Positions 1 to 42,617 of a stretch of 42,617 nt of DNA are shown one piece after another (within the stretch, counting starts at the first letter, position 1; each line of letters starts with the position of its first letter). The notes under the pieces are model-generated. The model did not search any database. It saw nothing but the letters and a program-made list of their open reading frames with translations, and was not told the origin of the DNA. The position numbers and the translations under genes are program-made. The stretch covers positions 1 through 42,617 of IMG/VR virus record IMGVR_UViG_3300045116_000607, one strand, 5' to 3'. This stretch comes from a virus.

Positions 1-72
1 ACGAGGCCGAAGCCGCGGCCAGAGCGAAAGCGATCGACGAGGCCGAAGCCGCGGCCAGAGCGAAAGCGATCG
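1..72 (+). repeat. 36-bp tandem repeat, two exact copies
   Basis: Positions 1-36 and 37-72 are identical. Each unit encodes 12 residues rich in A, E, R and K within the truncated gene that enters from the left. The unit length is a multiple of three, so copy number can change without shifting frame. Further copies may lie to the left of the window. Confidence 0.95.
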
Positions 73-206
73 ACGAGTGGGAACAGCGCAACGACGCCCG
101 GAAGGAGCTTCGCGTGCTGCTCGCCGATCGTCTTCACGATCGGCGAGCGGCCCTTACCGCGGTCGAGGCGATCGCCCGGGCCGCCATCAGGTGGCTGACC
201 CGGTAG
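3..206 (+). CDS. C-terminal part of an Ala/Glu/Arg-rich coiled-coil protein (partial)
   Basis: An open frame runs in from the window edge to the TAG at 204-206, giving 67 codons. The first 24 residues are two copies of EAEAAARAKAID, a strongly helical, probably coiled-coil repeat. The protein ends in AAIRWLTR, exactly as the gene at 419-754 ends, so the two 3' ends are paralogous. That shared ending belongs to a longer duplication that continues into the terminator and leader (171-352 and 719-904). The start is outside the window and the function is unknown. The repeat style recalls the coiled coil encoded at 36814-37788. Confidence 0.7.
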   Translation, partial: EAEAAARAKAIDEAEAAARAKAIDEWEQRNDARKELRVLLADRLHDRRAALTAVEAIARAAIRWLTR

Positions 207-222
207 TCGTCCATCCCTTCTC

Positions 223-248
223 GGCGCACTCCGCGCCAATTCCCTTAG
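223..248 (+). terminator. Hairpin plus CTTAG-tail terminator-like element
   Basis: Stem GGCGC 223-227 pairs with GCGCC 233-237 over a 5-nt loop. The tail AATTCCCTTAG follows at 238-248. The same architecture (short GC stem, A/T-rich tail ending CTTAG) follows most of the small genes in this window. The tail lacks a classical U-run, so efficiency as an intrinsic terminator is uncertain. Confidence 0.6.
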
Positions 249-282
249 ATTATTACAACGACGACAAGATGATCCAGCCGGG

Positions 283-288
283 TATAAG
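283..288 (+). promoter_or_regulatory. TATAAG promoter-like element
   Basis: TATAAG ends 22 nt before the ATG at 311, with an AGGAGG ribosome site at 295-300. The same hexamer lies 20-22 nt upstream of several other small genes here. No TTGACA-like -35 is visible. Confidence 0.55.
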
Positions 289-310
289 TGTCACAGGAGG
301 AGTCACAGAC

Positions 311-370
311 ATGCCCAGAAAAAAGAAACCGACCGTCCCGAAACCCCCGCTCGGTATGCGATATCACTGA
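311..370 (+). pseudogene. Truncated N-terminus of a RadC-like gene
   Basis: A 19-codon ORF starts MPRKKKPTVPKPPL, almost identical to the first 14 residues of the RadC-like protein at 863, then diverges and stops at 368-370. It keeps a promoter element and a good ribosome site. It is best read as the remnant of a second radC-like copy deleted after its first codons. It could still be translated as a short basic leader peptide. Confidence 0.65.
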
Positions 371-391
371 AAATTGACCCCTCGTGCTTGT

Positions 392-397
392 CATAAG
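392..397 (+). promoter_or_regulatory. CATAAG promoter-like element
   Basis: CATAAG ends 21 nt before the ATG at 419, matching the spacing of the TATAAG elements in the window. The ribosome site GAAAGG follows at 405-410. It differs from the consensus by one base. Confidence 0.4.
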
Positions 398-418
398 AAA
401 TATAGAAAGGATACTGTC

Positions 419-754
419 ATGCAAATGTCCGAATTGACGGCAGCGGAACTCAAGGAGTTCCGCGCGCTGCTCGTGGAGCGCGAAAGCGCTCGACGAGCGG
501 CTCTCAGCCCGGTCGAGAGGGCGACGGAGGATCTCTCGACCGACGACCCTGACACCATCGCGGTTCTGGTGCGCGCCATCTGTGACGAGCACGACGAGCG
601 CCGCCGCCAGCGGCGCATCGAAGCGTTGGTCCCCCTCGCCCTGGGGGGCGGCATCGTCGCACTCTACGTCGCCGGGCTCGTCGCGGCGATCCGCGCCCCG
701 CGCACCCGCAGGGGAGCCATCGCCCGCGCAGCCATCCGTTGGCTGACCCGGTAG
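419..754 (+). CDS. Small single-pass membrane protein, unknown function
   Basis: 111 residues. An amphipathic, highly charged N-terminal half (residues 1-68, rich in E, R and D) is followed by one hydrophobic segment at about 69-91 (LVPLALGGGIVALYVAG) and a basic tail ending AAIRWLTR. The arrangement suggests an inner-membrane anchor with a cytoplasmic N-terminal helix. ATG 419 is preferred because GAAAGG sits 8 nt upstream; ATG 425 is an alternative. The C-terminal residues match the truncated gene at the window edge. It is expressed on its own from a CATAAG element and ends at the hairpin at 775-800. No family recognised. Confidence 0.7.
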   Translation: MQMSELTAAELKEFRALLVERESARRAALSPVERATEDLSTDDPDTIAVLVRAICDEHDERRRQRRIEALVPLALGGGIVALYVAGLVAAIRAPRTRRGAIARAAIRWLTR

Positions 755-774
755 GGTCGGCCATCCCCCTTCTC

Positions 775-800
775 GGCGCACTCCGCGCCAATTCCCTTAG
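775..800 (+). terminator. Hairpin plus CTTAG-tail terminator-like element
   Basis: Stem GGCGC 775-779 pairs with GCGCC 785-789, followed by AATTCCCTTAG at 790-800. It is an exact repeat of the element at 223-248 and closes the membrane-protein gene. Confidence 0.6.
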
Positions 801-834
801 ATTATTACAACAACAACAAGATGATCCATCCGGG

Positions 835-840
835 TATAAG
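835..840 (+). promoter_or_regulatory. TATAAG promoter-like element for the RadC-like gene
   Basis: TATAAG ends 22 nt before ATG 863. The AGGAGG-type ribosome site lies at 848-853. Confidence 0.55.
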
Positions 841-862
841 CACCACAGGAGGAGCCGTAGAC

Positions 863-1342
863 ATGCCCAGAAAAAGGAAGCCGACCGTACCAAAGTCCCC
901 GCTCAAGAAGTACGAGCACATGCGCATCCGGCTCGTCATGATCCGAGACAAAGACTGGAAGGGCCCGTCCAAGCCCTTCAAGGGGTCAAAGGATGCATAC
1001 GACGTCCTCAAGTACCTCAGCTTCGAACCTGTAGAAGTGCTCTACGCTGCCCTGCTCGATACGAAGCACCAGCTGATCGGGCTACACGAGGTGGCAAGAG
1101 GGGGATTACGCTCCACCGAGCCGGAGGTCACGGCCCTGTTCCAGGCAGCGGTGATGGCTCAAGCAGCCGCCGTGATCCTGGCGCACAATCACCCCAGCGG
1201 GAACCCAAACCCAAGCCCGGAGGATGTGGTTCTGACTCGGAACATGAAGTCGGCCTGCAGCCTTCTCGGCATCGCGTTTCTTGACCACCTGATCATCGGC
1301 GAGGACTGCTACATGAGCTTCGCCGATGAAGACATGCTGTGA
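863..1342 (+). CDS. RadC-family JAB/MPN domain protein
   Basis: 159 residues. The JAMM metal site is visible: E58 in FEPVEVLYAALLD, then H108 and H110 in HNHPSG, then D121 in PSPEDVVLT. The family ending LLGIAFLDHLIIGEDCYMSF follows. This matches the RadC JAB domain without the N-terminal helix-hairpin-helix part of chromosomal RadC, and a basic tail (MPRKRKPT) replaces it. Stand-alone RadC-like proteins are common on phages and plasmids, where their role is not settled; the historical link to DNA repair is doubtful. ATG 863 is chosen because AGGAGG lies 9 nt upstream; an in-frame ATG at 821 has no ribosome site and precedes the promoter. A remnant copy lies at 311. Confidence 0.9.
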   Translation: MPRKRKPTVPKSPLKKYEHMRIRLVMIRDKDWKGPSKPFKGSKDAYDVLKYLSFEPVEVLYAALLDTKHQLIGLHEVARGGLRSTEPEVTALFQAAVMAQAAAVILAHNHPSGNPNPSPEDVVLTRNMKSACSLLGIAFLDHLIIGEDCYMSFADEDML

Positions 1343-1387
1343 AAACTGTGCAAAAACGCCGACCCCGCCAAGTACACACGCGCTCTA

Positions 1388-1414
1388 GCCACAACTCCGT
1401 GGCATTTCCCTTAG
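1388..1414 (+). terminator. Hairpin plus CTTAG-tail terminator-like element
   Basis: Stem GCCAC 1388-1392 pairs with GTGGC 1399-1403, then ATTTCCCTTAG at 1404-1414. It follows the RadC-like gene by about 45 nt. Confidence 0.55.
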
Positions 1415-1419
1415 CCATC

Positions 1420-1455
1420 TAAAAAGAAGCGGGCCCTGGGGCAAACCAGGGCCCG
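1420..1455 (-). terminator. Rho-independent terminator of the RNase HII operon
   Basis: Read on the minus strand, a perfect 10-bp GC stem (1431-1439 with 1446-1454, plus the 1430/1455 pair) and a 6-nt loop are followed by CTTCTTTTTAG. This is the best canonical intrinsic terminator in the left part of the window. It lies about 130 nt beyond the RNase HII stop codon. Confidence 0.8.
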
Positions 1456-1464
1456 GTGGAAAGG

Positions 1465-1529
1465 AGGTGAGGTCCCGAACCCGAACCTCCAGAGCTCACC
1501 TCGCGTGCGCGGGGGGAACGCCGCGAGGT
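1465..1529. other. Structured intergenic segment with mutually exclusive stems
   Basis: AGGTGAG 1465-1471 can pair with CTCACCT 1495-1501. ACCTCGCG 1498-1505 can pair with CGCGAGGT 1522-1529. The two stems share 1498-1501, so only one can form. The segment lies between the RadC-like gene and the convergent RNase HII gene; 1343-1582 contains no convincing ORF on either strand. It may be chance in GC-rich sequence, part of a 3' UTR, or a small RNA. Confidence 0.3.
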
Positions 1530-1582
1530 CTATTGCCACAGGACTAGTTCGGTGTCCGGGACCTCATGGGACGAGGGTCAAT

Positions 1583-2173
1583 CTAGCACGACTCCCCTAC
1601 CGAAGCCACAGGCTTGTAGCTCCGTCGGTGGATCGGAGACGGACCGTAGGCCTGAAGCGCCACTTGATGCTGCGGCGTTCCATACCCCTGGTTCACCTCG
1701 AAACCGTAGGCCTCGTATTCGGGTCGGTGGGCGAGTCGGAACATGTACCGATCCCGAATCACCTTGGCCAGGACGCTGGCCGCGGAGATGGCAGGCACCG
1801 TCAAATCACCATTGACGATGCAGTGCTGTTCCTGACGTGGAATGCCTTCGACGGGTCTGCCACCATCGATCCGAATCGAACATGGAAGTACAGCGCGAGT
1901 GTTTCGCGCGATCTGGACGCAGAGCTCGGACCACACATTCCAGATCCCATCACGGTCGATCCGTGGTGGACCGGCATAGGCCCAGGTCCAGAACCGAGCC
2001 TCTTTCATGATGCGGGGGACAACCGCTTCGCGCTGGACCCGGGTCATGAGCTTGGAATCATGCACGCCCTCCACTCGTTGGTCCGGATCCAGGACCACGC
2101 CGACAACAACCAGGGGACCGGCCCAGGCGCCAACCCCGGTCTCGTCGATCCCCAGCACCGATGAACCATCCAT
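1583..2173 (-). CDS. rnhB: Ribonuclease HII
   Basis: 196 residues, the usual size for bacterial RNase HII. It cleaves the RNA strand of RNA/DNA hybrids, including single ribonucleotides in DNA. The acidic catalytic residues are seen as D10-E11 (GIDETGVGAWAGP), D103 in RIDGG, and D141 in SAASVLAKVIRDR. The family motifs DSK (39-41) and YGFEVNQGYGTPQH are present. The canonical GxDExGRG reads GIDETGVG, so the Arg that contacts the ribonucleotide is missing, which could alter substrate choice. ATG 2173 has a GGAGGG site upstream. It is last in the operon that begins at 3600. The likely role is primer or ribonucleotide removal during phage replication. Confidence 0.93.
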   Translation of the reverse strand: MDGSSVLGIDETGVGAWAGPLVVVGVVLDPDQRVEGVHDSKLMTRVQREAVVPRIMKEARFWTWAYAGPPRIDRDGIWNVWSELCVQIARNTRAVLPCSIRIDGGRPVEGIPRQEQHCIVNGDLTVPAISAASVLAKVIRDRYMFRLAHRPEYEAYGFEVNQGYGTPQHQVALQAYGPSPIHRRSYKPVASVGESC

Positions 2174-2216
2174 GTTCGCCCTCCAGTCTTCTCATATCAG
2201 AAAGCGGGTCGGCATT

Positions 2217-2330
2217 TCACCGCCAACGCCGCCCACGCCACACCTCCTTGCACAGGTCCAAAAAGAACCTGATGCGCACCCACAACATCACCAGGCGCAG
2301 CCACCAGGGAACCTCATTCGGCTTCGTCAT
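2217..2330 (-). CDS. Small Trp/Arg-rich ORF, possible membrane peptide
   Basis: 37 residues with a central hydrophobic run (PWWLRLVMLWVRIRFFL) flanked by basic residues. The ATG at 2330 overlaps the last 17 nt of the 428-residue gene and has GAGAGGAG upstream, so translational coupling is likely. RNase HII follows 43 nt later with its own ribosome site. It could be a short membrane-active peptide. Its size makes it uncertain. Confidence 0.45.
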   Translation of the reverse strand: MTKPNEVPWWLRLVMLWVRIRFFLDLCKEVWRGRRWR

Positions 2331-3600
2331 GTTTCGACTCCTCTCCATCATGATATGTGTGTCCCATCCGCTTCGTAGGCAGATCTGGCCGGACAATGGT
2401 GGGCCGGCGCCACTGGACCCGGCGAAGACTGCGCCCGGGCCCGTAAGCCTGGGTAACGAAGCTTCCTTTCCGGATGAACGAGTAGGACACGGAACGACCC
2501 GTCCCAGTCTGGCTAGGAGCCCCTCTCGAAATCCGGTAGCACCGCGTCCTCGTTCCGCCGATCCAGGATTCCCAGCGCGAGAACTGCCTCGCCCGTTCCC
2601 GCTTGCCCAGCTTCTGGATCTGCTTGATGGGCGGAGGCGGCTTCTTGATCACATCGGCCCCAGGCAGGGTCATGTACAGGACCAGGTTGAGGCACAACTG
2701 GATCAGCGCATCGTAGAACTGCCCGTGGCGATCCGTCTCCCTGTCCAGCATGCGAAAACGAACCACCGCGCTCGACCGGTCCTGTTCCGCCTCATCCGTC
2801 CCCAGATGGTCCAACGCCTCCTTTGTGAGTGGAAGCGCGCTCGACGCCGTGGTCCAGCCGAGACCGATCGTTGGGTAGAAACGGACCAAGATGTGCATGA
2901 GGAGCAGGACCCGACCACTGTATGAAGAAGTGGTCTCAAGAGGCTCCACGTACTCGGACAGAAGTACGGCCCCAACCGAAGACCCGCCATACCACTCCTT
3001 TCTGTTCACAAGCTTCTCGCCAACCGTGACCGATCGCTCGTCGCTGTCCTCGTCCTCGATCATGACGAAGGTGTCCCTGGGCAGCATCAAGGCCAGGCCG
3101 GGCACCGGCAACCGGATCTGATCAGGATCCGTTACCTTCAACGTGGTATCGTGCATGGCTCGAATCAGCTCTGTCGACGGCGCGAACCAGCACGGGGTGT
3201 CACTCAACTCGACGAGCTTGAGCATAGAATAGCACCCCTTCAGGGCGAGAGTGCGCTGAGACCGAGCATCGGCACGCTTATCGCCGGTCAGCAACTGTGT
3301 GTCTTGCCCCATAAGACTGATGAGCTGTTCTGCGGCGTCAGGCTTCGGAAAGTCGACATAATGGATCTGCAGCGGGTGCCGGAGCCCGACAGGCACCACG
3401 TTGCCCATGGCCCGAACCATACACCAGATCAAGTAACTCAAGGCCGGAGCCACGGCAAGCTGAGACTCGCCCATGGCCTCCAACTCAGCACACATCCACT
3501 TCAAGTCCTTGGCTTCAGGCACCACAACCGGCTTCCTGAAGGTCGGCTGCGCCCCTGAGGTCAGCGCCGCATAGAGCTCCCGAGCTCGTGCTTCGTACAT
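2314..3600 (-). CDS. Orphan 428-residue protein with basic, AcrVA2-like C-terminal signature
   Basis: 428 residues. The N-terminal two thirds are mixed alpha/beta with no motif I recognise. The last 100 residues are basic and aromatic, with the pattern RKGSFVTQAYGPGRSLRRV followed by a W-R-R-P element. That R-x-G-x(3)-Q-x-YGPGRS-x-R-x(3)-W layout resembles the C-terminal domain of the widespread phage family to which the anti-CRISPR AcrVA2 belongs. I recall this from reading only, and most members of that family have no known function. ATG 3600 is set by GAAGGAG upstream and a TATAAG element 20 nt away. It is the first gene of a three-gene unit ending with RNase HII. Confidence 0.75.
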   Translation of the reverse strand: MYEARARELYAALTSGAQPTFRKPVVVPEAKDLKWMCAELEAMGESQLAVAPALSYLIWCMVRAMGNVVPVGLRHPLQIHYVDFPKPDAAEQLISLMGQDTQLLTGDKRADARSQRTLALKGCYSMLKLVELSDTPCWFAPSTELIRAMHDTTLKVTDPDQIRLPVPGLALMLPRDTFVMIEDEDSDERSVTVGEKLVNRKEWYGGSSVGAVLLSEYVEPLETTSSYSGRVLLLMHILVRFYPTIGLGWTTASSALPLTKEALDHLGTDEAEQDRSSAVVRFRMLDRETDRHGQFYDALIQLCLNLVLYMTLPGADVIKKPPPPIKQIQKLGKRERARQFSRWESWIGGTRTRCYRISRGAPSQTGTGRSVSYSFIRKGSFVTQAYGPGRSLRRVQWRRPTIVRPDLPTKRMGHTYHDGEESKHDEAE

Positions 3601-3620
3601 GAATATCTCCTTCTGGACAG

Positions 3621-3626
3621 CTTATA
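3621..3626 (-). promoter_or_regulatory. TATAAG promoter-like element for the 428-residue gene operon
   Basis: CTTATA on the plus strand reads TATAAG on the minus strand, 20 nt before ATG 3600. Spacing matches the plus-strand cassettes. Confidence 0.6.
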
Positions 3627-3637
3627 TCCGTATCGAG

Positions 3638-3667
3638 CTAAGGATTTGGGCCCAGAAGAGTGGGCCC
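3638..3667 (-). terminator. Hairpin plus CTTAG-tail element at the end of the 3695-7618 operon
   Basis: On the minus strand a 7-bp stem (GGGCCCA 3648-3654 with TGGGCCC 3661-3667) is followed by AAATCCTTAG (3647-3638). It lies between the stop of the gene ending at 3695 and the TATAAG element at 3621. It fits the terminator-then-promoter layout seen elsewhere. Confidence 0.55.
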
Positions 3668-3694
3668 GAGACGGATGAGGGGAAGCAAAAGCTC

Positions 3695-4144
3695 CTAGTT
3701 CGTCGAGGAGATCATGCGGCGTAGCTCATCCAACGCGATCGGCACGAGGTGGTCCTCACTTATGGGCAGGACAACGCCGGCGTGCCCGATGGGGCTGCGC
3801 AGGACGAGAAAGTAGAGAGCGAAGCCAGAGTGCTGAGTCATGATCGCAGCTGGAACCACGATGCTCCCAGGCACCGCATGGGGATAGGGTGCCCCCTTGA
3901 CCACGCGGTAGAGCTGCCACGGCGGCCAGCCCCGAGCGAGATCCTGAACCTGGGTCGGCGCCGTTTTCGGGATCTGATCGATGTGCACGCGCAGCTCAGG
4001 TGCGCGCAGGCGCTGTATCTGCTCCTCGATACTATCGAGCTCGGCGTCTGGGCGAAAGTCCGACCCCGAAAAGGTCCGATCCCGGAACCAGTCCCCAAGC
4101 TGGGGCTGGTCCGGCGGCATGGCGTTGACGACGGTGATAGTCAT
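3695..4144 (-). CDS. Hypothetical protein, 149 residues
   Basis: Unknown function. The sequence starts MTITVVNAMPP, is acidic at residues 20-50, and has a hydrophobic beta-rich second half (HSGFALYFLVLRSPIGHAGVVLPI). ATG 4144 overlaps the stop of the upstream Cys protein as ATGA, the usual sign of coupled translation. The ORF could extend upstream by nine codons, but those would lie inside the preceding gene. It is the last gene of the accessory operon from 7618. Confidence 0.7.
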   Translation of the reverse strand: MTITVVNAMPPDQPQLGDWFRDRTFSGSDFRPDAELDSIEEQIQRLRAPELRVHIDQIPKTAPTQVQDLARGWPPWQLYRVVKGAPYPHAVPGSIVVPAAIMTQHSGFALYFLVLRSPIGHAGVVLPISEDHLVPIALDELRRMISSTN

Positions 4145-4389
4145 GGCCGCTCCACGCGCACCTGGAGCCACGCTTGAGCCGCGAGCTCACGCCGGTTTCT
4201 GCTCCTCCGGATCATGTTCTCCATGAGCTCGGCCTCCTTCTTCACGACCTTCTCGTACCGCTCCAGCGTCATCGGGGTCCCATCCTCCCAATGAGGCGGC
4301 ATCGTGTCCTCCCAGTACAGGCCGCACCGACAGATCCCCCGAGTCCCGGGCTGGTACGGGCTGTAGCCCCCGCAGATCGTCCTGTCCAT
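4141..4389 (-). CDS. Small Cys protein overlapping the helicase 3' end
   Basis: 82 residues. Three cysteines (C6, C22, C24) lie in an aromatic N-terminal half (TICGGYSPYQPG, then GICRCGLYWEDT), followed by a charged helix (MTLERYEKVVKKEAELMEN). It may bind metal, but too few Cys are present for a classical zinc ribbon. ATG 4389 has an excellent AAGGAGG site 7 nt upstream. Its first 203 nt overlap, in another frame, the open frame of the DinG-like helicase. Either the helicase has lost its natural stop or both frames are used. Confidence 0.65.
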   Translation of the reverse strand: MDRTICGGYSPYQPGTRGICRCGLYWEDTMPPHWEDGTPMTLERYEKVVKKEAELMENMIRRSRNRRELAAQAWLQVRVERP

Positions 4390-6421
4390 GTTCGCCTCCT
4401 TCTGTAGAATGACTCGATAGAGCGAGAGCAACTGTTGTCCCACCCTGATCAAGATTCTGCAACCTCCGAAACCTGGGTAGGCTGGCCAGAATGGTCTTGC
4501 CGTACCCCATCTCGAGCAGCCTGGTGTCAGCCACAATGGCCACGCCGGCGTCGGTCTCGGACCGGATCAGCCGACCCAAACCCTGCTTCAACGCCAGCGT
4601 CGCCATGGGCACTGCCAGGTCCATGAAGGTGTTTCCCCCTGATCTTCTTACCAACTCCTCTCTCTCCGAATATACCGGAGACGTCGGGACCGGGAACGGA
4701 ATCTTGTCGATGAGGACGCCGATCAGAGAGTTGCCAGGCACGTCGATCCCGGTCCAGAGCGAGGCCACGCCGAACAACACGCTCCTCTCGTCCTCTCGAA
4801 ACTTGATGATGAGACGGTCCAGCGGCACCTCACCCTGAACGTAGCACCTGATCTCGGGCGGGAGCTTGGGCCGGATCAGGGCCAGGACGGACTTCATCCG
4901 ATCCCAGCTCGTGAACAGGAGCAAGGACCGACCTCCGCACAGCATGATCAGGTCCATCCCCAGTCGAGCCAGAGCCTCGTCATAGGCAACGATCCCGGCC
5001 CGCTCAGTGTTCTTGCCCGGAGGCCGCGGCAGGGTTGCTGGGATGTAGATCGCGCCCTGCTGCGGAAGATTGAAGGGCGAGTCGGCAACGACCTCGATGC
5101 CGCCAGTCTCGGGCAGACCGAGCTCCTTCGAGATGTACTTGAACTCCCCCTGCACCGTCATCGTCGCCGAGATGAAGCCGACCGAGTGCAGGCCATGCTC
5201 GAACAGGAGCCGGCGGAGTATCATGGCGACGGAGACCGGCCTGGCCTCGAAGGCATCTTGCCTCACCGAATCTCGATCTTGCCCCTTGTTCTTCCAGTAA
5301 ACCCAGCCCAGATCCAGATTCAGGCCGAAACTCTTCTCGAGGCGGAATCGAAGTCCGTCTATCCGCACCCTCGCCTGTTGCAAGCGTACCGTCTCCCGCT
5401 TGATCACATCAGGATTGGTGCCCACCTCCTCATCCTCACCTGCCCCGATCTTCTCCTCCCGTACCTTGAGACGCTGACCTACAGCGCCCAGAGCAGCGAG
5501 CACGGCCTCATCCCCGTCGTACCACGGCGTCACCGTCTTCGAGCTGGATCTCTCCCCCATGTAGGCCCTGGATGCAGCGAAGACATCCTCTCGCATCTGC
5601 GACAACGAGTCCGCTGCCTCATCACCCATGCTCTTTCGAGCCTGGGAAACGGCAAAGCTGAGACTGTTGTAAGAGAGGGTCCAGCCCAGGACCTCTCTGG
5701 CGATGTCGGCGAGAGTGTGAGCCTCGTCGAAGACCACGATGTCATGTGCGGGAAGCTGGTCCGTGGCGAGCAGGTACAGGTAGTGATTGCAGACGATGAC
5801 GTCAGCTGCCCGAGCCCGATCCCACGCAAGTCGAGCATGGCAACGTGCCCTGTGCCCACAGGCCGTACCCAAACAGTCATCACTTTGACGACTGATCCTG
5901 GGCCATATCTTGGCCTGGATCGGGAGCTCCACCATGTCACCGGTGTCAGTGGTCTCCGCCCACGGCGCGATGACCCTTGTGAGCTCGTCAACCTCCTTGG
6001 CCTTGAGCACGATCCGACCCCGCGATAGATCAGACCGCACCGAGACCAATGCATCCCGGCAAAGGTAGTTGTTCTTCCCCTTCAGGATCGCGAAGGTGAA
6101 GGGCCAGGGAAGGTGGGCCTGAAGAAAGGGCAGGTCCTTGTTCATGATCTGCCCCTGGAGGCCCTTCGTAGCCGTCGAGATCAGCCCCTTGGAACCCTTT
6201 CCCGCCTGGTTCTTCAAGAACCAGATCATCGGTATCAATGCCGCCAGGCTCTTGCCGCTCCCTGTTGGTCCCTCCCCGACCAGATGCCGGCCTTCGGTAA
6301 AGGCTCGGGCAAAGGCTTCGACGAGCTGAATCTGCCCGTCCCGACGACGGTAGTTGGGCAGCTCCGTCGCCAGGATGCCGTTCGGACCGAAGATCTGGTC
6401 GATGAAAGCAAAGTCACTCAT
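4187..6421 (-). CDS. DinG/XPD-family superfamily 2 helicase with Fe-S cluster cysteines
   Basis: 744 residues as an open frame. Walker A GEGPTGSGKS is at about 49-58 and the Walker B box DEAH at 232-235. Four cysteines (121, 183, 188, 194) in the order C-x(61)-C-x4-C-x5-C fit the 4Fe-4S cluster of XPD/DinG helicases. VCNHYLYLLA and the C-terminal motifs SATM, LFGVASLWTGIDVPG and LKQGLGRLIRSETDAG (motif VI) are seen. Such enzymes unwind 5' overhang duplexes, R-loops or D-loops and may act in replication or recombination. ATG 6421 is preferred over 6427 because AGGAGG then has proper spacing. It overlaps the preceding stop. The last 67 residues are low-complexity and overlap the Cys protein, so the functional end may be near residue 675. 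Confidence 0.9.
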   Translation of the reverse strand: MSDFAFIDQIFGPNGILATELPNYRRRDGQIQLVEAFARAFTEGRHLVGEGPTGSGKSLAALIPMIWFLKNQAGKGSKGLISTATKGLQGQIMNKDLPFLQAHLPWPFTFAILKGKNNYLCRDALVSVRSDLSRGRIVLKAKEVDELTRVIAPWAETTDTGDMVELPIQAKIWPRISRQSDDCLGTACGHRARCHARLAWDRARAADVIVCNHYLYLLATDQLPAHDIVVFDEAHTLADIAREVLGWTLSYNSLSFAVSQARKSMGDEAADSLSQMREDVFAASRAYMGERSSSKTVTPWYDGDEAVLAALGAVGQRLKVREEKIGAGEDEEVGTNPDVIKRETVRLQQARVRIDGLRFRLEKSFGLNLDLGWVYWKNKGQDRDSVRQDAFEARPVSVAMILRRLLFEHGLHSVGFISATMTVQGEFKYISKELGLPETGGIEVVADSPFNLPQQGAIYIPATLPRPPGKNTERAGIVAYDEALARLGMDLIMLCGGRSLLLFTSWDRMKSVLALIRPKLPPEIRCYVQGEVPLDRLIIKFREDERSVLFGVASLWTGIDVPGNSLIGVLIDKIPFPVPTSPVYSEREELVRRSGGNTFMDLAVPMATLALKQGLGRLIRSETDAGVAIVADTRLLEMGYGKTILASLPRFRRLQNLDQGGTTVALALSSHSTEGGEHGQDDLRGLQPVPARDSGDLSVRPVLGGHDAASLGGWDPDDAGAVREGREEGGRAHGEHDPEEQKPA

Positions 6422-6735
6422 CACCATTCCTCCTGCTCGGGCACTTGGATCGTGGCTTGGATGTGGACGGTGCAGCCACCTTCCAGACTCGCCTTCCTGG
6501 CCAGGTGACGAAATGTTGCAGCCGAGTCTCGTTGAGCTCCGGCCTCATCCTTGTCACCCTCGTCCTCTAGGGCCTCGGCGTAGGCCTCGAGCAGTCCGGC
6601 GGCTTCGATGAGCTCGGAGTTGTCGATCCATTCTCGCGCTGTCGTGGCGTCTCCTTCTTCTTGGGTTGGGGCTCGATTCGTCTCGCGTGTTCCCGGCGCA
6701 GCTCGTGCAACTCGTTCCAGAGTCGTCCGTTCCAT
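6421..6735 (-). CDS. Acidic helical hypothetical protein, 104 residues
   Basis: Unknown function. It is mainly helical and charged, with the segment SELIEAAGLLEAYAEALEDEGD and a C-terminal ASLEGGCTVHIQATIQV strand. ATG 6735 overlaps the TGA of the NADAR gene as ATGA and has GAGGAGG upstream. Its TGA overlaps the helicase start, so NADAR, this protein and the helicase are coupled in one operon. It could be a helicase partner, but that is only a guess from position. Confidence 0.7.
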   Translation of the reverse strand: MERTTLERVARAAPGTRETNRAPTQEEGDATTAREWIDNSELIEAAGLLEAYAEALEDEGDKDEAGAQRDSAATFRHLARKASLEGGCTVHIQATIQVPEQEEW

Positions 6736-7322
6736 CACTCGACCTCCTCGATTCGTGCCACGTGCTCCGGGCACAGCAAAAGTGCCGACTTCCCGATCCG
6801 GGGAGCAATCCCGGGCCAAATCCAGCTCCCGTCAGCACTGCAGTTCTTCACCATGCAACATCGATCAGCGCCACCGCAGAGGTGTCTCATGTCCATGAGC
6901 ATCAGACCAAGACAGTTCGACCCGCTCCAGGTCGTGATGTCAGCTCCCCAGAAATGATCGTGCCACGTATTGCCCTCGATGAGACAACGAGGACTCGTCG
7001 CCACGAGTTGTTGCCGCAGCCCAGAGTTGACGAACTTGAGGGTGAGCACCTCCCACATCACAGACAGCGCGATATCCGGATGCCAACCAGGTCGAAGCAC
7101 AATCGTCCGTCCGCGGTGTTTGGCCTCTCTCGGGGTCGGAGCCGAGCCCACGTAGATCATGTCCTCCAGCGTTGTTGCCTTGGCGAGCTGAAAGGCTTGT
7201 TCTGCGCTGTGCACCGGAAATCCGTTGTAGGTCATCTGCTCCTCGGAGGTGAACAGATAGAAATTGCTGAGAAACTCGTGTTCACCGCGAAACCGGTCGA
7301 TGGGTGGCGTCAGAGTCAGCAT
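6735..7322 (-). CDS. NADAR/YbiA-like domain protein with an added Cys-rich tail
   Basis: 195 residues. The NADAR fold signature is clear: FRGEHEFLSNFY (11-22), HSAEQAFQLAKA (38-49), HPDIALSVMWEVLTLKF, LIEGNTWHDHFWG (114-126) and GSNCLGLMLMDMR. NADAR proteins act on ADP-ribose-linked or riboflavin-pathway N-glycosidic bonds, and some phage relatives are discussed in connection with NAD-based defence. After the domain, about 45 residues add cysteines C155, C156, C161 and C184, a possible metal knuckle not usual in YbiA. The ORF overlaps the upstream 100-residue gene by 7 nt. It may counter host ADP-ribosylation or NAD-depletion defence (inference). Confidence 0.88.
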   Translation of the reverse strand: MLTLTPPIDRFRGEHEFLSNFYLFTSEEQMTYNGFPVHSAEQAFQLAKATTLEDMIYVGSAPTPREAKHRGRTIVLRPGWHPDIALSVMWEVLTLKFVNSGLRQQLVATSPRCLIEGNTWHDHFWGADITTWSGSNCLGLMLMDMRHLCGGADRCCMVKNCSADGSWIWPGIAPRIGKSALLLCPEHVARIEEVE

Positions 7323-7618
7323 GCTCCCTCCTTCGACCTCGGTACCAGAAGGTCGTCAGCGTAGTGCATGAAGCGAGCTTGAAAGGTGGCAGGAGTGCCA
7401 CTAGCGAGCGTCCGATCAGGGGTACTGGCTACGATGTGCGGACCGTAGGCTCGGAACACCCCATTGTGCGTGCCCCTCAACCAGACCTTCTGACCAGCGT
7501 GCACCTCGCCCCACGAAATCGGAGCCCAGGCCGCCTCATTGTACAGATCGTTTCCATCCCGATTGTCCAGGGTACTTCTCCGCTCACACGAGTAGTGTCC
7601 GTCCTCACCTTCAGGCAT
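7316..7618 (-). CDS. Hypothetical protein, 100 residues
   Basis: Unknown function. A small beta-rich sequence with the motif GEVHAGQKVWLRGTHNG, which looks like a small barrel (SH3-like) turn pattern. It is first in the accessory operon, with GGAAGGAG upstream of ATG 7618 and a TATAAG element 33 nt upstream. It overlaps the NADAR gene by 7 nt, so the pair is probably co-translated. Confidence 0.65.
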   Translation of the reverse strand: MPEGEDGHYSCERRSTLDNRDGNDLYNEAAWAPISWGEVHAGQKVWLRGTHNGVFRAYGPHIVASTPDRTLASGTPATFQARFMHYADDLLVPRSKEGAC

Positions 7619-7651
7619 CGTGATGCTCCTTCCAGAAGATTCTCCCGGACT

Positions 7652-7657
7652 CTTATA
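7652..7657 (-). promoter_or_regulatory. TATAAG promoter-like element (extended, TATCCTGT-TATAAG)
   Basis: On the minus strand the sequence TTATCCTGTTATAAGAG sits 33 nt before ATG 7618. TGT directly before TATAAG gives a TGn extended -10. The octamer TATCCTGT recurs before the TATAAA element at 38408. Confidence 0.65.
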
Positions 7658-7664
7658 ACAGGAT

Positions 7665-7695
7665 AAGGAAAAAGCTCCGGAGGAGAGTCCGGAGC
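7665..7695 (-). terminator. Rho-independent terminator after the 619-residue gene
   Basis: On the minus strand stem GCTCCGGA (7695-7688) pairs with TCCGGAGC (7681-7674) over a 6-nt loop, followed by TTTTTCCTTA. It terminates the 10061-7730 transcript just before the promoter of the next operon. Confidence 0.8.
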
Positions 7696-7729
7696 AGGTA
7701 TGCAGGTTGAAGGGGCGAGAACGGAGTGG

Positions 7730-9589
7730 CTAGGCCGGCAGGCGCATCTGGTAGCGTCGAATGCAGTGGTACAGGCACCGGAACAAGAACTCGCGATGAC
7801 CTGGGTTCCGCTTCCAGGAGTAGGGCGGGATCCAGGGCAGGAAGGCCAGGACCTGAGCACGGACCTGGGTCAAGTAGGTCGTGAGCTGCTCCGCCAGCTC
7901 GAGACTCACCAGCAGCGGGCTTGCCCTCTTGGGTCGGAGCGAGGAGGATGAAACCCCATCCCAGAAACCTGGGATCAGGAGCTCGTGCGCCTCCTCCAGA
8001 AGGGTGCGAAGATCCCCCTCAGACGTGAACCAGGTTTCGGAGCTCATCATGTTCAGCTGATGTCGCTTCTTCATCCTTGCCGAAAGCTCCTGACACTTTC
8101 CCGACGAGATCGGTGTGATCCTCAACCGAACCTGTAGGTTCCTCGGAAGTGAGGAGAGTGCGCCCCCGGATCCGGCCGAAGACGTGGAACCACCCGACTC
8201 CGTACTGAGCTCCTCATCGAGCTCAGCCTCCTCCTCCTCGACCTCTCCCAGCAACGGCGAGGCCTCGGCGTAGAGTGCCGCAAAGCGACCAGGTCCCTTC
8301 TTCCTCCCCAGCAGGTGACGTGCGGTACTCGGTGGATGCGGTGGCTCCCCGAACAGGTCCCTGACCTTGTTGCGCTTCGCTTTCCACAGTTTCGGATCGA
8401 GCCCGAGCTCCTCCGCGCCAAGCTCGATCCAGAACCAGTCTTGAAGTAAGGAGGCTGTGCCCGGCTCGAGTGCGGTGTTGCATCTGAACGCCACTCGAAT
8501 CGCCTCCGCCCCCACATCCCCGTAGGAATTGAAGGTCGGCGATGGTCCGAACGGGTCAGGGCGCTGGAGAAGGTCCACGGCAGGAGAAGGCACCGGATCG
8601 AAGACGAAGCGGCGCTTGACCATCGCGGCCAGAGAGCGAAGGTCCGGGAAGAGACACGGGTAGAACACCTCGTTGAGTTCGGGCCAGAACTTCCGCCCGA
8701 CGTTGAGCAAGATCGTGGAGTGAAGGAGCCATTCCTTGGCTCCCTCCTCGAAATGCTCCGACCCGAGTGGACCCCACGCCTTCGATGAGACCAGCGGCAG
8801 CAGCGTGACGAAACGTTCGATCTCGTCGACCTCGCTCAGGTAGACAGGACCGCGCCGCGGTGACTCCGGTTCACCCTCTTTCGAGGCCCTGAGCCTATGT
8901 CCAGCATAGGTGCGACGCCTTTCATCGGCCATGGGACGCCAGACGGCCAAGATTGCCTCGATGGGACAGATCCGGATGGCGCGTCGGGTATCGTTGATCT
9001 TTTCCACGAGGGGGGATATGTCCGCCAGCTTGGCATGTCCACCCACGGCATAGGGTTGAAGTTCGCCGGACAGTTCCATGACTATTCTGGATACGCCTGC
9101 GTCGAACAAGGACCCAGCCAAGGACAAGGCTGCAGCGCGTCGAGACAGATTCCCACGCAGCGCCGTGATACGCTCAGCGCCGGACTCCGGCGCATGATCC
9201 GGATCTGGCAGCGGCAACGACACCTGAACAGCATCGGGAACAACGTCGGCTTCGGGTACGGTGTCGATTGACATCGGTGCGGGCTGCTCAGGTTCTTCGA
9301 CCGGGCTCTCGTCCTCCGCAACAGGCTGCTCCAGCTCCACGGGAGGCGCCGGCTCGTCCTGTCCCCGTATCACGGCCCGCGTCTGACGATGAAGTTGATG
9401 CTCCCGCAGTGTGTCCAACGCCGCCCGATACCGATCGCCGGCCTTCTCCTGCAGAAAATGGAGCGGGATCTGCTCGAGCACGGCCTCCATGAGCCCACGG
9501 CCCAGAGATCGGCCCAGCCGGAGCACGGAACCTGGATAGACCACCACCCGGAGCAGGGGCAGTCCACCCTTTTCATGATCTTCACTCAT
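7730..9589 (-). CDS. Large hypothetical protein, 619 residues
   Basis: Function unknown. Residues 75-140 form an acidic, proline-rich linker (runs such as PVEEPEQPAPM), separating a short N-terminal helical region from a long C-terminal part. A second low-complexity acidic/serine stretch (EVEEEEAELDEEL, then STESGGSTSS) lies at about 445-475. The C-terminus is rich in aromatic and basic residues (WIPPYSWKRNPGHREFLFRC). No nucleotide-binding or catalytic motif is recognisable. The start overlaps the end of the upstream LAGLIDADG-like gene by 8 nt, so the two are coupled and may act together. Confidence 0.75.
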   Translation of the reverse strand: MSEDHEKGGLPLLRVVVYPGSVLRLGRSLGRGLMEAVLEQIPLHFLQEKAGDRYRAALDTLREHQLHRQTRAVIRGQDEPAPPVELEQPVAEDESPVEEPEQPAPMSIDTVPEADVVPDAVQVSLPLPDPDHAPESGAERITALRGNLSRRAAALSLAGSLFDAGVSRIVMELSGELQPYAVGGHAKLADISPLVEKINDTRRAIRICPIEAILAVWRPMADERRRTYAGHRLRASKEGEPESPRRGPVYLSEVDEIERFVTLLPLVSSKAWGPLGSEHFEEGAKEWLLHSTILLNVGRKFWPELNEVFYPCLFPDLRSLAAMVKRRFVFDPVPSPAVDLLQRPDPFGPSPTFNSYGDVGAEAIRVAFRCNTALEPGTASLLQDWFWIELGAEELGLDPKLWKAKRNKVRDLFGEPPHPPSTARHLLGRKKGPGRFAALYAEASPLLGEVEEEEAELDEELSTESGGSTSSAGSGGALSSLPRNLQVRLRITPISSGKCQELSARMKKRHQLNMMSSETWFTSEGDLRTLLEEAHELLIPGFWDGVSSSSLRPKRASPLLVSLELAEQLTTYLTQVRAQVLAFLPWIPPYSWKRNPGHREFLFRCLYHCIRRYQMRLPA

Positions 9590-10061
9590 CCAGCACCTCC
9601 AATCCGTTTGCTAGTTCGTTTGCCGGAGCATCACCGGCGTGCAGCTGCTGCATCTGTGTGTGGAGCTGCTCCCTTTTCTGAACCACTGCTTCGTAGCTCG
9701 GAAGACCTCGGACCAGACCACGAAGCGAGGTACCGAGAAATTGCCGAGCCAGCTCGATTTCGAGCCGCAGACGCAAAGGCAGCTGCTCCTTGTGAGGCTC
9801 GAGCTGGGTCAAGAGTCGATGCAGACCTTTCCTGTCTCGAAGGTACCAGGTCACGGTACCCGGCTTCCGCGGCTGAACCGATACCCCGCCGAAATCACGC
9901 TGCAGCTGATGAAGGAGCTCAGACCTGACGCGGGACAGGGTGAGCTTGGCGTAGACCTTGTGAAGAGGGGTGCCACCCGTTATCCGCTCGACGCTGATGT
10001 TGAAGAGCCCACACGCTGCCATGAGCCCAACTACAACTCCGTTAGCCTGCTCCTGCTCCAT
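9582..10061 (-). CDS. Degenerate LAGLIDADG-type DNA-binding protein
   Basis: 159 residues. It shows the spacing of a single LAGLIDADG repeat: a motif helix at 8-19 (GVVVGLMAACGLF), an antiparallel strand region (ISVERITGGTPLHKVYAKLTL), then RVRSELLHQLQRDFGG, a strand ending TVTWYLRD, and a long helix LLTQLEPHKEQLPLRLRLEI. The acidic residue that binds metal in active enzymes (GxxDxDG) is replaced by Ala-Cys, so cleavage is unlikely. The fold may survive as a sequence-specific DNA binder. AGAGGA precedes ATG 10061. It is first in a two-gene unit with the 619-residue protein. Confidence 0.6.
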   Translation of the reverse strand: MEQEQANGVVVGLMAACGLFNISVERITGGTPLHKVYAKLTLSRVRSELLHQLQRDFGGVSVQPRKPGTVTWYLRDRKGLHRLLTQLEPHKEQLPLRLRLEIELARQFLGTSLRGLVRGLPSYEAVVQKREQLHTQMQQLHAGDAPANELANGLEVLDE

Positions 10062-10084
10062 CCGCTTTTTCCTCTTTCTAGATG

Positions 10085-10224
10085 TATTCGAACTATATCA
10101 AAACGCTTATTTTATATTAGGCGTTATATGACGTGATTTTTGCCTTCTTGATCTGCCAGGAGAGCATCAGGCAGCTTGATCCAGATCACGACAGGGTGTT
10201 CGATATGGTCCAAACCGCCTAATA
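10085..10224. other. AT-richer intergenic region with inverted TATTAGGCG copies
   Basis: No gene is seen between 10062 and 10224. AACGC and GCGTT flank a 14-nt AT-only-rich loop at about 10106-10129. The sequence ATATTAGGCG there recurs inverted, as CGCCTAATAC, near 10210-10220. The region is clearly AT-richer than its surroundings. It must hold the promoter of the 10061 gene and may hold operator or origin-like sites. Confidence 0.4.
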
Positions 10225-10425
10225 CTAATTGGGCGTCAGACGATTCGTCGTTTCCTCAAAAACCCTCTTCAGTGCCCTCGCTAAGTAGCTGAAACAGGCC
10301 GAATCAGCCCACGGAAAAGTGGCTACTTCGGCGTCATTTTCAGAGACTGGGGTAAGAAAGCCGTCTTGTGCTCTGATCAGACGCCTGATCAGTGGAAGGT
10401 CGGTTTTCTTACCCCAATTCGTCAC
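10225..10425 (-). CDS. Possible small helical protein, 66 residues
   Basis: A 66-codon ORF with GTG start at 10425 and no good ribosome site. The sequence is plausible as a small helical protein (LIRRLIRAQDGF, then FSYLARALKRVFEE). The ORF spans a 69-bp near-palindrome (10348-10416), so its open frame may partly be a by-product of that structure. Unknown function. Confidence 0.4.
   Translation of the reverse strand: MTNWGKKTDLPLIRRLIRAQDGFLTPVSENDAEVATFPWADSACFSYLARALKRVFEETTNRLTPN
10348..10416. repeat. 69-bp nested inverted repeat with two CTGATCAG palindromes
   Basis: Outer arms 10348-10363 and 10401-10416 are complementary over 16 bp with one mismatch (TGGGGTAAGAAA and its reverse complement). 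The loop holds two copies of the palindrome CTGATCAG at 10373-10380 and 10385-10392. They are placed almost symmetrically around the same centre (about 10382). A third CTGATCAG lies at 10466-10473. Confidence 0.85.
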
Positions 10426-10441
10426 GATGACGGTGATCTGG

Positions 10442-10948
10442 TCACTTCGGAGCGGGTGGATCAGCCTGATCAGCTGGGGGCATATCGACCCATTTCCTGA
10501 TCCTGAACTGATAGGCGCTCAACGGGTAGCCGACACGGTGGCTCGCACAGAACGGTTCGCGATCCAGCAACCAGCCTGGTTCGAGAGCCTGCTCGACCCG
10601 GTCCATCTCCAGCTCCCACGCCTCCCCATTCGAGATCGGTCCAAGAGGCCAGTTCAGAATCCCAACGAGCTGCTTCTTCCCGAAGTGAGGCGACTTGACG
10701 AGCCGGGCTTTTCCTTCTACCGTAGCCTTTCCCCCGAGCAGGGCGCTGAACTGCACCAGATCCAGCTCCAGACTCAGCACGGGTCGCTGCGACTTGGTAT
10801 CGGTGATAGTCAGCATCCAGGTCATGCCCGCCACGCCCGCTTCGTTTCCAGGCAAACCCCGGAAAACCATGGCGACGTGAACGTCTTCAAGGCATTGGAG
10901 CGCCTCTTCTCGACGCAGTACGCGTTCAAGGTCGTTGATCATCTTCAT
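10442..10948 (-). CDS. Hypothetical protein, 168 residues
   Basis: Unknown function. The N-terminus is helical (MKMINDLERVLRREEALQCL), followed by beta-rich sequence (MTWMLTITDT, PVLSLELDLVQFSALLGG). AAGGAGG precedes ATG 10948. The start lies 23 nt inside the end of the YkgJ-like gene, which indicates coupled expression. Confidence 0.7.
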   Translation of the reverse strand: MKMINDLERVLRREEALQCLEDVHVAMVFRGLPGNEAGVAGMTWMLTITDTKSQRPVLSLELDLVQFSALLGGKATVEGKARLVKSPHFGKKQLVGILNWPLGPISNGEAWELEMDRVEQALEPGWLLDREPFCASHRVGYPLSAYQFRIRKWVDMPPADQADPPAPK

Positions 10949-11669
10949 CTGCCTCCTTCAAAAACAGATCTCGAATCGCAAGGGCCATGGCGATCATGAC
11001 GGCCTCTGCCGTCACTTTGCAGCAAGGCTCAAGACACTCCGGATCCAGAAACGCAGCGAGTTTGAGCTGGCCCTGCTCAGCCTGGGCAAAGATCTCGGCC
11101 AGGACCAGCTGAGCCACCGGGTTGTTGAGGTCGTACCGACTCGTGGCGTTGTCGGCGCCGAGCTCGGCATAGCGAACCAGCTGATGCGCGTCGACCTGCT
11201 TCCGAACCGACTCCGGAAGCCGCGCCGTGGCCTCCACGGCACAGTGAACCAGGTTCTCATGCTGGACCTTCTTCAGGAAGTCCTGCTCCTCCTCTGAAGC
11301 CTGAGACCAGTTGAACAGCACCGCGCTTTTGTAGTGTCGGGACACATGGATCAGCATCGATGCTTGGTCCTGGTCGATGTAGCCGTGGTCGAGCTCCAGA
11401 GCGACTCTACAGTAATAGGTACGACAGAGTTCAGGTCGATATTGATCATGAACACGACATCGGTACCGATCCCCCTCCTGGACCTGGAACATGCATGGCA
11501 TCCGTATCCGGAACTGATCCTCGCCCACGCTTTCGGCGAAAAGGTCTGGGTCCACACTGTGGGCCCTCCCCATCTCGGCGCGTTCCTCGGCAGAGATCAC
11601 GGCGTGAAGCAGCTGACAGCAAAGGCCACACCGGGTGCAGATATACTCGACCAGGTCTGGCCTGATCAT
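10926..11669 (-). CDS. YkgJ-type CxxCxxCC cluster protein
   Basis: 247 residues. The N-terminal signature CTRCGLCCQ (C11, C14, C17, C18) is followed by C59, C71, C82 and C87 in PCMF, CRVHDQYRPELCRTYYC. This is the YkgJ/UPF0153 pattern, thought to bind a metal or Fe-S cluster; the biochemical role is unknown. The C-terminal 150 residues are helical with another Cys group (ECLEPCCK). ATG 11669 overlaps the upstream stop as ATGA. It belongs to the minus-strand unit that starts with the methyltransferase. Confidence 0.82.
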   Translation of the reverse strand: MIRPDLVEYICTRCGLCCQLLHAVISAEERAEMGRAHSVDPDLFAESVGEDQFRIRMPCMFQVQEGDRYRCRVHDQYRPELCRTYYCRVALELDHGYIDQDQASMLIHVSRHYKSAVLFNWSQASEEEQDFLKKVQHENLVHCAVEATARLPESVRKQVDAHQLVRYAELGADNATSRYDLNNPVAQLVLAEIFAQAEQGQLKLAAFLDPECLEPCCKVTAEAVMIAMALAIRDLFLKEADEDDQRP

Positions 11670-12067
11670 TCCTCGAACTCCTCCTCTCCTGCCTCAACCT
11701 CGATCACCTCGAGCCCCGGGTTTCGTTCCGGGTTCTGTTCCATGGCGGCGCGGAGACCCAGCATGGCATAGCCGACCTTGTCGAGCCAAGGGCTCTCCTC
11801 GAACTTGGTCTGGTCTCCGGCAGCAATACGGGTGTCCTTGTCGAGATCACGCACCATGATCAGCGCCTCTTCGTAGCGCTCGGGGCTGATCCCATTTGGC
11901 CAGATCGCACGCATTGCGGCAGCTGCTTTCCGCACGGAGTCGCCATATGCCTGTTGCTTCGCATCGACCAGGGCAGCCGCGGAGAGGCCGATCAGTATCC
12001 AACGAGGATCCCGAACGTTGAGTCTCTCCTGAACCTGTGCAACCAGGTCACTCGGTATCTTCAGCAT
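11666..12067 (-). CDS. Helical hypothetical protein, 133 residues
   Basis: Unknown function. It is mostly helical with a strongly acidic C-terminus (EVIEVEAGEEEFEE). AAGGAG precedes ATG 12067, only 3 nt after the methyltransferase stop. The ATGA overlap with the next gene keeps it in one operon. Confidence 0.7.
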   Translation of the reverse strand: MLKIPSDLVAQVQERLNVRDPRWILIGLSAAALVDAKQQAYGDSVRKAAAAMRAIWPNGISPERYEEALIMVRDLDKDTRIAAGDQTKFEESPWLDKVGYAMLGLRAAMEQNPERNPGLEVIEVEAGEEEFEE

Positions 12068-12070
12068 GGA

Positions 12071-13045
12071 TCACTCCTTGATCGGGCGTGCTGCCACGTA
12101 GCCCGGACGGCCTCGGTGAAGTCGACCCATCTGGATCGGACGACGAACCGCATTGCGTACGATCCGAACCGGATCCCCGGACTTTCCTTTGAGGCGCTTC
12201 ACCTCCTCCTCGCCGCAGAAGGCGATGGCCAGGTCCAGCACATGCACCGGCTGGCCGTTGTAGGCTCGAAGCAGGAGCCCGACCAGCCCCCTCTCGAACT
12301 TGGTGAGTTTGGTCTTATGGGAACGGTCCGTATCGCCGACCGCTGCCCAGACCGTCGCCAGCAGCTCTCGTCTTTCCCTCTGATCCATCTCGTTGTCTTC
12401 CTCCTCTCGTTTCTTTCCCGGAACCGTATCCTCCAGCATGTCCGTGTTCTTGGTCCGATCCGCAGCACGAATCAGGCCCCAGTGTGTTGGTCTGGGGAAC
12501 ATGGGAACACCGCCCCGTCCCTCCTTGATGCCCAGCACGAAGGCCCGTCGACGATGCTGGGGCACCCCATAATTGACAGCGTCGAGGACGTCGGCAGTGA
12601 TGTTGTAACCAGCCGCGTTTGCCCGATCGAAGAACGTATCACGCAGGGGCCGGAACTTGTCCTGGAGCAGAAGCGGTGGCACGTTCTCCATGGCGAAGCT
12701 ATCGGCATCGGTCTCGATCACAACACGCAGGAACTCCAGGATGAGGTTGTTCCGAGCGTCGGCTGGGTCCTGCTTCCCCGCCTTGCTGAAGCCCTGGCAC
12801 GGTCGACCGTCGGGTGCTCCCAGATTCCAGACATAGCTGCAGAGCGCCATGATGTCATGGTCCAGCGCGATGGCCACATCCATGCCTGCGCTTTGAATGC
12901 CCAGGCTGAAGCCGTCACAACCACAGAAGAGATCGATGGCGATCTTGGCTGGAACCGTGGATTCGGGAACAAGGATGCCACCCGGGCTCAAGGCAAAGCC
13001 TGGGGGCGTGAAGCAGTACTGATCCGACCTTGTGGCTGACCACAT
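12071..13045 (-). CDS. C5-cytosine DNA methyltransferase
   Basis: 324 residues. It transfers a methyl group from SAM to C5 of cytosine. Motif I (AIDLFCGCDGFSLG) is at 36-49, motif IV with catalytic C83 is RPCQGFSKAG, motif VI is MENVPP, and motif VIII is QHRRRAFVLG. Only 47 residues separate motif I from the catalytic Cys, and I see no clear motif III between DHD (62-64) and GAPDGRPCQ. This is shorter than in well-known enzymes. The target-recognition region (about 190-290) is small and charged. ATG 13045 is chosen for CGGAGGT upstream; the longer ORF would run past the TATAAG element. The likely job is self-protection against host restriction. No cognate nuclease is seen nearby. Confidence 0.9.
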   Translation of the reverse strand: MWSATRSDQYCFTPPGFALSPGGILVPESTVPAKIAIDLFCGCDGFSLGIQSAGMDVAIALDHDIMALCSYVWNLGAPDGRPCQGFSKAGKQDPADARNNLILEFLRVVIETDADSFAMENVPPLLLQDKFRPLRDTFFDRANAAGYNITADVLDAVNYGVPQHRRRAFVLGIKEGRGGVPMFPRPTHWGLIRAADRTKNTDMLEDTVPGKKREEEDNEMDQRERRELLATVWAAVGDTDRSHKTKLTKFERGLVGLLLRAYNGQPVHVLDLAIAFCGEEEVKRLKGKSGDPVRIVRNAVRRPIQMGRLHRGRPGYVAARPIKE

Positions 13046-13078
13046 GGATGACCTCCGAGCCCTCGACCGACTCAGCTC

Positions 13079-13084
13079 CTTATA
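13079..13084 (-). promoter_or_regulatory. TATAAG promoter-like element for the methyltransferase operon
   Basis: TATAAG on the minus strand, preceded by CTGGG, lies 33 nt before ATG 13045, the same distance as at 7652. It sits in the 95-bp divergent gap to the plus-strand metallopeptidase-like gene. Confidence 0.6.
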
Positions 13085-13139
13085 CCCAGATTCTGATCCA
13101 AGCTGCATTTCAGCCAGAACCCGTGCTAGGATAGGCCTC

Positions 13140-13667
13140 ATGAGCTTCCTCATCTACTTCAGCACGACGATACGGCGCATCCACCTCGTGGACAAAAAAA
13201 CATCCTGGCTGATGCGAGCCACGAACCTCGGCCTCCTCATCACAAACAAGCTCGGTTGGACCAACATCCCGAACTTCCTCACGGATTGGACCACGACGTT
13301 ACGCCACAGCATCTATAGCTCGCCGCGGTGGACTTGGGATATGGCTCCAAGCCCGATCCTGGTCCATGAGCTCACCCATGTCCTTCAATGGAACTTCCTC
13401 TACGTCCTGCGCTATCTCCTCAGCCCAACCTGGCGTTGTCGCTACGAGGCCGAAGCGATCCAGGCCGAGATGCTCTGCTTCGAGAGCTGTCGAACTCCAA
13501 GTGCTGTTCGGGAGGCCACACTCAATCTGGTGCACTATGGCATCAACCTGGACGAAGCGACAGACATGCTGCTTCAGCGACTTCTGAATGTGCGGGCTCG
13601 TGACCGGCTCGAACCGAGCGCTCAACGAGTCTGGGAGGCGTTCTATGCCTGGGATACCCAAAGGTAG
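13140..13667 (+). CDS. Zinc-metallopeptidase-like protein (HELTH)
   Basis: 175 residues. HELTHVLQW at 76-84 is a HExxH zinc site, and YEAEAIQAE at 102-110 supplies a plausible third ligand glutamate (gluzincin-like layout). The pattern HELTHxxQ ... YExEA is seen in short phage and bacterial metallopeptidase-like proteins of unknown substrate. The N-terminus is basic and amphipathic; there is no clear signal peptide. ATG 13140 is chosen because the longer frame would run back into the divergent promoter; the ribosome site (AGGATAG) is weak. It overlaps the next gene by 23 nt. Confidence 0.7.
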   Translation: MSFLIYFSTTIRRIHLVDKKTSWLMRATNLGLLITNKLGWTNIPNFLTDWTTTLRHSIYSSPRWTWDMAPSPILVHELTHVLQWNFLYVLRYLLSPTWRCRYEAEAIQAEMLCFESCRTPSAVREATLNLVHYGINLDEATDMLLQRLLNVRARDRLEPSAQRVWEAFYAWDTQR

Positions 13668-14058
13668 GGTCCGGTGCCGCCTTACCCTGTCACATGACAA
13701 CAGGGACTTTCTGGATCGGGAAAGAATGAGGATCTGGGCCAAGCACGGTGTCAGGTTGGGTCTGAGCGACGTCATAGAGCTCCTCATCGAACGTCACCGG
13801 GTCGATGTGGAACGTGCCCTGACCCAGCTCGAAACCCGCGATGCGCTGATCCTCTTGTTCAAGGAGCAAGACCATGCCAGGGCTGAACTGGTGGGCCGAA
13901 CCACCACGGACCGAGAGCACGTTGAGCGAGCTCCTGGAGTATCTCCGCCCCAAGACTCAGACCGAGATCAGATCCTGGACGCCGACGAGCCCTACGACAA
14001 TCTCGAAGCCGAGCTCTCCGACGGAGCCGGATATCCCTGGCGGGCTCGGACTGGATGA
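13645..14058 (+). CDS. Ribbon-helix-helix-like small protein
   Basis: 137 residues as an open frame. Residues 7-50 have the order strand-helix-helix: RVRCRLTLSHDNRDFLDRER, then GLSDVIELLIERHR. This resembles RHH (Arc/MetJ) DNA-binding domains but is somewhat longer. A coiled helix follows to about residue 85. The last 55 residues overlap, in another frame, the start of the gene at 13874, which has a better ribosome site, so the natural C-terminus is uncertain. It may be a local regulator. Confidence 0.55.
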   Translation: MPGIPKGRVRCRLTLSHDNRDFLDRERMRIWAKHGVRLGLSDVIELLIERHRVDVERALTQLETRDALILLFKEQDHARAELVGRTTTDREHVERAPGVSPPQDSDRDQILDADEPYDNLEAELSDGAGYPWRARTG

Positions 14059-14362
14059 GTGGTTTCACCTCGCCGAAGATGAACCGGAGCTCTGGACACA
14101 GGAGGAGCTGGATCTGATACAGCGCAAACAGGTGCCCCCAGCGCTACTCCCCGAGCTCCTGCAGCGATGGATTCGAGGTCCTGCCCGAAGCAGGCGAATC
14201 GCGAAGACACAGCCGGGTCCGAATCACGTTCAAGCACCGACATCAAATGCCGCTCCGACAAACTCTCTGGCAGAGCTTGGAGCGGAGCTCGCTTCAGAAG
14301 CTGCGTGGTGGGAATCCAGGAATCAGAAAGTGGAACCGCCGACGGGAACACCGCCACCGTAG
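13874..14362 (+). CDS. Hypothetical protein, 162 residues, overlapping both neighbours
   Basis: Unknown function. It has a helical N-terminal part (STLSELLEYLRPK), an acidic centre (GLDEWFHLAEDEPELW) and a Pro-rich C-terminus. AAGGAG precedes ATG 13874. It overlaps the RHH-like ORF by 185 nt in a different frame. Its 3' end overlaps the convergent virion gene (ends at 14323) by 40 nt. It is the last gene of the plus-strand island. Confidence 0.55.
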   Translation: MPGLNWWAEPPRTESTLSELLEYLRPKTQTEIRSWTPTSPTTISKPSSPTEPDIPGGLGLDEWFHLAEDEPELWTQEELDLIQRKQVPPALLPELLQRWIRGPARSRRIAKTQPGPNHVQAPTSNAAPTNSLAELGAELASEAAWWESRNQKVEPPTGTPPP

Positions 14363-15321
14363 ACGTAGGGTTGGGTGCCCTGATCCACGAGACGTGACCC
14401 CGCCGAGGTCAACCCCATCAATCCTACTCCTGCAGCCAGGGGGGCCGTGGCCAGGGCGCCACCGAGTCCCATGCGAAGCCAGGGGGTCCTCTTGGGGACC
14501 TGTGCCGCAGCTCCCGCCGCTGCCTCGGTCGCGGGAAGCCCGCTCGCCACGTTTTCGAGTGCGGCGTAGTCTTCGGGGCCCACAAGACGTCTGGGTGCAG
14601 CAGCCGGCGCAGCTGGCGCAACTGTGGGCGCTGCGGTTATCGGGGTGCTGGTTGCCGCGGGCGTGGCGGGCGCCACACTACGTTTTGCTGCCAACTGTCG
14701 GGCGAACGCAGCAGCTTCATCCTCGGTCAGCGAAGCAGCTCCGCTACGACTGTAGCTACCGCTTCCTCTTGCACGACTGCCCGCAGCTGCTGCTCCCTCA
14801 TACCGGGCAGCGTCCTGCGCCGACTGAATCGGACTCGGTGACGATCGAGGCATTGCGGGCGCCACACTACGTTTTGCTGCCAACTGTCGGGCGAACGCAG
14901 CAGCTTCATCCTCGGTCAGCGAAGCAGCTCCGCTGCGGCTGGCACGCGCTGGAGCTGCGGGAGCAGCGGAGGCACCCGCCGCTGGTGCAGTACGCGGCGG
15001 GGTGGGATTCCTGGGCAAAGACGGAGCTGGAGCTGCTGGTGCTACGGGACGTGTCGCGAGCACAGGACCTCGCGCCAGCGACGGAGCGGACATGGGCCGG
15101 GATGCTGCCGTCAGTCCCGGCTTCAGAACCTTGGGAGCCCGCGTGAGCGCCCGTCCTACAGTCCCGACCGTCTTCACCAACGGCGCCGCCATGGCCTCCT
15201 TCTCCATCCCATGAGCCAGCTCCTGTCCCATGAGGACACAGTCGGCGGCGCGGCGGCTCAGGGAGCCAAGCTTGATGAAGTGCTCTTGAGCCAAAACGGT
15301 GAAGAGCTCAGCATTGGTCAT
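14323..15321 (-). CDS. Ala/Pro-rich virion-associated protein with duplicated module
   Basis: 332 residues. It is very rich in Ala, Pro and Ser. The segment SGAASLTEDEAAAFARQLAA occurs twice, flanking IQSAQDAARYEGAAAAG. A close relative of the same unit (SGGASLTEEEAKTLAQQL with TAQDAAKYEGAAAAG) is present in the protein encoded at 29861-30817. The C-terminus has a hydrophobic glycine-rich segment (GLGGALATAPLAAGVGLMG). It is last in the structural operon, after the tube gene. A likely role is as an internal or tail-associated virion protein. No enzyme motif seen. Confidence 0.7.
   Translation of the reverse strand: MTNAELFTVLAQEHFIKLGSLSRRAADCVLMGQELAHGMEKEAMAAPLVKTVGTVGRALTRAPKVLKPGLTAASRPMSAPSLARGPVLATRPVAPAAPAPSLPRNPTPPRTAPAAGASAAPAAPARASRSGAASLTEDEAAAFARQLAAKRSVAPAMPRSSPSPIQSAQDAARYEGAAAAGSRARGSGSYSRSGAASLTEDEAAAFARQLAAKRSVAPATPAATSTPITAAPTVAPAAPAAAPRRLVGPEDYAALENVASGLPATEAAAGAAAQVPKRTPWLRMGLGGALATAPLAAGVGLMGLTSAGSRLVDQGTQPYVYGGGVPVGGSTF
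14666..14934 (-). repeat. 80-bp exact direct repeat (14666-14745 and 14855-14934)
   Basis: The two 80-bp copies are identical and 189 bp apart, keeping the reading frame. They encode the duplicated SLTEDEAAAFARQLAAKRS unit. Exact identity implies recent duplication or gene conversion. Confidence 0.95.
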
Positions 15322-15349
15322 GGGTGGACCTCGTCTACCAGAGTCCGGC

Positions 15350-16081
15350 TCAGGCCGCGTTCATCAGCGCTTCCGCCACCAACTCCATGCCCGTGTTCAG
15401 AGTCACGGCATGGACGTTGACCGGCTTCATACGCTCGTACTGGAGGCCGACGCTCTCCTGGACCACCATGCCCTGCGCGTCCGTCGCCCATTGATGAACC
15501 GGAACCGTGACCTGCTCGAAGTAGCAGGCGCCCAGCGTGTCCAGGTTCGAGTTCCGGACGTACATCAGGATGCCGATGGGCTGATTGAAGAGGTCACTGG
15601 CCAGGTTCAGGAACAGGTTCTCGTAGCCTGGGGGCACGATGACGTCGTGGGGGTTGGCCATGGCGTAGGAAGCCAGGTTCTCGAAGACGGCGGGCACTGT
15701 GATCGTGCCGCTTTCGTCCTTGTAGTAGGCGTAGAGCGCCCGAAGCAGTGAGATCCCGTCGTAGTAGATCCGGGCCAGGGAAAGCTGACCCGTGGCGCGG
15801 CCTGCTATCTGGTAGCTGCGTTCGCTCCCCAGCTCCCAGATCCGGACGAACTGCTTGTTCTGCTGCAGGCTCACGTTCTGGATGATGCCCAGAGGGTAGA
15901 CCAGGTCCGAGGACCCCCTGGACTCGCTGTCTCCGATAGCCGCATTCAGGAACGACGTGCTGAGGCGGGGCGGGCCCGCTGCCAACATCGTGTAGCCGCC
16001 GGCCACGTATCGCCCGTCGACCAGGCCGCGCTGCACATAGTGATTCAACGGATCCCAGGTATCGAAAGGTCCACCTGCCAT
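15350..16081 (-). CDS. Putative tail tube protein
   Basis: 243 residues. Lies two genes downstream of the sheath gene, where the tube gene is usually found. Beta-rich with segments such as LGIIQNVSLQQNKQFVRIWE, ATGQLSLARIYYDG and GACYFEQVTVPVHQW, which fit a tube-like barrel. The alternative is another tail-core protein. Start at ATG 16081. Confidence rests mainly on position and on the beta pattern. Confidence 0.6.
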   Translation of the reverse strand: MAGGPFDTWDPLNHYVQRGLVDGRYVAGGYTMLAAGPPRLSTSFLNAAIGDSESRGSSDLVYPLGIIQNVSLQQNKQFVRIWELGSERSYQIAGRATGQLSLARIYYDGISLLRALYAYYKDESGTITVPAVFENLASYAMANPHDVIVPPGYENLFLNLASDLFNQPIGILMYVRNSNLDTLGACYFEQVTVPVHQWATDAQGMVVQESVGLQYERMKPVNVHAVTLNTGMELVAEALMNAA

Positions 16082-16100
16082 GATCAGCCTCCAGTCTCCT

Positions 16101-16916
16101 TTACTCTACCACGTCTTTCTCGAGCTTGAAACGAAGCTCCTCATCTTTTCCACCAGTAAGCGGCGCGAGCAGGATTCCACCTCGTCGAGACAACCTCCTG
16201 CTCAGCGTCGGATCCATGATTTTCGAGTAGAGTCGTTGCACTATTGCCTGGCTGAAACGACTCTTGAACGGGGGCACGTAGAAAGAACCGCCAGAGATCG
16301 GGCGCCTGGTTGTATACAGGTCCACGTCCTTGGACGCGATCTCGTCGATGAGAGAACGCGCCTCATCTGCCGTGATCTTGTCCTGGGAGATGTTTCGTGC
16401 GGCATAGGACAGCGCCTTGTTGCCGAGGAACCCACCAACTTCCCGAAGCGCGAGTTGCCCCAGAGGATGCAGACCAGCCTTTCCTGCAACCATCGAAGCC
16501 AGGTCCATGAACGGTGCCAGAGCATAGGTTCCCGCCATGGCCGCGTACTGAGCCTGAGTATGTGGTGAGGTCTGCCCATGAGACTTGAGCGCTGCATGTC
16601 CCTTGCGGGATGCCTGAACCTCGTCGACCAGCTCAGGAATCGACGCCACTGCACTGAGAAGGGGGGCGACAGCACCAGGTGCCTGCGTATAGCCCAACGT
16701 TGCTCCGAGGCGTGTCAGTGCCGTGTAGGCTCGAATACCCCGTGCCGCAGCTGTACTTGGACCGACAAGCTTGGGGAGGATCTGCTCGGATCCCGGACCA
16801 TGGGCCTGGGCGTGGGCCGCTTCGTGGGCCACGAGCGCCGGCGAATAGATCGCAGCTTCATCCTTGGCGATCTTGGTGAGCTCATCGGCAAAGGCCGCTG
16901 TGACTACGAACTCCAT
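16101..16916 (-). CDS. Virion-operon protein with HExxH motif and FADELTKIA leader
   Basis: 271 residues. The N-terminus carries AAFADELTKIAK, a version of the leader shared by several structural proteins. Directly after it, SPALVAHEAAHAQAHG (H31, E32, H35) is a zinc-binding HExxH motif in a context like YugP-type neutral zinc metallopeptidases. Several hydrophobic stretches follow (about 60-150). It sits between the sheath and tube genes, an unusual place for a peptidase. It could be a virion-borne peptidase acting on cell envelope or tail proteins. The third zinc ligand is not certain. Confidence 0.6.
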   Translation of the reverse strand: MEFVVTAAFADELTKIAKDEAAIYSPALVAHEAAHAQAHGPGSEQILPKLVGPSTAAARGIRAYTALTRLGATLGYTQAPGAVAPLLSAVASIPELVDEVQASRKGHAALKSHGQTSPHTQAQYAAMAGTYALAPFMDLASMVAGKAGLHPLGQLALREVGGFLGNKALSYAARNISQDKITADEARSLIDEIASKDVDLYTTRRPISGGSFYVPPFKSRFSQAIVQRLYSKIMDPTLSRRLSRRGGILLAPLTGGKDEELRFKLEKDVVE

Positions 16917-16947
16917 CGATGAACCACGATCGCCCCTGTCGATGTGA

Positions 16948-19900
16948 CTAGATGATCAGCTCGAGGTCGATTCCGTTGAGCGGGGCCTTGGGTCCGAGAT
17001 ACACCTTCGCCGTGGCTCGAGTTGGGTTCGTTGTGCTCTGGGTCAGACTCGTCACCTTGGCCGTGTTCACGACCCGCTTGTCGTCGGTGAGCCAGGTCGA
17101 GAGCCCTTCACAGATCACACTGAGCCCATCGAGGAAGCTCTGCGTGATGTTGTTGAGACCGATGTACTTGCGCAGAGACGCCCGGTAGAACTTGGCGCAG
17201 AAATCGACAGCCTTGACCACGCTCTGCTCCTGGGTCTTCCAGCTGGTCCCATCCGTCGTGACCTGATGCCGGGAGTAGACCGGGCCCGTGTCCTCGCCAG
17301 CCTGGATGATGATGTCGGCGCCGCCCGCCGCCATCTGGTTCAACTGACGTCGGGTGTAGACACCGGTCGTTCCCGTGACCCTATTGAAGCCAGCCATGGA
17401 GCGCTTGGTCAGAGGCGTATCCGGATCGAGCCCGGCAACCTGACCTGCCTTGGCAGCGCAGGCATAGAACCCATCGATGGTCTGCTCCACCCCGTCGACC
17501 GTGGCGTAGAGCTCGTTCAGGAACAGCATCCACATGCGCCGATCCGCGAACGCTGTGCCTCGAGCGTAGACCGTCTCGACCACGTCGTCCTTGTCCGAGA
17601 TTGCGGCACCTCGAACCTTCACGCTGAACGTTTCCGAGATCACGACGGGAAACAAGACGCTCTCCGCGTAGAACCCGTCGGTGTTTTCACTCGCCAAGAA
17701 AGCCGTGTTGATCGGGACCACGGTGCCGCCCGTGATCGCACCCTTGATGTTCCAGTTGTAGGCGTCCTCGGCGATGTCCAGGAAGACACCGTCACTCACC
17801 TTGATGTCAGCCGGATTGATGCCCAGTGCGATCAACGCCGCGGTCAGCGTGGGAATCTTCGTGTCGAACGTGGTCGGCACGGCGCCGATGCTGTCACCGT
17901 CGTTCCCGCTGACCACGATCGTGTCCACCTTGCGCGTGGGCACGGCGAGATGGAAGGCACAGATGCGCTCCCCACCCATCTCCGGCTCCGACATGGCGTC
18001 GACGTGGGTCTGCATGATCGTGGCCACGTCGAGGTCGGAGCACATCGGGGCGATGGCGTAGACCTCCTTGCCCTCGAGCAGATCCAGGGCCTCGGTGTAG
18101 GCCGTCACCGTTCCGTTGGGCTTGTCGTCGGAAACCTCGCTCACACCCAGACCGTAGATCCGAGTGTCGGGTGCGTTGAGCATGGCCACGTAGATCCCGT
18201 AGGCCAGCGGGTTCTCCGGGGTCACCGGCGGCATGCTGGCTTCGAGCTCGTTGTAGCTGTCGAAACCATACGTGCTCGGGTTGGTCGCGTCCGGAGTCAC
18301 GTCGAGCCTGAGAGCGTTGAACATGGCGTAGCAGCCAACCGCCGCTGTCACGATCGGGTTCCCGTCGGATCCTCGCAGGATATCGTGCTTGATCCAGACG
18401 TCGCCACTGGTGTCGATGCGCAGATCCGGGGTTGGGACGGAAACGCCCCACTGTGCCGGCGCCACCGTATCCAGGTTCTTGGCGATGATGTACCAGGAGG
18501 CCCAGGTGGCGGTTAGTGCCACCTCTCGATCCAGCTTGACCCGACCCGAGACAGCACCCGGATGGACCTCGGACACATAGCCGAGGAAGGCGCTATCGCC
18601 GTAGACCGCATCGCCCGGACGGACGCTGAACGCTGTGCCGTAGTAGGACCCGGCCGTCATGCCGAGACCATTTGGCGAAGCACCGATGCCGGTGGACTCC
18701 GTGTGGATCTCGATCTTCGACTCGTACCCGCTTGTGCTGCAGGTCAGCTTGACCAGGTTGCCCGCGGTGATCGACGCGATGGTGGCGCCGAGCACGTTGT
18801 TGATCTGGGTCTCGACCGGGTCTCGTGGACCGGCTCCGCCCGTGGCCAGCAGCTGCTGATAGGGGCAGCTCAGGCCGAGGAACAGGACCCCGCCGCTCTC
18901 CGCGGTGACGATGACCGAGGAGTTGGCCACAGCTACAGCTGGGTTGCCGCCAACGACCAGACCGAGATGGGTCGCGCCGGCGTTGCCGTTGGCATCGGAA
19001 GCGAAGGCCAGGTTGCCCACGCCAAGCGCAACGACGTCGGTATCAGCGTTGATCTGGGCTACGAGGCCAGCCAGGTTCGCCGCGGCGACGACGTTGGCGA
19101 TGATGCCGGCAGTTCCGTTGACCGTCATCGTGATCGTGCCGGTGTAGGGGAAGATGCCAGCCACGGCCTCGGAGATGACAGGATCACCCTGGAACGTGAC
19201 CGTCTGCTTGCCACCGCCATCGATCTGCAGCACGAGGGTCTTGCCGTGGAGGACCCGACCAACGTTCACCAGGGTCGTACCGGTGTGAGTCGCCGCCGTC
19301 GGCGGTGTGGCCTTCAGGTTCTCGGAGAGGTTGAGAAGCGGCGTGGTCTGATCCCCATCCCCATCATCTACAACAGCGATGGTGCTGCCGCGACGCAGGA
19401 AGCTTTCCGTCTCCAGGATCTCGAGGGTGTAGCTGGTCAGGTTCAGGAAGACCCGGATCGTATCCTCGAGGATGTTACGCTGTGTGGTCAGCCCCTTCGG
19501 ATCGGGGAAGCTGGACTGCTTCAGGAAGACCCTGTCCTGAATGTAGGACCCCAGCCCGTAGTAGGTATACCCCTTGCCGTAGCCGAGCTGGTCGGGGGCA
19601 TCGAGCAGGGTCCCGCCCGTGATCTGGATCGTCTTCGTCGCACCGGTACCCGTGGTCCGAAGCTGGAGATAGATACTGGATGTGGCTGAATCGGTCCAGG
19701 TATAGGCCGCGAAGCCGACTGGAGCGACGGTGGCCGTGTTGATCGCCGTCGCGACCTGGGCCGCGGTGAGCGTTGCCGTGTCGGGCATGGTGAAGGTCTG
19801 CTCCGGACCTCCATCCACACACAGCTTGAGCGTCTTCAACGCCATCGCCGTGTACGAAGTCTGATCCTTGGGCGCGGTGGCCACGGCAGGACCGCTCAGA

Positions 19901-20064
19901 AGGATGTCGCTGTTCAGCTGCCCGTTCTCGGTCAGCTCGTAGATCTCGTAGCACGGCCCCACGATCATGGCCGAGAGCGACGGGATCAGGATGGTAGGGA
20001 CCTCACTGGTGTAGGTCTGCTCTACGGTGACATCCGGCTCGGGAAGCTCGGGAATCGCACTCAT
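16948..20064 (-). CDS. Contractile tail sheath protein, unusually long
   Basis: 1038 residues, compared with about 400-700 in many phages. The C-terminal 250 residues show the sheath pattern: SMAGFNRVTGTTGVYTRRQ, then GGADIIIQAG, PVYSRHQVTTDG and a long helix with FYRASLRKYIGLNNI. The N-terminal part starts with a strand exchanged between subunits in sheaths. Two inserted domains at about 75-165 and 272-390 share one pattern (LxLxxDGGxxQTxTF ... A-INA ... LGF/LGL), which also occurs in the separate gene at 24390. These insertions explain the length and would decorate the outside of the sheath. The gene marks the phage as a myovirus type. Confidence 0.88.
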   Translation of the reverse strand: MSAIPELPEPDVTVEQTYTSEVPTILIPSLSAMIVGPCYEIYELTENGQLNSDILLSGPAVATAPKDQTSYTAMALKTLKLCVDGGPEQTFTMPDTATLTAAQVATAINTATVAPVGFAAYTWTDSATSSIYLQLRTTGTGATKTIQITGGTLLDAPDQLGYGKGYTYYGLGSYIQDRVFLKQSSFPDPKGLTTQRNILEDTIRVFLNLTSYTLEILETESFLRRGSTIAVVDDGDGDQTTPLLNLSENLKATPPTAATHTGTTLVNVGRVLHGKTLVLQIDGGGKQTVTFQGDPVISEAVAGIFPYTGTITMTVNGTAGIIANVVAAANLAGLVAQINADTDVVALGVGNLAFASDANGNAGATHLGLVVGGNPAVAVANSSVIVTAESGGVLFLGLSCPYQQLLATGGAGPRDPVETQINNVLGATIASITAGNLVKLTCSTSGYESKIEIHTESTGIGASPNGLGMTAGSYYGTAFSVRPGDAVYGDSAFLGYVSEVHPGAVSGRVKLDREVALTATWASWYIIAKNLDTVAPAQWGVSVPTPDLRIDTSGDVWIKHDILRGSDGNPIVTAAVGCYAMFNALRLDVTPDATNPSTYGFDSYNELEASMPPVTPENPLAYGIYVAMLNAPDTRIYGLGVSEVSDDKPNGTVTAYTEALDLLEGKEVYAIAPMCSDLDVATIMQTHVDAMSEPEMGGERICAFHLAVPTRKVDTIVVSGNDGDSIGAVPTTFDTKIPTLTAALIALGINPADIKVSDGVFLDIAEDAYNWNIKGAITGGTVVPINTAFLASENTDGFYAESVLFPVVISETFSVKVRGAAISDKDDVVETVYARGTAFADRRMWMLFLNELYATVDGVEQTIDGFYACAAKAGQVAGLDPDTPLTKRSMAGFNRVTGTTGVYTRRQLNQMAAGGADIIIQAGEDTGPVYSRHQVTTDGTSWKTQEQSVVKAVDFCAKFYRASLRKYIGLNNITQSFLDGLSVICEGLSTWLTDDKRVVNTAKVTSLTQSTTNPTRATAKVYLGPKAPLNGIDLELII

Positions 20065-20083
20065 CGTTCCACCTCATTCACGA

Positions 20084-20926
20084 TCAGGGTTGTTCCAACG
20101 CTCTCGACCCGATCACCAAGTCCACAGTGAACGGATCCATATCGATGGGGGTCTCGACCCGGGACTCACCTTCCTGCCAGTTCGGTCTCGCCCCTCTCTG
20201 TGGAAATTCTACAGCACTGCCATCCCCTTGCACATAGCTCGTACCTCGACCCCCCACAGCTCGTGTTGGAGTTTGTCGGTACGCCGGCGTCGGCGTGACG
20301 GTCATTTCCATTTCGATGCCCTGGAGCAGGTGCGTCATCTGCTCTGTGACCCGCACACCGTAGTGGAACGAGATCGGCGTGGCCAGGCTCACATTGATCA
20401 CCTCGGGCCAGGCAGCGCCCTGCACGAGCTGTCCTGGGTCCGAGGGAGGATTGATCTGGAATCGCTGGCCTACGTCGTGGAAGCCGCACCTCATCAAGAT
20501 CCGTCGTAGGGCCCAGGTATGGATCGCCACGAACCAGCCCAGGGTCAGAGCTTCGTACCTTTCCTTGGCCAGACAGTTCATGAAGAGGTAGCCCGTGCAC
20601 AGATCGACGTGGGTCCGAGTACCGGTGCTCATCTCCTCATGGAGAAGCTGATCCATGCCCAGACCCTGGAAACCGACCGTGGACAGGTTGGTCACGATGA
20701 CCGGCATCTTGTCCAGGACCTCGGCGGGAACGGGGTAGACCGAGGTGATCCGGAGCTCGGACGCCTCAGCGTCGGAATGATAGCGGAAAGAGCCGGACGG
20801 AGCCGACTCGAAGAGTCGTTGCAGGAACAGAATGATGAGCCGCTCCGCGTGCAGGATCGGATTGATGGACCAGCTGCTGATCGGAGTGCGAGGTCGGGTC
20901 GGAGCTTCTGTGATTTTTCCCGTCAT
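20084..20926 (-). CDS. Virion protein, possible tail completion or terminator
   Basis: 280 residues. Unknown, but it lies directly upstream of the sheath gene, where tail terminator or completion genes are common. It has helical and strand segments (ILHAERLIILFLQRLF; ELRITSVYPVPAEV) and a Pro/Thr/Arg-rich tail after residue 210. Start ATG 20926 overlaps the preceding stop as ATGA. Confidence 0.65.
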   Translation of the reverse strand: MTGKITEAPTRPRTPISSWSINPILHAERLIILFLQRLFESAPSGSFRYHSDAEASELRITSVYPVPAEVLDKMPVIVTNLSTVGFQGLGMDQLLHEEMSTGTRTHVDLCTGYLFMNCLAKERYEALTLGWFVAIHTWALRRILMRCGFHDVGQRFQINPPSDPGQLVQGAAWPEVINVSLATPISFHYGVRVTEQMTHLLQGIEMEMTVTPTPAYRQTPTRAVGGRGTSYVQGDGSAVEFPQRGARPNWQEGESRVETPIDMDPFTVDLVIGSRALEQP

Positions 20927-21288
20927 GAGCCTCGGTCCTTCGCACTCTGCTTCTCCTCGTGTTGTCGCTGTGCATCTTCCATGAGCTCCCGTCGCTTCTT
21001 GTACATCTCGTTAGCAAGGTAGCCCGAAGCCACGCCGGTAAGCGCGGGGAGGCCGTAAGCCAGCCCCTTGCTCACGATGGATCGGCGCGGACTCGGAAGG
21101 CGACGGTGAAGGAGGATCTTGGCTGCTCGTGCCGTACCATAACCGACCCCGGTTCCAAGCGCGGCCATGCCCGCCACGGCCAGGGCACGGCGCAGCGTAT
21201 CCTTGTTCATACCGACTTCGACCGGCTTCTTGTCATGAGCCATCTTGCAGAGCTCGTCGGAGAAGCCGGCCAGTACGATCTGGTTCAT
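20923..21288 (-). CDS. Small membrane-type virion protein with FSDELCKMA leader
   Basis: 121 residues. N-terminus MNQIVLAGFSDELCKMAH belongs to the FxDELxK[IM]A leader group. Two glycine-rich hydrophobic segments (ALAVAGMAALGTGVGYG; GLAYGLPALTGVASGY) end in a charged coiled tail (KKRRELMEDAQRQHEE). ATG 21288 is set by the ATGA overlap with the upstream gene and GGGGG upstream. The longer frame that extends to 21957 is only the shadow of the neighbour. A role as an internal or ejected virion protein is possible. Confidence 0.7.
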   Translation of the reverse strand: MNQIVLAGFSDELCKMAHDKKPVEVGMNKDTLRRALAVAGMAALGTGVGYGTARAAKILLHRRLPSPRRSIVSKGLAYGLPALTGVASGYLANEMYKKRRELMEDAQRQHEEKQSAKDRGS

Positions 21289-22166
21289 CGATTCCCCCAG
21301 CCCAGTAGCATGTGCTCGCTGACCACGGGATCGAGCATCGCTTCCAGCGTTTGCAGATTGGTGAAGGTTCGAGGTGGATCTGCCTCGAAGGTGCGAAGCT
21401 CGTCCAGGTTCACGGGCAACTTGTACACGATATCGGAGTGGGGCAACTCGTGGATCACGAACTCCTGATGCAGCGTGGCTCGGAGTCGCTCCGTCGAGCT
21501 GATGCTGACCACTTCCCAGCGCCGATTCTCGGCCTCCACGAGGACATCGTGAGGCTTGAGAGGAGGAAAGAAGGGAAGTCGACCTGTTGAGTTCTGCTCC
21601 TGGGTCTCGCCAGTCGATGCCATGTTGGTGTGTTTCGGGCTTGGGTCGATCTGGAGTCGGCTCAGGATCGGAGACAGGTAACCTCGGGTGTAGCCCTTGC
21701 CGTAGCAGTCGACACAGTTCGCGCGGAGCTTCGCCCCCGTCACCTTGTCGAAGCAGTTGGGACAGCGCTGACCGAAGGTTCGAACTGGAAACACAAAGAC
21801 AACACGCCCGATGTGCTCCTGGAACAGGAGCGTTTCGAGTCTCCGCACCTCCATGGCCTCGAGGTTGGCACGAGGCTCCCTCATCACGAAGTCGGAGTAG
21901 GTCTCGGCGGCGGTCTGAATGTTCCGGACCTTGATGCGATAGAACAGATTTCGCCACCGATGGAAGGGCAGCGACCTGATGTCCCGGTACCAGTACTTGT
22001 CCGAAAACTCCTGGCTGATCTGGTCCCAGGGACCTCCTGGTGACTCGCTCCTTTCTATCAAGAAGGCGTAGTCGAGGGGGTCCTCCACGGTATCTTCGAT
22101 CTCCCAGAACAGGTCCAGGTGATCGACGACGAAGGACTTGACCCTGAGATTGCGGATCTGGAGCAC
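21285..22166 (-). CDS. Virion protein with FN3-like start and CxxC...CxxC zinc site
   Basis: 293 residues. Residues 1-95 read like a fibronectin-III-type beta sandwich (DHLDLFWEIED; YAFLIERSESPGGPWDQI; NLFYRIKVRN). C135, C138, C151 and C154 in CPNCFDK and CVDCYGKGY form a zinc site like that of DnaJ. The C-terminal half has VLVEAENRRWEVVSISST. Position between adaptor-type genes and the sheath suggests a neck or head-tail connector component. No closer name can be supported. Confidence 0.7.
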   Translation of the reverse strand: MLQIRNLRVKSFVVDHLDLFWEIEDTVEDPLDYAFLIERSESPGGPWDQISQEFSDKYWYRDIRSLPFHRWRNLFYRIKVRNIQTAAETYSDFVMREPRANLEAMEVRRLETLLFQEHIGRVVFVFPVRTFGQRCPNCFDKVTGAKLRANCVDCYGKGYTRGYLSPILSRLQIDPSPKHTNMASTGETQEQNSTGRLPFFPPLKPHDVLVEAENRRWEVVSISSTERLRATLHQEFVIHELPHSDIVYKLPVNLDELRTFEADPPRTFTNLQTLEAMLDPVVSEHMLLGWGNR

Positions 22167-22197
22167 GTCACTCCTTCCTCAAGTTCGAACCTCCGGC

Positions 22198-23157
22198 TTA
22201 CACCTTGGACGTATGCCAGTCCTCGTAGGTCTTGAGCGTGCCCTGTTCTGCCGCCGTCTTCACCTGCTGCACGAAAGAAGGTTTTCGACCTGACCTGTGC
22301 ACCTGCCTCTGCAGCGGACGCCGCAGTGCATCCGCCGCTTCCTGCGCCATCCTCACCGCCTCCTCCGGCTTGAGTGCGGCGCCCGCCTTCTGGAACTCGC
22401 GCAGTGCCATGATCTCATCCGCCAGAGTTCCGGGCACGTTGTCGCCGGCAAGCTGGCGAAGCTGCCCCAGATCTCGCTCCAGACCTCGAAGTCGTTTCTG
22501 CGCCCCTTCCCTCTCTGACTGCTCCAGCCGGGAGCCGATGCCGAAGCCGCCGGTCCTTTTGGCGAGCTGATACCCGCCCAGCATACCTCCGGTACCACCC
22601 AGAACCGCTCCTGCAATGGGAGCGACAGCCCGAGCTCCGGGGAAGACGTAGCCGACTCCTTTACCGAGAAGTGCGCCGAGACCGGCTCCCGCAGCAGCAC
22701 CGCCAAGACCACCCAGAGCCTGGCCCATACCCTCGCCCCGAGCCCGACCCTCCTCAGCGGCCTCCTCCGGATCCAGCGGCCTTCGTGTCGGCTCGATCTG
22801 GTGATGGTAGAGGTGCTGGGAGGGCTCGAACTCCGAGGCCAGGTCCGGATCGTGTTCTCGAAGTCTCTGCATCAGGAGTGCTTGCTGCAACATGCGCGAG
22901 TCGAAGCCGGCCGGCTGGGCCACCTTGATCGAGGTAAAAACGACTCGGTCTATCGGCACCTCGACCTTACGCTCCTGAAGACCAACGACATCTTCGACGT
23001 GGGGCTTGGCGCCGGTCTTTTTTTCAGCCGGACCTCGAGCCTCGTCCAGCGACTTGCCCTCGGAGGTGGAGATACCGCGAAGTATGGAATCGAGTTGATC
23101 CGCGGCCGTCTTCGGTGTTCCAATCACGAACATGTCCAGGGCTTCAGCGGCGTTCAT
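22198..23157 (-). CDS. Virion protein with glycine-zipper segment and K-T-A sites
   Basis: 319 residues. N-terminal leader contains TPKTAADQL and the C-terminus VKTAAEQG. A central Ala/Gly-rich segment (about 140-195: GLGGAAAGAGLGALLGKG; PIAGAVLGGTGGMLGG) looks membrane-inserting. Coiled or helical regions follow. ATG 23157 is preferred over GTG 23163 because GGGGAAG lies at correct spacing. It is probably one of several internal proteins of the head or ejected with DNA; no enzyme motif is seen. Confidence 0.65.
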   Translation of the reverse strand: MNAAEALDMFVIGTPKTAADQLDSILRGISTSEGKSLDEARGPAEKKTGAKPHVEDVVGLQERKVEVPIDRVVFTSIKVAQPAGFDSRMLQQALLMQRLREHDPDLASEFEPSQHLYHHQIEPTRRPLDPEEAAEEGRARGEGMGQALGGLGGAAAGAGLGALLGKGVGYVFPGARAVAPIAGAVLGGTGGMLGGYQLAKRTGGFGIGSRLEQSEREGAQKRLRGLERDLGQLRQLAGDNVPGTLADEIMALREFQKAGAALKPEEAVRMAQEAADALRRPLQRQVHRSGRKPSFVQQVKTAAEQGTLKTYEDWHTSKV

Positions 23158-23159
23158 GG

Positions 23160-24380
23160 TCACTTCCCCTTCCTCAACGCTTTGAGTACAGCGCCGCCGA
23201 GCTCGAGCGTGGGAACACCGAGCACGGCACCAGCCAGAAGACCCTTCTTGGCACCACCGAGCACCGCGCCGGCTGGATGTTCTCTTCCGGCACGCTCCGT
23301 TCGCAACATGTGTTTGAGATCAGCGAGCCGTTCCTCTTCCTTGTAGGAAGGCTCGCGCTGGGCTCGCAGAGCTTGCTCCTGGATATCTCCGATGAGCTTG
23401 AGCTCTCTCGAATTCGGCACGTCCTTCCCGTAGCGCTTCTGATGAGCGATACGCCGTCCCAGCTCGATCCCGGCGCCAGCCGCCCCACCAGCTCCGATCA
23501 TGGCCAGATGGCCTTTCCAGCCCGCTTCCTTGCCCAGCAATGCTTCTTTGAGAGAGCCCTGCTTCACAGGAGCCCCGCCCTGCTGCTCCTGCTCCCGCTG
23601 CATCGCTTCTTCCGCTTGCCGCTTCTGCACAGCGGCACCCTGCTCCGCTCGTTCGGCCTGATTCAGCTCCTTCTGCACCTTCGACGTGGCGACGGGGGCT
23701 GCGGCCTGGGCCGGCTGTTGTTGTGGTGGCTGCGCCTGGGAGACCCCCTCCATCTGCGCCTGGGCGTCGGCCTGAAGCGCCTGAATCGTCGAAGCCTGCT
23801 GCGCTTCGATCTGCTGGCGTTCGGCCGGGGAGTACGCGGCGACCTGCTTGAGCTGCTGCGCAAGCTGATCTGCTGCTTGCATCAGCTCTTGCCGATGCTG
23901 CTGCTGGTTCATGACCTCGGCCATGGCCGAATCCTGAGCCTGGATCGCCTGCATTGTCATGGCCTGCCGTGCGGCCTCACTCTGCTGGAGCATGAGCTGG
24001 GTCTGCTGAACCTGCTGAGCCTGAACCTCGGCCTGCTGCTGTGCCATGGCCAGGGATGCTTCTGCCTCTTCGTTTCTGGCCTGGAGTTGTTGCATCGCTT
24101 CATACAGCGAGGCTCGCTCTGCTTCCAACTCCTGAAGCTCGAGGGCCCGAGCCATCTCCGGATCCTGGAGAGCGGCGATTTCGTCCGGAGCCAGCTCCAC
24201 ATCGCTCGGAACCTGCGCCATCTTGTGAAGAAGATGAGCCAGCCGCATCGTGGCCAGGCCTGCCGTTTTTCTCAGGCCACCCACGTCGGGCTGGGCCAGG
24301 GCGTGGAACTCGGTCATGAACCGAGCCGAGACGGTCCAGGGAAGGGACTCGCCCGTGACGAAGCTATCGAGTTTGGACAT
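23160..24380 (-). CDS. Gln/Ala-rich long coiled-coil virion protein
   Basis: 406 residues. Residues 75-260 are almost continuous coiled coil, very rich in Q, A, E and M (for example MAQQQAEVQAQQVQQTQ). The leader region has LRKTAGLAT and LHKMAQVPS, two K-x-A sites. A glycine-rich segment (MIGAGGAAGAGIELG) and a hydrophobic C-terminus follow. It could be a tape-measure or internal ejection protein, though it is short for the tape measure of a myovirus. The long plus-strand ORF opposite it is a mirror of its codon bias. Confidence 0.65.
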   Translation of the reverse strand: MSKLDSFVTGESLPWTVSARFMTEFHALAQPDVGGLRKTAGLATMRLAHLLHKMAQVPSDVELAPDEIAALQDPEMARALELQELEAERASLYEAMQQLQARNEEAEASLAMAQQQAEVQAQQVQQTQLMLQQSEAARQAMTMQAIQAQDSAMAEVMNQQQHRQELMQAADQLAQQLKQVAAYSPAERQQIEAQQASTIQALQADAQAQMEGVSQAQPPQQQPAQAAAPVATSKVQKELNQAERAEQGAAVQKRQAEEAMQREQEQQGGAPVKQGSLKEALLGKEAGWKGHLAMIGAGGAAGAGIELGRRIAHQKRYGKDVPNSRELKLIGDIQEQALRAQREPSYKEEERLADLKHMLRTERAGREHPAGAVLGGAKKGLLAGAVLGVPTLELGGAVLKALRKGK

Positions 24381-24389
24381 AGTCTCCTC

Positions 24390-24872
24390 CTACACGTTGA
24401 TGACCGTGGTCCAGTGCGGATTGGGCTGGGTCGTGTACTGGATCGATCCGATCGCCGCCATGGCAATGAGCACCTGTGGTTGATGTGGAGCGGGCGCAGC
24501 ATTGAATCCGAGCAGAGTGTTGGCCGTGCCCGTGTTCCTCACCGTGATCGCCGGATCGTTGAAGAGGCAAAGATACTGGTGCTTGGTTCCCTGTCCCGGC
24601 GGATGTGACGTGTCGTAGCGCTCCGGGACCTTCAACGACGCCGTATCAGCCAGGCCGGGTGCGGCGTTGATCGCCCCTACGATCTCGGCAGCGGTCCAGG
24701 GCCGTCCCTTGGCCGGCGCAAAGTTCACAGTCACGTCCCCACCGCCGTTGTTGATGATGAGCGTGAGCAGATCTACATCGGCGCCGTCATGAATGTTCAC
24801 GGTCCCGACGACTTCGCCGTTGAGATACGCGGCCAGCTCCCGATCAGTGTAGAAATTCCGAATGACCCACAT
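24390..24872 (-). CDS. Virion protein with the domain repeated in the sheath
   Basis: 160 residues. The pattern LLTLIINNGGGDVTVNF, TAAEIVGAINAAPG and ANTLLGFNAAPAP matches the domain inserted twice in the sheath protein. The start MWVIRNFYTDRELAAYLNG is its own. It is probably a structural beta-rich protein of the neck or tail. ATG 24872; the next gene ends 5 nt upstream. Confidence 0.65.
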   Translation of the reverse strand: MWVIRNFYTDRELAAYLNGEVVGTVNIHDGADVDLLTLIINNGGGDVTVNFAPAKGRPWTAAEIVGAINAAPGLADTASLKVPERYDTSHPPGQGTKHQYLCLFNDPAITVRNTGTANTLLGFNAAPAPHQPQVLIAMAAIGSIQYTTQPNPHWTTVINV

Positions 24873-24877
24873 CTGTC

Positions 24878-25402
24878 CTACCCCGTTGTTTCATCGTAGA
24901 AGCCATGGATCAGGAGGAGCTCGGAGTGCGCTCCGGTCCCGCTTCCCATCATGCTGGCGATATTTTCCGAGATCTTGATATTGACGACCCACGGATCCCA
25001 CTGGCTCCGCATGATGCTGATCCAGCTTTGCAGCAGTGGGGTCTTGTCACTGACGGCCACGTTGAGCCCGCCGTCACTGAACGGGAGATGGTTCCTCGTC
25101 TGAAGAATGCCAACCGTGGCCAGGAGATGGGCCAGGGCACCGTAGATCAACATCTGAACCCAGCCACGGCTCACGAAGTCTTCCACGGTATAGATCCCAA
25201 GCTGCGGAGGCTTGGAGCTGAACTCGGACAGGGCTGACATGACCGAGAATGCGATCATGGCATCCGAGCTCTCTTCTCCGTCCACAAGGCGGTTCAACTC
25301 TGGAAAGTCACGAATGAAGAGACGGACCTGGGCCACGACATCGTTAAATGTGGCCGATGCCCCAGGTACAGCAGGTCTGATCAGTCCTTGCAGCCTAGCC
25401 AT
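24878..25402 (-). CDS. Virion protein, possible head-tail adaptor
   Basis: 174 residues, mostly helical (VAQVRLFIRDFPELNRL; AFSVMSALSEFS), then a helix with GWVQMLIYGALAHLLATVG. Helical proteins of this size downstream of the capsid gene are often adaptors or completion proteins, but no motif proves it. ATG 25402 is chosen because it overlaps the preceding stop by 8 nt and avoids a basic extension lying inside the upstream gene. Confidence 0.6.
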   Translation of the reverse strand: MARLQGLIRPAVPGASATFNDVVAQVRLFIRDFPELNRLVDGEESSDAMIAFSVMSALSEFSSKPPQLGIYTVEDFVSRGWVQMLIYGALAHLLATVGILQTRNHLPFSDGGLNVAVSDKTPLLQSWISIMRSQWDPWVVNIKISENIASMMGSGTGAHSELLLIHGFYDETTG

Positions 25403-25715
25403 CGCTCTTCTTCGGGCCTCTCCTCCGCACCTTCGTCGCCTCGACGCTGCTCGAGGGCATGTCCTCGTCTGACGTTTCCGCTTGAACCGGTTCGGACGTG
25501 GCACGGGCTTCCTTCATCTGAAGATACCACGTCGAAACGTGATCGACGCTGACCATCCGATCCAGGACCCAGCCCGAGATCTGCGCCAGAGGTATCCGAT
25601 CGGGCAATTCCGCATGCCCACCCGGCTCGATCTCGTACCCCTCGATCCGCAAAGTCTGGGCGCGGCGCAGTGCGGTGTAGGGCGGGGTCTCATCAGTCAG
25701 GTTGTAGAGACGCAT
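25395..25715 (-). CDS. Small virion-operon protein, 106 residues
   Basis: Unknown function. A beta-rich N-terminal part (TLRIEGYEIEPGGHAELP) is followed by an acidic/basic disordered tail (DEDMPSSSVEATKVRRRG). ATG 25715 overlaps the last base of the preceding stop. It lies among neck-type genes downstream of the capsid gene. Confidence 0.65.
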   Translation of the reverse strand: MRLYNLTDETPPYTALRRAQTLRIEGYEIEPGGHAELPDRIPLAQISGWVLDRMVSVDHVSTWYLQMKEARATSEPVQAETSDEDMPSSSVEATKVRRRGPKKSDG

Positions 25716-26311
25716 CAGCGCCCTCCGCGAATCAGAGCCACGAGCTCATCCTTCCTGAGCTTCTGAAGGTCACTGCCGGCCCTGCCCGTGATCTCGGAGG
25801 CTCGGGCCACCAGATCTGGCTTCTTGAGCATCAGGAGTGTCTCCTCCGACTCGAGACTGACTTCGGGCGCCGCCGGTTCAGCGGACTTCGGCTCGTCGGC
25901 GAGATCCAGCATGTCGAACACATCGACGGTCGGGGTCTCCGACACAGGTTCGGGCTCGGGCTCGCTCGGCGTCGATGGTTCGGGTGACACCGGAACGGGC
26001 TCGGGCTCTGCAACCGGCTGAGGCTGGATCTGCGGACCGGCCACGGGCAAGAGGGGCTTGTCCTCATCGAAGAGGAACTGGGGACCGGCCGGGCCCCCAA
26101 CATGGACCACGATCTTGCCGTTCTGCCAGAGTGTCTTCAGTCTGTCCCAGTGAGCACGCAGCTGTGCGTCGCTGATCTTGAGACCCTGTCGAGCTGGAAC
26201 ACGGGTGCCAGGGAGGATCTGATGTGAGACCCGATTGGTCGGAGCTCTCACACGAAGAGCCTTCGTTGCTGGGTCTCGACCGGAATTCCTGACAAAGTAC
26301 GATTCGGCCAT
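25715..26311 (-). CDS. Virion-operon protein with Pro/Glu linker and SAP-like end
   Basis: 198 residues. N-terminal 90 residues are a compact domain (ESYFVRNSGRDPATKALRV). A long Pro/Glu/Val linker follows (about 95-145, repeats of the form PEPxPEP). The final 40 residues (LKKPDLVARASEITG, then LQKLRKDELVALIRGG) look like a small helix-extended-helix of the SAP or Rho-N type, often nucleic-acid binding. ATG 26311 with CGGAGG lies after the capsid terminator; the longer frame would run into that hairpin. Confidence 0.65.
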   Translation of the reverse strand: MAESYFVRNSGRDPATKALRVRAPTNRVSHQILPGTRVPARQGLKISDAQLRAHWDRLKTLWQNGKIVVHVGGPAGPQFLFDEDKPLLPVAGPQIQPQPVAEPEPVPVSPEPSTPSEPEPEPVSETPTVDVFDMLDLADEPKSAEPAAPEVSLESEETLLMLKKPDLVARASEITGRAGSDLQKLRKDELVALIRGGR

Positions 26312-26329
26312 GGGGAACCTCACCTCCGT

Positions 26330-26368
26330 AAAAGAAGAGGGCGCGGCGCCGGCAAGCACCGCGCCCTC
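26330..26368 (-). terminator. Rho-independent terminator after the major capsid gene
   Basis: On the minus strand a perfect 10-bp GC stem (26368-26359 with 26346-26337) and 12-nt loop are followed by TTCTTTT. It lies 36 nt beyond the capsid stop. It probably lowers expression of downstream tail genes relative to capsid. Confidence 0.85.
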
Positions 26369-26404
26369 CTAGGCGCTACTCTAGCAGCCTACGTCACCTT
26401 GGGT

Positions 26405-27523
26405 CTAGTAGAAGTAGACCCGCGGGAAGTAGACCTCGTCCTCGACCCTGTTGTTCATCGCACCCAGGTCTTCCTCGTCGACCGGGATCACACTGGCCCG
26501 GATACCGTCATTGTTGAGCGTTGTCGCATCACCGCTGTACAGCTCCATCTTGCGAACCGAGGCCACGTTGATGATGGACATCGCGATGGTCTCCCAGCAC
26601 TGCCACGTGATCTCGTTGAAGTGCTTGTCGATGAAGAACTTGGTTGCGTTGAGCACGTAGAACCGGCCCAGGAACTCCTCGTCCGTGAAGCCGTACACGT
26701 TGCCCGGACGCAGGATGTCGGTCTTGATGGTCCGGACGTAGCCACGCCCGACCAACTTCTCGTAGGTGAAGCCGTCGATCGCGGTCTCGCTCTCGAGCTT
26801 GCTGCCGTAGTCCTCCACGGTCCACGTGTTGATCGAGTCGAAGTCGTACTCGGTCAGGAGGAGCTTGGTGCAGCGCAGCTTGTTCCCGTCGAGGAGCTGG
26901 TGCAGACGCACCACGTCGTCACGCTGGAACGGCCAGACCCTGGCATCGTTGTTCGTGTCGACCCGTGCCAGGATGCCCTTGCGCGCCGAGGACTCGACCA
27001 CGGTGCCTGCCGTGATCGTGGTCTCGTGGAGCGAGGTCACGACGCCGCCGTTGGCCTCTTGCTGCAACGCCTGGACGGCGGCCTCGCAGTGGACCAGGAA
27101 CTCGAGGTCCTCGACCTCCTGCACATCCTTGGCCGCGTTCTCCTCGACGACCTTCGTGATCTTCATGCGGTAGGCCTGGAGCTCCTCCTCATACGCCTCG
27201 AAGCGTTCCGAGGACACGGTGAGGAAGGGAATCTCCACCCTGGGCGCACGGATCAGACGAGCATCGGGCTGGCCGCGGAACGGCAGGACCATGGCCCTGC
27301 TCTCCGGTTCGAGCTGCTCGATGATGGTCAGCGTGTCCTGATGGACGCTGGGCTTGCACTCCTCCGGGGTCACGGGCTTGGGCGTGAGGATCTTCGAGAC
27401 GAAGCGCTCCTCCCGAAGATGGTCCCGGATGTACTCGCCGCCGTGTTGGGAGTGCTTGGACTTGCCCTCGGCTGTGTCGAGCTTGGCAAGGAAGTTCGCG
27501 TTGTAGAAACTGAAGTCGCTCAT
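26405..27523 (-). CDS. Major capsid protein (putative, HK97-type)
   Basis: 372 residues. Placed after the protease and small head genes and followed by a strong terminator, as expected for a high-level capsid gene. The sequence has the alpha/beta mix of HK97-fold proteins: a helical N-arm with KLDTAEGKSKHS, a long acidic helix (RFEAYEEELQAYRMKITKVV), and a C-terminal part with FYVLNATKFFIDKHFNEITW and VASVRKMELY. No decisive motif exists for this fold, so position is the main support. AAGGAGG precedes ATG 27523. Confidence 0.72.
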   Translation of the reverse strand: MSDFSFYNANFLAKLDTAEGKSKHSQHGGEYIRDHLREERFVSKILTPKPVTPEECKPSVHQDTLTIIEQLEPESRAMVLPFRGQPDARLIRAPRVEIPFLTVSSERFEAYEEELQAYRMKITKVVEENAAKDVQEVEDLEFLVHCEAAVQALQQEANGGVVTSLHETTITAGTVVESSARKGILARVDTNNDARVWPFQRDDVVRLHQLLDGNKLRCTKLLLTEYDFDSINTWTVEDYGSKLESETAIDGFTYEKLVGRGYVRTIKTDILRPGNVYGFTDEEFLGRFYVLNATKFFIDKHFNEITWQCWETIAMSIINVASVRKMELYSGDATTLNNDGIRASVIPVDEEDLGAMNNRVEDEVYFPRVYFY

Positions 27524-27541
27524 GTTGTCCTCCTTCCTTCC

Positions 27542-27997
27542 TCAGCTCGCCACGTACAGGAACTGGAGCCAGTCCCCGTTCGATGCCGCAGTTCGGATCA
27601 CGTAGCCGACAGTCACACCAGCCGCGTGAATCTTCAGCCCGCTCTTGGACAGCGCGTTCCAGGTGACCGTGGCCGCATCCAGCTGGTTTCCCAGCGCTGG
27701 CGGTGCAGCCGCGTCGAAGATCTTGGTCTCGCCAAGAAACGTGCCGCCCATGATCAGCGGAACCTTTCTGGCGCCCTGGACATCGGACCGTCCCTTCTCG
27801 CTGAACAGCACGTAGGGTCCGGGACGGACACCGGGGTTCGCTGCACGAGTGACCTTGTTGGCCGAGCTGATCGTGCACCACTCACCCATCTCCAGCGGAT
27901 TCGCGTTCTGGAAGTTGAGCAGGGTCAGGTCTGCCGGCTCATACCTCCGGATCAGCAATCCGATGGAGGGGCTCTTCAGTCGGAATGTCTGTTCCAT
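27542..27997 (-). CDS. Putative head decoration protein
   Basis: 151 residues, beta-rich (PYVLFSEKGRSDVQGAR; VPLIMGGTFLGETKIFDA; TVGYVIRTAASNGDWLQFLY). It ends 19 nt before the capsid gene. Small beta proteins next to the capsid gene are typically decoration (gpD-like) or minor head proteins. No specific family is identified. Confidence 0.6.
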   Translation of the reverse strand: MEQTFRLKSPSIGLLIRRYEPADLTLLNFQNANPLEMGEWCTISSANKVTRAANPGVRPGPYVLFSEKGRSDVQGARKVPLIMGGTFLGETKIFDAAAPPALGNQLDAATVTWNALSKSGLKIHAAGVTVGYVIRTAASNGDWLQFLYVAS

Positions 27998-28056
27998 TTT
28001 CTCTCACCCACTCCTGTTACAAAGAAACAGTTGGCTCCCTGGACCCGATCCGGGCG

Positions 28057-28428
28057 CTACTCACCGCTCATCACGAAGCTGTCGAAGTCCTGTTTGGCTC
28101 CGCCGGTGACCATGTCGCCCACCTTCCACGGTGAGCGCTGTGCCGTGCTGAGCTCGAGGGCTTGCTTGAACAGCTCGAGCTTGCCCTCTGCCGCCTTGCC
28201 CAGGAGGTAGACCTTGGTCTCCTCCAGGGTTCGACCCTGATCCAGGCCACGCTCGTGGACCAGACCGGCCAGCTTGCTCACCTCGTGGTTGAGCTCGTGC
28301 TGTGCCAGCTTGGCTCGGAGTTGCCTGTTCTCGGATCTCAGCGCGTCACGTTCCCCGGCCAGCTTCTCCAAGGCCTCGGCTCCGAGGCGCAACACTTGCT
28401 GAACTTCCACTCCGCTCAGCTTTTCCAT
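28057..28428 (-). CDS. Coiled-coil protein, possible capsid scaffold
   Basis: 123 residues. The N-terminal 60 form a leucine-rich coiled coil (LEKLAGERDALRSENRQLRA). Two K-L-A sites (EKLAGE, SKLAGL) are present. A small coiled-coil protein between protease and capsid genes fits a scaffold or core protein removed by the protease. That is inference from position and composition. Confidence 0.55.
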   Translation of the reverse strand: MEKLSGVEVQQVLRLGAEALEKLAGERDALRSENRQLRAKLAQHELNHEVSKLAGLVHERGLDQGRTLEETKVYLLGKAAEGKLELFKQALELSTAQRSPWKVGDMVTGGAKQDFDSFVMSGE

Positions 28429-28443
28429 CTCACGCCTCCTCCT

Positions 28444-29511
28444 CTACGCCTGGACCTGGTCCGTGCTTGGGGACGAAGTCGGCGAGGCGCCAGCCCGGCC
28501 CTCCTTCTTCATCCCGAGTCTCGATGCCACCGTGCAGGCCTGACAAGATTCGTTGGGCTTGGCCTTGTCACAGGTACAGCCCTGACTTGCCAGCTTCTGC
28601 AGGATCGATCTGGCCGCAGCGATCTTCGCTCCGGCCTCGTCGACCACACTGGCGCCCAGCGCGTTGTCCAACGTCTTGTCCGTTGACGCGGACATGGCGG
28701 GCTCATCGAGCACCTCCGCCAGCTGCTTCTTCGGTACTGCCATGGCTTCGGCCTTGGTGAGGTCGATCGCGGCCTCGTTCGTGGCCAAGGCTTTTTCCTG
28801 GCTCGTGACCTCGGCAGGACGCTTCACCTCGGGGGGCTGGTCCTCGGGGAAGCCGGTGCCTTTCACGTGAGGGGTCTTGATGTCACCGCCCTCGCCAGCG
28901 TCGTCGGCTGCACGCTTGAGCAGAGCTCCTGCGCGCATCATGCGCTCAACGATGCTGCCAGTCTTGGCCGTGCCCTGGAAATGCAGAGGGTTCGCCGGCA
29001 TGGCCTTGTCCGCATCGGTTCTCGGACTGGCGGCCGCGGCGAGGGGATTGGCGCCGGCCTCCATCTTCTCCGACGGACCTGGTGTCCTGGCCTGCCCCAG
29101 CAGATCCTGAGGCATGGTCTCCTCTGTGGGAAGACTCAACGGAATCGTGTTCGGCCCGTGACCCGGACCGGCGTCCGATCCCGCCTCGGTCGCGGACTTG
29201 ATACGTCCCGGAGTGAACCGGACTTCGTGCAGATGATCTGCAGTGTAGCGCAGGGCGGCGGCGAGCTTGGTGATGCGAGCTGAGCTGGTCTTCTCCTGCT
29301 CCTGGCTCTGCTCCTCCTTCGCCTCCTCCTTCGCCTTCTTCTCGGCGCACTCTGCACAGAGCTCCTTGCTCGAGACTGCGGGTCGACCACACTCCTTGCA
29401 CGCCTCGCCGGCTTGCGCTTCGGCTTCCTCGGCGAGCTTGGACATGCCATCGCCGGCGCTGAGCGCAGCCTGGATCATGTCCTGGATCGTGGGGGGCTGG
29501 TAGTTCTTCAT
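28444..29511 (-). CDS. Virion-operon protein with two Cys-rich zinc-like clusters
   Basis: 355 residues. CKECGRPAVSSKELCAECAE near residue 38 has the CxxC-x(n)-CxxC layout of a zinc ribbon. A second cluster near 320 reads CTCDKAKPNESCQAC. Between them the sequence is low-complexity, helical and charged, with DMIQAALSAGDGMSKLAEE at the start (a K-L-A site) and ITKLAAALRYTADHLHEV. ATG 29511 is preferred over the GTG three bases earlier because GAGGAGG has proper spacing. Function unknown; probably an internal head protein. Confidence 0.65.
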   Translation of the reverse strand: MKNYQPPTIQDMIQAALSAGDGMSKLAEEAEAQAGEACKECGRPAVSSKELCAECAEKKAKEEAKEEQSQEQEKTSSARITKLAAALRYTADHLHEVRFTPGRIKSATEAGSDAGPGHGPNTIPLSLPTEETMPQDLLGQARTPGPSEKMEAGANPLAAAASPRTDADKAMPANPLHFQGTAKTGSIVERMMRAGALLKRAADDAGEGGDIKTPHVKGTGFPEDQPPEVKRPAEVTSQEKALATNEAAIDLTKAEAMAVPKKQLAEVLDEPAMSASTDKTLDNALGASVVDEAGAKIAAARSILQKLASQGCTCDKAKPNESCQACTVASRLGMKKEGRAGASPTSSPSTDQVQA

Positions 29512-29542
29512 CACATCCTCCTCGAGCCGTGCCGGGGCCTGG

Positions 29543-29809
29543 TCATATGCCTACACCAGGCGGTGATACCGTTTCCTGCTCCTGGGTCAGAGCCGAGGTC
29601 GGGCGCGGAGTCCCGGTATGCACCGTAGTGTAGTTCGTTTTCTGGAGCGTGGTTCCCTGAAGCGCCTTCTGCACCACACGCCGCGGCGTGATCGGCGCGG
29701 CCTGGGCCGGATTCTGTCCACCGAGGAGCCCGCCCGGCACCGGAGGTGCCGTGATCGCCGGAGTGCTGACCCCGGCGATCTTTCCAAGCTCGTCAGTGAA
29801 GGCTCTCAT
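29543..29809 (-). CDS. Small Pro/Thr-rich virion protein with FTDELGKIA leader
   Basis: 88 residues. The N-terminus MRAFTDELGKIAGVS is a clear member of the recurring FxDELxK[IM]A leader. The rest is a Pro/Gly/Thr-rich, probably unfolded chain. ATG 29809 is chosen over 29824 because TGGAG lies 9 nt upstream and this places the leader at the very start, as in the other members. Confidence 0.65.
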   Translation of the reverse strand: MRAFTDELGKIAGVSTPAITAPPVPGGLLGGQNPAQAAPITPRRVVQKALQGTTLQKTNYTTVHTGTPRPTSALTQEQETVSPPGVGI

Positions 29810-29860
29810 GTGCACCAGCTCCATCGTTCGTCGACCCAGGTCGCGTCACGCCCCTGCCCG

Positions 29861-30817
29861 CTACTCCACGGGGTAGCCGAGCTCGGCGAGATACTGCAGC
29901 GCCGCGGCGTCGACCTGGGCCTCGAAGTCCTCTGCCACCTTCTCCTGCCCCGCGGGGGGAGGAGCCAAGATGTTGCCCTGGTCATCGATCCAGCCATGCG
30001 CGGCCAGCTTCTCCACGGCCCTGCGCTGGATGAGCTGATCCACGGCAGAGCTCTTCTTCTCGCGGAGCGCCTGGACGCCCCTGTAGCCGCCGTAGCCGAC
30101 ACCACCGAGAGCGCCGGCGGCACCGAGACCCGCTGCGATCAGCTTCGCCTTGCCCTTGGCACCGGAGCCCCAGGTCTTGGCCACGTCTTGCCCTGCGCCA
30201 CGTGCTCTCGCCTTGACCGTACCGGGCAGACGCTCCGTGCCCGTGCGCAGCTTGAACAGCGCCTCGTCGAGCTTCGTCGCCTGGCCGTGACCGCCGGCAT
30301 GACGGCCAGCCGCCGCAGCCCCTTCGTACTTGGCTGCGTCTTGCGCCGTCTGGAGTGGCTTGGCAGTGGAATGCTGGGCGGACAGTTGCTGGGCCAGCGT
30401 CTTGGCCTCCTCCTCGGTGAGTGACGCTCCTCCGCTGCGTGAAACCACCGCCTTCCTTCGAGCCCCTGCCTTCTCCATGGCGATGAGCTCTCGCTCCTGC
30501 TCGAAGGCATGCGCCATGATGCGCCCGCCGAAGTCGTACTCGGCGAACTTCTCGATGGCCTCCTGATCGGCCGGGGCCTCCTGCTCCGGAGCACCGCCGC
30601 CGTAAACCTCGGCTGCCGTCTTCAGGATCTCCTCGTCCGAATACTGGGACAGATCGATGCCACGGGCGGCGGCGTCGTCGGCCAGCAGGGCGAGCTGCGC
30701 CATCTTCTCGATCTCCTCCTCGGTGGCCGGGGACGGAGCCGGTTCCGGTGTCGCGGGCTGTTCCGCGGCGGTCTTGGTCGTTCCTGTTCCGTAGAGCTCA
30801 CTCAGAAACTGGTTCAT
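29861..30817 (-). CDS. Virion protein with six K-x-A sites and shared SLTEEEA module
   Basis: 318 residues. Leader MNQFLSELYGTGTTKTAAEQ. Further K-x-A tripeptides appear as EKMAQLA, LKTAAEV, EKFAEYD, EKLAAHG and EKVAEDF, spaced through the protein. The module SGGASLTEEEAKTLAQQL plus TAQDAAKYEGAAAAG is shared with the protein encoded at 14323-15321. A glycine-rich hydrophobic segment (LIAAGLGAAGALGGVGYGG) lies in the C-terminal third. It follows the prohead protease gene and could be a main substrate of that protease (inference). ATG 30817 has GAGGGAG upstream. Confidence 0.7.
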   Translation of the reverse strand: MNQFLSELYGTGTTKTAAEQPATPEPAPSPATEEEIEKMAQLALLADDAAARGIDLSQYSDEEILKTAAEVYGGGAPEQEAPADQEAIEKFAEYDFGGRIMAHAFEQERELIAMEKAGARRKAVVSRSGGASLTEEEAKTLAQQLSAQHSTAKPLQTAQDAAKYEGAAAAGRHAGGHGQATKLDEALFKLRTGTERLPGTVKARARGAGQDVAKTWGSGAKGKAKLIAAGLGAAGALGGVGYGGYRGVQALREKKSSAVDQLIQRRAVEKLAAHGWIDDQGNILAPPPAGQEKVAEDFEAQVDAAALQYLAELGYPVE

Positions 30818-30888
30818 GGTCTCCCTCTTTTCCTCTCGTTTTACGGACACCACTCACGCGGTGGGCGGTCCTCGTAACCACGTAGCTA

Positions 30889-33800
30889 CTACGCCACCCC
30901 GCCAGCCTGTGCAAGGGCTCCTGCCATTTTGAGCCCGTGCAGATCACAGTGCTGATCCACGTACTCCGAGACCGGTTCCTCCAGATAAGCTCGGTTCAGG
31001 TAAGTGGTCGGCATCGTCCTGAGTATTGATTCAAGCACGTCCCCACCCCTCTTGGCAAGACCTGACCGGAACAGCTCCTGACCGAGCACGTGATCGAGAA
31101 GCTGTGGCTCTTGCCTCAACGCATCTCGAGCGAGACCGGCTACCTTGTAGATCAAGCCGCGCCGATAACCTCGATACAGCGCGGCGATCTTGCGAAGCAG
31201 AGCGTTGTCTCCGGCTTCCTTGAGCACGTCGGACTTCGACACGGGGGCCTGCTTTTCCGGCGCTGCCTTTGCCATGATCACAACAGTGCGACGGTGCAAT
31301 GGCGGAGCAAAAGCGCTGCGCCCCATGATCAGAGGGAGCAACATGCGAAGGAAATCGGGTCGGGTCTGATCCGGGAGGGGGAAAGGAAGCTCGTCCGATC
31401 CCGGCTCGAATCCGATTCCGGATCGGTGCAGGCTGTCGGCGAGCCCGGGACGGCCCATGGAGATGATCATGATGCGCTGGAACTCGCCAGGGCGAAGGAC
31501 CACGCCGGCACCAGCCGCGCTGGCCAGAGCACCAGGCACATCCTTGGCCATGGCATCTTGCACATCGAGCGGGATTTCGGGCTCGGAAGCCTCGATGGCG
31601 GGCAGCCTGTCCTCGAAGTTGGACTTGACCGCCTTCTCGATCTCCGCATCCTTGTCCAGGGCGACTTTGGGCTCGGACCCCTGTTTGGCCCTCTGCGCCA
31701 GCTCGTCGCGAACCTGACGAAGATAGGCATCGACCCTCCTCTCCGTGACTGGATCGATGTCGCTGAGAGTGAGATCTTCAATGCCTTGAGCCTGCTTTGG
31801 CATGGGCTGTTCCTCGTCCCGAGTCCAGACCTCGTACACGTGACTTGATGGAATGATTCGACCCTCGGCACAGGACGCGCACTTGACGTGGCCCGACCGG
31901 ATCGGGCATTCCCCGGCCAACTTGCCCAGAATGAAGCTAGTCTTGTCCGCGCCGATGTAGACCACGCTGATATCGAAGAAGCGCGGATGGAGATTGATCA
32001 TCTTGGCCTTGCGACCATCGGGGTAGATCCGACCGAGCTGGGTTCGGAGATGCTCGCAGTAGTCTCGAACCGTGGGGCTCAGGCCTTGGATCGGGGACCG
32101 TCGATGCTCAGCTAGATCCAGTCGAGGATCTCCAGTGATACGAGACCAGTCAGCACAATGACCACAATTATGTACTACAAAGCCTCCAGCAACATAGCTC
32201 TCGTCCTCCTCGACCGCGAGATTGCACGTCTCTGTAGAACCAGTGAGGCTCCGTACTGATCGAACTGGAGTGCAGACGTAGTTTTTCCAGAAAAAAAGAC
32301 GGGCACCGCCCCGGGACACCACAGCCTTCACCTTTAGACTGAATTGGTTGAGAGGGCTTAATGATGCTGAGGGAAGGCTTATCCAATAGGCCAACGCACC
32401 AGGAGCGTAGCCCGAACGTGTTCGCTGTCTTCTGAAAGTTGCGGGGATACCAAGAGAAAGTGCAAGATCGCGCACTTCCCAAGCCAGCGATTCGTTAGCC
32501 GTAACATAGCGAACGCCGCATCTCGATCTATTGTTAGAAGGCGTGTCCTCCGAGCCGTCGGTATCGATCAAGCCCCCTAATAGAAAGAATCTGGCCTCCG
32601 GCTCCCAATCCATCCAATCGCTCGGTAAATGCTTACCCCGGCTGCCCTCGCCACAAAGTTCCACTACAGACGCGGCCAGATGCTGGTCATAGAGACGGAT
32701 TGTGACGGCATTCTTGTCCCCCTCTTTGTATACGCGCGGAAGATTTTTTCTACTACACCGGCGCAGCAGATCTACTAGATCATCAATATGTTCCTTCTCG
32801 TCAGTACCTGCACTGAACTGCACACCTTGAAGTACGTACTCTCCATCTCTTTTTCGACCCCGACGTTGCCTAATCGGACACCCGTCACCCAAATACATCC
32901 CCATCAATCGCGCATGCAGCAACGAGAACTTAGTCGTACCTGCTCCCACAGGAGTCAAAAGATAGGCTCCAGCGACAACCTCAGATGCGGAGACCCACTG
33001 AGGTTTCAGGTCAAGTTGTTTCCCACAAAAAGAGCAAAGGCCCTCTCTGTCCACTCGATGTCTTCGCCGTAACCCGTTCGCTGACCCTTGACAGCCACGC
33101 ACCGACTTTTCACACAGCATGTAGATAGGATGATTCGGCGTGCAGCGAATAGGATCAGGAACTCCCACAGGCTGAATCTCGATGATTCTGTCCGCAGTTC
33201 TGCGAAAGGTCTGGGTTACAGGACGCCAGCGATCCTTGTGTGTCTGTACCAAGTCGCCCACGACGACCTCTTGGATTCGGACAGGTCCTCGCTTTGTACG
33301 GATGAGAGTCGAGGGGTCTAGGCACACGTCATAGGGTACGCGACATCCCATGCTCACACTTGGGAACTCGCCGTTGTCGATCCTGGTCAGGATGCTCGTG
33401 GTGTCCTGGGCCTGGGCACGCATGCGGTCGAAAGCCACGACCAGGAGCACGCGCTTCATGTGCTCGTCCCAGAGCACATAGGCCACAGATCCGAAGGCCC
33501 GGTTCGGATCCTGGTTCCTGTGGTGGGCAAAGGCATGAGCGTTGTAGAAAGTAGGGAAACCCCACTCCCAGCCCTTGCCGACGCTGACCTGCTGCGGATA
33601 GCTCAGCGTGTCCCATCCCAGCGGCGCGTGGATCAGGGACGGCTTGCCGATGCCGTGAGGCATGACCTCCGGAAAGTCGTCGGCGTTGCTGTTGTCGCCC
33701 CAGTACTCACCCGCTCCCATCGCGCTGATCAGGGCGTAGAGCAGGTTGTCGTTCCGCTCCATCCCCTTCATCACGTGCATGATCCGTTCGAGCTGGGGTG

Positions 33801-33918
33801 CGGACGCGGTCTCGGCCGCCGTCTTCAGGAGATGGGCGTTGTTGTAACCGGGGTGGAGCAGGTGAAGATGCTCACCCCTCGAATCCTGAGTCGGGAACTG
33901 GCACTGCTTGATGATCAT
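30889..33918 (-). CDS. Prohead-protease-like protein interrupted by an intein
   Basis: 1009-residue precursor: N-extein 198, intein 386, C-extein 425. The N-extein has the order of a head maturation protease: a strand with FPTFYNAHAFAHH (H129, H132 or H133 as candidate catalytic His), GSVAYVLWD, then GEFPSVSMGCRVPYDV, where S187 or S189 may be the catalytic Ser. The spliced product joins VPYDV to CGHCADWSR. The C-extein has a Cys pair region (CPIRSGHVKCASCAEG), a region with KQAQGIEDLT, and K-x-A sites (KIAALYRG, YKVAGLAR). The leader has LLKTAAETA. It would cleave scaffold and head proteins during maturation. The assignment to the S78/U9-type group is by motif reading and position; the fold is not proved. 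Confidence 0.68.
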   Translation of the reverse strand: MIIKQCQFPTQDSRGEHLHLLHPGYNNAHLLKTAAETASAPQLERIMHVMKGMERNDNLLYALISAMGAGEYWGDNSNADDFPEVMPHGIGKPSLIHAPLGWDTLSYPQQVSVGKGWEWGFPTFYNAHAFAHHRNQDPNRAFGSVAYVLWDEHMKRVLLVVAFDRMRAQAQDTTSILTRIDNGEFPSVSMGCRVPYDVCLDPSTLIRTKRGPVRIQEVVVGDLVQTHKDRWRPVTQTFRRTADRIIEIQPVGVPDPIRCTPNHPIYMLCEKSVRGCQGSANGLRRRHRVDREGLCSFCGKQLDLKPQWVSASEVVAGAYLLTPVGAGTTKFSLLHARLMGMYLGDGCPIRQRRGRKRDGEYVLQGVQFSAGTDEKEHIDDLVDLLRRCSRKNLPRVYKEGDKNAVTIRLYDQHLAASVVELCGEGSRGKHLPSDWMDWEPEARFFLLGGLIDTDGSEDTPSNNRSRCGVRYVTANESLAWEVRDLALSLGIPATFRRQRTRSGYAPGALAYWISLPSASLSPLNQFSLKVKAVVSRGGARLFFWKNYVCTPVRSVRSLTGSTETCNLAVEEDESYVAGGFVVHNCGHCADWSRITGDPRLDLAEHRRSPIQGLSPTVRDYCEHLRTQLGRIYPDGRKAKMINLHPRFFDISVVYIGADKTSFILGKLAGECPIRSGHVKCASCAEGRIIPSSHVYEVWTRDEEQPMPKQAQGIEDLTLSDIDPVTERRVDAYLRQVRDELAQRAKQGSEPKVALDKDAEIEKAVKSNFEDRLPAIEASEPEIPLDVQDAMAKDVPGALASAAGAGVVLRPGEFQRIMIISMGRPGLADSLHRSGIGFEPGSDELPFPLPDQTRPDFLRMLLPLIMGRSAFAPPLHRRTVVIMAKAAPEKQAPVSKSDVLKEAGDNALLRKIAALYRGYRRGLIYKVAGLARDALRQEPQLLDHVLGQELFRSGLAKRGGDVLESILRTMPTTYLNRAYLEEPVSEYVDQHCDLHGLKMAGALAQAGGVA
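32167..33324 (-). other. Intein with LAGLIDADG endonuclease in the prohead-protease gene
   Basis: 386 residues from C (codon 33324-33322) to the last N (codon 32169-32167), with C as the +1 residue. Block A CLDPSTLIRTKRGPVRI, block B CTPNHPIYML (the TxxH histidine), block F CNLAVEEDESYVAGG and block G FVVHN are all present. The two endonuclease motifs LMGMYLGDG and FLLGGLIDTDG keep their acidic residues, so it should splice and cut. A CxxC pair occurs near the first third (CSFC). Lines I counted inside are about 50-57% GC against about 63% next to it, suggesting later arrival. Confidence 0.93.
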
Positions 33919-34598
33919 GGGTGTGCAGGAAAGGGAAGTCCCAGCTGCTGGCGATCCTGCAGAAGCTGCTTGAACTCGTCCTCTGTCTTCAGCTGATCGA
34001 GCAGGCGTCGAGTCGCTCCCGCCATGTACGCCTCCTGCTCACGCGCTTCTCTTGCACCCTGCAATCGCACCTTGTCCGCCTCGGTTCTTCCGCGAGATAG
34101 TGTTTCCTCATACTTTCTCTGCTCCAGATCAGCCGCCGCGAAAGCATCGGGCTGCCCCGCAGAATGCATCAGGCTCGACGTGATCTGGGCCACAGGCATC
34201 TGTTCGAGGAGGCCGGGCTGCCGCATGCTTCTCTCGGCACCGGCGATATCGGAGATGGTTCGTGGGTCGATGTAGTCGTCGTGGTACATCGTCCTCCGTA
34301 CCCAGGAGCTGGCCACGACCGGATCCTGCGCCATGGTCGGTGATGCATTGTGGAGCGAGTTGTACATGGCCCGGACCTTGGCCGCAGGCTCCTTGGCCAG
34401 CTCGGGGTTGTAGGCGAGCATGCTCTTGAAGCCACGTTCTCGACCGATGTGACGTTTGATCGCACCGTACGCTTCGGACGCGCCGAGCATGGCAAGGGGC
34501 ACTCCGACACCCACAGCGAGCTCACGTCCGAATCCAGACCAGTCCGCAGCTTCTTTCTGCAAACGCTCCTCAGCGAGGAATTCTTGTACGGGATTCAT
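33915..34598 (-). CDS. Virion-operon protein, 227 residues
   Basis: Unknown function. It starts MNPVQEFLAEERLQKEAADW, a variant of the leader (KEA in place of KIA), followed by a short hydrophobic segment (ELAVGVGVPLAMLGAS). The C-terminal half is a charged helix or coiled coil (EETLSRGRTEADKVRLQGAR). ATG 34598 overlaps the preceding stop as ATGA, and its own stop overlaps the protease start the same way. Confidence 0.7.
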   Translation of the reverse strand: MNPVQEFLAEERLQKEAADWSGFGRELAVGVGVPLAMLGASEAYGAIKRHIGRERGFKSMLAYNPELAKEPAAKVRAMYNSLHNASPTMAQDPVVASSWVRRTMYHDDYIDPRTISDIAGAERSMRQPGLLEQMPVAQITSSLMHSAGQPDAFAAADLEQRKYEETLSRGRTEADKVRLQGAREAREQEAYMAGATRRLLDQLKTEDEFKQLLQDRQQLGLPFPAHP

Positions 34599-34993
34599 CA
34601 GTACGCCATCCCTGTTCGTGGGTCCCAGATCGCCCTGGTCTGGGCCAGCCTGGATCGAAACTGTTGCTTCTTGGCATCGAGATAAGCGCCGACCGGATCC
34701 CCCGCAGCTTCGTTGGCCAGGCCGGCGGCGATCAGAGGCGGCGCGGTCAGCGCCATGCCGCCAGCGATGACGCCGGGAACGCCGCCACCCGCTGCCCGAT
34801 ACGCACCCTTGCCCGCGCCCATCGCAGCACCATGAGCCCCGCGGATCAGCCCCTGTGCGCCTTGCAGCAACTCGGCACCAGCCGCACGCACTGCCGACGC
34901 AGTCTTGATGACGCCCAGATCCTGGTCGATGAGAAGGCGCACTGCATCTCCGGTCAGGAACAGGGCATCGTAGTCTGCCATGGACGCGCTCAT
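34598..34993 (-). CDS. Ala/Gly-rich virion-operon protein, 131 residues
   Basis: Unknown function. The leader contains GVIKTASAV (a K-T-A site) and is followed by glycine-rich hydrophobic sequence (AAGGGVPGVIAGGMAL) that may insert in a membrane. AAGGAGG precedes ATG 34993. Its ends overlap both neighbours by 4 nt or less, typical of a coupled structural operon. Confidence 0.68.
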   Translation of the reverse strand: MSASMADYDALFLTGDAVRLLIDQDLGVIKTASAVRAAGAELLQGAQGLIRGAHGAAMGAGKGAYRAAGGGVPGVIAGGMALTAPPLIAAGLANEAAGDPVGAYLDAKKQQFRSRLAQTRAIWDPRTGMAY

Positions 34994-35850
34994 CCTTGTG
35001 CCTCCTTGCCATTGATCAGGGTCTGGATCTGCTTCCGTCCCTGAGCCAGCTTCTCCTTGGCCGCGAGATAGGTGTAGTAGTCTCGCGCAGTCGACGCGAA
35101 CTTCTCGAAGCCGGTGCAGACGGCGTGGGTTCGGTCCAGCACGTAGACCGCACCAGGCTCACGCCGTTCTTCGACCGCGGGCACGTCCCGTACTGCATCC
35201 CGGATCAACCCCAGCGCCAGCTTGGTCAGCGCCGGTGTCGGGGAGAGCTCATGGAACGCCTGAGCCACGCTGGCAGGGTTGACCCCGTCGAGCATGGCAC
35301 GTCGTGCGGCCACGCACATGTCTTCGCCGGCGTGGACGTAGGCTGCGAACTTCGAGCGGAGCTCGGCCTCGACAACGCCCTCCGCAGTCTTGGCCCGAGA
35401 CCAGAGTTCGTAGAGCTCGCGGTTCGGGGTTCGCGGAGGATAGTCGGCGTGCGAGCCTGCCGAGGCACGCTTCTCCATCGTGAGCGCTTCCTCGTCCAGG
35501 AGCACAGCTCCCGGCACGAATCGCTCGACGTCATGCAGGAGTCGGGCTGTCTTCATGATAGCCACTCCTTCCTCTTCCTCCGACGATGCTGGCTTTGCCA
35601 GGAGCTCCAGGACCCGCTTCGGATCGGCGGGTCCATCCGGAAAGTCCACGATCCTGATCGCACCAGCCATCTTCGGAAACGCTGCGCCGAAGGCAGCGTT
35701 GTTGGCGAACTCTACTACTCGCTGTACCTGCTCCATGCCCAGATCCTTGCCTTGAAGCATCGAGGCCGCGATCTCGGAGAGCGAGCCCCGGCCTGCTCCA
35801 TACAGATCTGCCACGGCCTGTCCAATCTTCTTCAGCTCCTTCGGGTCCAT
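34990..35850 (-). CDS. First gene of the virion operon, 286 residues, unknown
   Basis: Mostly helical. It contains AIMKTARLL, RAKTAEGVV and GFEKFASTARD, again K-[TF]-A sites, and a Cys pair C182 and C249 approx. It is too small to be a portal and shows no portal motif. ATG 35850 is given; an in-frame GTG at 35862 is possible, and neither has a strong ribosome site. The gene lies divergently from the HTH gene at 35927, which could control it. Confidence 0.65.
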   Translation of the reverse strand: MDPKELKKIGQAVADLYGAGRGSLSEIAASMLQGKDLGMEQVQRVVEFANNAAFGAAFPKMAGAIRIVDFPDGPADPKRVLELLAKPASSEEEEGVAIMKTARLLHDVERFVPGAVLLDEEALTMEKRASAGSHADYPPRTPNRELYELWSRAKTAEGVVEAELRSKFAAYVHAGEDMCVAARRAMLDGVNPASVAQAFHELSPTPALTKLALGLIRDAVRDVPAVEERREPGAVYVLDRTHAVCTGFEKFASTARDYYTYLAAKEKLAQGRKQIQTLINGKEAQG

Positions 35851-35891
35851 GATCACGCTCACATCACGATGACCCTTTCCCTGGGTTCAGC

Positions 35892-35907
35892 TATACTTGG
35901 CTAAAAT
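35892..35907. promoter_or_regulatory. Divergent promoter region between HTH gene and virion operon
   Basis: The 76-bp gap holds TATACT (35892-35897) and TAAAAT (35902-35907). The latter ends 19 nt before ATG 35927, in the same position as TATAAG in other cassettes. The gap is AT-richer than both flanking genes. The virion operon promoter should also be here, but its exact element is unclear. Confidence 0.45.
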
Positions 35908-35926
35908 GTAACACGGATGGAGCGTT

Positions 35927-36700
35927 ATGGGAAGTCAAGGCGATTTCGTAACCATCGAGGACGCCGCTCAGATCCTGGACCTTGGTCCAGATCAAGTCAT
36001 GGACATGCTCGAGGCCGGACGATTTCGACGATTTGGTACGGGTGAAGACGTCTTGATCCCCCGGTCTGACGTCCTCGAGCAAAAAAACCTCCTGCTTGGG
36101 GCAGACCAGATCAAGCTGGATCCAGAACGTCTCCTCCTCATCGAGGCTCGATTGCAGCGAATCGAAGGGACCCTGAACCTTCTGTTCGAGGTCCTCAACC
36201 TGGGCAAGAACCGGTTTGCCAAGATTCCGGAACAGACCCTGCGTGACCTCCACGCCAAGGCTTCCATGCTGGAACGAGAAAAGATCTGGCTACCCGGAAC
36301 CATGATCGAACAGGCCCAGGTCTTTGTCCGGCTCCACGAAGTCGACCTGGTCCACCTCAACCTGGCCCTCGATATCAAGGATAGCTGGCGTCCCTTTCTC
36401 AATCTCTGCCTCAAGATGCTGCGCCACCTCCGAACACGAGATCTGACCACGAGTCTGGAACTGCAACGAGCCCAGGCCCTCCTCCTCACGGGACGGGACA
36501 ACCTTCGACTCTGTGCCGCTCTCCTCATCGAACGTGAGCACTACGCCGACAGCAGCGCCAGCCTTCTGGCCCAGGTTGCAGCCGAAGACCTCGACGCCTT
36601 CGACACCCTGGTTCGACGAAGGTGTGATGAGCAGCGCATTCGCCGAGAACGGCACCTCCAGCTTCTTCAGCCTGCAAAAACGACTCGATTCCAGAGATAA
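35927..36700 (+). CDS. HTH (MerR/excisionase-type) protein, possible structural-operon regulator
   Basis: 257 residues. The N-terminal 50 (FVTIEDAAQILDLGPDQVMD, GRFRRFG, VLIPRSDV) fit the winged HTH of the helix_turn_helix_17/excisionase type. The rest is helical and charged, with long stretches such as LLLIEARLQRIEGTLNLLF that may mediate dimer formation. GGAG precedes ATG 35927. Because it is transcribed away from the virion operon across a shared 76-bp gap, regulation of late genes is a reasonable guess. It is not demonstrated. Confidence 0.7.
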   Translation: MGSQGDFVTIEDAAQILDLGPDQVMDMLEAGRFRRFGTGEDVLIPRSDVLEQKNLLLGADQIKLDPERLLLIEARLQRIEGTLNLLFEVLNLGKNRFAKIPEQTLRDLHAKASMLEREKIWLPGTMIEQAQVFVRLHEVDLVHLNLALDIKDSWRPFLNLCLKMLRHLRTRDLTTSLELQRAQALLLTGRDNLRLCAALLIEREHYADSSASLLAQVAAEDLDAFDTLVRRRCDEQRIRRERHLQLLQPAKTTRFQR

Positions 36701-36751
36701 GAATTCAGTTACAACCATCTGTATTTGCTGCAAAAATGTGGCAGATGCAGG

Positions 36752-36792
36752 TATAAGATGTAATGAATAGCCGGGTATTCTCCTTACCGGCT
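36752..36792 (+). promoter_or_regulatory. TATAAG element and 5' UTR hairpin of the coiled-coil gene
   Basis: TATAAG 36752-36757 lies 56 nt before ATG 36814, farther than in other cassettes. Between them AGCCGGGTA 36769-36777 pairs with TACCGGCT 36785-36792 with one bulge, giving a stable leader hairpin, and GGAAAGGAGAGG then precedes the ATG. The rest of 36701-36813 has CATCTG/CAGATG arms but no gene. Confidence 0.5.
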
Positions 36793-36813
36793 GTTCAGGA
36801 AAGGAGAGGATAC

Positions 36814-37788
36814 ATGGGTGAGGAGCAGAAGCAGCGTCCGTCCCTGGTCGGGGCGGCGCTCGAGGACCCGGCCGACACCGCCATCAAGGCGGTGTTGGTC
36901 GGTGGCGTGGCCGCCGGGGGGACGTACCTGGCGTGCCACTTCTTGGAGGCGGGACCGGTCACCACCGGCCTCGCCTCGGCGGGAGCCGGTGTGGCGGCGG
37001 CGGCGGGGACCGCGGTCGGCGTGGCCGCGTCCCGGCGACGCGCGAGCGAGCGAGCAGCGGAGCGGGCAGTCAAGGCCATCGAGCCCAGGCTCATCGACGT
37101 CGAAACGGCGAGCAGGGCCAGCGAGTCGAGACACGACGCTGCCGAGACGGCAATCGTGACCGGCGAATCGAGACTCGCCGTTGTCGCGGCAGCCGTCAAG
37201 GGTATCGAGCCCAGGCTCGTCGGCGTCGAAACGACCGTCAGAGATACCGGTCCCCGGCTTGCCAGCGTCGAGGCGGCCGCCCGGGTGCTCGAACCCCGGA
37301 TCGCCGGCATCGAGACAGCCGTCAGGGATGTCGAGCCACGGATCACCGCCGCCATCGCGGCGGCCGAGACGGCGGCCGGGGTGATCCAGACGACAATCGT
37401 GGCGCTCGAGCCCAAGCTCACCTCCATCGAAGCAGTGGGCAGGGAGGCGACCGAGGCGGCCAAGAGCGTCGAGCCCAAGCTCGCCGCCGCCGAGGCGGCA
37501 GCCAAGGCGCTCGAGCCCCGGATCGCCGGCATCGAGACAGCCGTCAGGGATGTCGAGCCACGGATCACCGCCGCCATCGCGGCGGCCGAGACGGCGGCCA
37601 AGAACTCGCCGCCCACGGCGCTGACGATCTCCCTGCCCCAACTCCAGGGGGCCGCGGAGACACTCTTCGAGCTCTTGGGGGCGATGCCCGAGACCGTCGC
37701 GCAGATCCAGCGTGCGACGGAGACCCTGCGCCACGGCGGCGACGGAGCCGCGAAGAAGGGCAAGCCCGTGGCGGCGACCGCTCCCTAG
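36814..37788 (+). CDS. Membrane-anchored repeat coiled-coil protein
   Basis: 324 residues. Residues 22-72 are Gly/Ala-rich and hydrophobic (AVLVGGVAAGGTYLACHF; GLASAGAGVAAAAGTAVGVA), likely one or two membrane passes. Residues 75-270 are degenerate repeats of IEPRLxxVExxxR type with heptad-like spacing, predicted to form a long helix bundle or coiled coil. Two exact 84-bp repeats code for RIAGIETAVRDVEPRITAAI. The C-terminal 55 residues differ (LPQLQGAAETLFELLGAM). ATG 36814 has AAAGGAGAGG upstream. A host-envelope or spanin-like structural role is possible; function unknown. Confidence 0.7.
   Translation: MGEEQKQRPSLVGAALEDPADTAIKAVLVGGVAAGGTYLACHFLEAGPVTTGLASAGAGVAAAAGTAVGVAASRRRASERAAERAVKAIEPRLIDVETASRASESRHDAAETAIVTGESRLAVVAAAVKGIEPRLVGVETTVRDTGPRLASVEAAARVLEPRIAGIETAVRDVEPRITAAIAAAETAAGVIQTTIVALEPKLTSIEAVGREATEAAKSVEPKLAAAEAAAKALEPRIAGIETAVRDVEPRITAAIAAAETAAKNSPPTALTISLPQLQGAAETLFELLGAMPETVAQIQRATETLRHGGDGAAKKGKPVAATAP
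37294..37599 (+). repeat. 84-bp exact in-frame repeat (37294-37377 and 37516-37599)
   Basis: The copies are 222 bp (74 codons) apart and identical over 84 bp, so the frame is kept. Homologous exchange between them would delete or add 74 residues of coiled coil. Confidence 0.93.
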
Positions 37789-37818
37789 CCCCCTTCTCTC
37801 CTCCCGTTCGACTCTCCT

Positions 37819-37847
37819 CGGTCCCACTTCGTGGACCGAATTCTTAG
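37819..37847 (+). terminator. Hairpin plus CTTAG-tail terminator-like element
   Basis: CGGTC 37819-37823 pairs with GACCG 37834-37838 and CAC 37825-37827 with GTG 37831-37833, with one bulged C, then AATTCTTAG. It ends the coiled-coil gene. The identical element recurs at 38366-38394. Confidence 0.6.
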
Positions 37848-37860
37848 CGGTGTATCCTGG

Positions 37861-37866
37861 TATAAG
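37861..37866 (+). promoter_or_regulatory. TATAAG promoter-like element (TATCCTGG-TATAAG)
   Basis: TATAAG lies 20 nt before ATG 37887, preceded by GTATCCTGG, with a TGG extended -10. GGAAAGGAG follows as ribosome site. Confidence 0.65.
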
Positions 37867-37886
37867 AATTATGGAAAGGAGTGAGC

Positions 37887-38360
37887 ATGTGCACATGTCC
37901 TAACGTCGGTTGGTGCGACCCCAGCAGCGATTGCTGGGGCTGCCCCTACGCGGAGATGAAGCAACGCCAGGAGGAAGAGTACGAAGAGTATGAGCCTCCA
38001 CCGCCCCCACCCCCACCCCCACCCCCACAACTGCAGGACGACGAGCTTTGGGGTGCGCTTCAGGCGATCGTCGCCAGGTGCAGCCGGTTCTCGGGCTACC
38101 GGCTCGAGAGCCGGTTCGAACAAAGTCGCACGGGAACGTGGCTCCTCGTCATCGAGGACCCCGCAGTGGTAACGCGATCGACGTTGGTTCTCGCGCGCCA
38201 CCTGGTGCCCGGCCTCCTACGGGAGGTGTATGGGCGGCTGAGGCACTGGGGAATCACCCCCAAGGAGGAGCAAGTGCTCCTCCAGGCCCTCCAGGCCGTT
38301 GAGGAGTCTCCACCCCCCTCTCCCCCAGTCATGATGTCTCCCCTCCATCTCGACGACTAA
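37887..38360 (+). CDS. Cys-rich/polyproline protein, first of two paralogues
   Basis: 157 residues. The N-terminus MCTCPNVGWCDPSSDCWGCP has six Cys in 19 residues, a probable metal site. A run of 11 prolines (CCCCCA hexamer repeats in the DNA) links it to a helical C-terminal domain (GALQAIVARCSRFSGYRLES; TLVLARHLVPGLLREVYG). ATG 37887 has AAAGGAG 5 nt upstream. It shares its N-terminal module and control region with the next gene, but not the C-terminal domain. Function unknown. Confidence 0.7.
   Translation: MCTCPNVGWCDPSSDCWGCPYAEMKQRQEEEYEEYEPPPPPPPPPPPQLQDDELWGALQAIVARCSRFSGYRLESRFEQSRTGTWLLVIEDPAVVTRSTLVLARHLVPGLLREVYGRLRHWGITPKEEQVLLQALQAVEESPPPSPPVMMSPLHLDD
37919..37939 (+). other. 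Hairpin inside the 5' coding region of the first Cys-rich gene
   Basis: CCCCAGCA 37919-37926 pairs perfectly with TGCTGGGG 37932-37939 over a GCGAT loop. The same hairpin sits at 38460-38480 in the paralogue. It begins about 33 nt (26 nt in the paralogue) after each start codon, where structure can influence translation. Confidence 0.75.
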
Positions 38361-38365
38361 CCCCC

Positions 38366-38394
38366 CGGTCCCACTTCGTGGACCGAATTCTTAG
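38366..38394 (+). terminator. Hairpin plus CTTAG-tail terminator-like element
   Basis: Same bulged stem as at 37819-37838, here 38366-38385, with AATTCTTAG at 38386-38394. It ends the first Cys-rich gene. Confidence 0.6.
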
Positions 38395-38407
38395 CGGTGT
38401 ATCCTGT

Positions 38408-38413
38408 TATAAA
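38408..38413 (+). promoter_or_regulatory. TATAAA promoter-like element (TATCCTGT-TATAAA)
   Basis: It lies 20 nt before ATG 38434, with TGT before TATAAA and GGAAAGGAG after it. Confidence 0.6.
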
Positions 38414-38433
38414 AATTATGGAAAGGAGTAAAC

Positions 38434-38643
38434 ATGTGTACATGCCCGAACTGGTGCGACCCCAGCAGCGATTGCTGGGGCTGCCCCTATGAAGAAAGTG
38501 AGCCACCACCGCCCCCTCCGCTTCCTCCATCACGCCCCGACCCATGCCGGTGTGCATGGGCCTTTCCGGGACCCACCCCGTGTCAGTGCCCGATCTGCGG
38601 AAAAATCGCAGGCGATCCCTTCGGGCGCGTTTTCCCGTTCTAG
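38434..38643 (+). CDS. Small Cys-rich protein, second paralogue
   Basis: 69 residues with ten cysteines. The N-terminus MCTCPNWCDPSSDCWGCPYE matches the previous gene. A short proline run links it to a second Cys group (DPCRCAWAF; PCQCPICGKIAG). The C-terminal CQCPICGK is a knuckle typical of zinc ribbons. It probably binds two or more metals. The role is unknown; phage proteins this small often act on host enzymes. Confidence 0.72.
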   Translation: MCTCPNWCDPSSDCWGCPYEESEPPPPPPLPPSRPDPCRCAWAFPGPTPCQCPICGKIAGDPFGRVFPF

Positions 38644-38667
38644 CCCGATTCCGGGCAAATCTCTTAG
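38643..38667. terminator. Hairpin shared by convergent Cys-rich and terminase genes
   Basis: GCCCG 38643-38647 pairs with CGGGC 38652-38656, then AAATCTCTTAG. It begins at the last base of the plus-strand stop codon. The terminase stop codon TAA uses the TTA of CTTAG (38664-38666), so the element may serve both strands. Confidence 0.5.
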
Positions 38668-41600
38668 GCCGCTATGCCCGGAGCGAACTCGACGTGGCCC
38701 GGGAACATCGGGATCAGGATGTCGGGTCGGGGCCGCATGATCATGGAAGCAAGGAAGCAATAGAGCATGGAGTGGAACGTGTCGTCGGACTTGCCCCGGG
38801 TGAGCTTGTACTGCGTCATGTGGAGCCGGGCATTGTACTCGGCGAAGATGTTCAGCATGTCCTGCGCGTAGGGGTCTTCCCACTGGGACCACTTCGGGAA
38901 CCGGACCTTCTGGTTGCGGATCGCACTGAAGAAGTCGGACATGACCTCGGTTCGATGAAGAATGAAACGACCCAGGTCCGGCTCCCAAGCCACCTTCTTC
39001 TTGGGGCTGCCCGCATACTGATACCGCGCAACCCGAGACATGCTGAAGTTGCGCATGAGCCAGTCATTGCGGTCGAAACCGCCACCGTAGTCCGAACCCA
39101 GGATCTTGAAGTCCACGGCCAGGAGGAGCTTGGCGATGCGTCTGAGCTGTCGTCGAGGGTCCAAGTCTTCCCCCGTGAAACGATGTGCGAAGAAGATCTG
39201 GAACAGGCCATCGATGTAGCCGCCCAGGGTGAGCACGCTGAACGAGGCCTCCTCCCCGCTCCCGTGATCCAACCCCGCGAAGACCCCGCTCTCGCACCGC
39301 TTCGCCGTTTCCAGCACCTTGGTCATGTCGATGTTGTCGTTGCAGCATCGAATGACATGGGCTCGTTTCAGTGGGCGCTGACCGCTATCGTAGGAGACAC
39401 CCAGGACCTCGTTGTTGAAACGAACCGCATCATATTGCTCGAGGCAGGTCAGGATCTCCTTCCACTTCGGCCCGAGCATCCAAGGCACCATGAGCTGACA
39501 GATATGGTAACCGGCGAACGTGACCCGGTTCGCGTTGTCCGAGGTTACCGGTTGCATCTCGACCCACTGAGCCAGCGGGTCGTTAGGGTCGATGGGCTTG
39601 CCACATCGCGTACAGATCGGACCGGTCTTGCCGATGTTCTTGATCCCGAGCACGTTCCAGTGCCAGGAGGAGGGCTTGTTCGGCGTGCCATGAGCACGGC
39701 ACGGCACGGCCCACTCGTTCTGCGTGCTGAAGTCGATCCAGTACTTGTGGAGTGAGTTGTCCAGGCTCTTCGGAGTGCCGGCATAGTCGAAAAGGCCGTA
39801 GCTGGAGTGGGATGTGCACTGCTCGATGACGGGCACGGACGGCCCGTGCACGTCCTGGAACTCATCGATCTGTACCTTGTCCGAGGCGATACCCCGCGCC
39901 CGGTCCGCGGAGAGGAAGGCATACCGGATTCTGATCTGGGATCTGTTGCGGAACTGCTTGAAGAAGACGTTCTGTGCCAGCTCCCTGCTGATCATATACT
40001 GCAGCTGTGGGCTGATCTCCAGAGGATCGCGAAGCCGATCCACACTGAAGACCTGAGCCTGAGCTGCGGTGGGGCAGACGTAGAGTGTCTTGAAGGCGGG
40101 AATGATGGCACTGTAGGCCAGGCTGCTGTTGCCGAGATAGGTCGAGTTGTGTGTCACGAGCCCGCCAAGGACAAAGTTGCCCGTGCCTTCAACCGTGATG
40201 TCGTAGCACCAGCGTTCCCCAACTTCTTCGATCTCTACAACCCGATCCCAATACAAATCGGTATCGACATGCGCCTCAAGACGCCGCAGAAGCACGGGAT
40301 CACAGCCCCCGGCGGCGTAGAACTCGACGTACCGTTGTAGCTTGCGCCTCGATAACGGATAGACGGGAGAGGCATGGAGCCCGGCCTTGTAATGGGCACA
40401 ACGCCCACGGCTCCAGGTCCGGGCCACAGCCCTGAGATCATCCGTGATCTGTAGGGGGTATGTATCTCTGTTGCTGTTCTGCTTCACGCTTGGCATGGGA
40501 ACGTCTTCCGACTTTCCCAGCGCACCTATCTCGGTCAGGAAGGCGACGACCCCATCCTGGGTTTGAATCGTCAAGATGTAACTAGACCGACCCGTGCCCT
40601 TGTACAAGGTTGGCTCGTGGCCCCGAATACGGCTCGGTATCCCGAATTTCCACAGGAGCCGCTGAACCTCCTGCACCAGCTGGTGCGATGTGGACGCGTA
40701 GACCAGTACGTAATGTGACGGACACGGCACCTTGACAGAGCCATCCGTGGCCCAAAGCCTGTTCAGAAACAGAGCCGTCTGGCGCCGATCTAGACCCCAA
40801 ACCCAGTTCGGTACTGCGTGCTCTGCCGAGCGACGTCCCCAGACGCCCCACCGTTCCAGGAGCTGTCTCGGTTCGGAGCCGCGTCCCGCCTGCAAATTCA
40901 GAACGGTTGCACCGTTCCGCCGCCCTTCTCGAACGGGCCAGCCTTGAGCCCGAGCCAAGGAACGAAACTCATTCAATACAGGACCCGGGTTCTGGGTGAA
41001 ATTGAAGTTGTTGCTGACCCCGCAACAACCATCGCCGATCATGTAGGCCGCAAAGATGATCTGCGGGTCCGGGGTGTCTGCTGGGGTCACGACGAACACG
41101 CCGGCTCGACGAACGGAAGCAATCCGATCCCCGACCGCCAGCGCGCCGGATTCGGTCCACTTTCCCCAACTTCGAAGAGGATGGGTGGTTGCCACGGTCG
41201 CTTCAAGGTTTTGCTGCATGCGTATTCGTCGGCACGGTTTCTTGTACCGAGTCGACTTCCAGGTCACAGTACCCGTTGTGATATGCGAGCCATCCTCGGC
41301 CAGGGTTGCAACCCGATCCCCAACTTGAATCGCCGAGATCGGAACCGTAGCGCCGTTGGCCAGAAGGACGGGTGAATGCTCCTCGCACGACTTTTCGCTC
41401 TGCCGGCTGAAGATGAGAAGCTTGCGCCGAGCCGGCGAATCGTAGATGGTCCGGAGGTAGCGTCGGCCCTCGAAGCTGAAGGGGACGATCTCTCCCTCGA
41501 TCGGGATCCGGACAGCGAACTCGGTGAACTCGCTGGGGGTGACCTCGATTCGACGTTCCTGACGCTGCTTCTCATACTCTTGTTCAAAGAGGAGGCCTTC

Positions 41601-41747
41601 CATCTCAGACCGTTGTTGGAGCAGGCCCTCCTCCTCCATGAGTAAGCCATCGAGCTCGTCTTCCAGATCCTGGGAGTAGTCATCCTGCTCCACCGACCTC
41701 TTTGCATCGAGGTAGAAGTCCCTGACCTGTTCGGGGGCTGCAGCCAT
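38664..41747 (-). CDS. terL: Terminase large subunit interrupted by an intein
   Basis: 1027-residue precursor: N-extein 120, intein 414, C-extein 493. The spliced N-part ends LLIFSRQSEKS and resumes STYLGNSSLAYS, rebuilding a Walker A motif of the SRQxxKS type. Walker B is KVQIDEFQDV. A Cys cluster (CRAHGT, CTRCGKPIDP) lies between ATPase and nuclease, as in some terminases. The nuclease acidic residues are in FAGLDHGSGEE, KILGSDYGGGFD and KSDDTFHSM. The enzyme cuts and packages DNA into proheads, bound to the portal. ATG 41747 is used; an upstream TTG at 41753 is possible. The ribosome site (AGGATAGG) is weak. The N-terminal 75 residues are a charged coiled coil. Confidence 0.95.
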   Translation of the reverse strand: MAAAPEQVRDFYLDAKRSVEQDDYSQDLEDELDGLLMEEEGLLQQRSEMEGLLFEQEYEKQRQERRIEVTPSEFTEFAVRIPIEGEIVPFSFEGRRYLRTIYDSPARRKLLIFSRQSEKSCEEHSPVLLANGATVPISAIQVGDRVATLAEDGSHITTGTVTWKSTRYKKPCRRIRMQQNLEATVATTHPLRSWGKWTESGALAVGDRIASVRRAGVFVVTPADTPDPQIIFAAYMIGDGCCGVSNNFNFTQNPGPVLNEFRSLARAQGWPVREGRRNGATVLNLQAGRGSEPRQLLERWGVWGRRSAEHAVPNWVWGLDRRQTALFLNRLWATDGSVKVPCPSHYVLVYASTSHQLVQEVQRLLWKFGIPSRIRGHEPTLYKGTGRSSYILTIQTQDGVVAFLTEIGALGKSEDVPMPSVKQNSNRDTYPLQITDDLRAVARTWSRGRCAHYKAGLHASPVYPLSRRKLQRYVEFYAAGGCDPVLLRRLEAHVDTDLYWDRVVEIEEVGERWCYDITVEGTGNFVLGGLVTHNSTYLGNSSLAYSAIIPAFKTLYVCPTAAQAQVFSVDRLRDPLEISPQLQYMISRELAQNVFFKQFRNRSQIRIRYAFLSADRARGIASDKVQIDEFQDVHGPSVPVIEQCTSHSSYGLFDYAGTPKSLDNSLHKYWIDFSTQNEWAVPCRAHGTPNKPSSWHWNVLGIKNIGKTGPICTRCGKPIDPNDPLAQWVEMQPVTSDNANRVTFAGYHICQLMVPWMLGPKWKEILTCLEQYDAVRFNNEVLGVSYDSGQRPLKRAHVIRCCNDNIDMTKVLETAKRCESGVFAGLDHGSGEEASFSVLTLGGYIDGLFQIFFAHRFTGEDLDPRRQLRRIAKLLLAVDFKILGSDYGGGFDRNDWLMRNFSMSRVARYQYAGSPKKKVAWEPDLGRFILHRTEVMSDFFSAIRNQKVRFPKWSQWEDPYAQDMLNIFAEYNARLHMTQYKLTRGKSDDTFHSMLYCFLASMIMRPRPDILIPMFPGHVEFAPGIAA
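40146..41387 (-). other. Intein with LAGLIDADG endonuclease at the terminase P-loop
   Basis: 414 residues from C (codon 41387-41385) to N (codon 40148-40146), with S as +1. Block A CEEHSPVLLANGATVPI, block B VATTHPL, block F CYDITVEGTGNFVLGG and block G LVTHN are present. The endonuclease motifs are FAAYMIGDG and LFLNRLWATDG with acidic residues kept, so it should be active both in splicing and in homing. It lies between K-S and S-T of Walker A, a favoured intein site in ATPases. Confidence 0.95.
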
Positions 41748-41771
41748 GAACAAAGCCTATCCTGTTCCGGA

Positions 41772-41777
41772 TATAAG
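41772..41777 (+). promoter_or_regulatory. TATAAG promoter-like element
   Basis: It lies 21 nt before ATG 41799, with GGAAAGGAGG as ribosome site. TATCCTG is 7 nt further upstream than in the other TATCCTG cassettes, at 41759-41765. The terminase gene must also have its promoter in or beyond this 51-bp gap. Confidence 0.6.
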
Positions 41778-41798
41778 AGCTACGGAAAGGAGGAGCCC

Positions 41799-41993
41799 AT
41801 GTCTCCAGAACAAGCTGTCGAGCTAGCCCGGAAGGTGTTCGGAGAGCCGGATCAAGTCCAGATCCGGTACGCGCCGAATACCTGCCCACGCCAAGGTCGC
41901 GTCGGTACGCAGCTCAAGCGCTGCGGGCTCTGCGGCGCTCAGTTCACAGTCTCGCCCTGGGGCGAGATTCCCCTCACCTTCCGACACCCCTAG
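41799..41993 (+). CDS. Small CxxC protein in an isolated plus-strand cassette
   Basis: 64 residues. A helix (SPEQAVELARKVFG) precedes NTCPRQGRV and KRCGLCGAQFTVSPWG; C29, C42 and C45 could bind metal with a further ligand. It stands alone between two leftward genes with its own promoter and terminator, as a phage moron would. Function unknown. Confidence 0.7.
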   Translation: MSPEQAVELARKVFGEPDQVQIRYAPNTCPRQGRVGTQLKRCGLCGAQFTVSPWGEIPLTFRHP

Positions 41994-42021
41994 CCAGGAC
42001 TTCTTCTGGCGATTTCCTTAG
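41993..42021 (+). terminator. Hairpin plus CTTAG-tail terminator-like element
   Basis: GCCAG 41993-41997 pairs with CTGGC 42006-42010, followed by GATTTCCTTAG. CTTAG runs into the palindrome CTTAGCTAAG. The remaining bases to 42089 show no gene. Confidence 0.6.
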
Positions 42022-42089
42022 CTAAGAACGAAATGGGCCATGCTAACCCACTCCGTCCGTAGTTCCTTCTCTCCTGGAACACACCTATG

Positions 42090-42581
42090 TCAACCACCTT
42101 GGTCACGTGAGAGACCCTTGAGCAGATCATCGGTCTGGCATTGCAACTCCACACTCTGCGCGACAAGGTCCTCATCCACGACATCGACCACGACCAGGCC
42201 GTACTCCAGCAGCTCTTGTGCTGTCGACCTGAGCCAGACACGCTTCTCGGTTCCCAGCCGGCTCCAGGCCAAAGCCATTCGAGCCGCCTTGATGATTTCC
42301 TCTGGCACCTTCTCGCCCGTGATCGCCCAGCGCGCTATGTCCTGTGCCGGTCCCTCTGATCGGTCGCGGGCGGCTAACCAGGAACGAGCCCAGCGCACCC
42401 AAAAACGAACCCAGGGCTCACGCGTCCGAGCCCGAATGCCGACGTTACCTCGGACCAGCGAGATGCAGTGACGAATAGCCCGAGCCACGGTGGGCTCCAG
42501 TGCTCGTTGAAGGATAGATCTGGCGTGCGGCCGCGCGCAAATCTGCATCAACGCCCGATCTCTCGACTCGGTCTCGGTCAT
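42090..42581 (-). CDS. Basic helical protein upstream of terminase, 163 residues
   Basis: Unknown function. The first two thirds are Arg/Trp-rich and helical (TREPWVRFWVRWARSWLAAR), the last third acidic (YGLVVVDVVDEDLVAQSV). A small terminase subunit is conceivable from position and basic character, but no motif supports it. ATG 42581 overlaps the upstream stop as ATGA and has GGAGAGGAG in front. Confidence 0.65.
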   Translation of the reverse strand: MTETESRDRALMQICARPHARSILQRALEPTVARAIRHCISLVRGNVGIRARTREPWVRFWVRWARSWLAARDRSEGPAQDIARWAITGEKVPEEIIKAARMALAWSRLGTEKRVWLRSTAQELLEYGLVVVDVVDEDLVAQSVELQCQTDDLLKGLSRDQGG

Positions 42582-42617
42582 GACTCCTCTCCGTCATCCT
42601 CGTCGATATCGGGTTCG
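42578..42617 (-). CDS. C-terminal end of an acidic protein (partial)
   Basis: An open frame enters from the right edge and ends PDIDEDDGEES with TGA at 42580-42578, overlapping the next ATG by 4 nt. Only 12 codons are visible. Acidic tails of this kind are common, so no function can be given. Confidence 0.55.
   Translation of the reverse strand, partial: EPDIDEDDGEES

Follow-up and report, generated by a model that had tools for sequence, protein, structure and literature searches.

The recurrent Lys-x-Ala peptides encoded by the window, the term used here for the whole 42,617-nucleotide stretch of viral DNA analyzed (IMG/VR record IMGVR_UViG_3300045116_000607), probably comprise two motifs with roles in head assembly: hydrophobic-x-K-x-A (ΦxKxA) as the site of a prohead maturation protease, and the leader FxDELxKIA as a capsid-targeting sequence. 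Cutting, the scissile bond, and delivery to the head are inferences, as neither N-terminal sequences nor mass spectrometry of virions from this lineage were available, and because neither cutting nor packaging has been demonstrated, the support consists of sequence and predicted structure only. Within those limits, sequence comparison establishes the enrichment, positions, and conservation of the motif as well as the spread of the leader and its co-occurrence with the protease, while structural models indicate the fold of the protease and place the motif at the boundaries of its catalytic domain.

Specifically, [LIMFV]-x-K-[TVLI]-A with Ser or Ala as the next residue would constitute the recognition motif of the phage's own protease, with the cut most likely falling after Ala. 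Within the prohead, the protease would first release its own catalytic domain via flanking sites and would next cut the neighboring core/scaffold-like proteins at several sites each, and FxDELxKIA would act as an N-terminal capsid-targeting leader of approximately 17 residues, as in T4.

Enrichment of the Lys-x-Ala Motif

A previous sequence-only reading of this DNA listed K-[TILMVF]-A peptides in head-associated proteins, each of which is indeed present at the gene named, all on the minus strand, and proposed that their number be compared with shuffled sequences operon by operon. When the window is split in this manner, the excess is found in the virion operon and nowhere else: the minus-strand virion operon (14323-35862) contains 35 occurrences against 11.5±3.3 following within-protein shuffling (maximum 23 across 500 shuffles), and the rest of the window contains 6, with 6.7 expected from shuffles. 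The reading was also accurate in counting six occurrences in the 30817 product and in finding none in the sheath (16948-20064) or tube (15350-16081) proteins. The virion-operon proteins with K-x-A sites, excluding the protease and the leader carriers, are as follows:

22198..23163, minus strand: virion-operon protein; K-[TV]-A occurs three times, the earliest close to the N-terminus
23160..24380, minus strand: virion-operon protein; KTA (residue 38) and KMA (residue 53)
28057..28428, minus strand: small core/scaffold-like protein with three K-L-A (family 6)
28444..29511, minus strand: core/scaffold-like protein with four K-[TILMVF]-A (family 12)
29861..30817, minus strand: core/scaffold-like protein with six K-[TILMVF]-A (0.99 in shuffles), the first K at residue 15 (family 5)
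33915..34598, minus strand: virion-operon protein MNPVQEFLAEERLQKEA; K-E-A, its K being residue 15 (family 3)
34598..34993, minus strand: small protein of the virion operon; residues 30-32 are K-T-A
34990..35862, minus strand: core-like protein upstream of the protease, with seven K-[TILMVF]-A (0.86 in shuffles; family 1)

Two of these, namely the protein at 34990-35862, which is the richest of all with its seven sites, and that at 28057-28428 with three, had been overlooked previously.

As K[TILMVF]A was chosen after the window had been viewed, it was tested in relatives. Among 90 X-[TILMVF]-Y combinations it ranks first in the window and in each of four related contigs (z = 7.8, 7.6, 5.3, 9.1, and 5.8, respectively), and neither the reversed A[TILMVF]K nor R[TILMVF]A is enriched in these five sequences. 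It is thus hardly credible that the pattern is only a by-product of Lys/Ala-rich composition or of helix periodicity; the proteins are indeed rich in Ala, Lys, and Glu, but shuffling within proteins, reversing the motif, and replacing Lys by Arg all give negative results, which refute this explanation.

A fuller form of the motif, [LIMFV]-x-K-[TVLI]-A-[S/A], occurs 785 times in 51 non-redundant related loci against 82 expected (reversed motif, 89 against 85), and in all 51 loci the count exceeds that of every one of 40 shuffles of the same locus as well as its own reversed-motif count. The fuller motif is confined to particular families and is concentrated in those of the protease and the adjacent core/scaffold-like proteins (family 1, 115 against 5.1; family 5, 103 against 7.3; family 12, 85 against 4.4; family 6, 58 against 2.7), with 18 against 3.2 in family 3, and is not concentrated in terminase or tail proteins of the 51 loci. 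Sites in non-conserved columns make up roughly half or more of the total in four of the five core families, suggesting that individual sites turn over yet the motif is kept. Preferences at P5, P4, P2, and P1' are similar across six unrelated families. At P1', Ser or Ala is preferred in the core families and the protease, and the position is weakly constrained in leaders; in family 5, acidic residues precede the hydrophobic position, as they do in the leader.

The sequence-only reading listed the K-x-A and FxDELxKIA-type peptides together. Both are real, and they are two distinct motifs: most K-x-A sites are internal to core proteins, while FxDELxKIA is an N-terminal leader with K-x-A at its end. 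The K of K-x-A falls exactly at residue 15 in five proteins of the window (16101, 20923, 29543, 29861, and 33915).

The Prohead Protease and Its Flanking Sites

The protease gene and the features within it are the following:

30889..33918, minus strand: prohead (head maturation) protease, 1009 aa with its intein, extended at the C-terminus by a scaffold-like part
32167..33324, minus strand: intein, between residues 198 and 585, with Hint_2 and LAGLIDADG_3 Pfam matches
33817..33825, minus strand: K-T-A, residues 32-34, N-terminal to the catalytic domain (K32 and A34 invariant)
31915..31923, minus strand: K-L-A, residues 666-668, at the catalytic domain's C-terminal edge

Identification of the 30889 product as a prohead protease, originally proposed from the letters alone, is borne out as to fold type by its homologues, using both PHROGs and structure comparison. 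Seventeen of 35 homologues match phrog_18299, "head maturation protease" (best 6.9e-10), and the window protease's own profile matches in PHROGs and Pfam are intein-type or unrelated only. H133 and S189, which are invariant among 35 homologues and occur at the same residue numbers in the window protease, correspond to the catalytic His and Ser that prohead proteases conserve, activity being inferred from sequence. A model of the catalytic domain of a close homologue (mean pLDDT 91.6) matches BFVD prohead proteases with a probability of 1.00; among solved structures in the PDB, the best protease by fold is T4 gp21, a weak match (E = 0.22), and the protease profile has no match among PDB sequences. 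Owing to disorder in the model, a fold search with the full-length protease returned meaningless matches, and the catalytic domain was used instead. The protease also contains a Cys/His insert. Intein boundaries were set by the C-start and the HN|C end. Homologue L001 lacks the intein.

Conserved motif sites lie on both sides of the catalytic domain. On the N-terminal side, all 35 homologues share K32 and A34, and hydrophobic-x-K-x-A is found near the N-terminus, before the catalytic domain, in 52 of 54. On the C-terminal side, a K-x-A site lies no more than 22 aa from the protease core in 42 of 54 homologues, and the remaining 12 mostly carry a K-x-A slightly farther along. In the predicted structure of L001, residues 38-282 are folded, with 1-37 and the region beyond 282 being disordered; the N-terminal K-T-A falls within the disordered 1-37 and disorder begins right after the C-terminal K-L-A, so that both sites are predicted to sit at domain edges. 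The gene order, comprising the protease, 29861, 29543, 28444, 28057, 27542, and the capsid gene, is kept in relatives.

Taken together, the invariant edge sites, the shared residue preferences, and the concentration of the motif in protease and core proteins favor the earlier proposal that K-x-A is the cleavage site of the 30889 protease, although cutting remains an inference. It is conceivable, if unlikely, that the motif is only a docking or cargo-loading peptide that escapes cutting and binds some common partner, for example the scaffold, the protease, or the inside of the capsid. Such a role would suit a leader that is likely an amphipathic helix and is weakly constrained at P1', the acidic residues shared by the leader and family 5 sites, and the location of some sites in predicted helices, at least one of which (L001 residue 665) is confidently predicted. 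Docking alone, however, would not be expected to yield invariance at both edges of the catalytic domain or a Ser/Ala preference at P1' in core families and protease, both of which are typical of a cleavage site.

The FxDELxKIA Leader

Three proteins of the window carry the leader, which in each is 17 residues in length:

16101..16916, minus strand: putative capsid cargo protein, 271 aa, leader MEFVVTAAFADELTKIA, K at residue 15
16866..16916, minus strand: its 17-residue leader, ending in KIA
20923..21288, minus strand: putative capsid cargo protein, 121 aa, leader MNQIVLAGFSDELCKMA, matching the leader pattern
21238..21288, minus strand: its 17-residue leader, ending in KMA
29543..29824, minus strand: small core-region protein, 93 aa, leader MELVHMRAFTDELGKIA (family 18)
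29774..29824, minus strand: its 17-residue leader, also with KIA at the end, shortened to 12 residues should translation begin at 29809

The leader of the last of these proteins is conserved in relatives. More broadly, N-terminal matches to FxDELxKIA number at least 131, against 22 for a swapped control, FxEDLxKIA, and the leader is found on 247 ORFs, with a peak in its N-terminal offset, the downstream parts of which form 130 dissimilar groups. Carriers include a helicase, acetyltransferases, a MazG-like protein, and many unknown proteins. Across 69 diverse carriers mean column identity is 6% overall, and D, E, and K are invariant, these carriers having been chosen by a pattern that itself requires the three residues. 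The leader likely forms an amphipathic helix, one face of which presents F, L, and I, and its end, L-x-K-I-A, agrees with the protease boundary logo. This same protease is encoded by 38 of 45 contigs bearing the leader and by none of five control contigs.

The earlier suggestion of a packaging signal consequently finds support as regards the leader, which is N-terminal, of fixed length, present on unrelated proteins, and co-occurs with the protease; packaging itself is inferred. Head-protein propeptides with other roles are known (PMC10052503), and the leader might accordingly be an ordinary propeptide that is removed at a protease site and keeps cargo enzymes inactive or soluble without targeting them to the head. 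This is judged improbable, as enzyme-specific inhibition is hard to invoke for a leader of near-constant length common to 130 groups that are dissimilar downstream. Recent duplication of DNA, spreading the leader without any shared function, is a very faint prospect: several adjacent small genes of contig G002 do carry the leader, but within one genome codon differences in the leader are mainly synonymous (80 against 22 non-synonymous) and the next 120 nt are 29% identical, as at random, indicating that the peptide is under selection.

The leader was not found by a single query of a cultured-phage collection, none was seen in Salmonella phage Arash, Vibrio phage D69, or the stretch of phage G examined, and the leader strings searched for were not found in the open-access literature, subscription papers being outside the search.

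The Major Capsid Protein

26405..27523, minus strand: major capsid protein (phrog_2522, major head protein)

The capsid protein, which matches phage G gp27 (PDB 6wkk), is the usual main substrate of a maturation protease, yet that of the window is without the motif, containing zero K-[TILMVF]-A. At the corresponding N-terminal position, K-H-S is found in the window and K-[VI]-A in three relatives. Cleavage of the capsid protein at the relatives' K-[VI]-A, near residue 25, is not supported, since K-H-[SA] stands there in the window and in the relative closest to it, and the relatives' K-[VI]-A lacks the P5 hydrophobic residue. Likewise, 6wkk is uninformative with regard to N-terminal cutting, as the sequence listed for it is almost complete and the motif is missing from that position in phage G.

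Comparison with Known Systems

The system would be of a known kind, with the recognition motif being what is new. In T4, the targeting sequence is the sole feature shared by the internal proteins (PMC3012670), and the situation here is similar to that of IPI-III, Alt, and gp21 in that a short N-terminal leader is the only feature common to diverse internal proteins, and in that the genes for a maturation protease and core proteins adjoin and precede that of the capsid protein (PMC3012670, PMC5694885). Differences lie in the leader sequence, FxDELxKIA, in the Cys/His insert and long C-terminal extension of the protease, and in the sites, since those of T4-type proteases end in Glu ([LI]-x-E or [AS]-x-E) and those predicted here read hydrophobic-x-K-x-Ala.

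As in phiKZ and SPN3US (gp245), many head proteins would be cut at a motif, with multiple sites per propeptide, C-terminal self-cleavage, and a preference for Ser at P1' (PMC5694885, PMC10052503); for the prohead protease of SPN3US, that Ser preference is reported in PMC10052503. Those phages use A/S-x-E, and their capsid protein and portal are cut after long propeptides; here the motif is K-x-A, the shared leader is short, and the capsid protein of the window has no site. Herpesvirus assemblin cleaves between Ala and Ser. Assemblin of the pUL26 type resembles the present protease as an N-terminal protease self-released from a fused C-terminal scaffold-like part (PMC4498786), but here an N-terminal site exists as well and one motif would serve many separate cargo proteins. 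Similarly, DarB of phage P1 is a large internal protein bearing a capsid localization signal with which a foreign protein, too, can enter the capsid (PMC9024508). The DarB signal, however, is described for one protein, with no leader common to many.

Homologues of the protease exist in Bacillus phage G (gp19), Salmonella phage Arash (gp222), Vibrio phage D69, and Mycobacterium cluster C (gp100). K-x-A is found on both sides of the domain in the first three, and K-T-A follows the domain in gp100. No paper on Arash was found in the open-access literature, and the searched portion of the phage G tail paper held no processing data.

Implications and Cultured Relatives

In a large and mostly uncultured lineage of phages, putative internal head proteins bear the Lys-x-Ala motif, and more than 100 otherwise unrelated proteins bear a 17-residue leader that ends in it; the motif is most likely both capsid ticket and cut site. 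The broader claim, that FxDELxKIA is the general capsid ticket of this large-phage lineage, so that the cargo which heads contain and pass on to the host can be read from sequence, and that a Lys-x-Ala head protease was previously undescribed, is favored only slightly. If true, a 9-residue pattern would identify the protein cargo of many phages nobody has grown, cargo that is mostly of unknown function and in part probably devoted to takeover or disarming of the host; the prohead protease would have a specificity distinct from the Glu-type sites of T4 and phiKZ relatives, and the leader might load foreign proteins into phage heads.

The cleavage half of the proposal is directly testable in cultured Arash and D69 and in a relative within the Desulfovibrio sp. 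An276 genome assembly. Core proteins with predicted sites are encoded at 145213-146136, 148209-148976, and 149652-150170 in Arash and at 153120-154049 and 156012-156821 in D69. In Arash and D69, the loose K[TILMVF]A shows no genome-wide enrichment, and the fuller motif is concentrated in the genes surrounding the protease.

Motif enrichment in the virion operon

The contig of 42,617 bases is viral and probably a fragment. It has a virion operon of the contractile-tail type (minus strand, 14323-35862). Among the products of the contig are an intein-bearing large terminase, an intein-bearing prohead protease, a number of core/scaffold-like proteins, the major capsid protein, sheath and tube; since a simple in-house gene caller was used, the start codons of small genes are approximate. 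The sequence-only reading had listed peptides bearing K-[TILMVF]-A among the head-associated products, and every one of these was found. When counted by operon, the virion genes have 35 occurrences of the tripeptide versus 11.5±3.3 after shuffling (500 shuffles, highest count 23), and the remainder of the window has 6 versus 6.7. The claim that it is missing from sheath and tube also held, with zero occurrences in both, and the capsid protein of the window likewise has none.

K-[TILMVF]-A sites per protein (virion operon, minus strand)
34990-35862, core/scaffold-like protein: 7
29861-30817, core protein: 6
30889-33918, predicted prohead protease: 6
28444-29511, core/scaffold-like protein: 4
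28057-28428, core/scaffold-like protein: 3

A module, SRSGAASLTEDEAAAFARQLAAKRSV...AQDAARYEGAAAAG, is repeated in the 14323-15321 protein and present once in the 29861-30817 core protein.

Relatives were drawn from IMG/VR and, at greater distance, from three cultured phages (Salmonella phage Arash, Vibrio phage D69 and Bacillus phage G). Because the pattern had been picked post hoc, it was tested again: of 90 combinations of the type X-[TILMVF]-Y, K..A came out on top both in the window and in four related contigs, and neither the reversed nor the Arg form was enriched.

The protease and its flanking sites

The predicted protease belongs to a large phage family (328 related stretches in IMG/VR), and homologues of it match phrog_18299, a 'head maturation protease' family. 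A catalytic-domain model of a close homologue (mean pLDDT 91.6) matched predicted viral prohead proteases with probability 1.00 and, in the PDB, weakly, the crystal structure of T4 gp21; K32, A34, H133 and S189 are invariant across 35 aligned sequences. Of 54 non-redundant members, 52 have hydrophobic-x-K-x-A N-terminal to the catalytic domain; Thr is preferred as the residue that separates K from A, and the residue after A tends to be Ala, Ser or Gly. A second such site lies at the C-terminal domain edge in 42 of the 54, most others having a K-x-A slightly further on. As the predicted full-length structure of one homologue (L001) is folded at residues 38-282 and disordered on both sides, the two sites bracket the folded domain. 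Sites so placed would be expected of a protease that processes itself; cutting is inferred, and a role of the motif in docking only, without cleavage, cannot be excluded.

Inteins were observed in the protease (32167-33324), at a conserved Cys just past the catalytic-Ser region, and in the large terminase (38664-41753). Similar protease-gene lengths suggest the same insertion in several relatives.

The fuller motif in related loci

The fuller motif derived from the protease sites, [LIMFVY]-x-K-[TVILMAS]-A-[ASGE], matched 785 times versus 82 in shuffled sequences across 51 non-redundant loci (1,171 proteins), was positive in each of the 51 taken singly, and when reversed stayed at shuffle level (89 versus 85). 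Matches are concentrated in six families, namely the protease, those of 34990, 29861, 28057 and 28444, and a 567-residue family without a member in the window; terminase, capsid and connector/tail families in these loci are at background. Outside the six, 199 matches versus 52 were found, almost half of them among residues 1-45. Homology makes the counts of any one family interdependent. In four of the five core families, sites in alignment columns used by less than a quarter of members make up about half of the total or more, and motif sites therefore turn over while being kept. Preferences around the presumed scissile bond are alike in all six families: Leu/Met/Phe at P5, often Glu at P4, Thr/Leu/Val/Ile at P2 and Ser/Ala at P1'. 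A preference for Ser at P1' has been reported for the SPN3US prohead protease too (PMC10052503).

Genome-wide, the fuller motif is also in excess in Arash (31 versus 11.2) and D69 (29 versus 10.4), clustered in genes around the protease. The assembly of an isolate, Desulfovibrio sp. An276, contains a protease homologue with the same boundary sites; a head-module relative (L269) lies inside this assembly, possibly reflecting a cultured host or prophage. Mycobacterium cluster C phages encode a distant protease homologue, gp100, with K-T-A-G past the domain and little of the motif elsewhere.

The FxDELxKIA leader

Though it ends in the same motif, the N-terminal peptide FxDELxKIA is an element separate from the core-protein sites. 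It had at least 131 matches in IMG/VR versus 22 for the swapped control FxEDLxKIA, and an ATG lay at most 20 codons upstream in 95 of the 131 matches listed versus 6 of 22 controls. A slightly relaxed pattern retrieved 247 ORFs (206 distinct); past the leader, their sequences form 130 groups that share no detectable similarity. Among the carriers that could be recognised are an SNF2-type helicase, acetyltransferases, and glyoxalase-like, MazG-like and thymidylate-kinase-like proteins; most carriers are unknown. One 168-kb relative (G002) encodes about a dozen leader proteins, mostly of the form MIDFSAFxDE[LMF]xKIA, its K being residue 13. Across pairs, their leader codons differ by 80 synonymous versus 22 non-synonymous changes and identity over the following 120 nucleotides is 29%; the peptide is therefore under selection and does not stem from recent copying of DNA. 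No DEL leader was seen in Arash or D69.

The protease is encoded in 38 of 45 leader contigs (84-210 kb) versus none of five controls, a small set. Of the seven lacking it, three have the pattern internally (L065, L068, L109) and four are at most 106 kb.

These data are best read as a T4-like system of distinct specificity, composed of a capsid-targeting leader and a maturation protease; cutting and packaging are inferred, without direct measurement. The protease would recognise hydrophobic-x-K-x-A and cut after Ala, and the leader would serve as the capsid-targeting sequence. Internal proteins of T-even phages are similarly arranged, being diverse with only the targeting sequence common to all (PMC3012670). 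Since the window capsid protein has no site, the protease may leave it uncut or cut it differently.

Additional observations

Two leader proteins (L167:2094-2699 and one in L095) carry AGWHGT/GWHGS followed by Gly-rich stretches and resemble ADP-ribosyltransferases by eye only, without a family match; if true, this likeness would parallel T4 Alt. Three further features of the window were observed:

6735-7322: NADAR/YbiA-type likeness, by eye only (RGEHEFLSNFY...AEQAFQLAKA)
36763-37788, plus strand: coiled-coil-like, internally repetitive product (LEPRIAGIETAVRDVEPRITAAIAAAETAA), its gene placed between those for terminase and core proteins
37881-38643, plus strand: two adjoining genes with near-identical Cys-rich starts (MCTCPN-WCDPSSDCWGCPY), then polyproline

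Follow-up and report, generated by a model that had tools for sequence, protein, structure and literature searches.

The small genes described here probably occupy accessory-gene slots built around a re-used terminator–promoter joint, with the joints kept or duplicated and the genes between them replaced. As read from sequence comparison, the signals that these genes share seem to mark the slots in which genes are swapped. The analysis concerns the whole of the IMG/VR record IMGVR_UViG_3300045116_000607, all 42,617 bases of which (61% G+C) are referred to here as the window; an earlier note had described its small rightward genes as cassettes with a common control unit.

The phage and its family

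The window belongs to a tailed phage, with a large terminase that matches PF05876 (GpA_ATPase) in a profile search, a weak tail-sheath match (E 5e-4) and large genes that run mostly leftward. Its nearest relative is the contig IMGVR_UViG_3300014613_000171 (G001, hereafter the sister), the terminase protein of which is 83% identical over 496 residues, a figure that falls to 68% within the first 120, with DNA identities of 80% and 75%. No near match to the first 25,000 bases of the window was present among 50,697 phage records, the terminases of isolated phages are 26–27% identical to that of the sister (best 15 of 141 matching), and terminase alignment against IMG/VR gave 178 related stretches, several of which, among the best 80, lie on contigs of 168–209 kb; taken together, these results point to an uncultured family of large phages. 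As regards the host, related terminases also occur in five bins, assigned to Deltaproteobacteria, Burkholderiales, an uncultured proteobacterium, Candidatus Eisenbacteria and Cyclobacteriaceae, although bins can contain stray phage contigs. Searches for relatives of the window helicase and of the gene at 37887 found none.

Several features of the record can be noted in passing. By eye, the record opens within a tandem repeat of ~36 bp (1–75), and its left end may therefore be an assembly break. A NADAR-domain gene (PF08719, E 5e-17) lies at 6735–7322 on the minus strand. The terminase gene (38664–41753, minus strand) contains an intein carrying a LAGLIDADG domain at residues ~123–533, and the terminases of the sister and of five further relatives (G008, G002, G004, G006 and G007) align only with the parts that flank it. 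A second probable intein, with Hint and LAGLIDADG domains, spans residues ~199–585 of the protein encoded at 30889–33918 (minus strand), with which relatives align only before residue 200 and from 585 onward.

Anatomy of the joints

The earlier note had placed TATAAG or a close variant 20–22 nt before the ATG of six plus-strand genes, and this is the case for all six, with four exact boxes and two variants. At the left end of the window, joint A1 (223–310) comprises a hairpin (223–237), CTTAG (244–248), TATAAG (283–288, ending 22 nt before the start at 311) and a ribosome-binding site. It leads into a 19-codon ORF (311–370) in which, by eye and from the duplication alignment, the beginning of the RadC gene is repeated in truncated form. 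The next unit (392–754) consists of CATAAG (392–397, gap 21 nt) and a gene for a protein of 111 aa (419–754), and is followed by joint A2 (775–862), a copy of A1 with a hairpin at ~775–789, CTTAG at 796–800 and TATAAG at 835–840 (gap 22 nt). A2 precedes the RadC (JAB) gene itself (863–1342; PF04002, E 1.7e-35), which ends in a further hairpin (1388–1403) and CTTAG (1410–1414).

At the right end, the series begins beyond an HTH gene (35927–36700, plus strand; PF12728, E 4.3e-7) with a unit at 36752–37788 that was absent from the earlier list, in which TATAAG (36752–36757) and a leader precede a gene for a 324-aa protein with a hydrophobic N-terminal part and coiled repeats (36814–37788). Joint B1 (37818–37886) then carries a hairpin (37818–37839), CTTAG (37843–37847), TATAAG (37861–37866, gap 20 nt) and a ribosome-binding site, and is followed by the first cassette gene (37887–38360, 157 aa), the product of which has a Cys-rich start and a proline-rich linker. 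Joint B2 (38366–38433) is a copy of B1, with a hairpin at 38366–38385, CTTAG at 38390–38394 and TATAAA at 38408–38413 (gap 20 nt), and precedes the second cassette gene (38434–38643, 69 aa), after which come a hairpin (38643–38656) and CTTAG (38663–38667), the latter containing the stop codon of the terminase on the other strand. On the far side of the terminase, a last plus-strand unit (41772–42021) consists of TATAAG (41772–41777, gap 21 nt), a gene (41799–41993, 64 aa), a hairpin (41993–42010) and CTTAG (42017–42021). Two convergent terminators apparently overlap at 41993–42050, with one hairpin per strand and a shared palindrome, CTTAGCTAAG (42017–42026).

A hairpin with a CTTAG tail, claimed for most of the six genes, indeed follows five of them, the exception being the 19-codon ORF at 311; the same arrangement follows the gene ending at 205 and the gene at 36814–37788, neither of which had been listed in this respect. 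The pattern CTTAG-N6-35-TATAA occurs five times in the window against a mean of 0.05 and a maximum of 1 in 100 shuffles, and a hairpin stands directly upstream of 9 of 11 CTTAG sites, whereas among the 59 remaining orderings of these letters the figure is 517 of 3600 (14%); as two pairs of units are duplicates of each other, the independent cases are fewer (~3 composites). The looser pattern TTAG-N1-40-TATAAG is found four times in the window, three times in the sister and six times in G008, a relative of 178 kb with a terminase 62% identical over 490 residues, for Markov means of 0.025, 0 and 0.1, respectively. Tail and box are thus fused in all three sequences, and the stem-loops of the window fold. 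The gain in stability is modest, with z values between −1.7 and −3.8 for seven hairpins, that of the hairpin after 41993 being only slightly better than shuffled sequence (z −1.7), and their T tracts are weak; a generic terminator scan of 36500–42617 gave five sites in all, for a shuffle mean of 3.7, and recognised one of the four hairpins of that stretch. No Rfam match was found in the window or in three related loci (L045, L159 and L162). In two of these loci a TATAAG-led stretch of ~70 nt is conserved (near 1584 on the minus strand of L162 and near 2123 on the plus strand of L159) and followed by T-rich TTAG tails; it is possibly a small RNA.

The box has its own context. A G stands two bases 5′ of it at all 13 aligned sites of the window and sister, and at 19 of 26 sites in G008. 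A −35 box is absent, the best match averaging 2.54 of 6 positions at the 13 sites against a background of 2.66, and a sigma-70 promoter scan of 36500–42617 found none at the boxes. Housekeeping sigma factors do not usually read a −10-like box with a terminal G, and the reader may therefore be encoded or modified by the phage. A PF04542 match was obtained in one of nine records, and the PF04542-matching protein, sought in 17 other records, was found in none; sigma-like region 4 (PF04545) exceeded the cut-off in 4 of 18 records, neither the window fragment nor G008 among them. A search of IMG/VR for the exact promoter string of the window's lineage gave the sister contig alone. The box variant TATAAGATCANTNGAAAGGA occurs in seven stretches on six contigs, and two of the matching loci (L157 and L161) look by eye like AT-rich chance hits.

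Signals outside the plus-strand cassettes

The same signals are found beyond the genes to which the earlier note had tied them. A complete joint lies on the minus strand at 3601–3667 (hairpin 3667–3648, CTTAG 3642–3638, TATAAG 3626–3621), before the gene at 2314–3600, and a minus-strand TATAAG (7652–7657) precedes the leftward gene at 7316–7618. In G008, TATAAG occurs 26 times compared with three for the reversed hexamer, 13 of the 26 are not covered by crude ORF calls, and one box stands 30 nt ahead of a gene homologous to the window gene at 2314–3600. Since the signals also precede leftward genes, they are not a plus-strand moron device, and this part of the earlier proposal is unsupported in the form given; they look like the general punctuation of an uncultured phage family.

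How far this punctuation extends depends on the motif. No excess of exact TATAAG was present in G002 (9 against 22), G003 (4/3), G004 (4/6), G006 (8/11) or G007 (3/2), nor one of hairpin-CTTAG in G002 (5/55) or G006 (4/55). At the head of the slot described below, NATAAG is found in 41 of 53 dereplicated members, compared with four for the reversed motif and two for an interior stretch, and on this sequence evidence the looser box seems to be family-wide. A scan of IMG/VR for the composite pattern returned 34 stretches, most of which look by eye like chance. Apart from that in the sister (L014), two seemed genuine, namely L009, on contig G008 with its related terminase, and L017, on contig G009; the latter was rejected as a relative because, for all the similarity of its boxes and tails, it has no match to the window terminase or to any window protein.

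The RadC gene provides no test of mobility, since a box precedes it in only 1 of 79 relatives (344 relatives were found, the best 80 of 344 at 31–44% identity). The description of the unit as portable can therefore be upheld as regards its retention and local duplication, and not as regards wider travel, given the RadC result and the restriction of the lineage's exact string to the sister.

Duplications through the joints

Both pairs of duplicated units reported in the earlier note are real. Positions 171–352 and 719–904 are identical at 162 of 186 aligned positions (87%), and 37809–37959 and 38354–38501 at 132 of 154 (86%); each duplication extends through a joint into the start of the following gene. 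The stems of the B1 and B2 hairpins hardly differ although they stand after different genes, and as termination requires a stem that pairs, whatever its sequence, this speaks for a copied joint.

The two cassette proteins encoded at 37887 and 38434 have in common a Cys-rich start (89% identity over the first 19 residues) and a proline-rich linker, and differ afterwards; from their sequences they look as if one start, once duplicated, had been fused to unlike ends.

A variable slot between the HTH gene and the terminase

The HTH gene and the terminase form the conserved left and right borders of a slot in which the sister and the window differ. Between the same neighbours (the HTH/membrane-type pair and the terminase), the sister contains genes for proteins of 120, 88 and 106 aa, none of which has blastp similarity (E up to 0.1) to the products of 37887 or 38434. 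At the DNA level, blastn matches (E up to 0.01) cover the HTH gene and the beginning of the gene after it, in which there is also a weak 50-nt match (E 0.006), as well as the joints and, at the terminase border where the last hairpin and CTTAG lie, 42 nt; nothing inside the cassette genes is matched. The first joint of the sister, which occupies the same position, is identical to 37816–37881 of the window at 58 of 66 positions, including hairpin, CTTAG, TATAAG and ribosome-binding site, and the match ends at the ribosome-binding site, 5 nt before unrelated coding sequence. This joint is the chief homology remaining within the slot. The second joint is 82% identical over 50 nt, and the third gave no blastn match at E 0.01. 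The idea of a platform for gaining and swapping genes thus gains from the comparison, in which a joint is retained beside different genes rather than the same genes beside unrelated flanks. This swap is seen in one sister pair; a second candidate, L159 versus G008, was discarded because a weak alignment of the two genes (tblastx, 37% over 90 codons) leaves room for their being homologues that have diverged.

Across the family, a relative of the HTH gene lies beside the terminase in 65 of 84 sequences (the window and 83 loci, several of them redundant), and the pocket between the matched ends of the two genes measures 0.1 to 4.6 kb. In close relatives it usually opens with NATAAG and a leader, followed by a gene whose product is small, hydrophobic and often rich in glycine. 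The counterpart of the gene at 36814–37788 is recognisable by sequence in the sister (tblastn, 51% over 55 residues), and its protein gave no tblastn match in G008, G002, G006, G004 or G007; in relatives other than the sister, the first gene of the slot was called a counterpart by position and look alone. For the membrane-type gene of L045, tblastn and blastn were used, the automatic gene call having given an ORF in the wrong frame.

Among 14 pockets inspected, eight have this single gene before the terminase, two of these (L078 and L079) sharing the same pocket length and gene start, and five have extra genes: two in the window, three in the sister, two and a shorter ORF in L076, one in L077 and two in L085. 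The remaining pocket (L087) has a different single gene. Relatives therefore differ in the presence or absence of extra genes at the slot, over a range of 0 to 3. The extra genes of L085 are, by eye, two pentapeptide-repeat genes with a duplicated leader.

Upstream of the terminase there is probably a second accessory slot. A TATAAG-led gene lies there on the same strand in both the window and the sister, and the window gene at 41799–41993 has no similarity to its counterpart in position at 17268–17655 of the sister, a comparison bounded by one flank only because the sister contig ends inside the latter gene.

RadC is the only slot gene with a confident family. The products of 419, 37887, 38434 and 41799 and of the sister's first three slot genes matched nothing in Pfam above the cut-off or in PHROGs, and that of the sister's fourth slot gene matched no Pfam family.

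A working model and its alternatives

In the model that we favour, a NATAAG box, usually with a G two bases upstream and without a −35 box, would mark the start of transcripts, and a hairpin with a short T-rich stretch and TTAG would mark their ends. At the borders of small genes the two signals would fuse into a joint of ~65 nt comprising terminator, promoter and ribosome-binding site. Slot genes would be transcribed singly and against the direction of the terminase, each presumably insulated from convergent terminase transcription, and the genes between joints would be replaced, most likely through homologous recombination in the joints. What the sequences show is the anatomy of the joints, their excess over chance, different genes beside a retained joint in one sister, duplications through the joints and a variable number of extra genes in relatives; the roles of the box in initiation and of the hairpin in termination are inferred from these, as is the use of the joints in recombination. 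Against the model as a whole stand the shortness of the joints for homologous recombination, the weak T tracts and the single sister pair.

A rather unlikely account is that the joints merely punctuate transcription by one common apparatus, that genes move by illegitimate recombination and that joints are selected for expression and not for exchange. This would fit the leftward window genes and the many places in G008 that carry the same signals, as well as the degree of conservation of the first joint, which at 58 of 66 positions is not far above that of the terminase DNA (80% over 1485 nt); what it leaves aside is the recurrence of identical stems after different genes and the duplications that begin and end around joints, both of which speak for the copying of joints.

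It is improbable that the cassettes are classical morons, each acquired, along with a promoter and terminator of its own, from a host or a different phage. The extra single genes do lie, with their own signals, between neighbours that are adjacent in relatives, and are oriented opposite to the main operons, but the signals belong to the recipient family rather than to the genes, and base composition is mostly close to that of the genome: the G+C content of 37887, 38434, 41799 and 863 (0.646, 0.638, 0.636 and 0.588) lies near the overall 0.613, and that of 419 is higher (0.702). Of the moron layout suggested earlier, the presence or absence of extra genes at a slot holds, and a deviating composition is missing from most cassettes. 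It is very improbable that hairpin-CTTAG is the recombination site of a site-specific cassette system in the style of an integron array, for in spite of the arrays of single genes, with a hairpin of constant tail after each, hairpin sequence and length vary from gene to gene, the motif ends genes outside the arrays too, and no recombinase was found among the profile-searched window proteins (part of the ORFs of a record that is itself a fragment).

The slot model with retained joints thus keeps the swapping of genes from the earlier interpretation and drops its restriction to morons and to the plus strand.

Comparison with known systems

The promoter early stem-loops (PeSLs) of T4-type phages (PMC4503421) offer the nearest known parallel; the PeSL papers (Arbiol et al. 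2010; Comeau et al. 2014) are cited in PMC4177764, PMC5931544 and PMC5348500. The likeness lies in a promoter joined to a stem-loop terminator, both putative in the window, and repeated between small accessory genes of a variable region (here a slot with 0 to 3 extra genes), and in close relatives that exchange genes while the unit stays, which is seen here in one sister pair. The PeSL promoter is reportedly of the sigma70 early type, with −35 and −10 elements, and the older of the two studies is said to have described mini-circles excised by recombination between PeSL units. In contrast, the unit in the window has no −35 box, its box is NATAAG, its hairpin tail is TTAG and the terminase is of the GpA type (PF05876); lacking a −35 element, it is not filed as a PeSL, though it would work like one. 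We put forward tentatively, as the less likely outcome, that a whole uncultured lineage of large tailed phages arrived on its own at a platform of the PeSL kind, with joints of terminator, promoter and ribosome-binding site that are read without a −35 element, exchanging genes by recombination and having at least two fixed slots beside the terminase.

A TATA-like box with an inverted repeat precedes many genes of the haloarchaeal virus HGTV-1, for which the motif was proposed to act in regulation and in genome shuffling outside T4-type phages (PMC3950731). That system differs in being an archaeal virus with an archaeal promoter, and is likened here by description.

Morons, according to PMC1524935 and PMC2147016, are extra genes between conserved neighbours with their own promoter and terminator. 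The window resembles them in that its slot genes are extra between genes adjacent in relatives (8 of 14 pockets are single-gene) and have promoter-like and terminator-like sequences, and differs in that these signals are the family's common punctuation and that base composition is mostly not deviant. The T4 late promoter, a box of sequence TATAAATA read by gp55 (PMC1524935), is similar to the extent that it too consists of one short AT-rich box and lacks a −35 element; the box of the window is NATAAG and not TATAAATA.

A limited and partial literature search found no description of the joint of this phage family. The slot beside the terminase is a simple handle with which to collect the accessory genes of the family, of which those tested, RadC apart, matched no known family, and the question of what reads a −35-less TATAAG box becomes testable. 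Regulatory joints that double as exchange points have been described in T4-type phages, with a similar suggestion for a single archaeal virus; if the reading proposed here is true, they arose also in a different, uncultured phage family.
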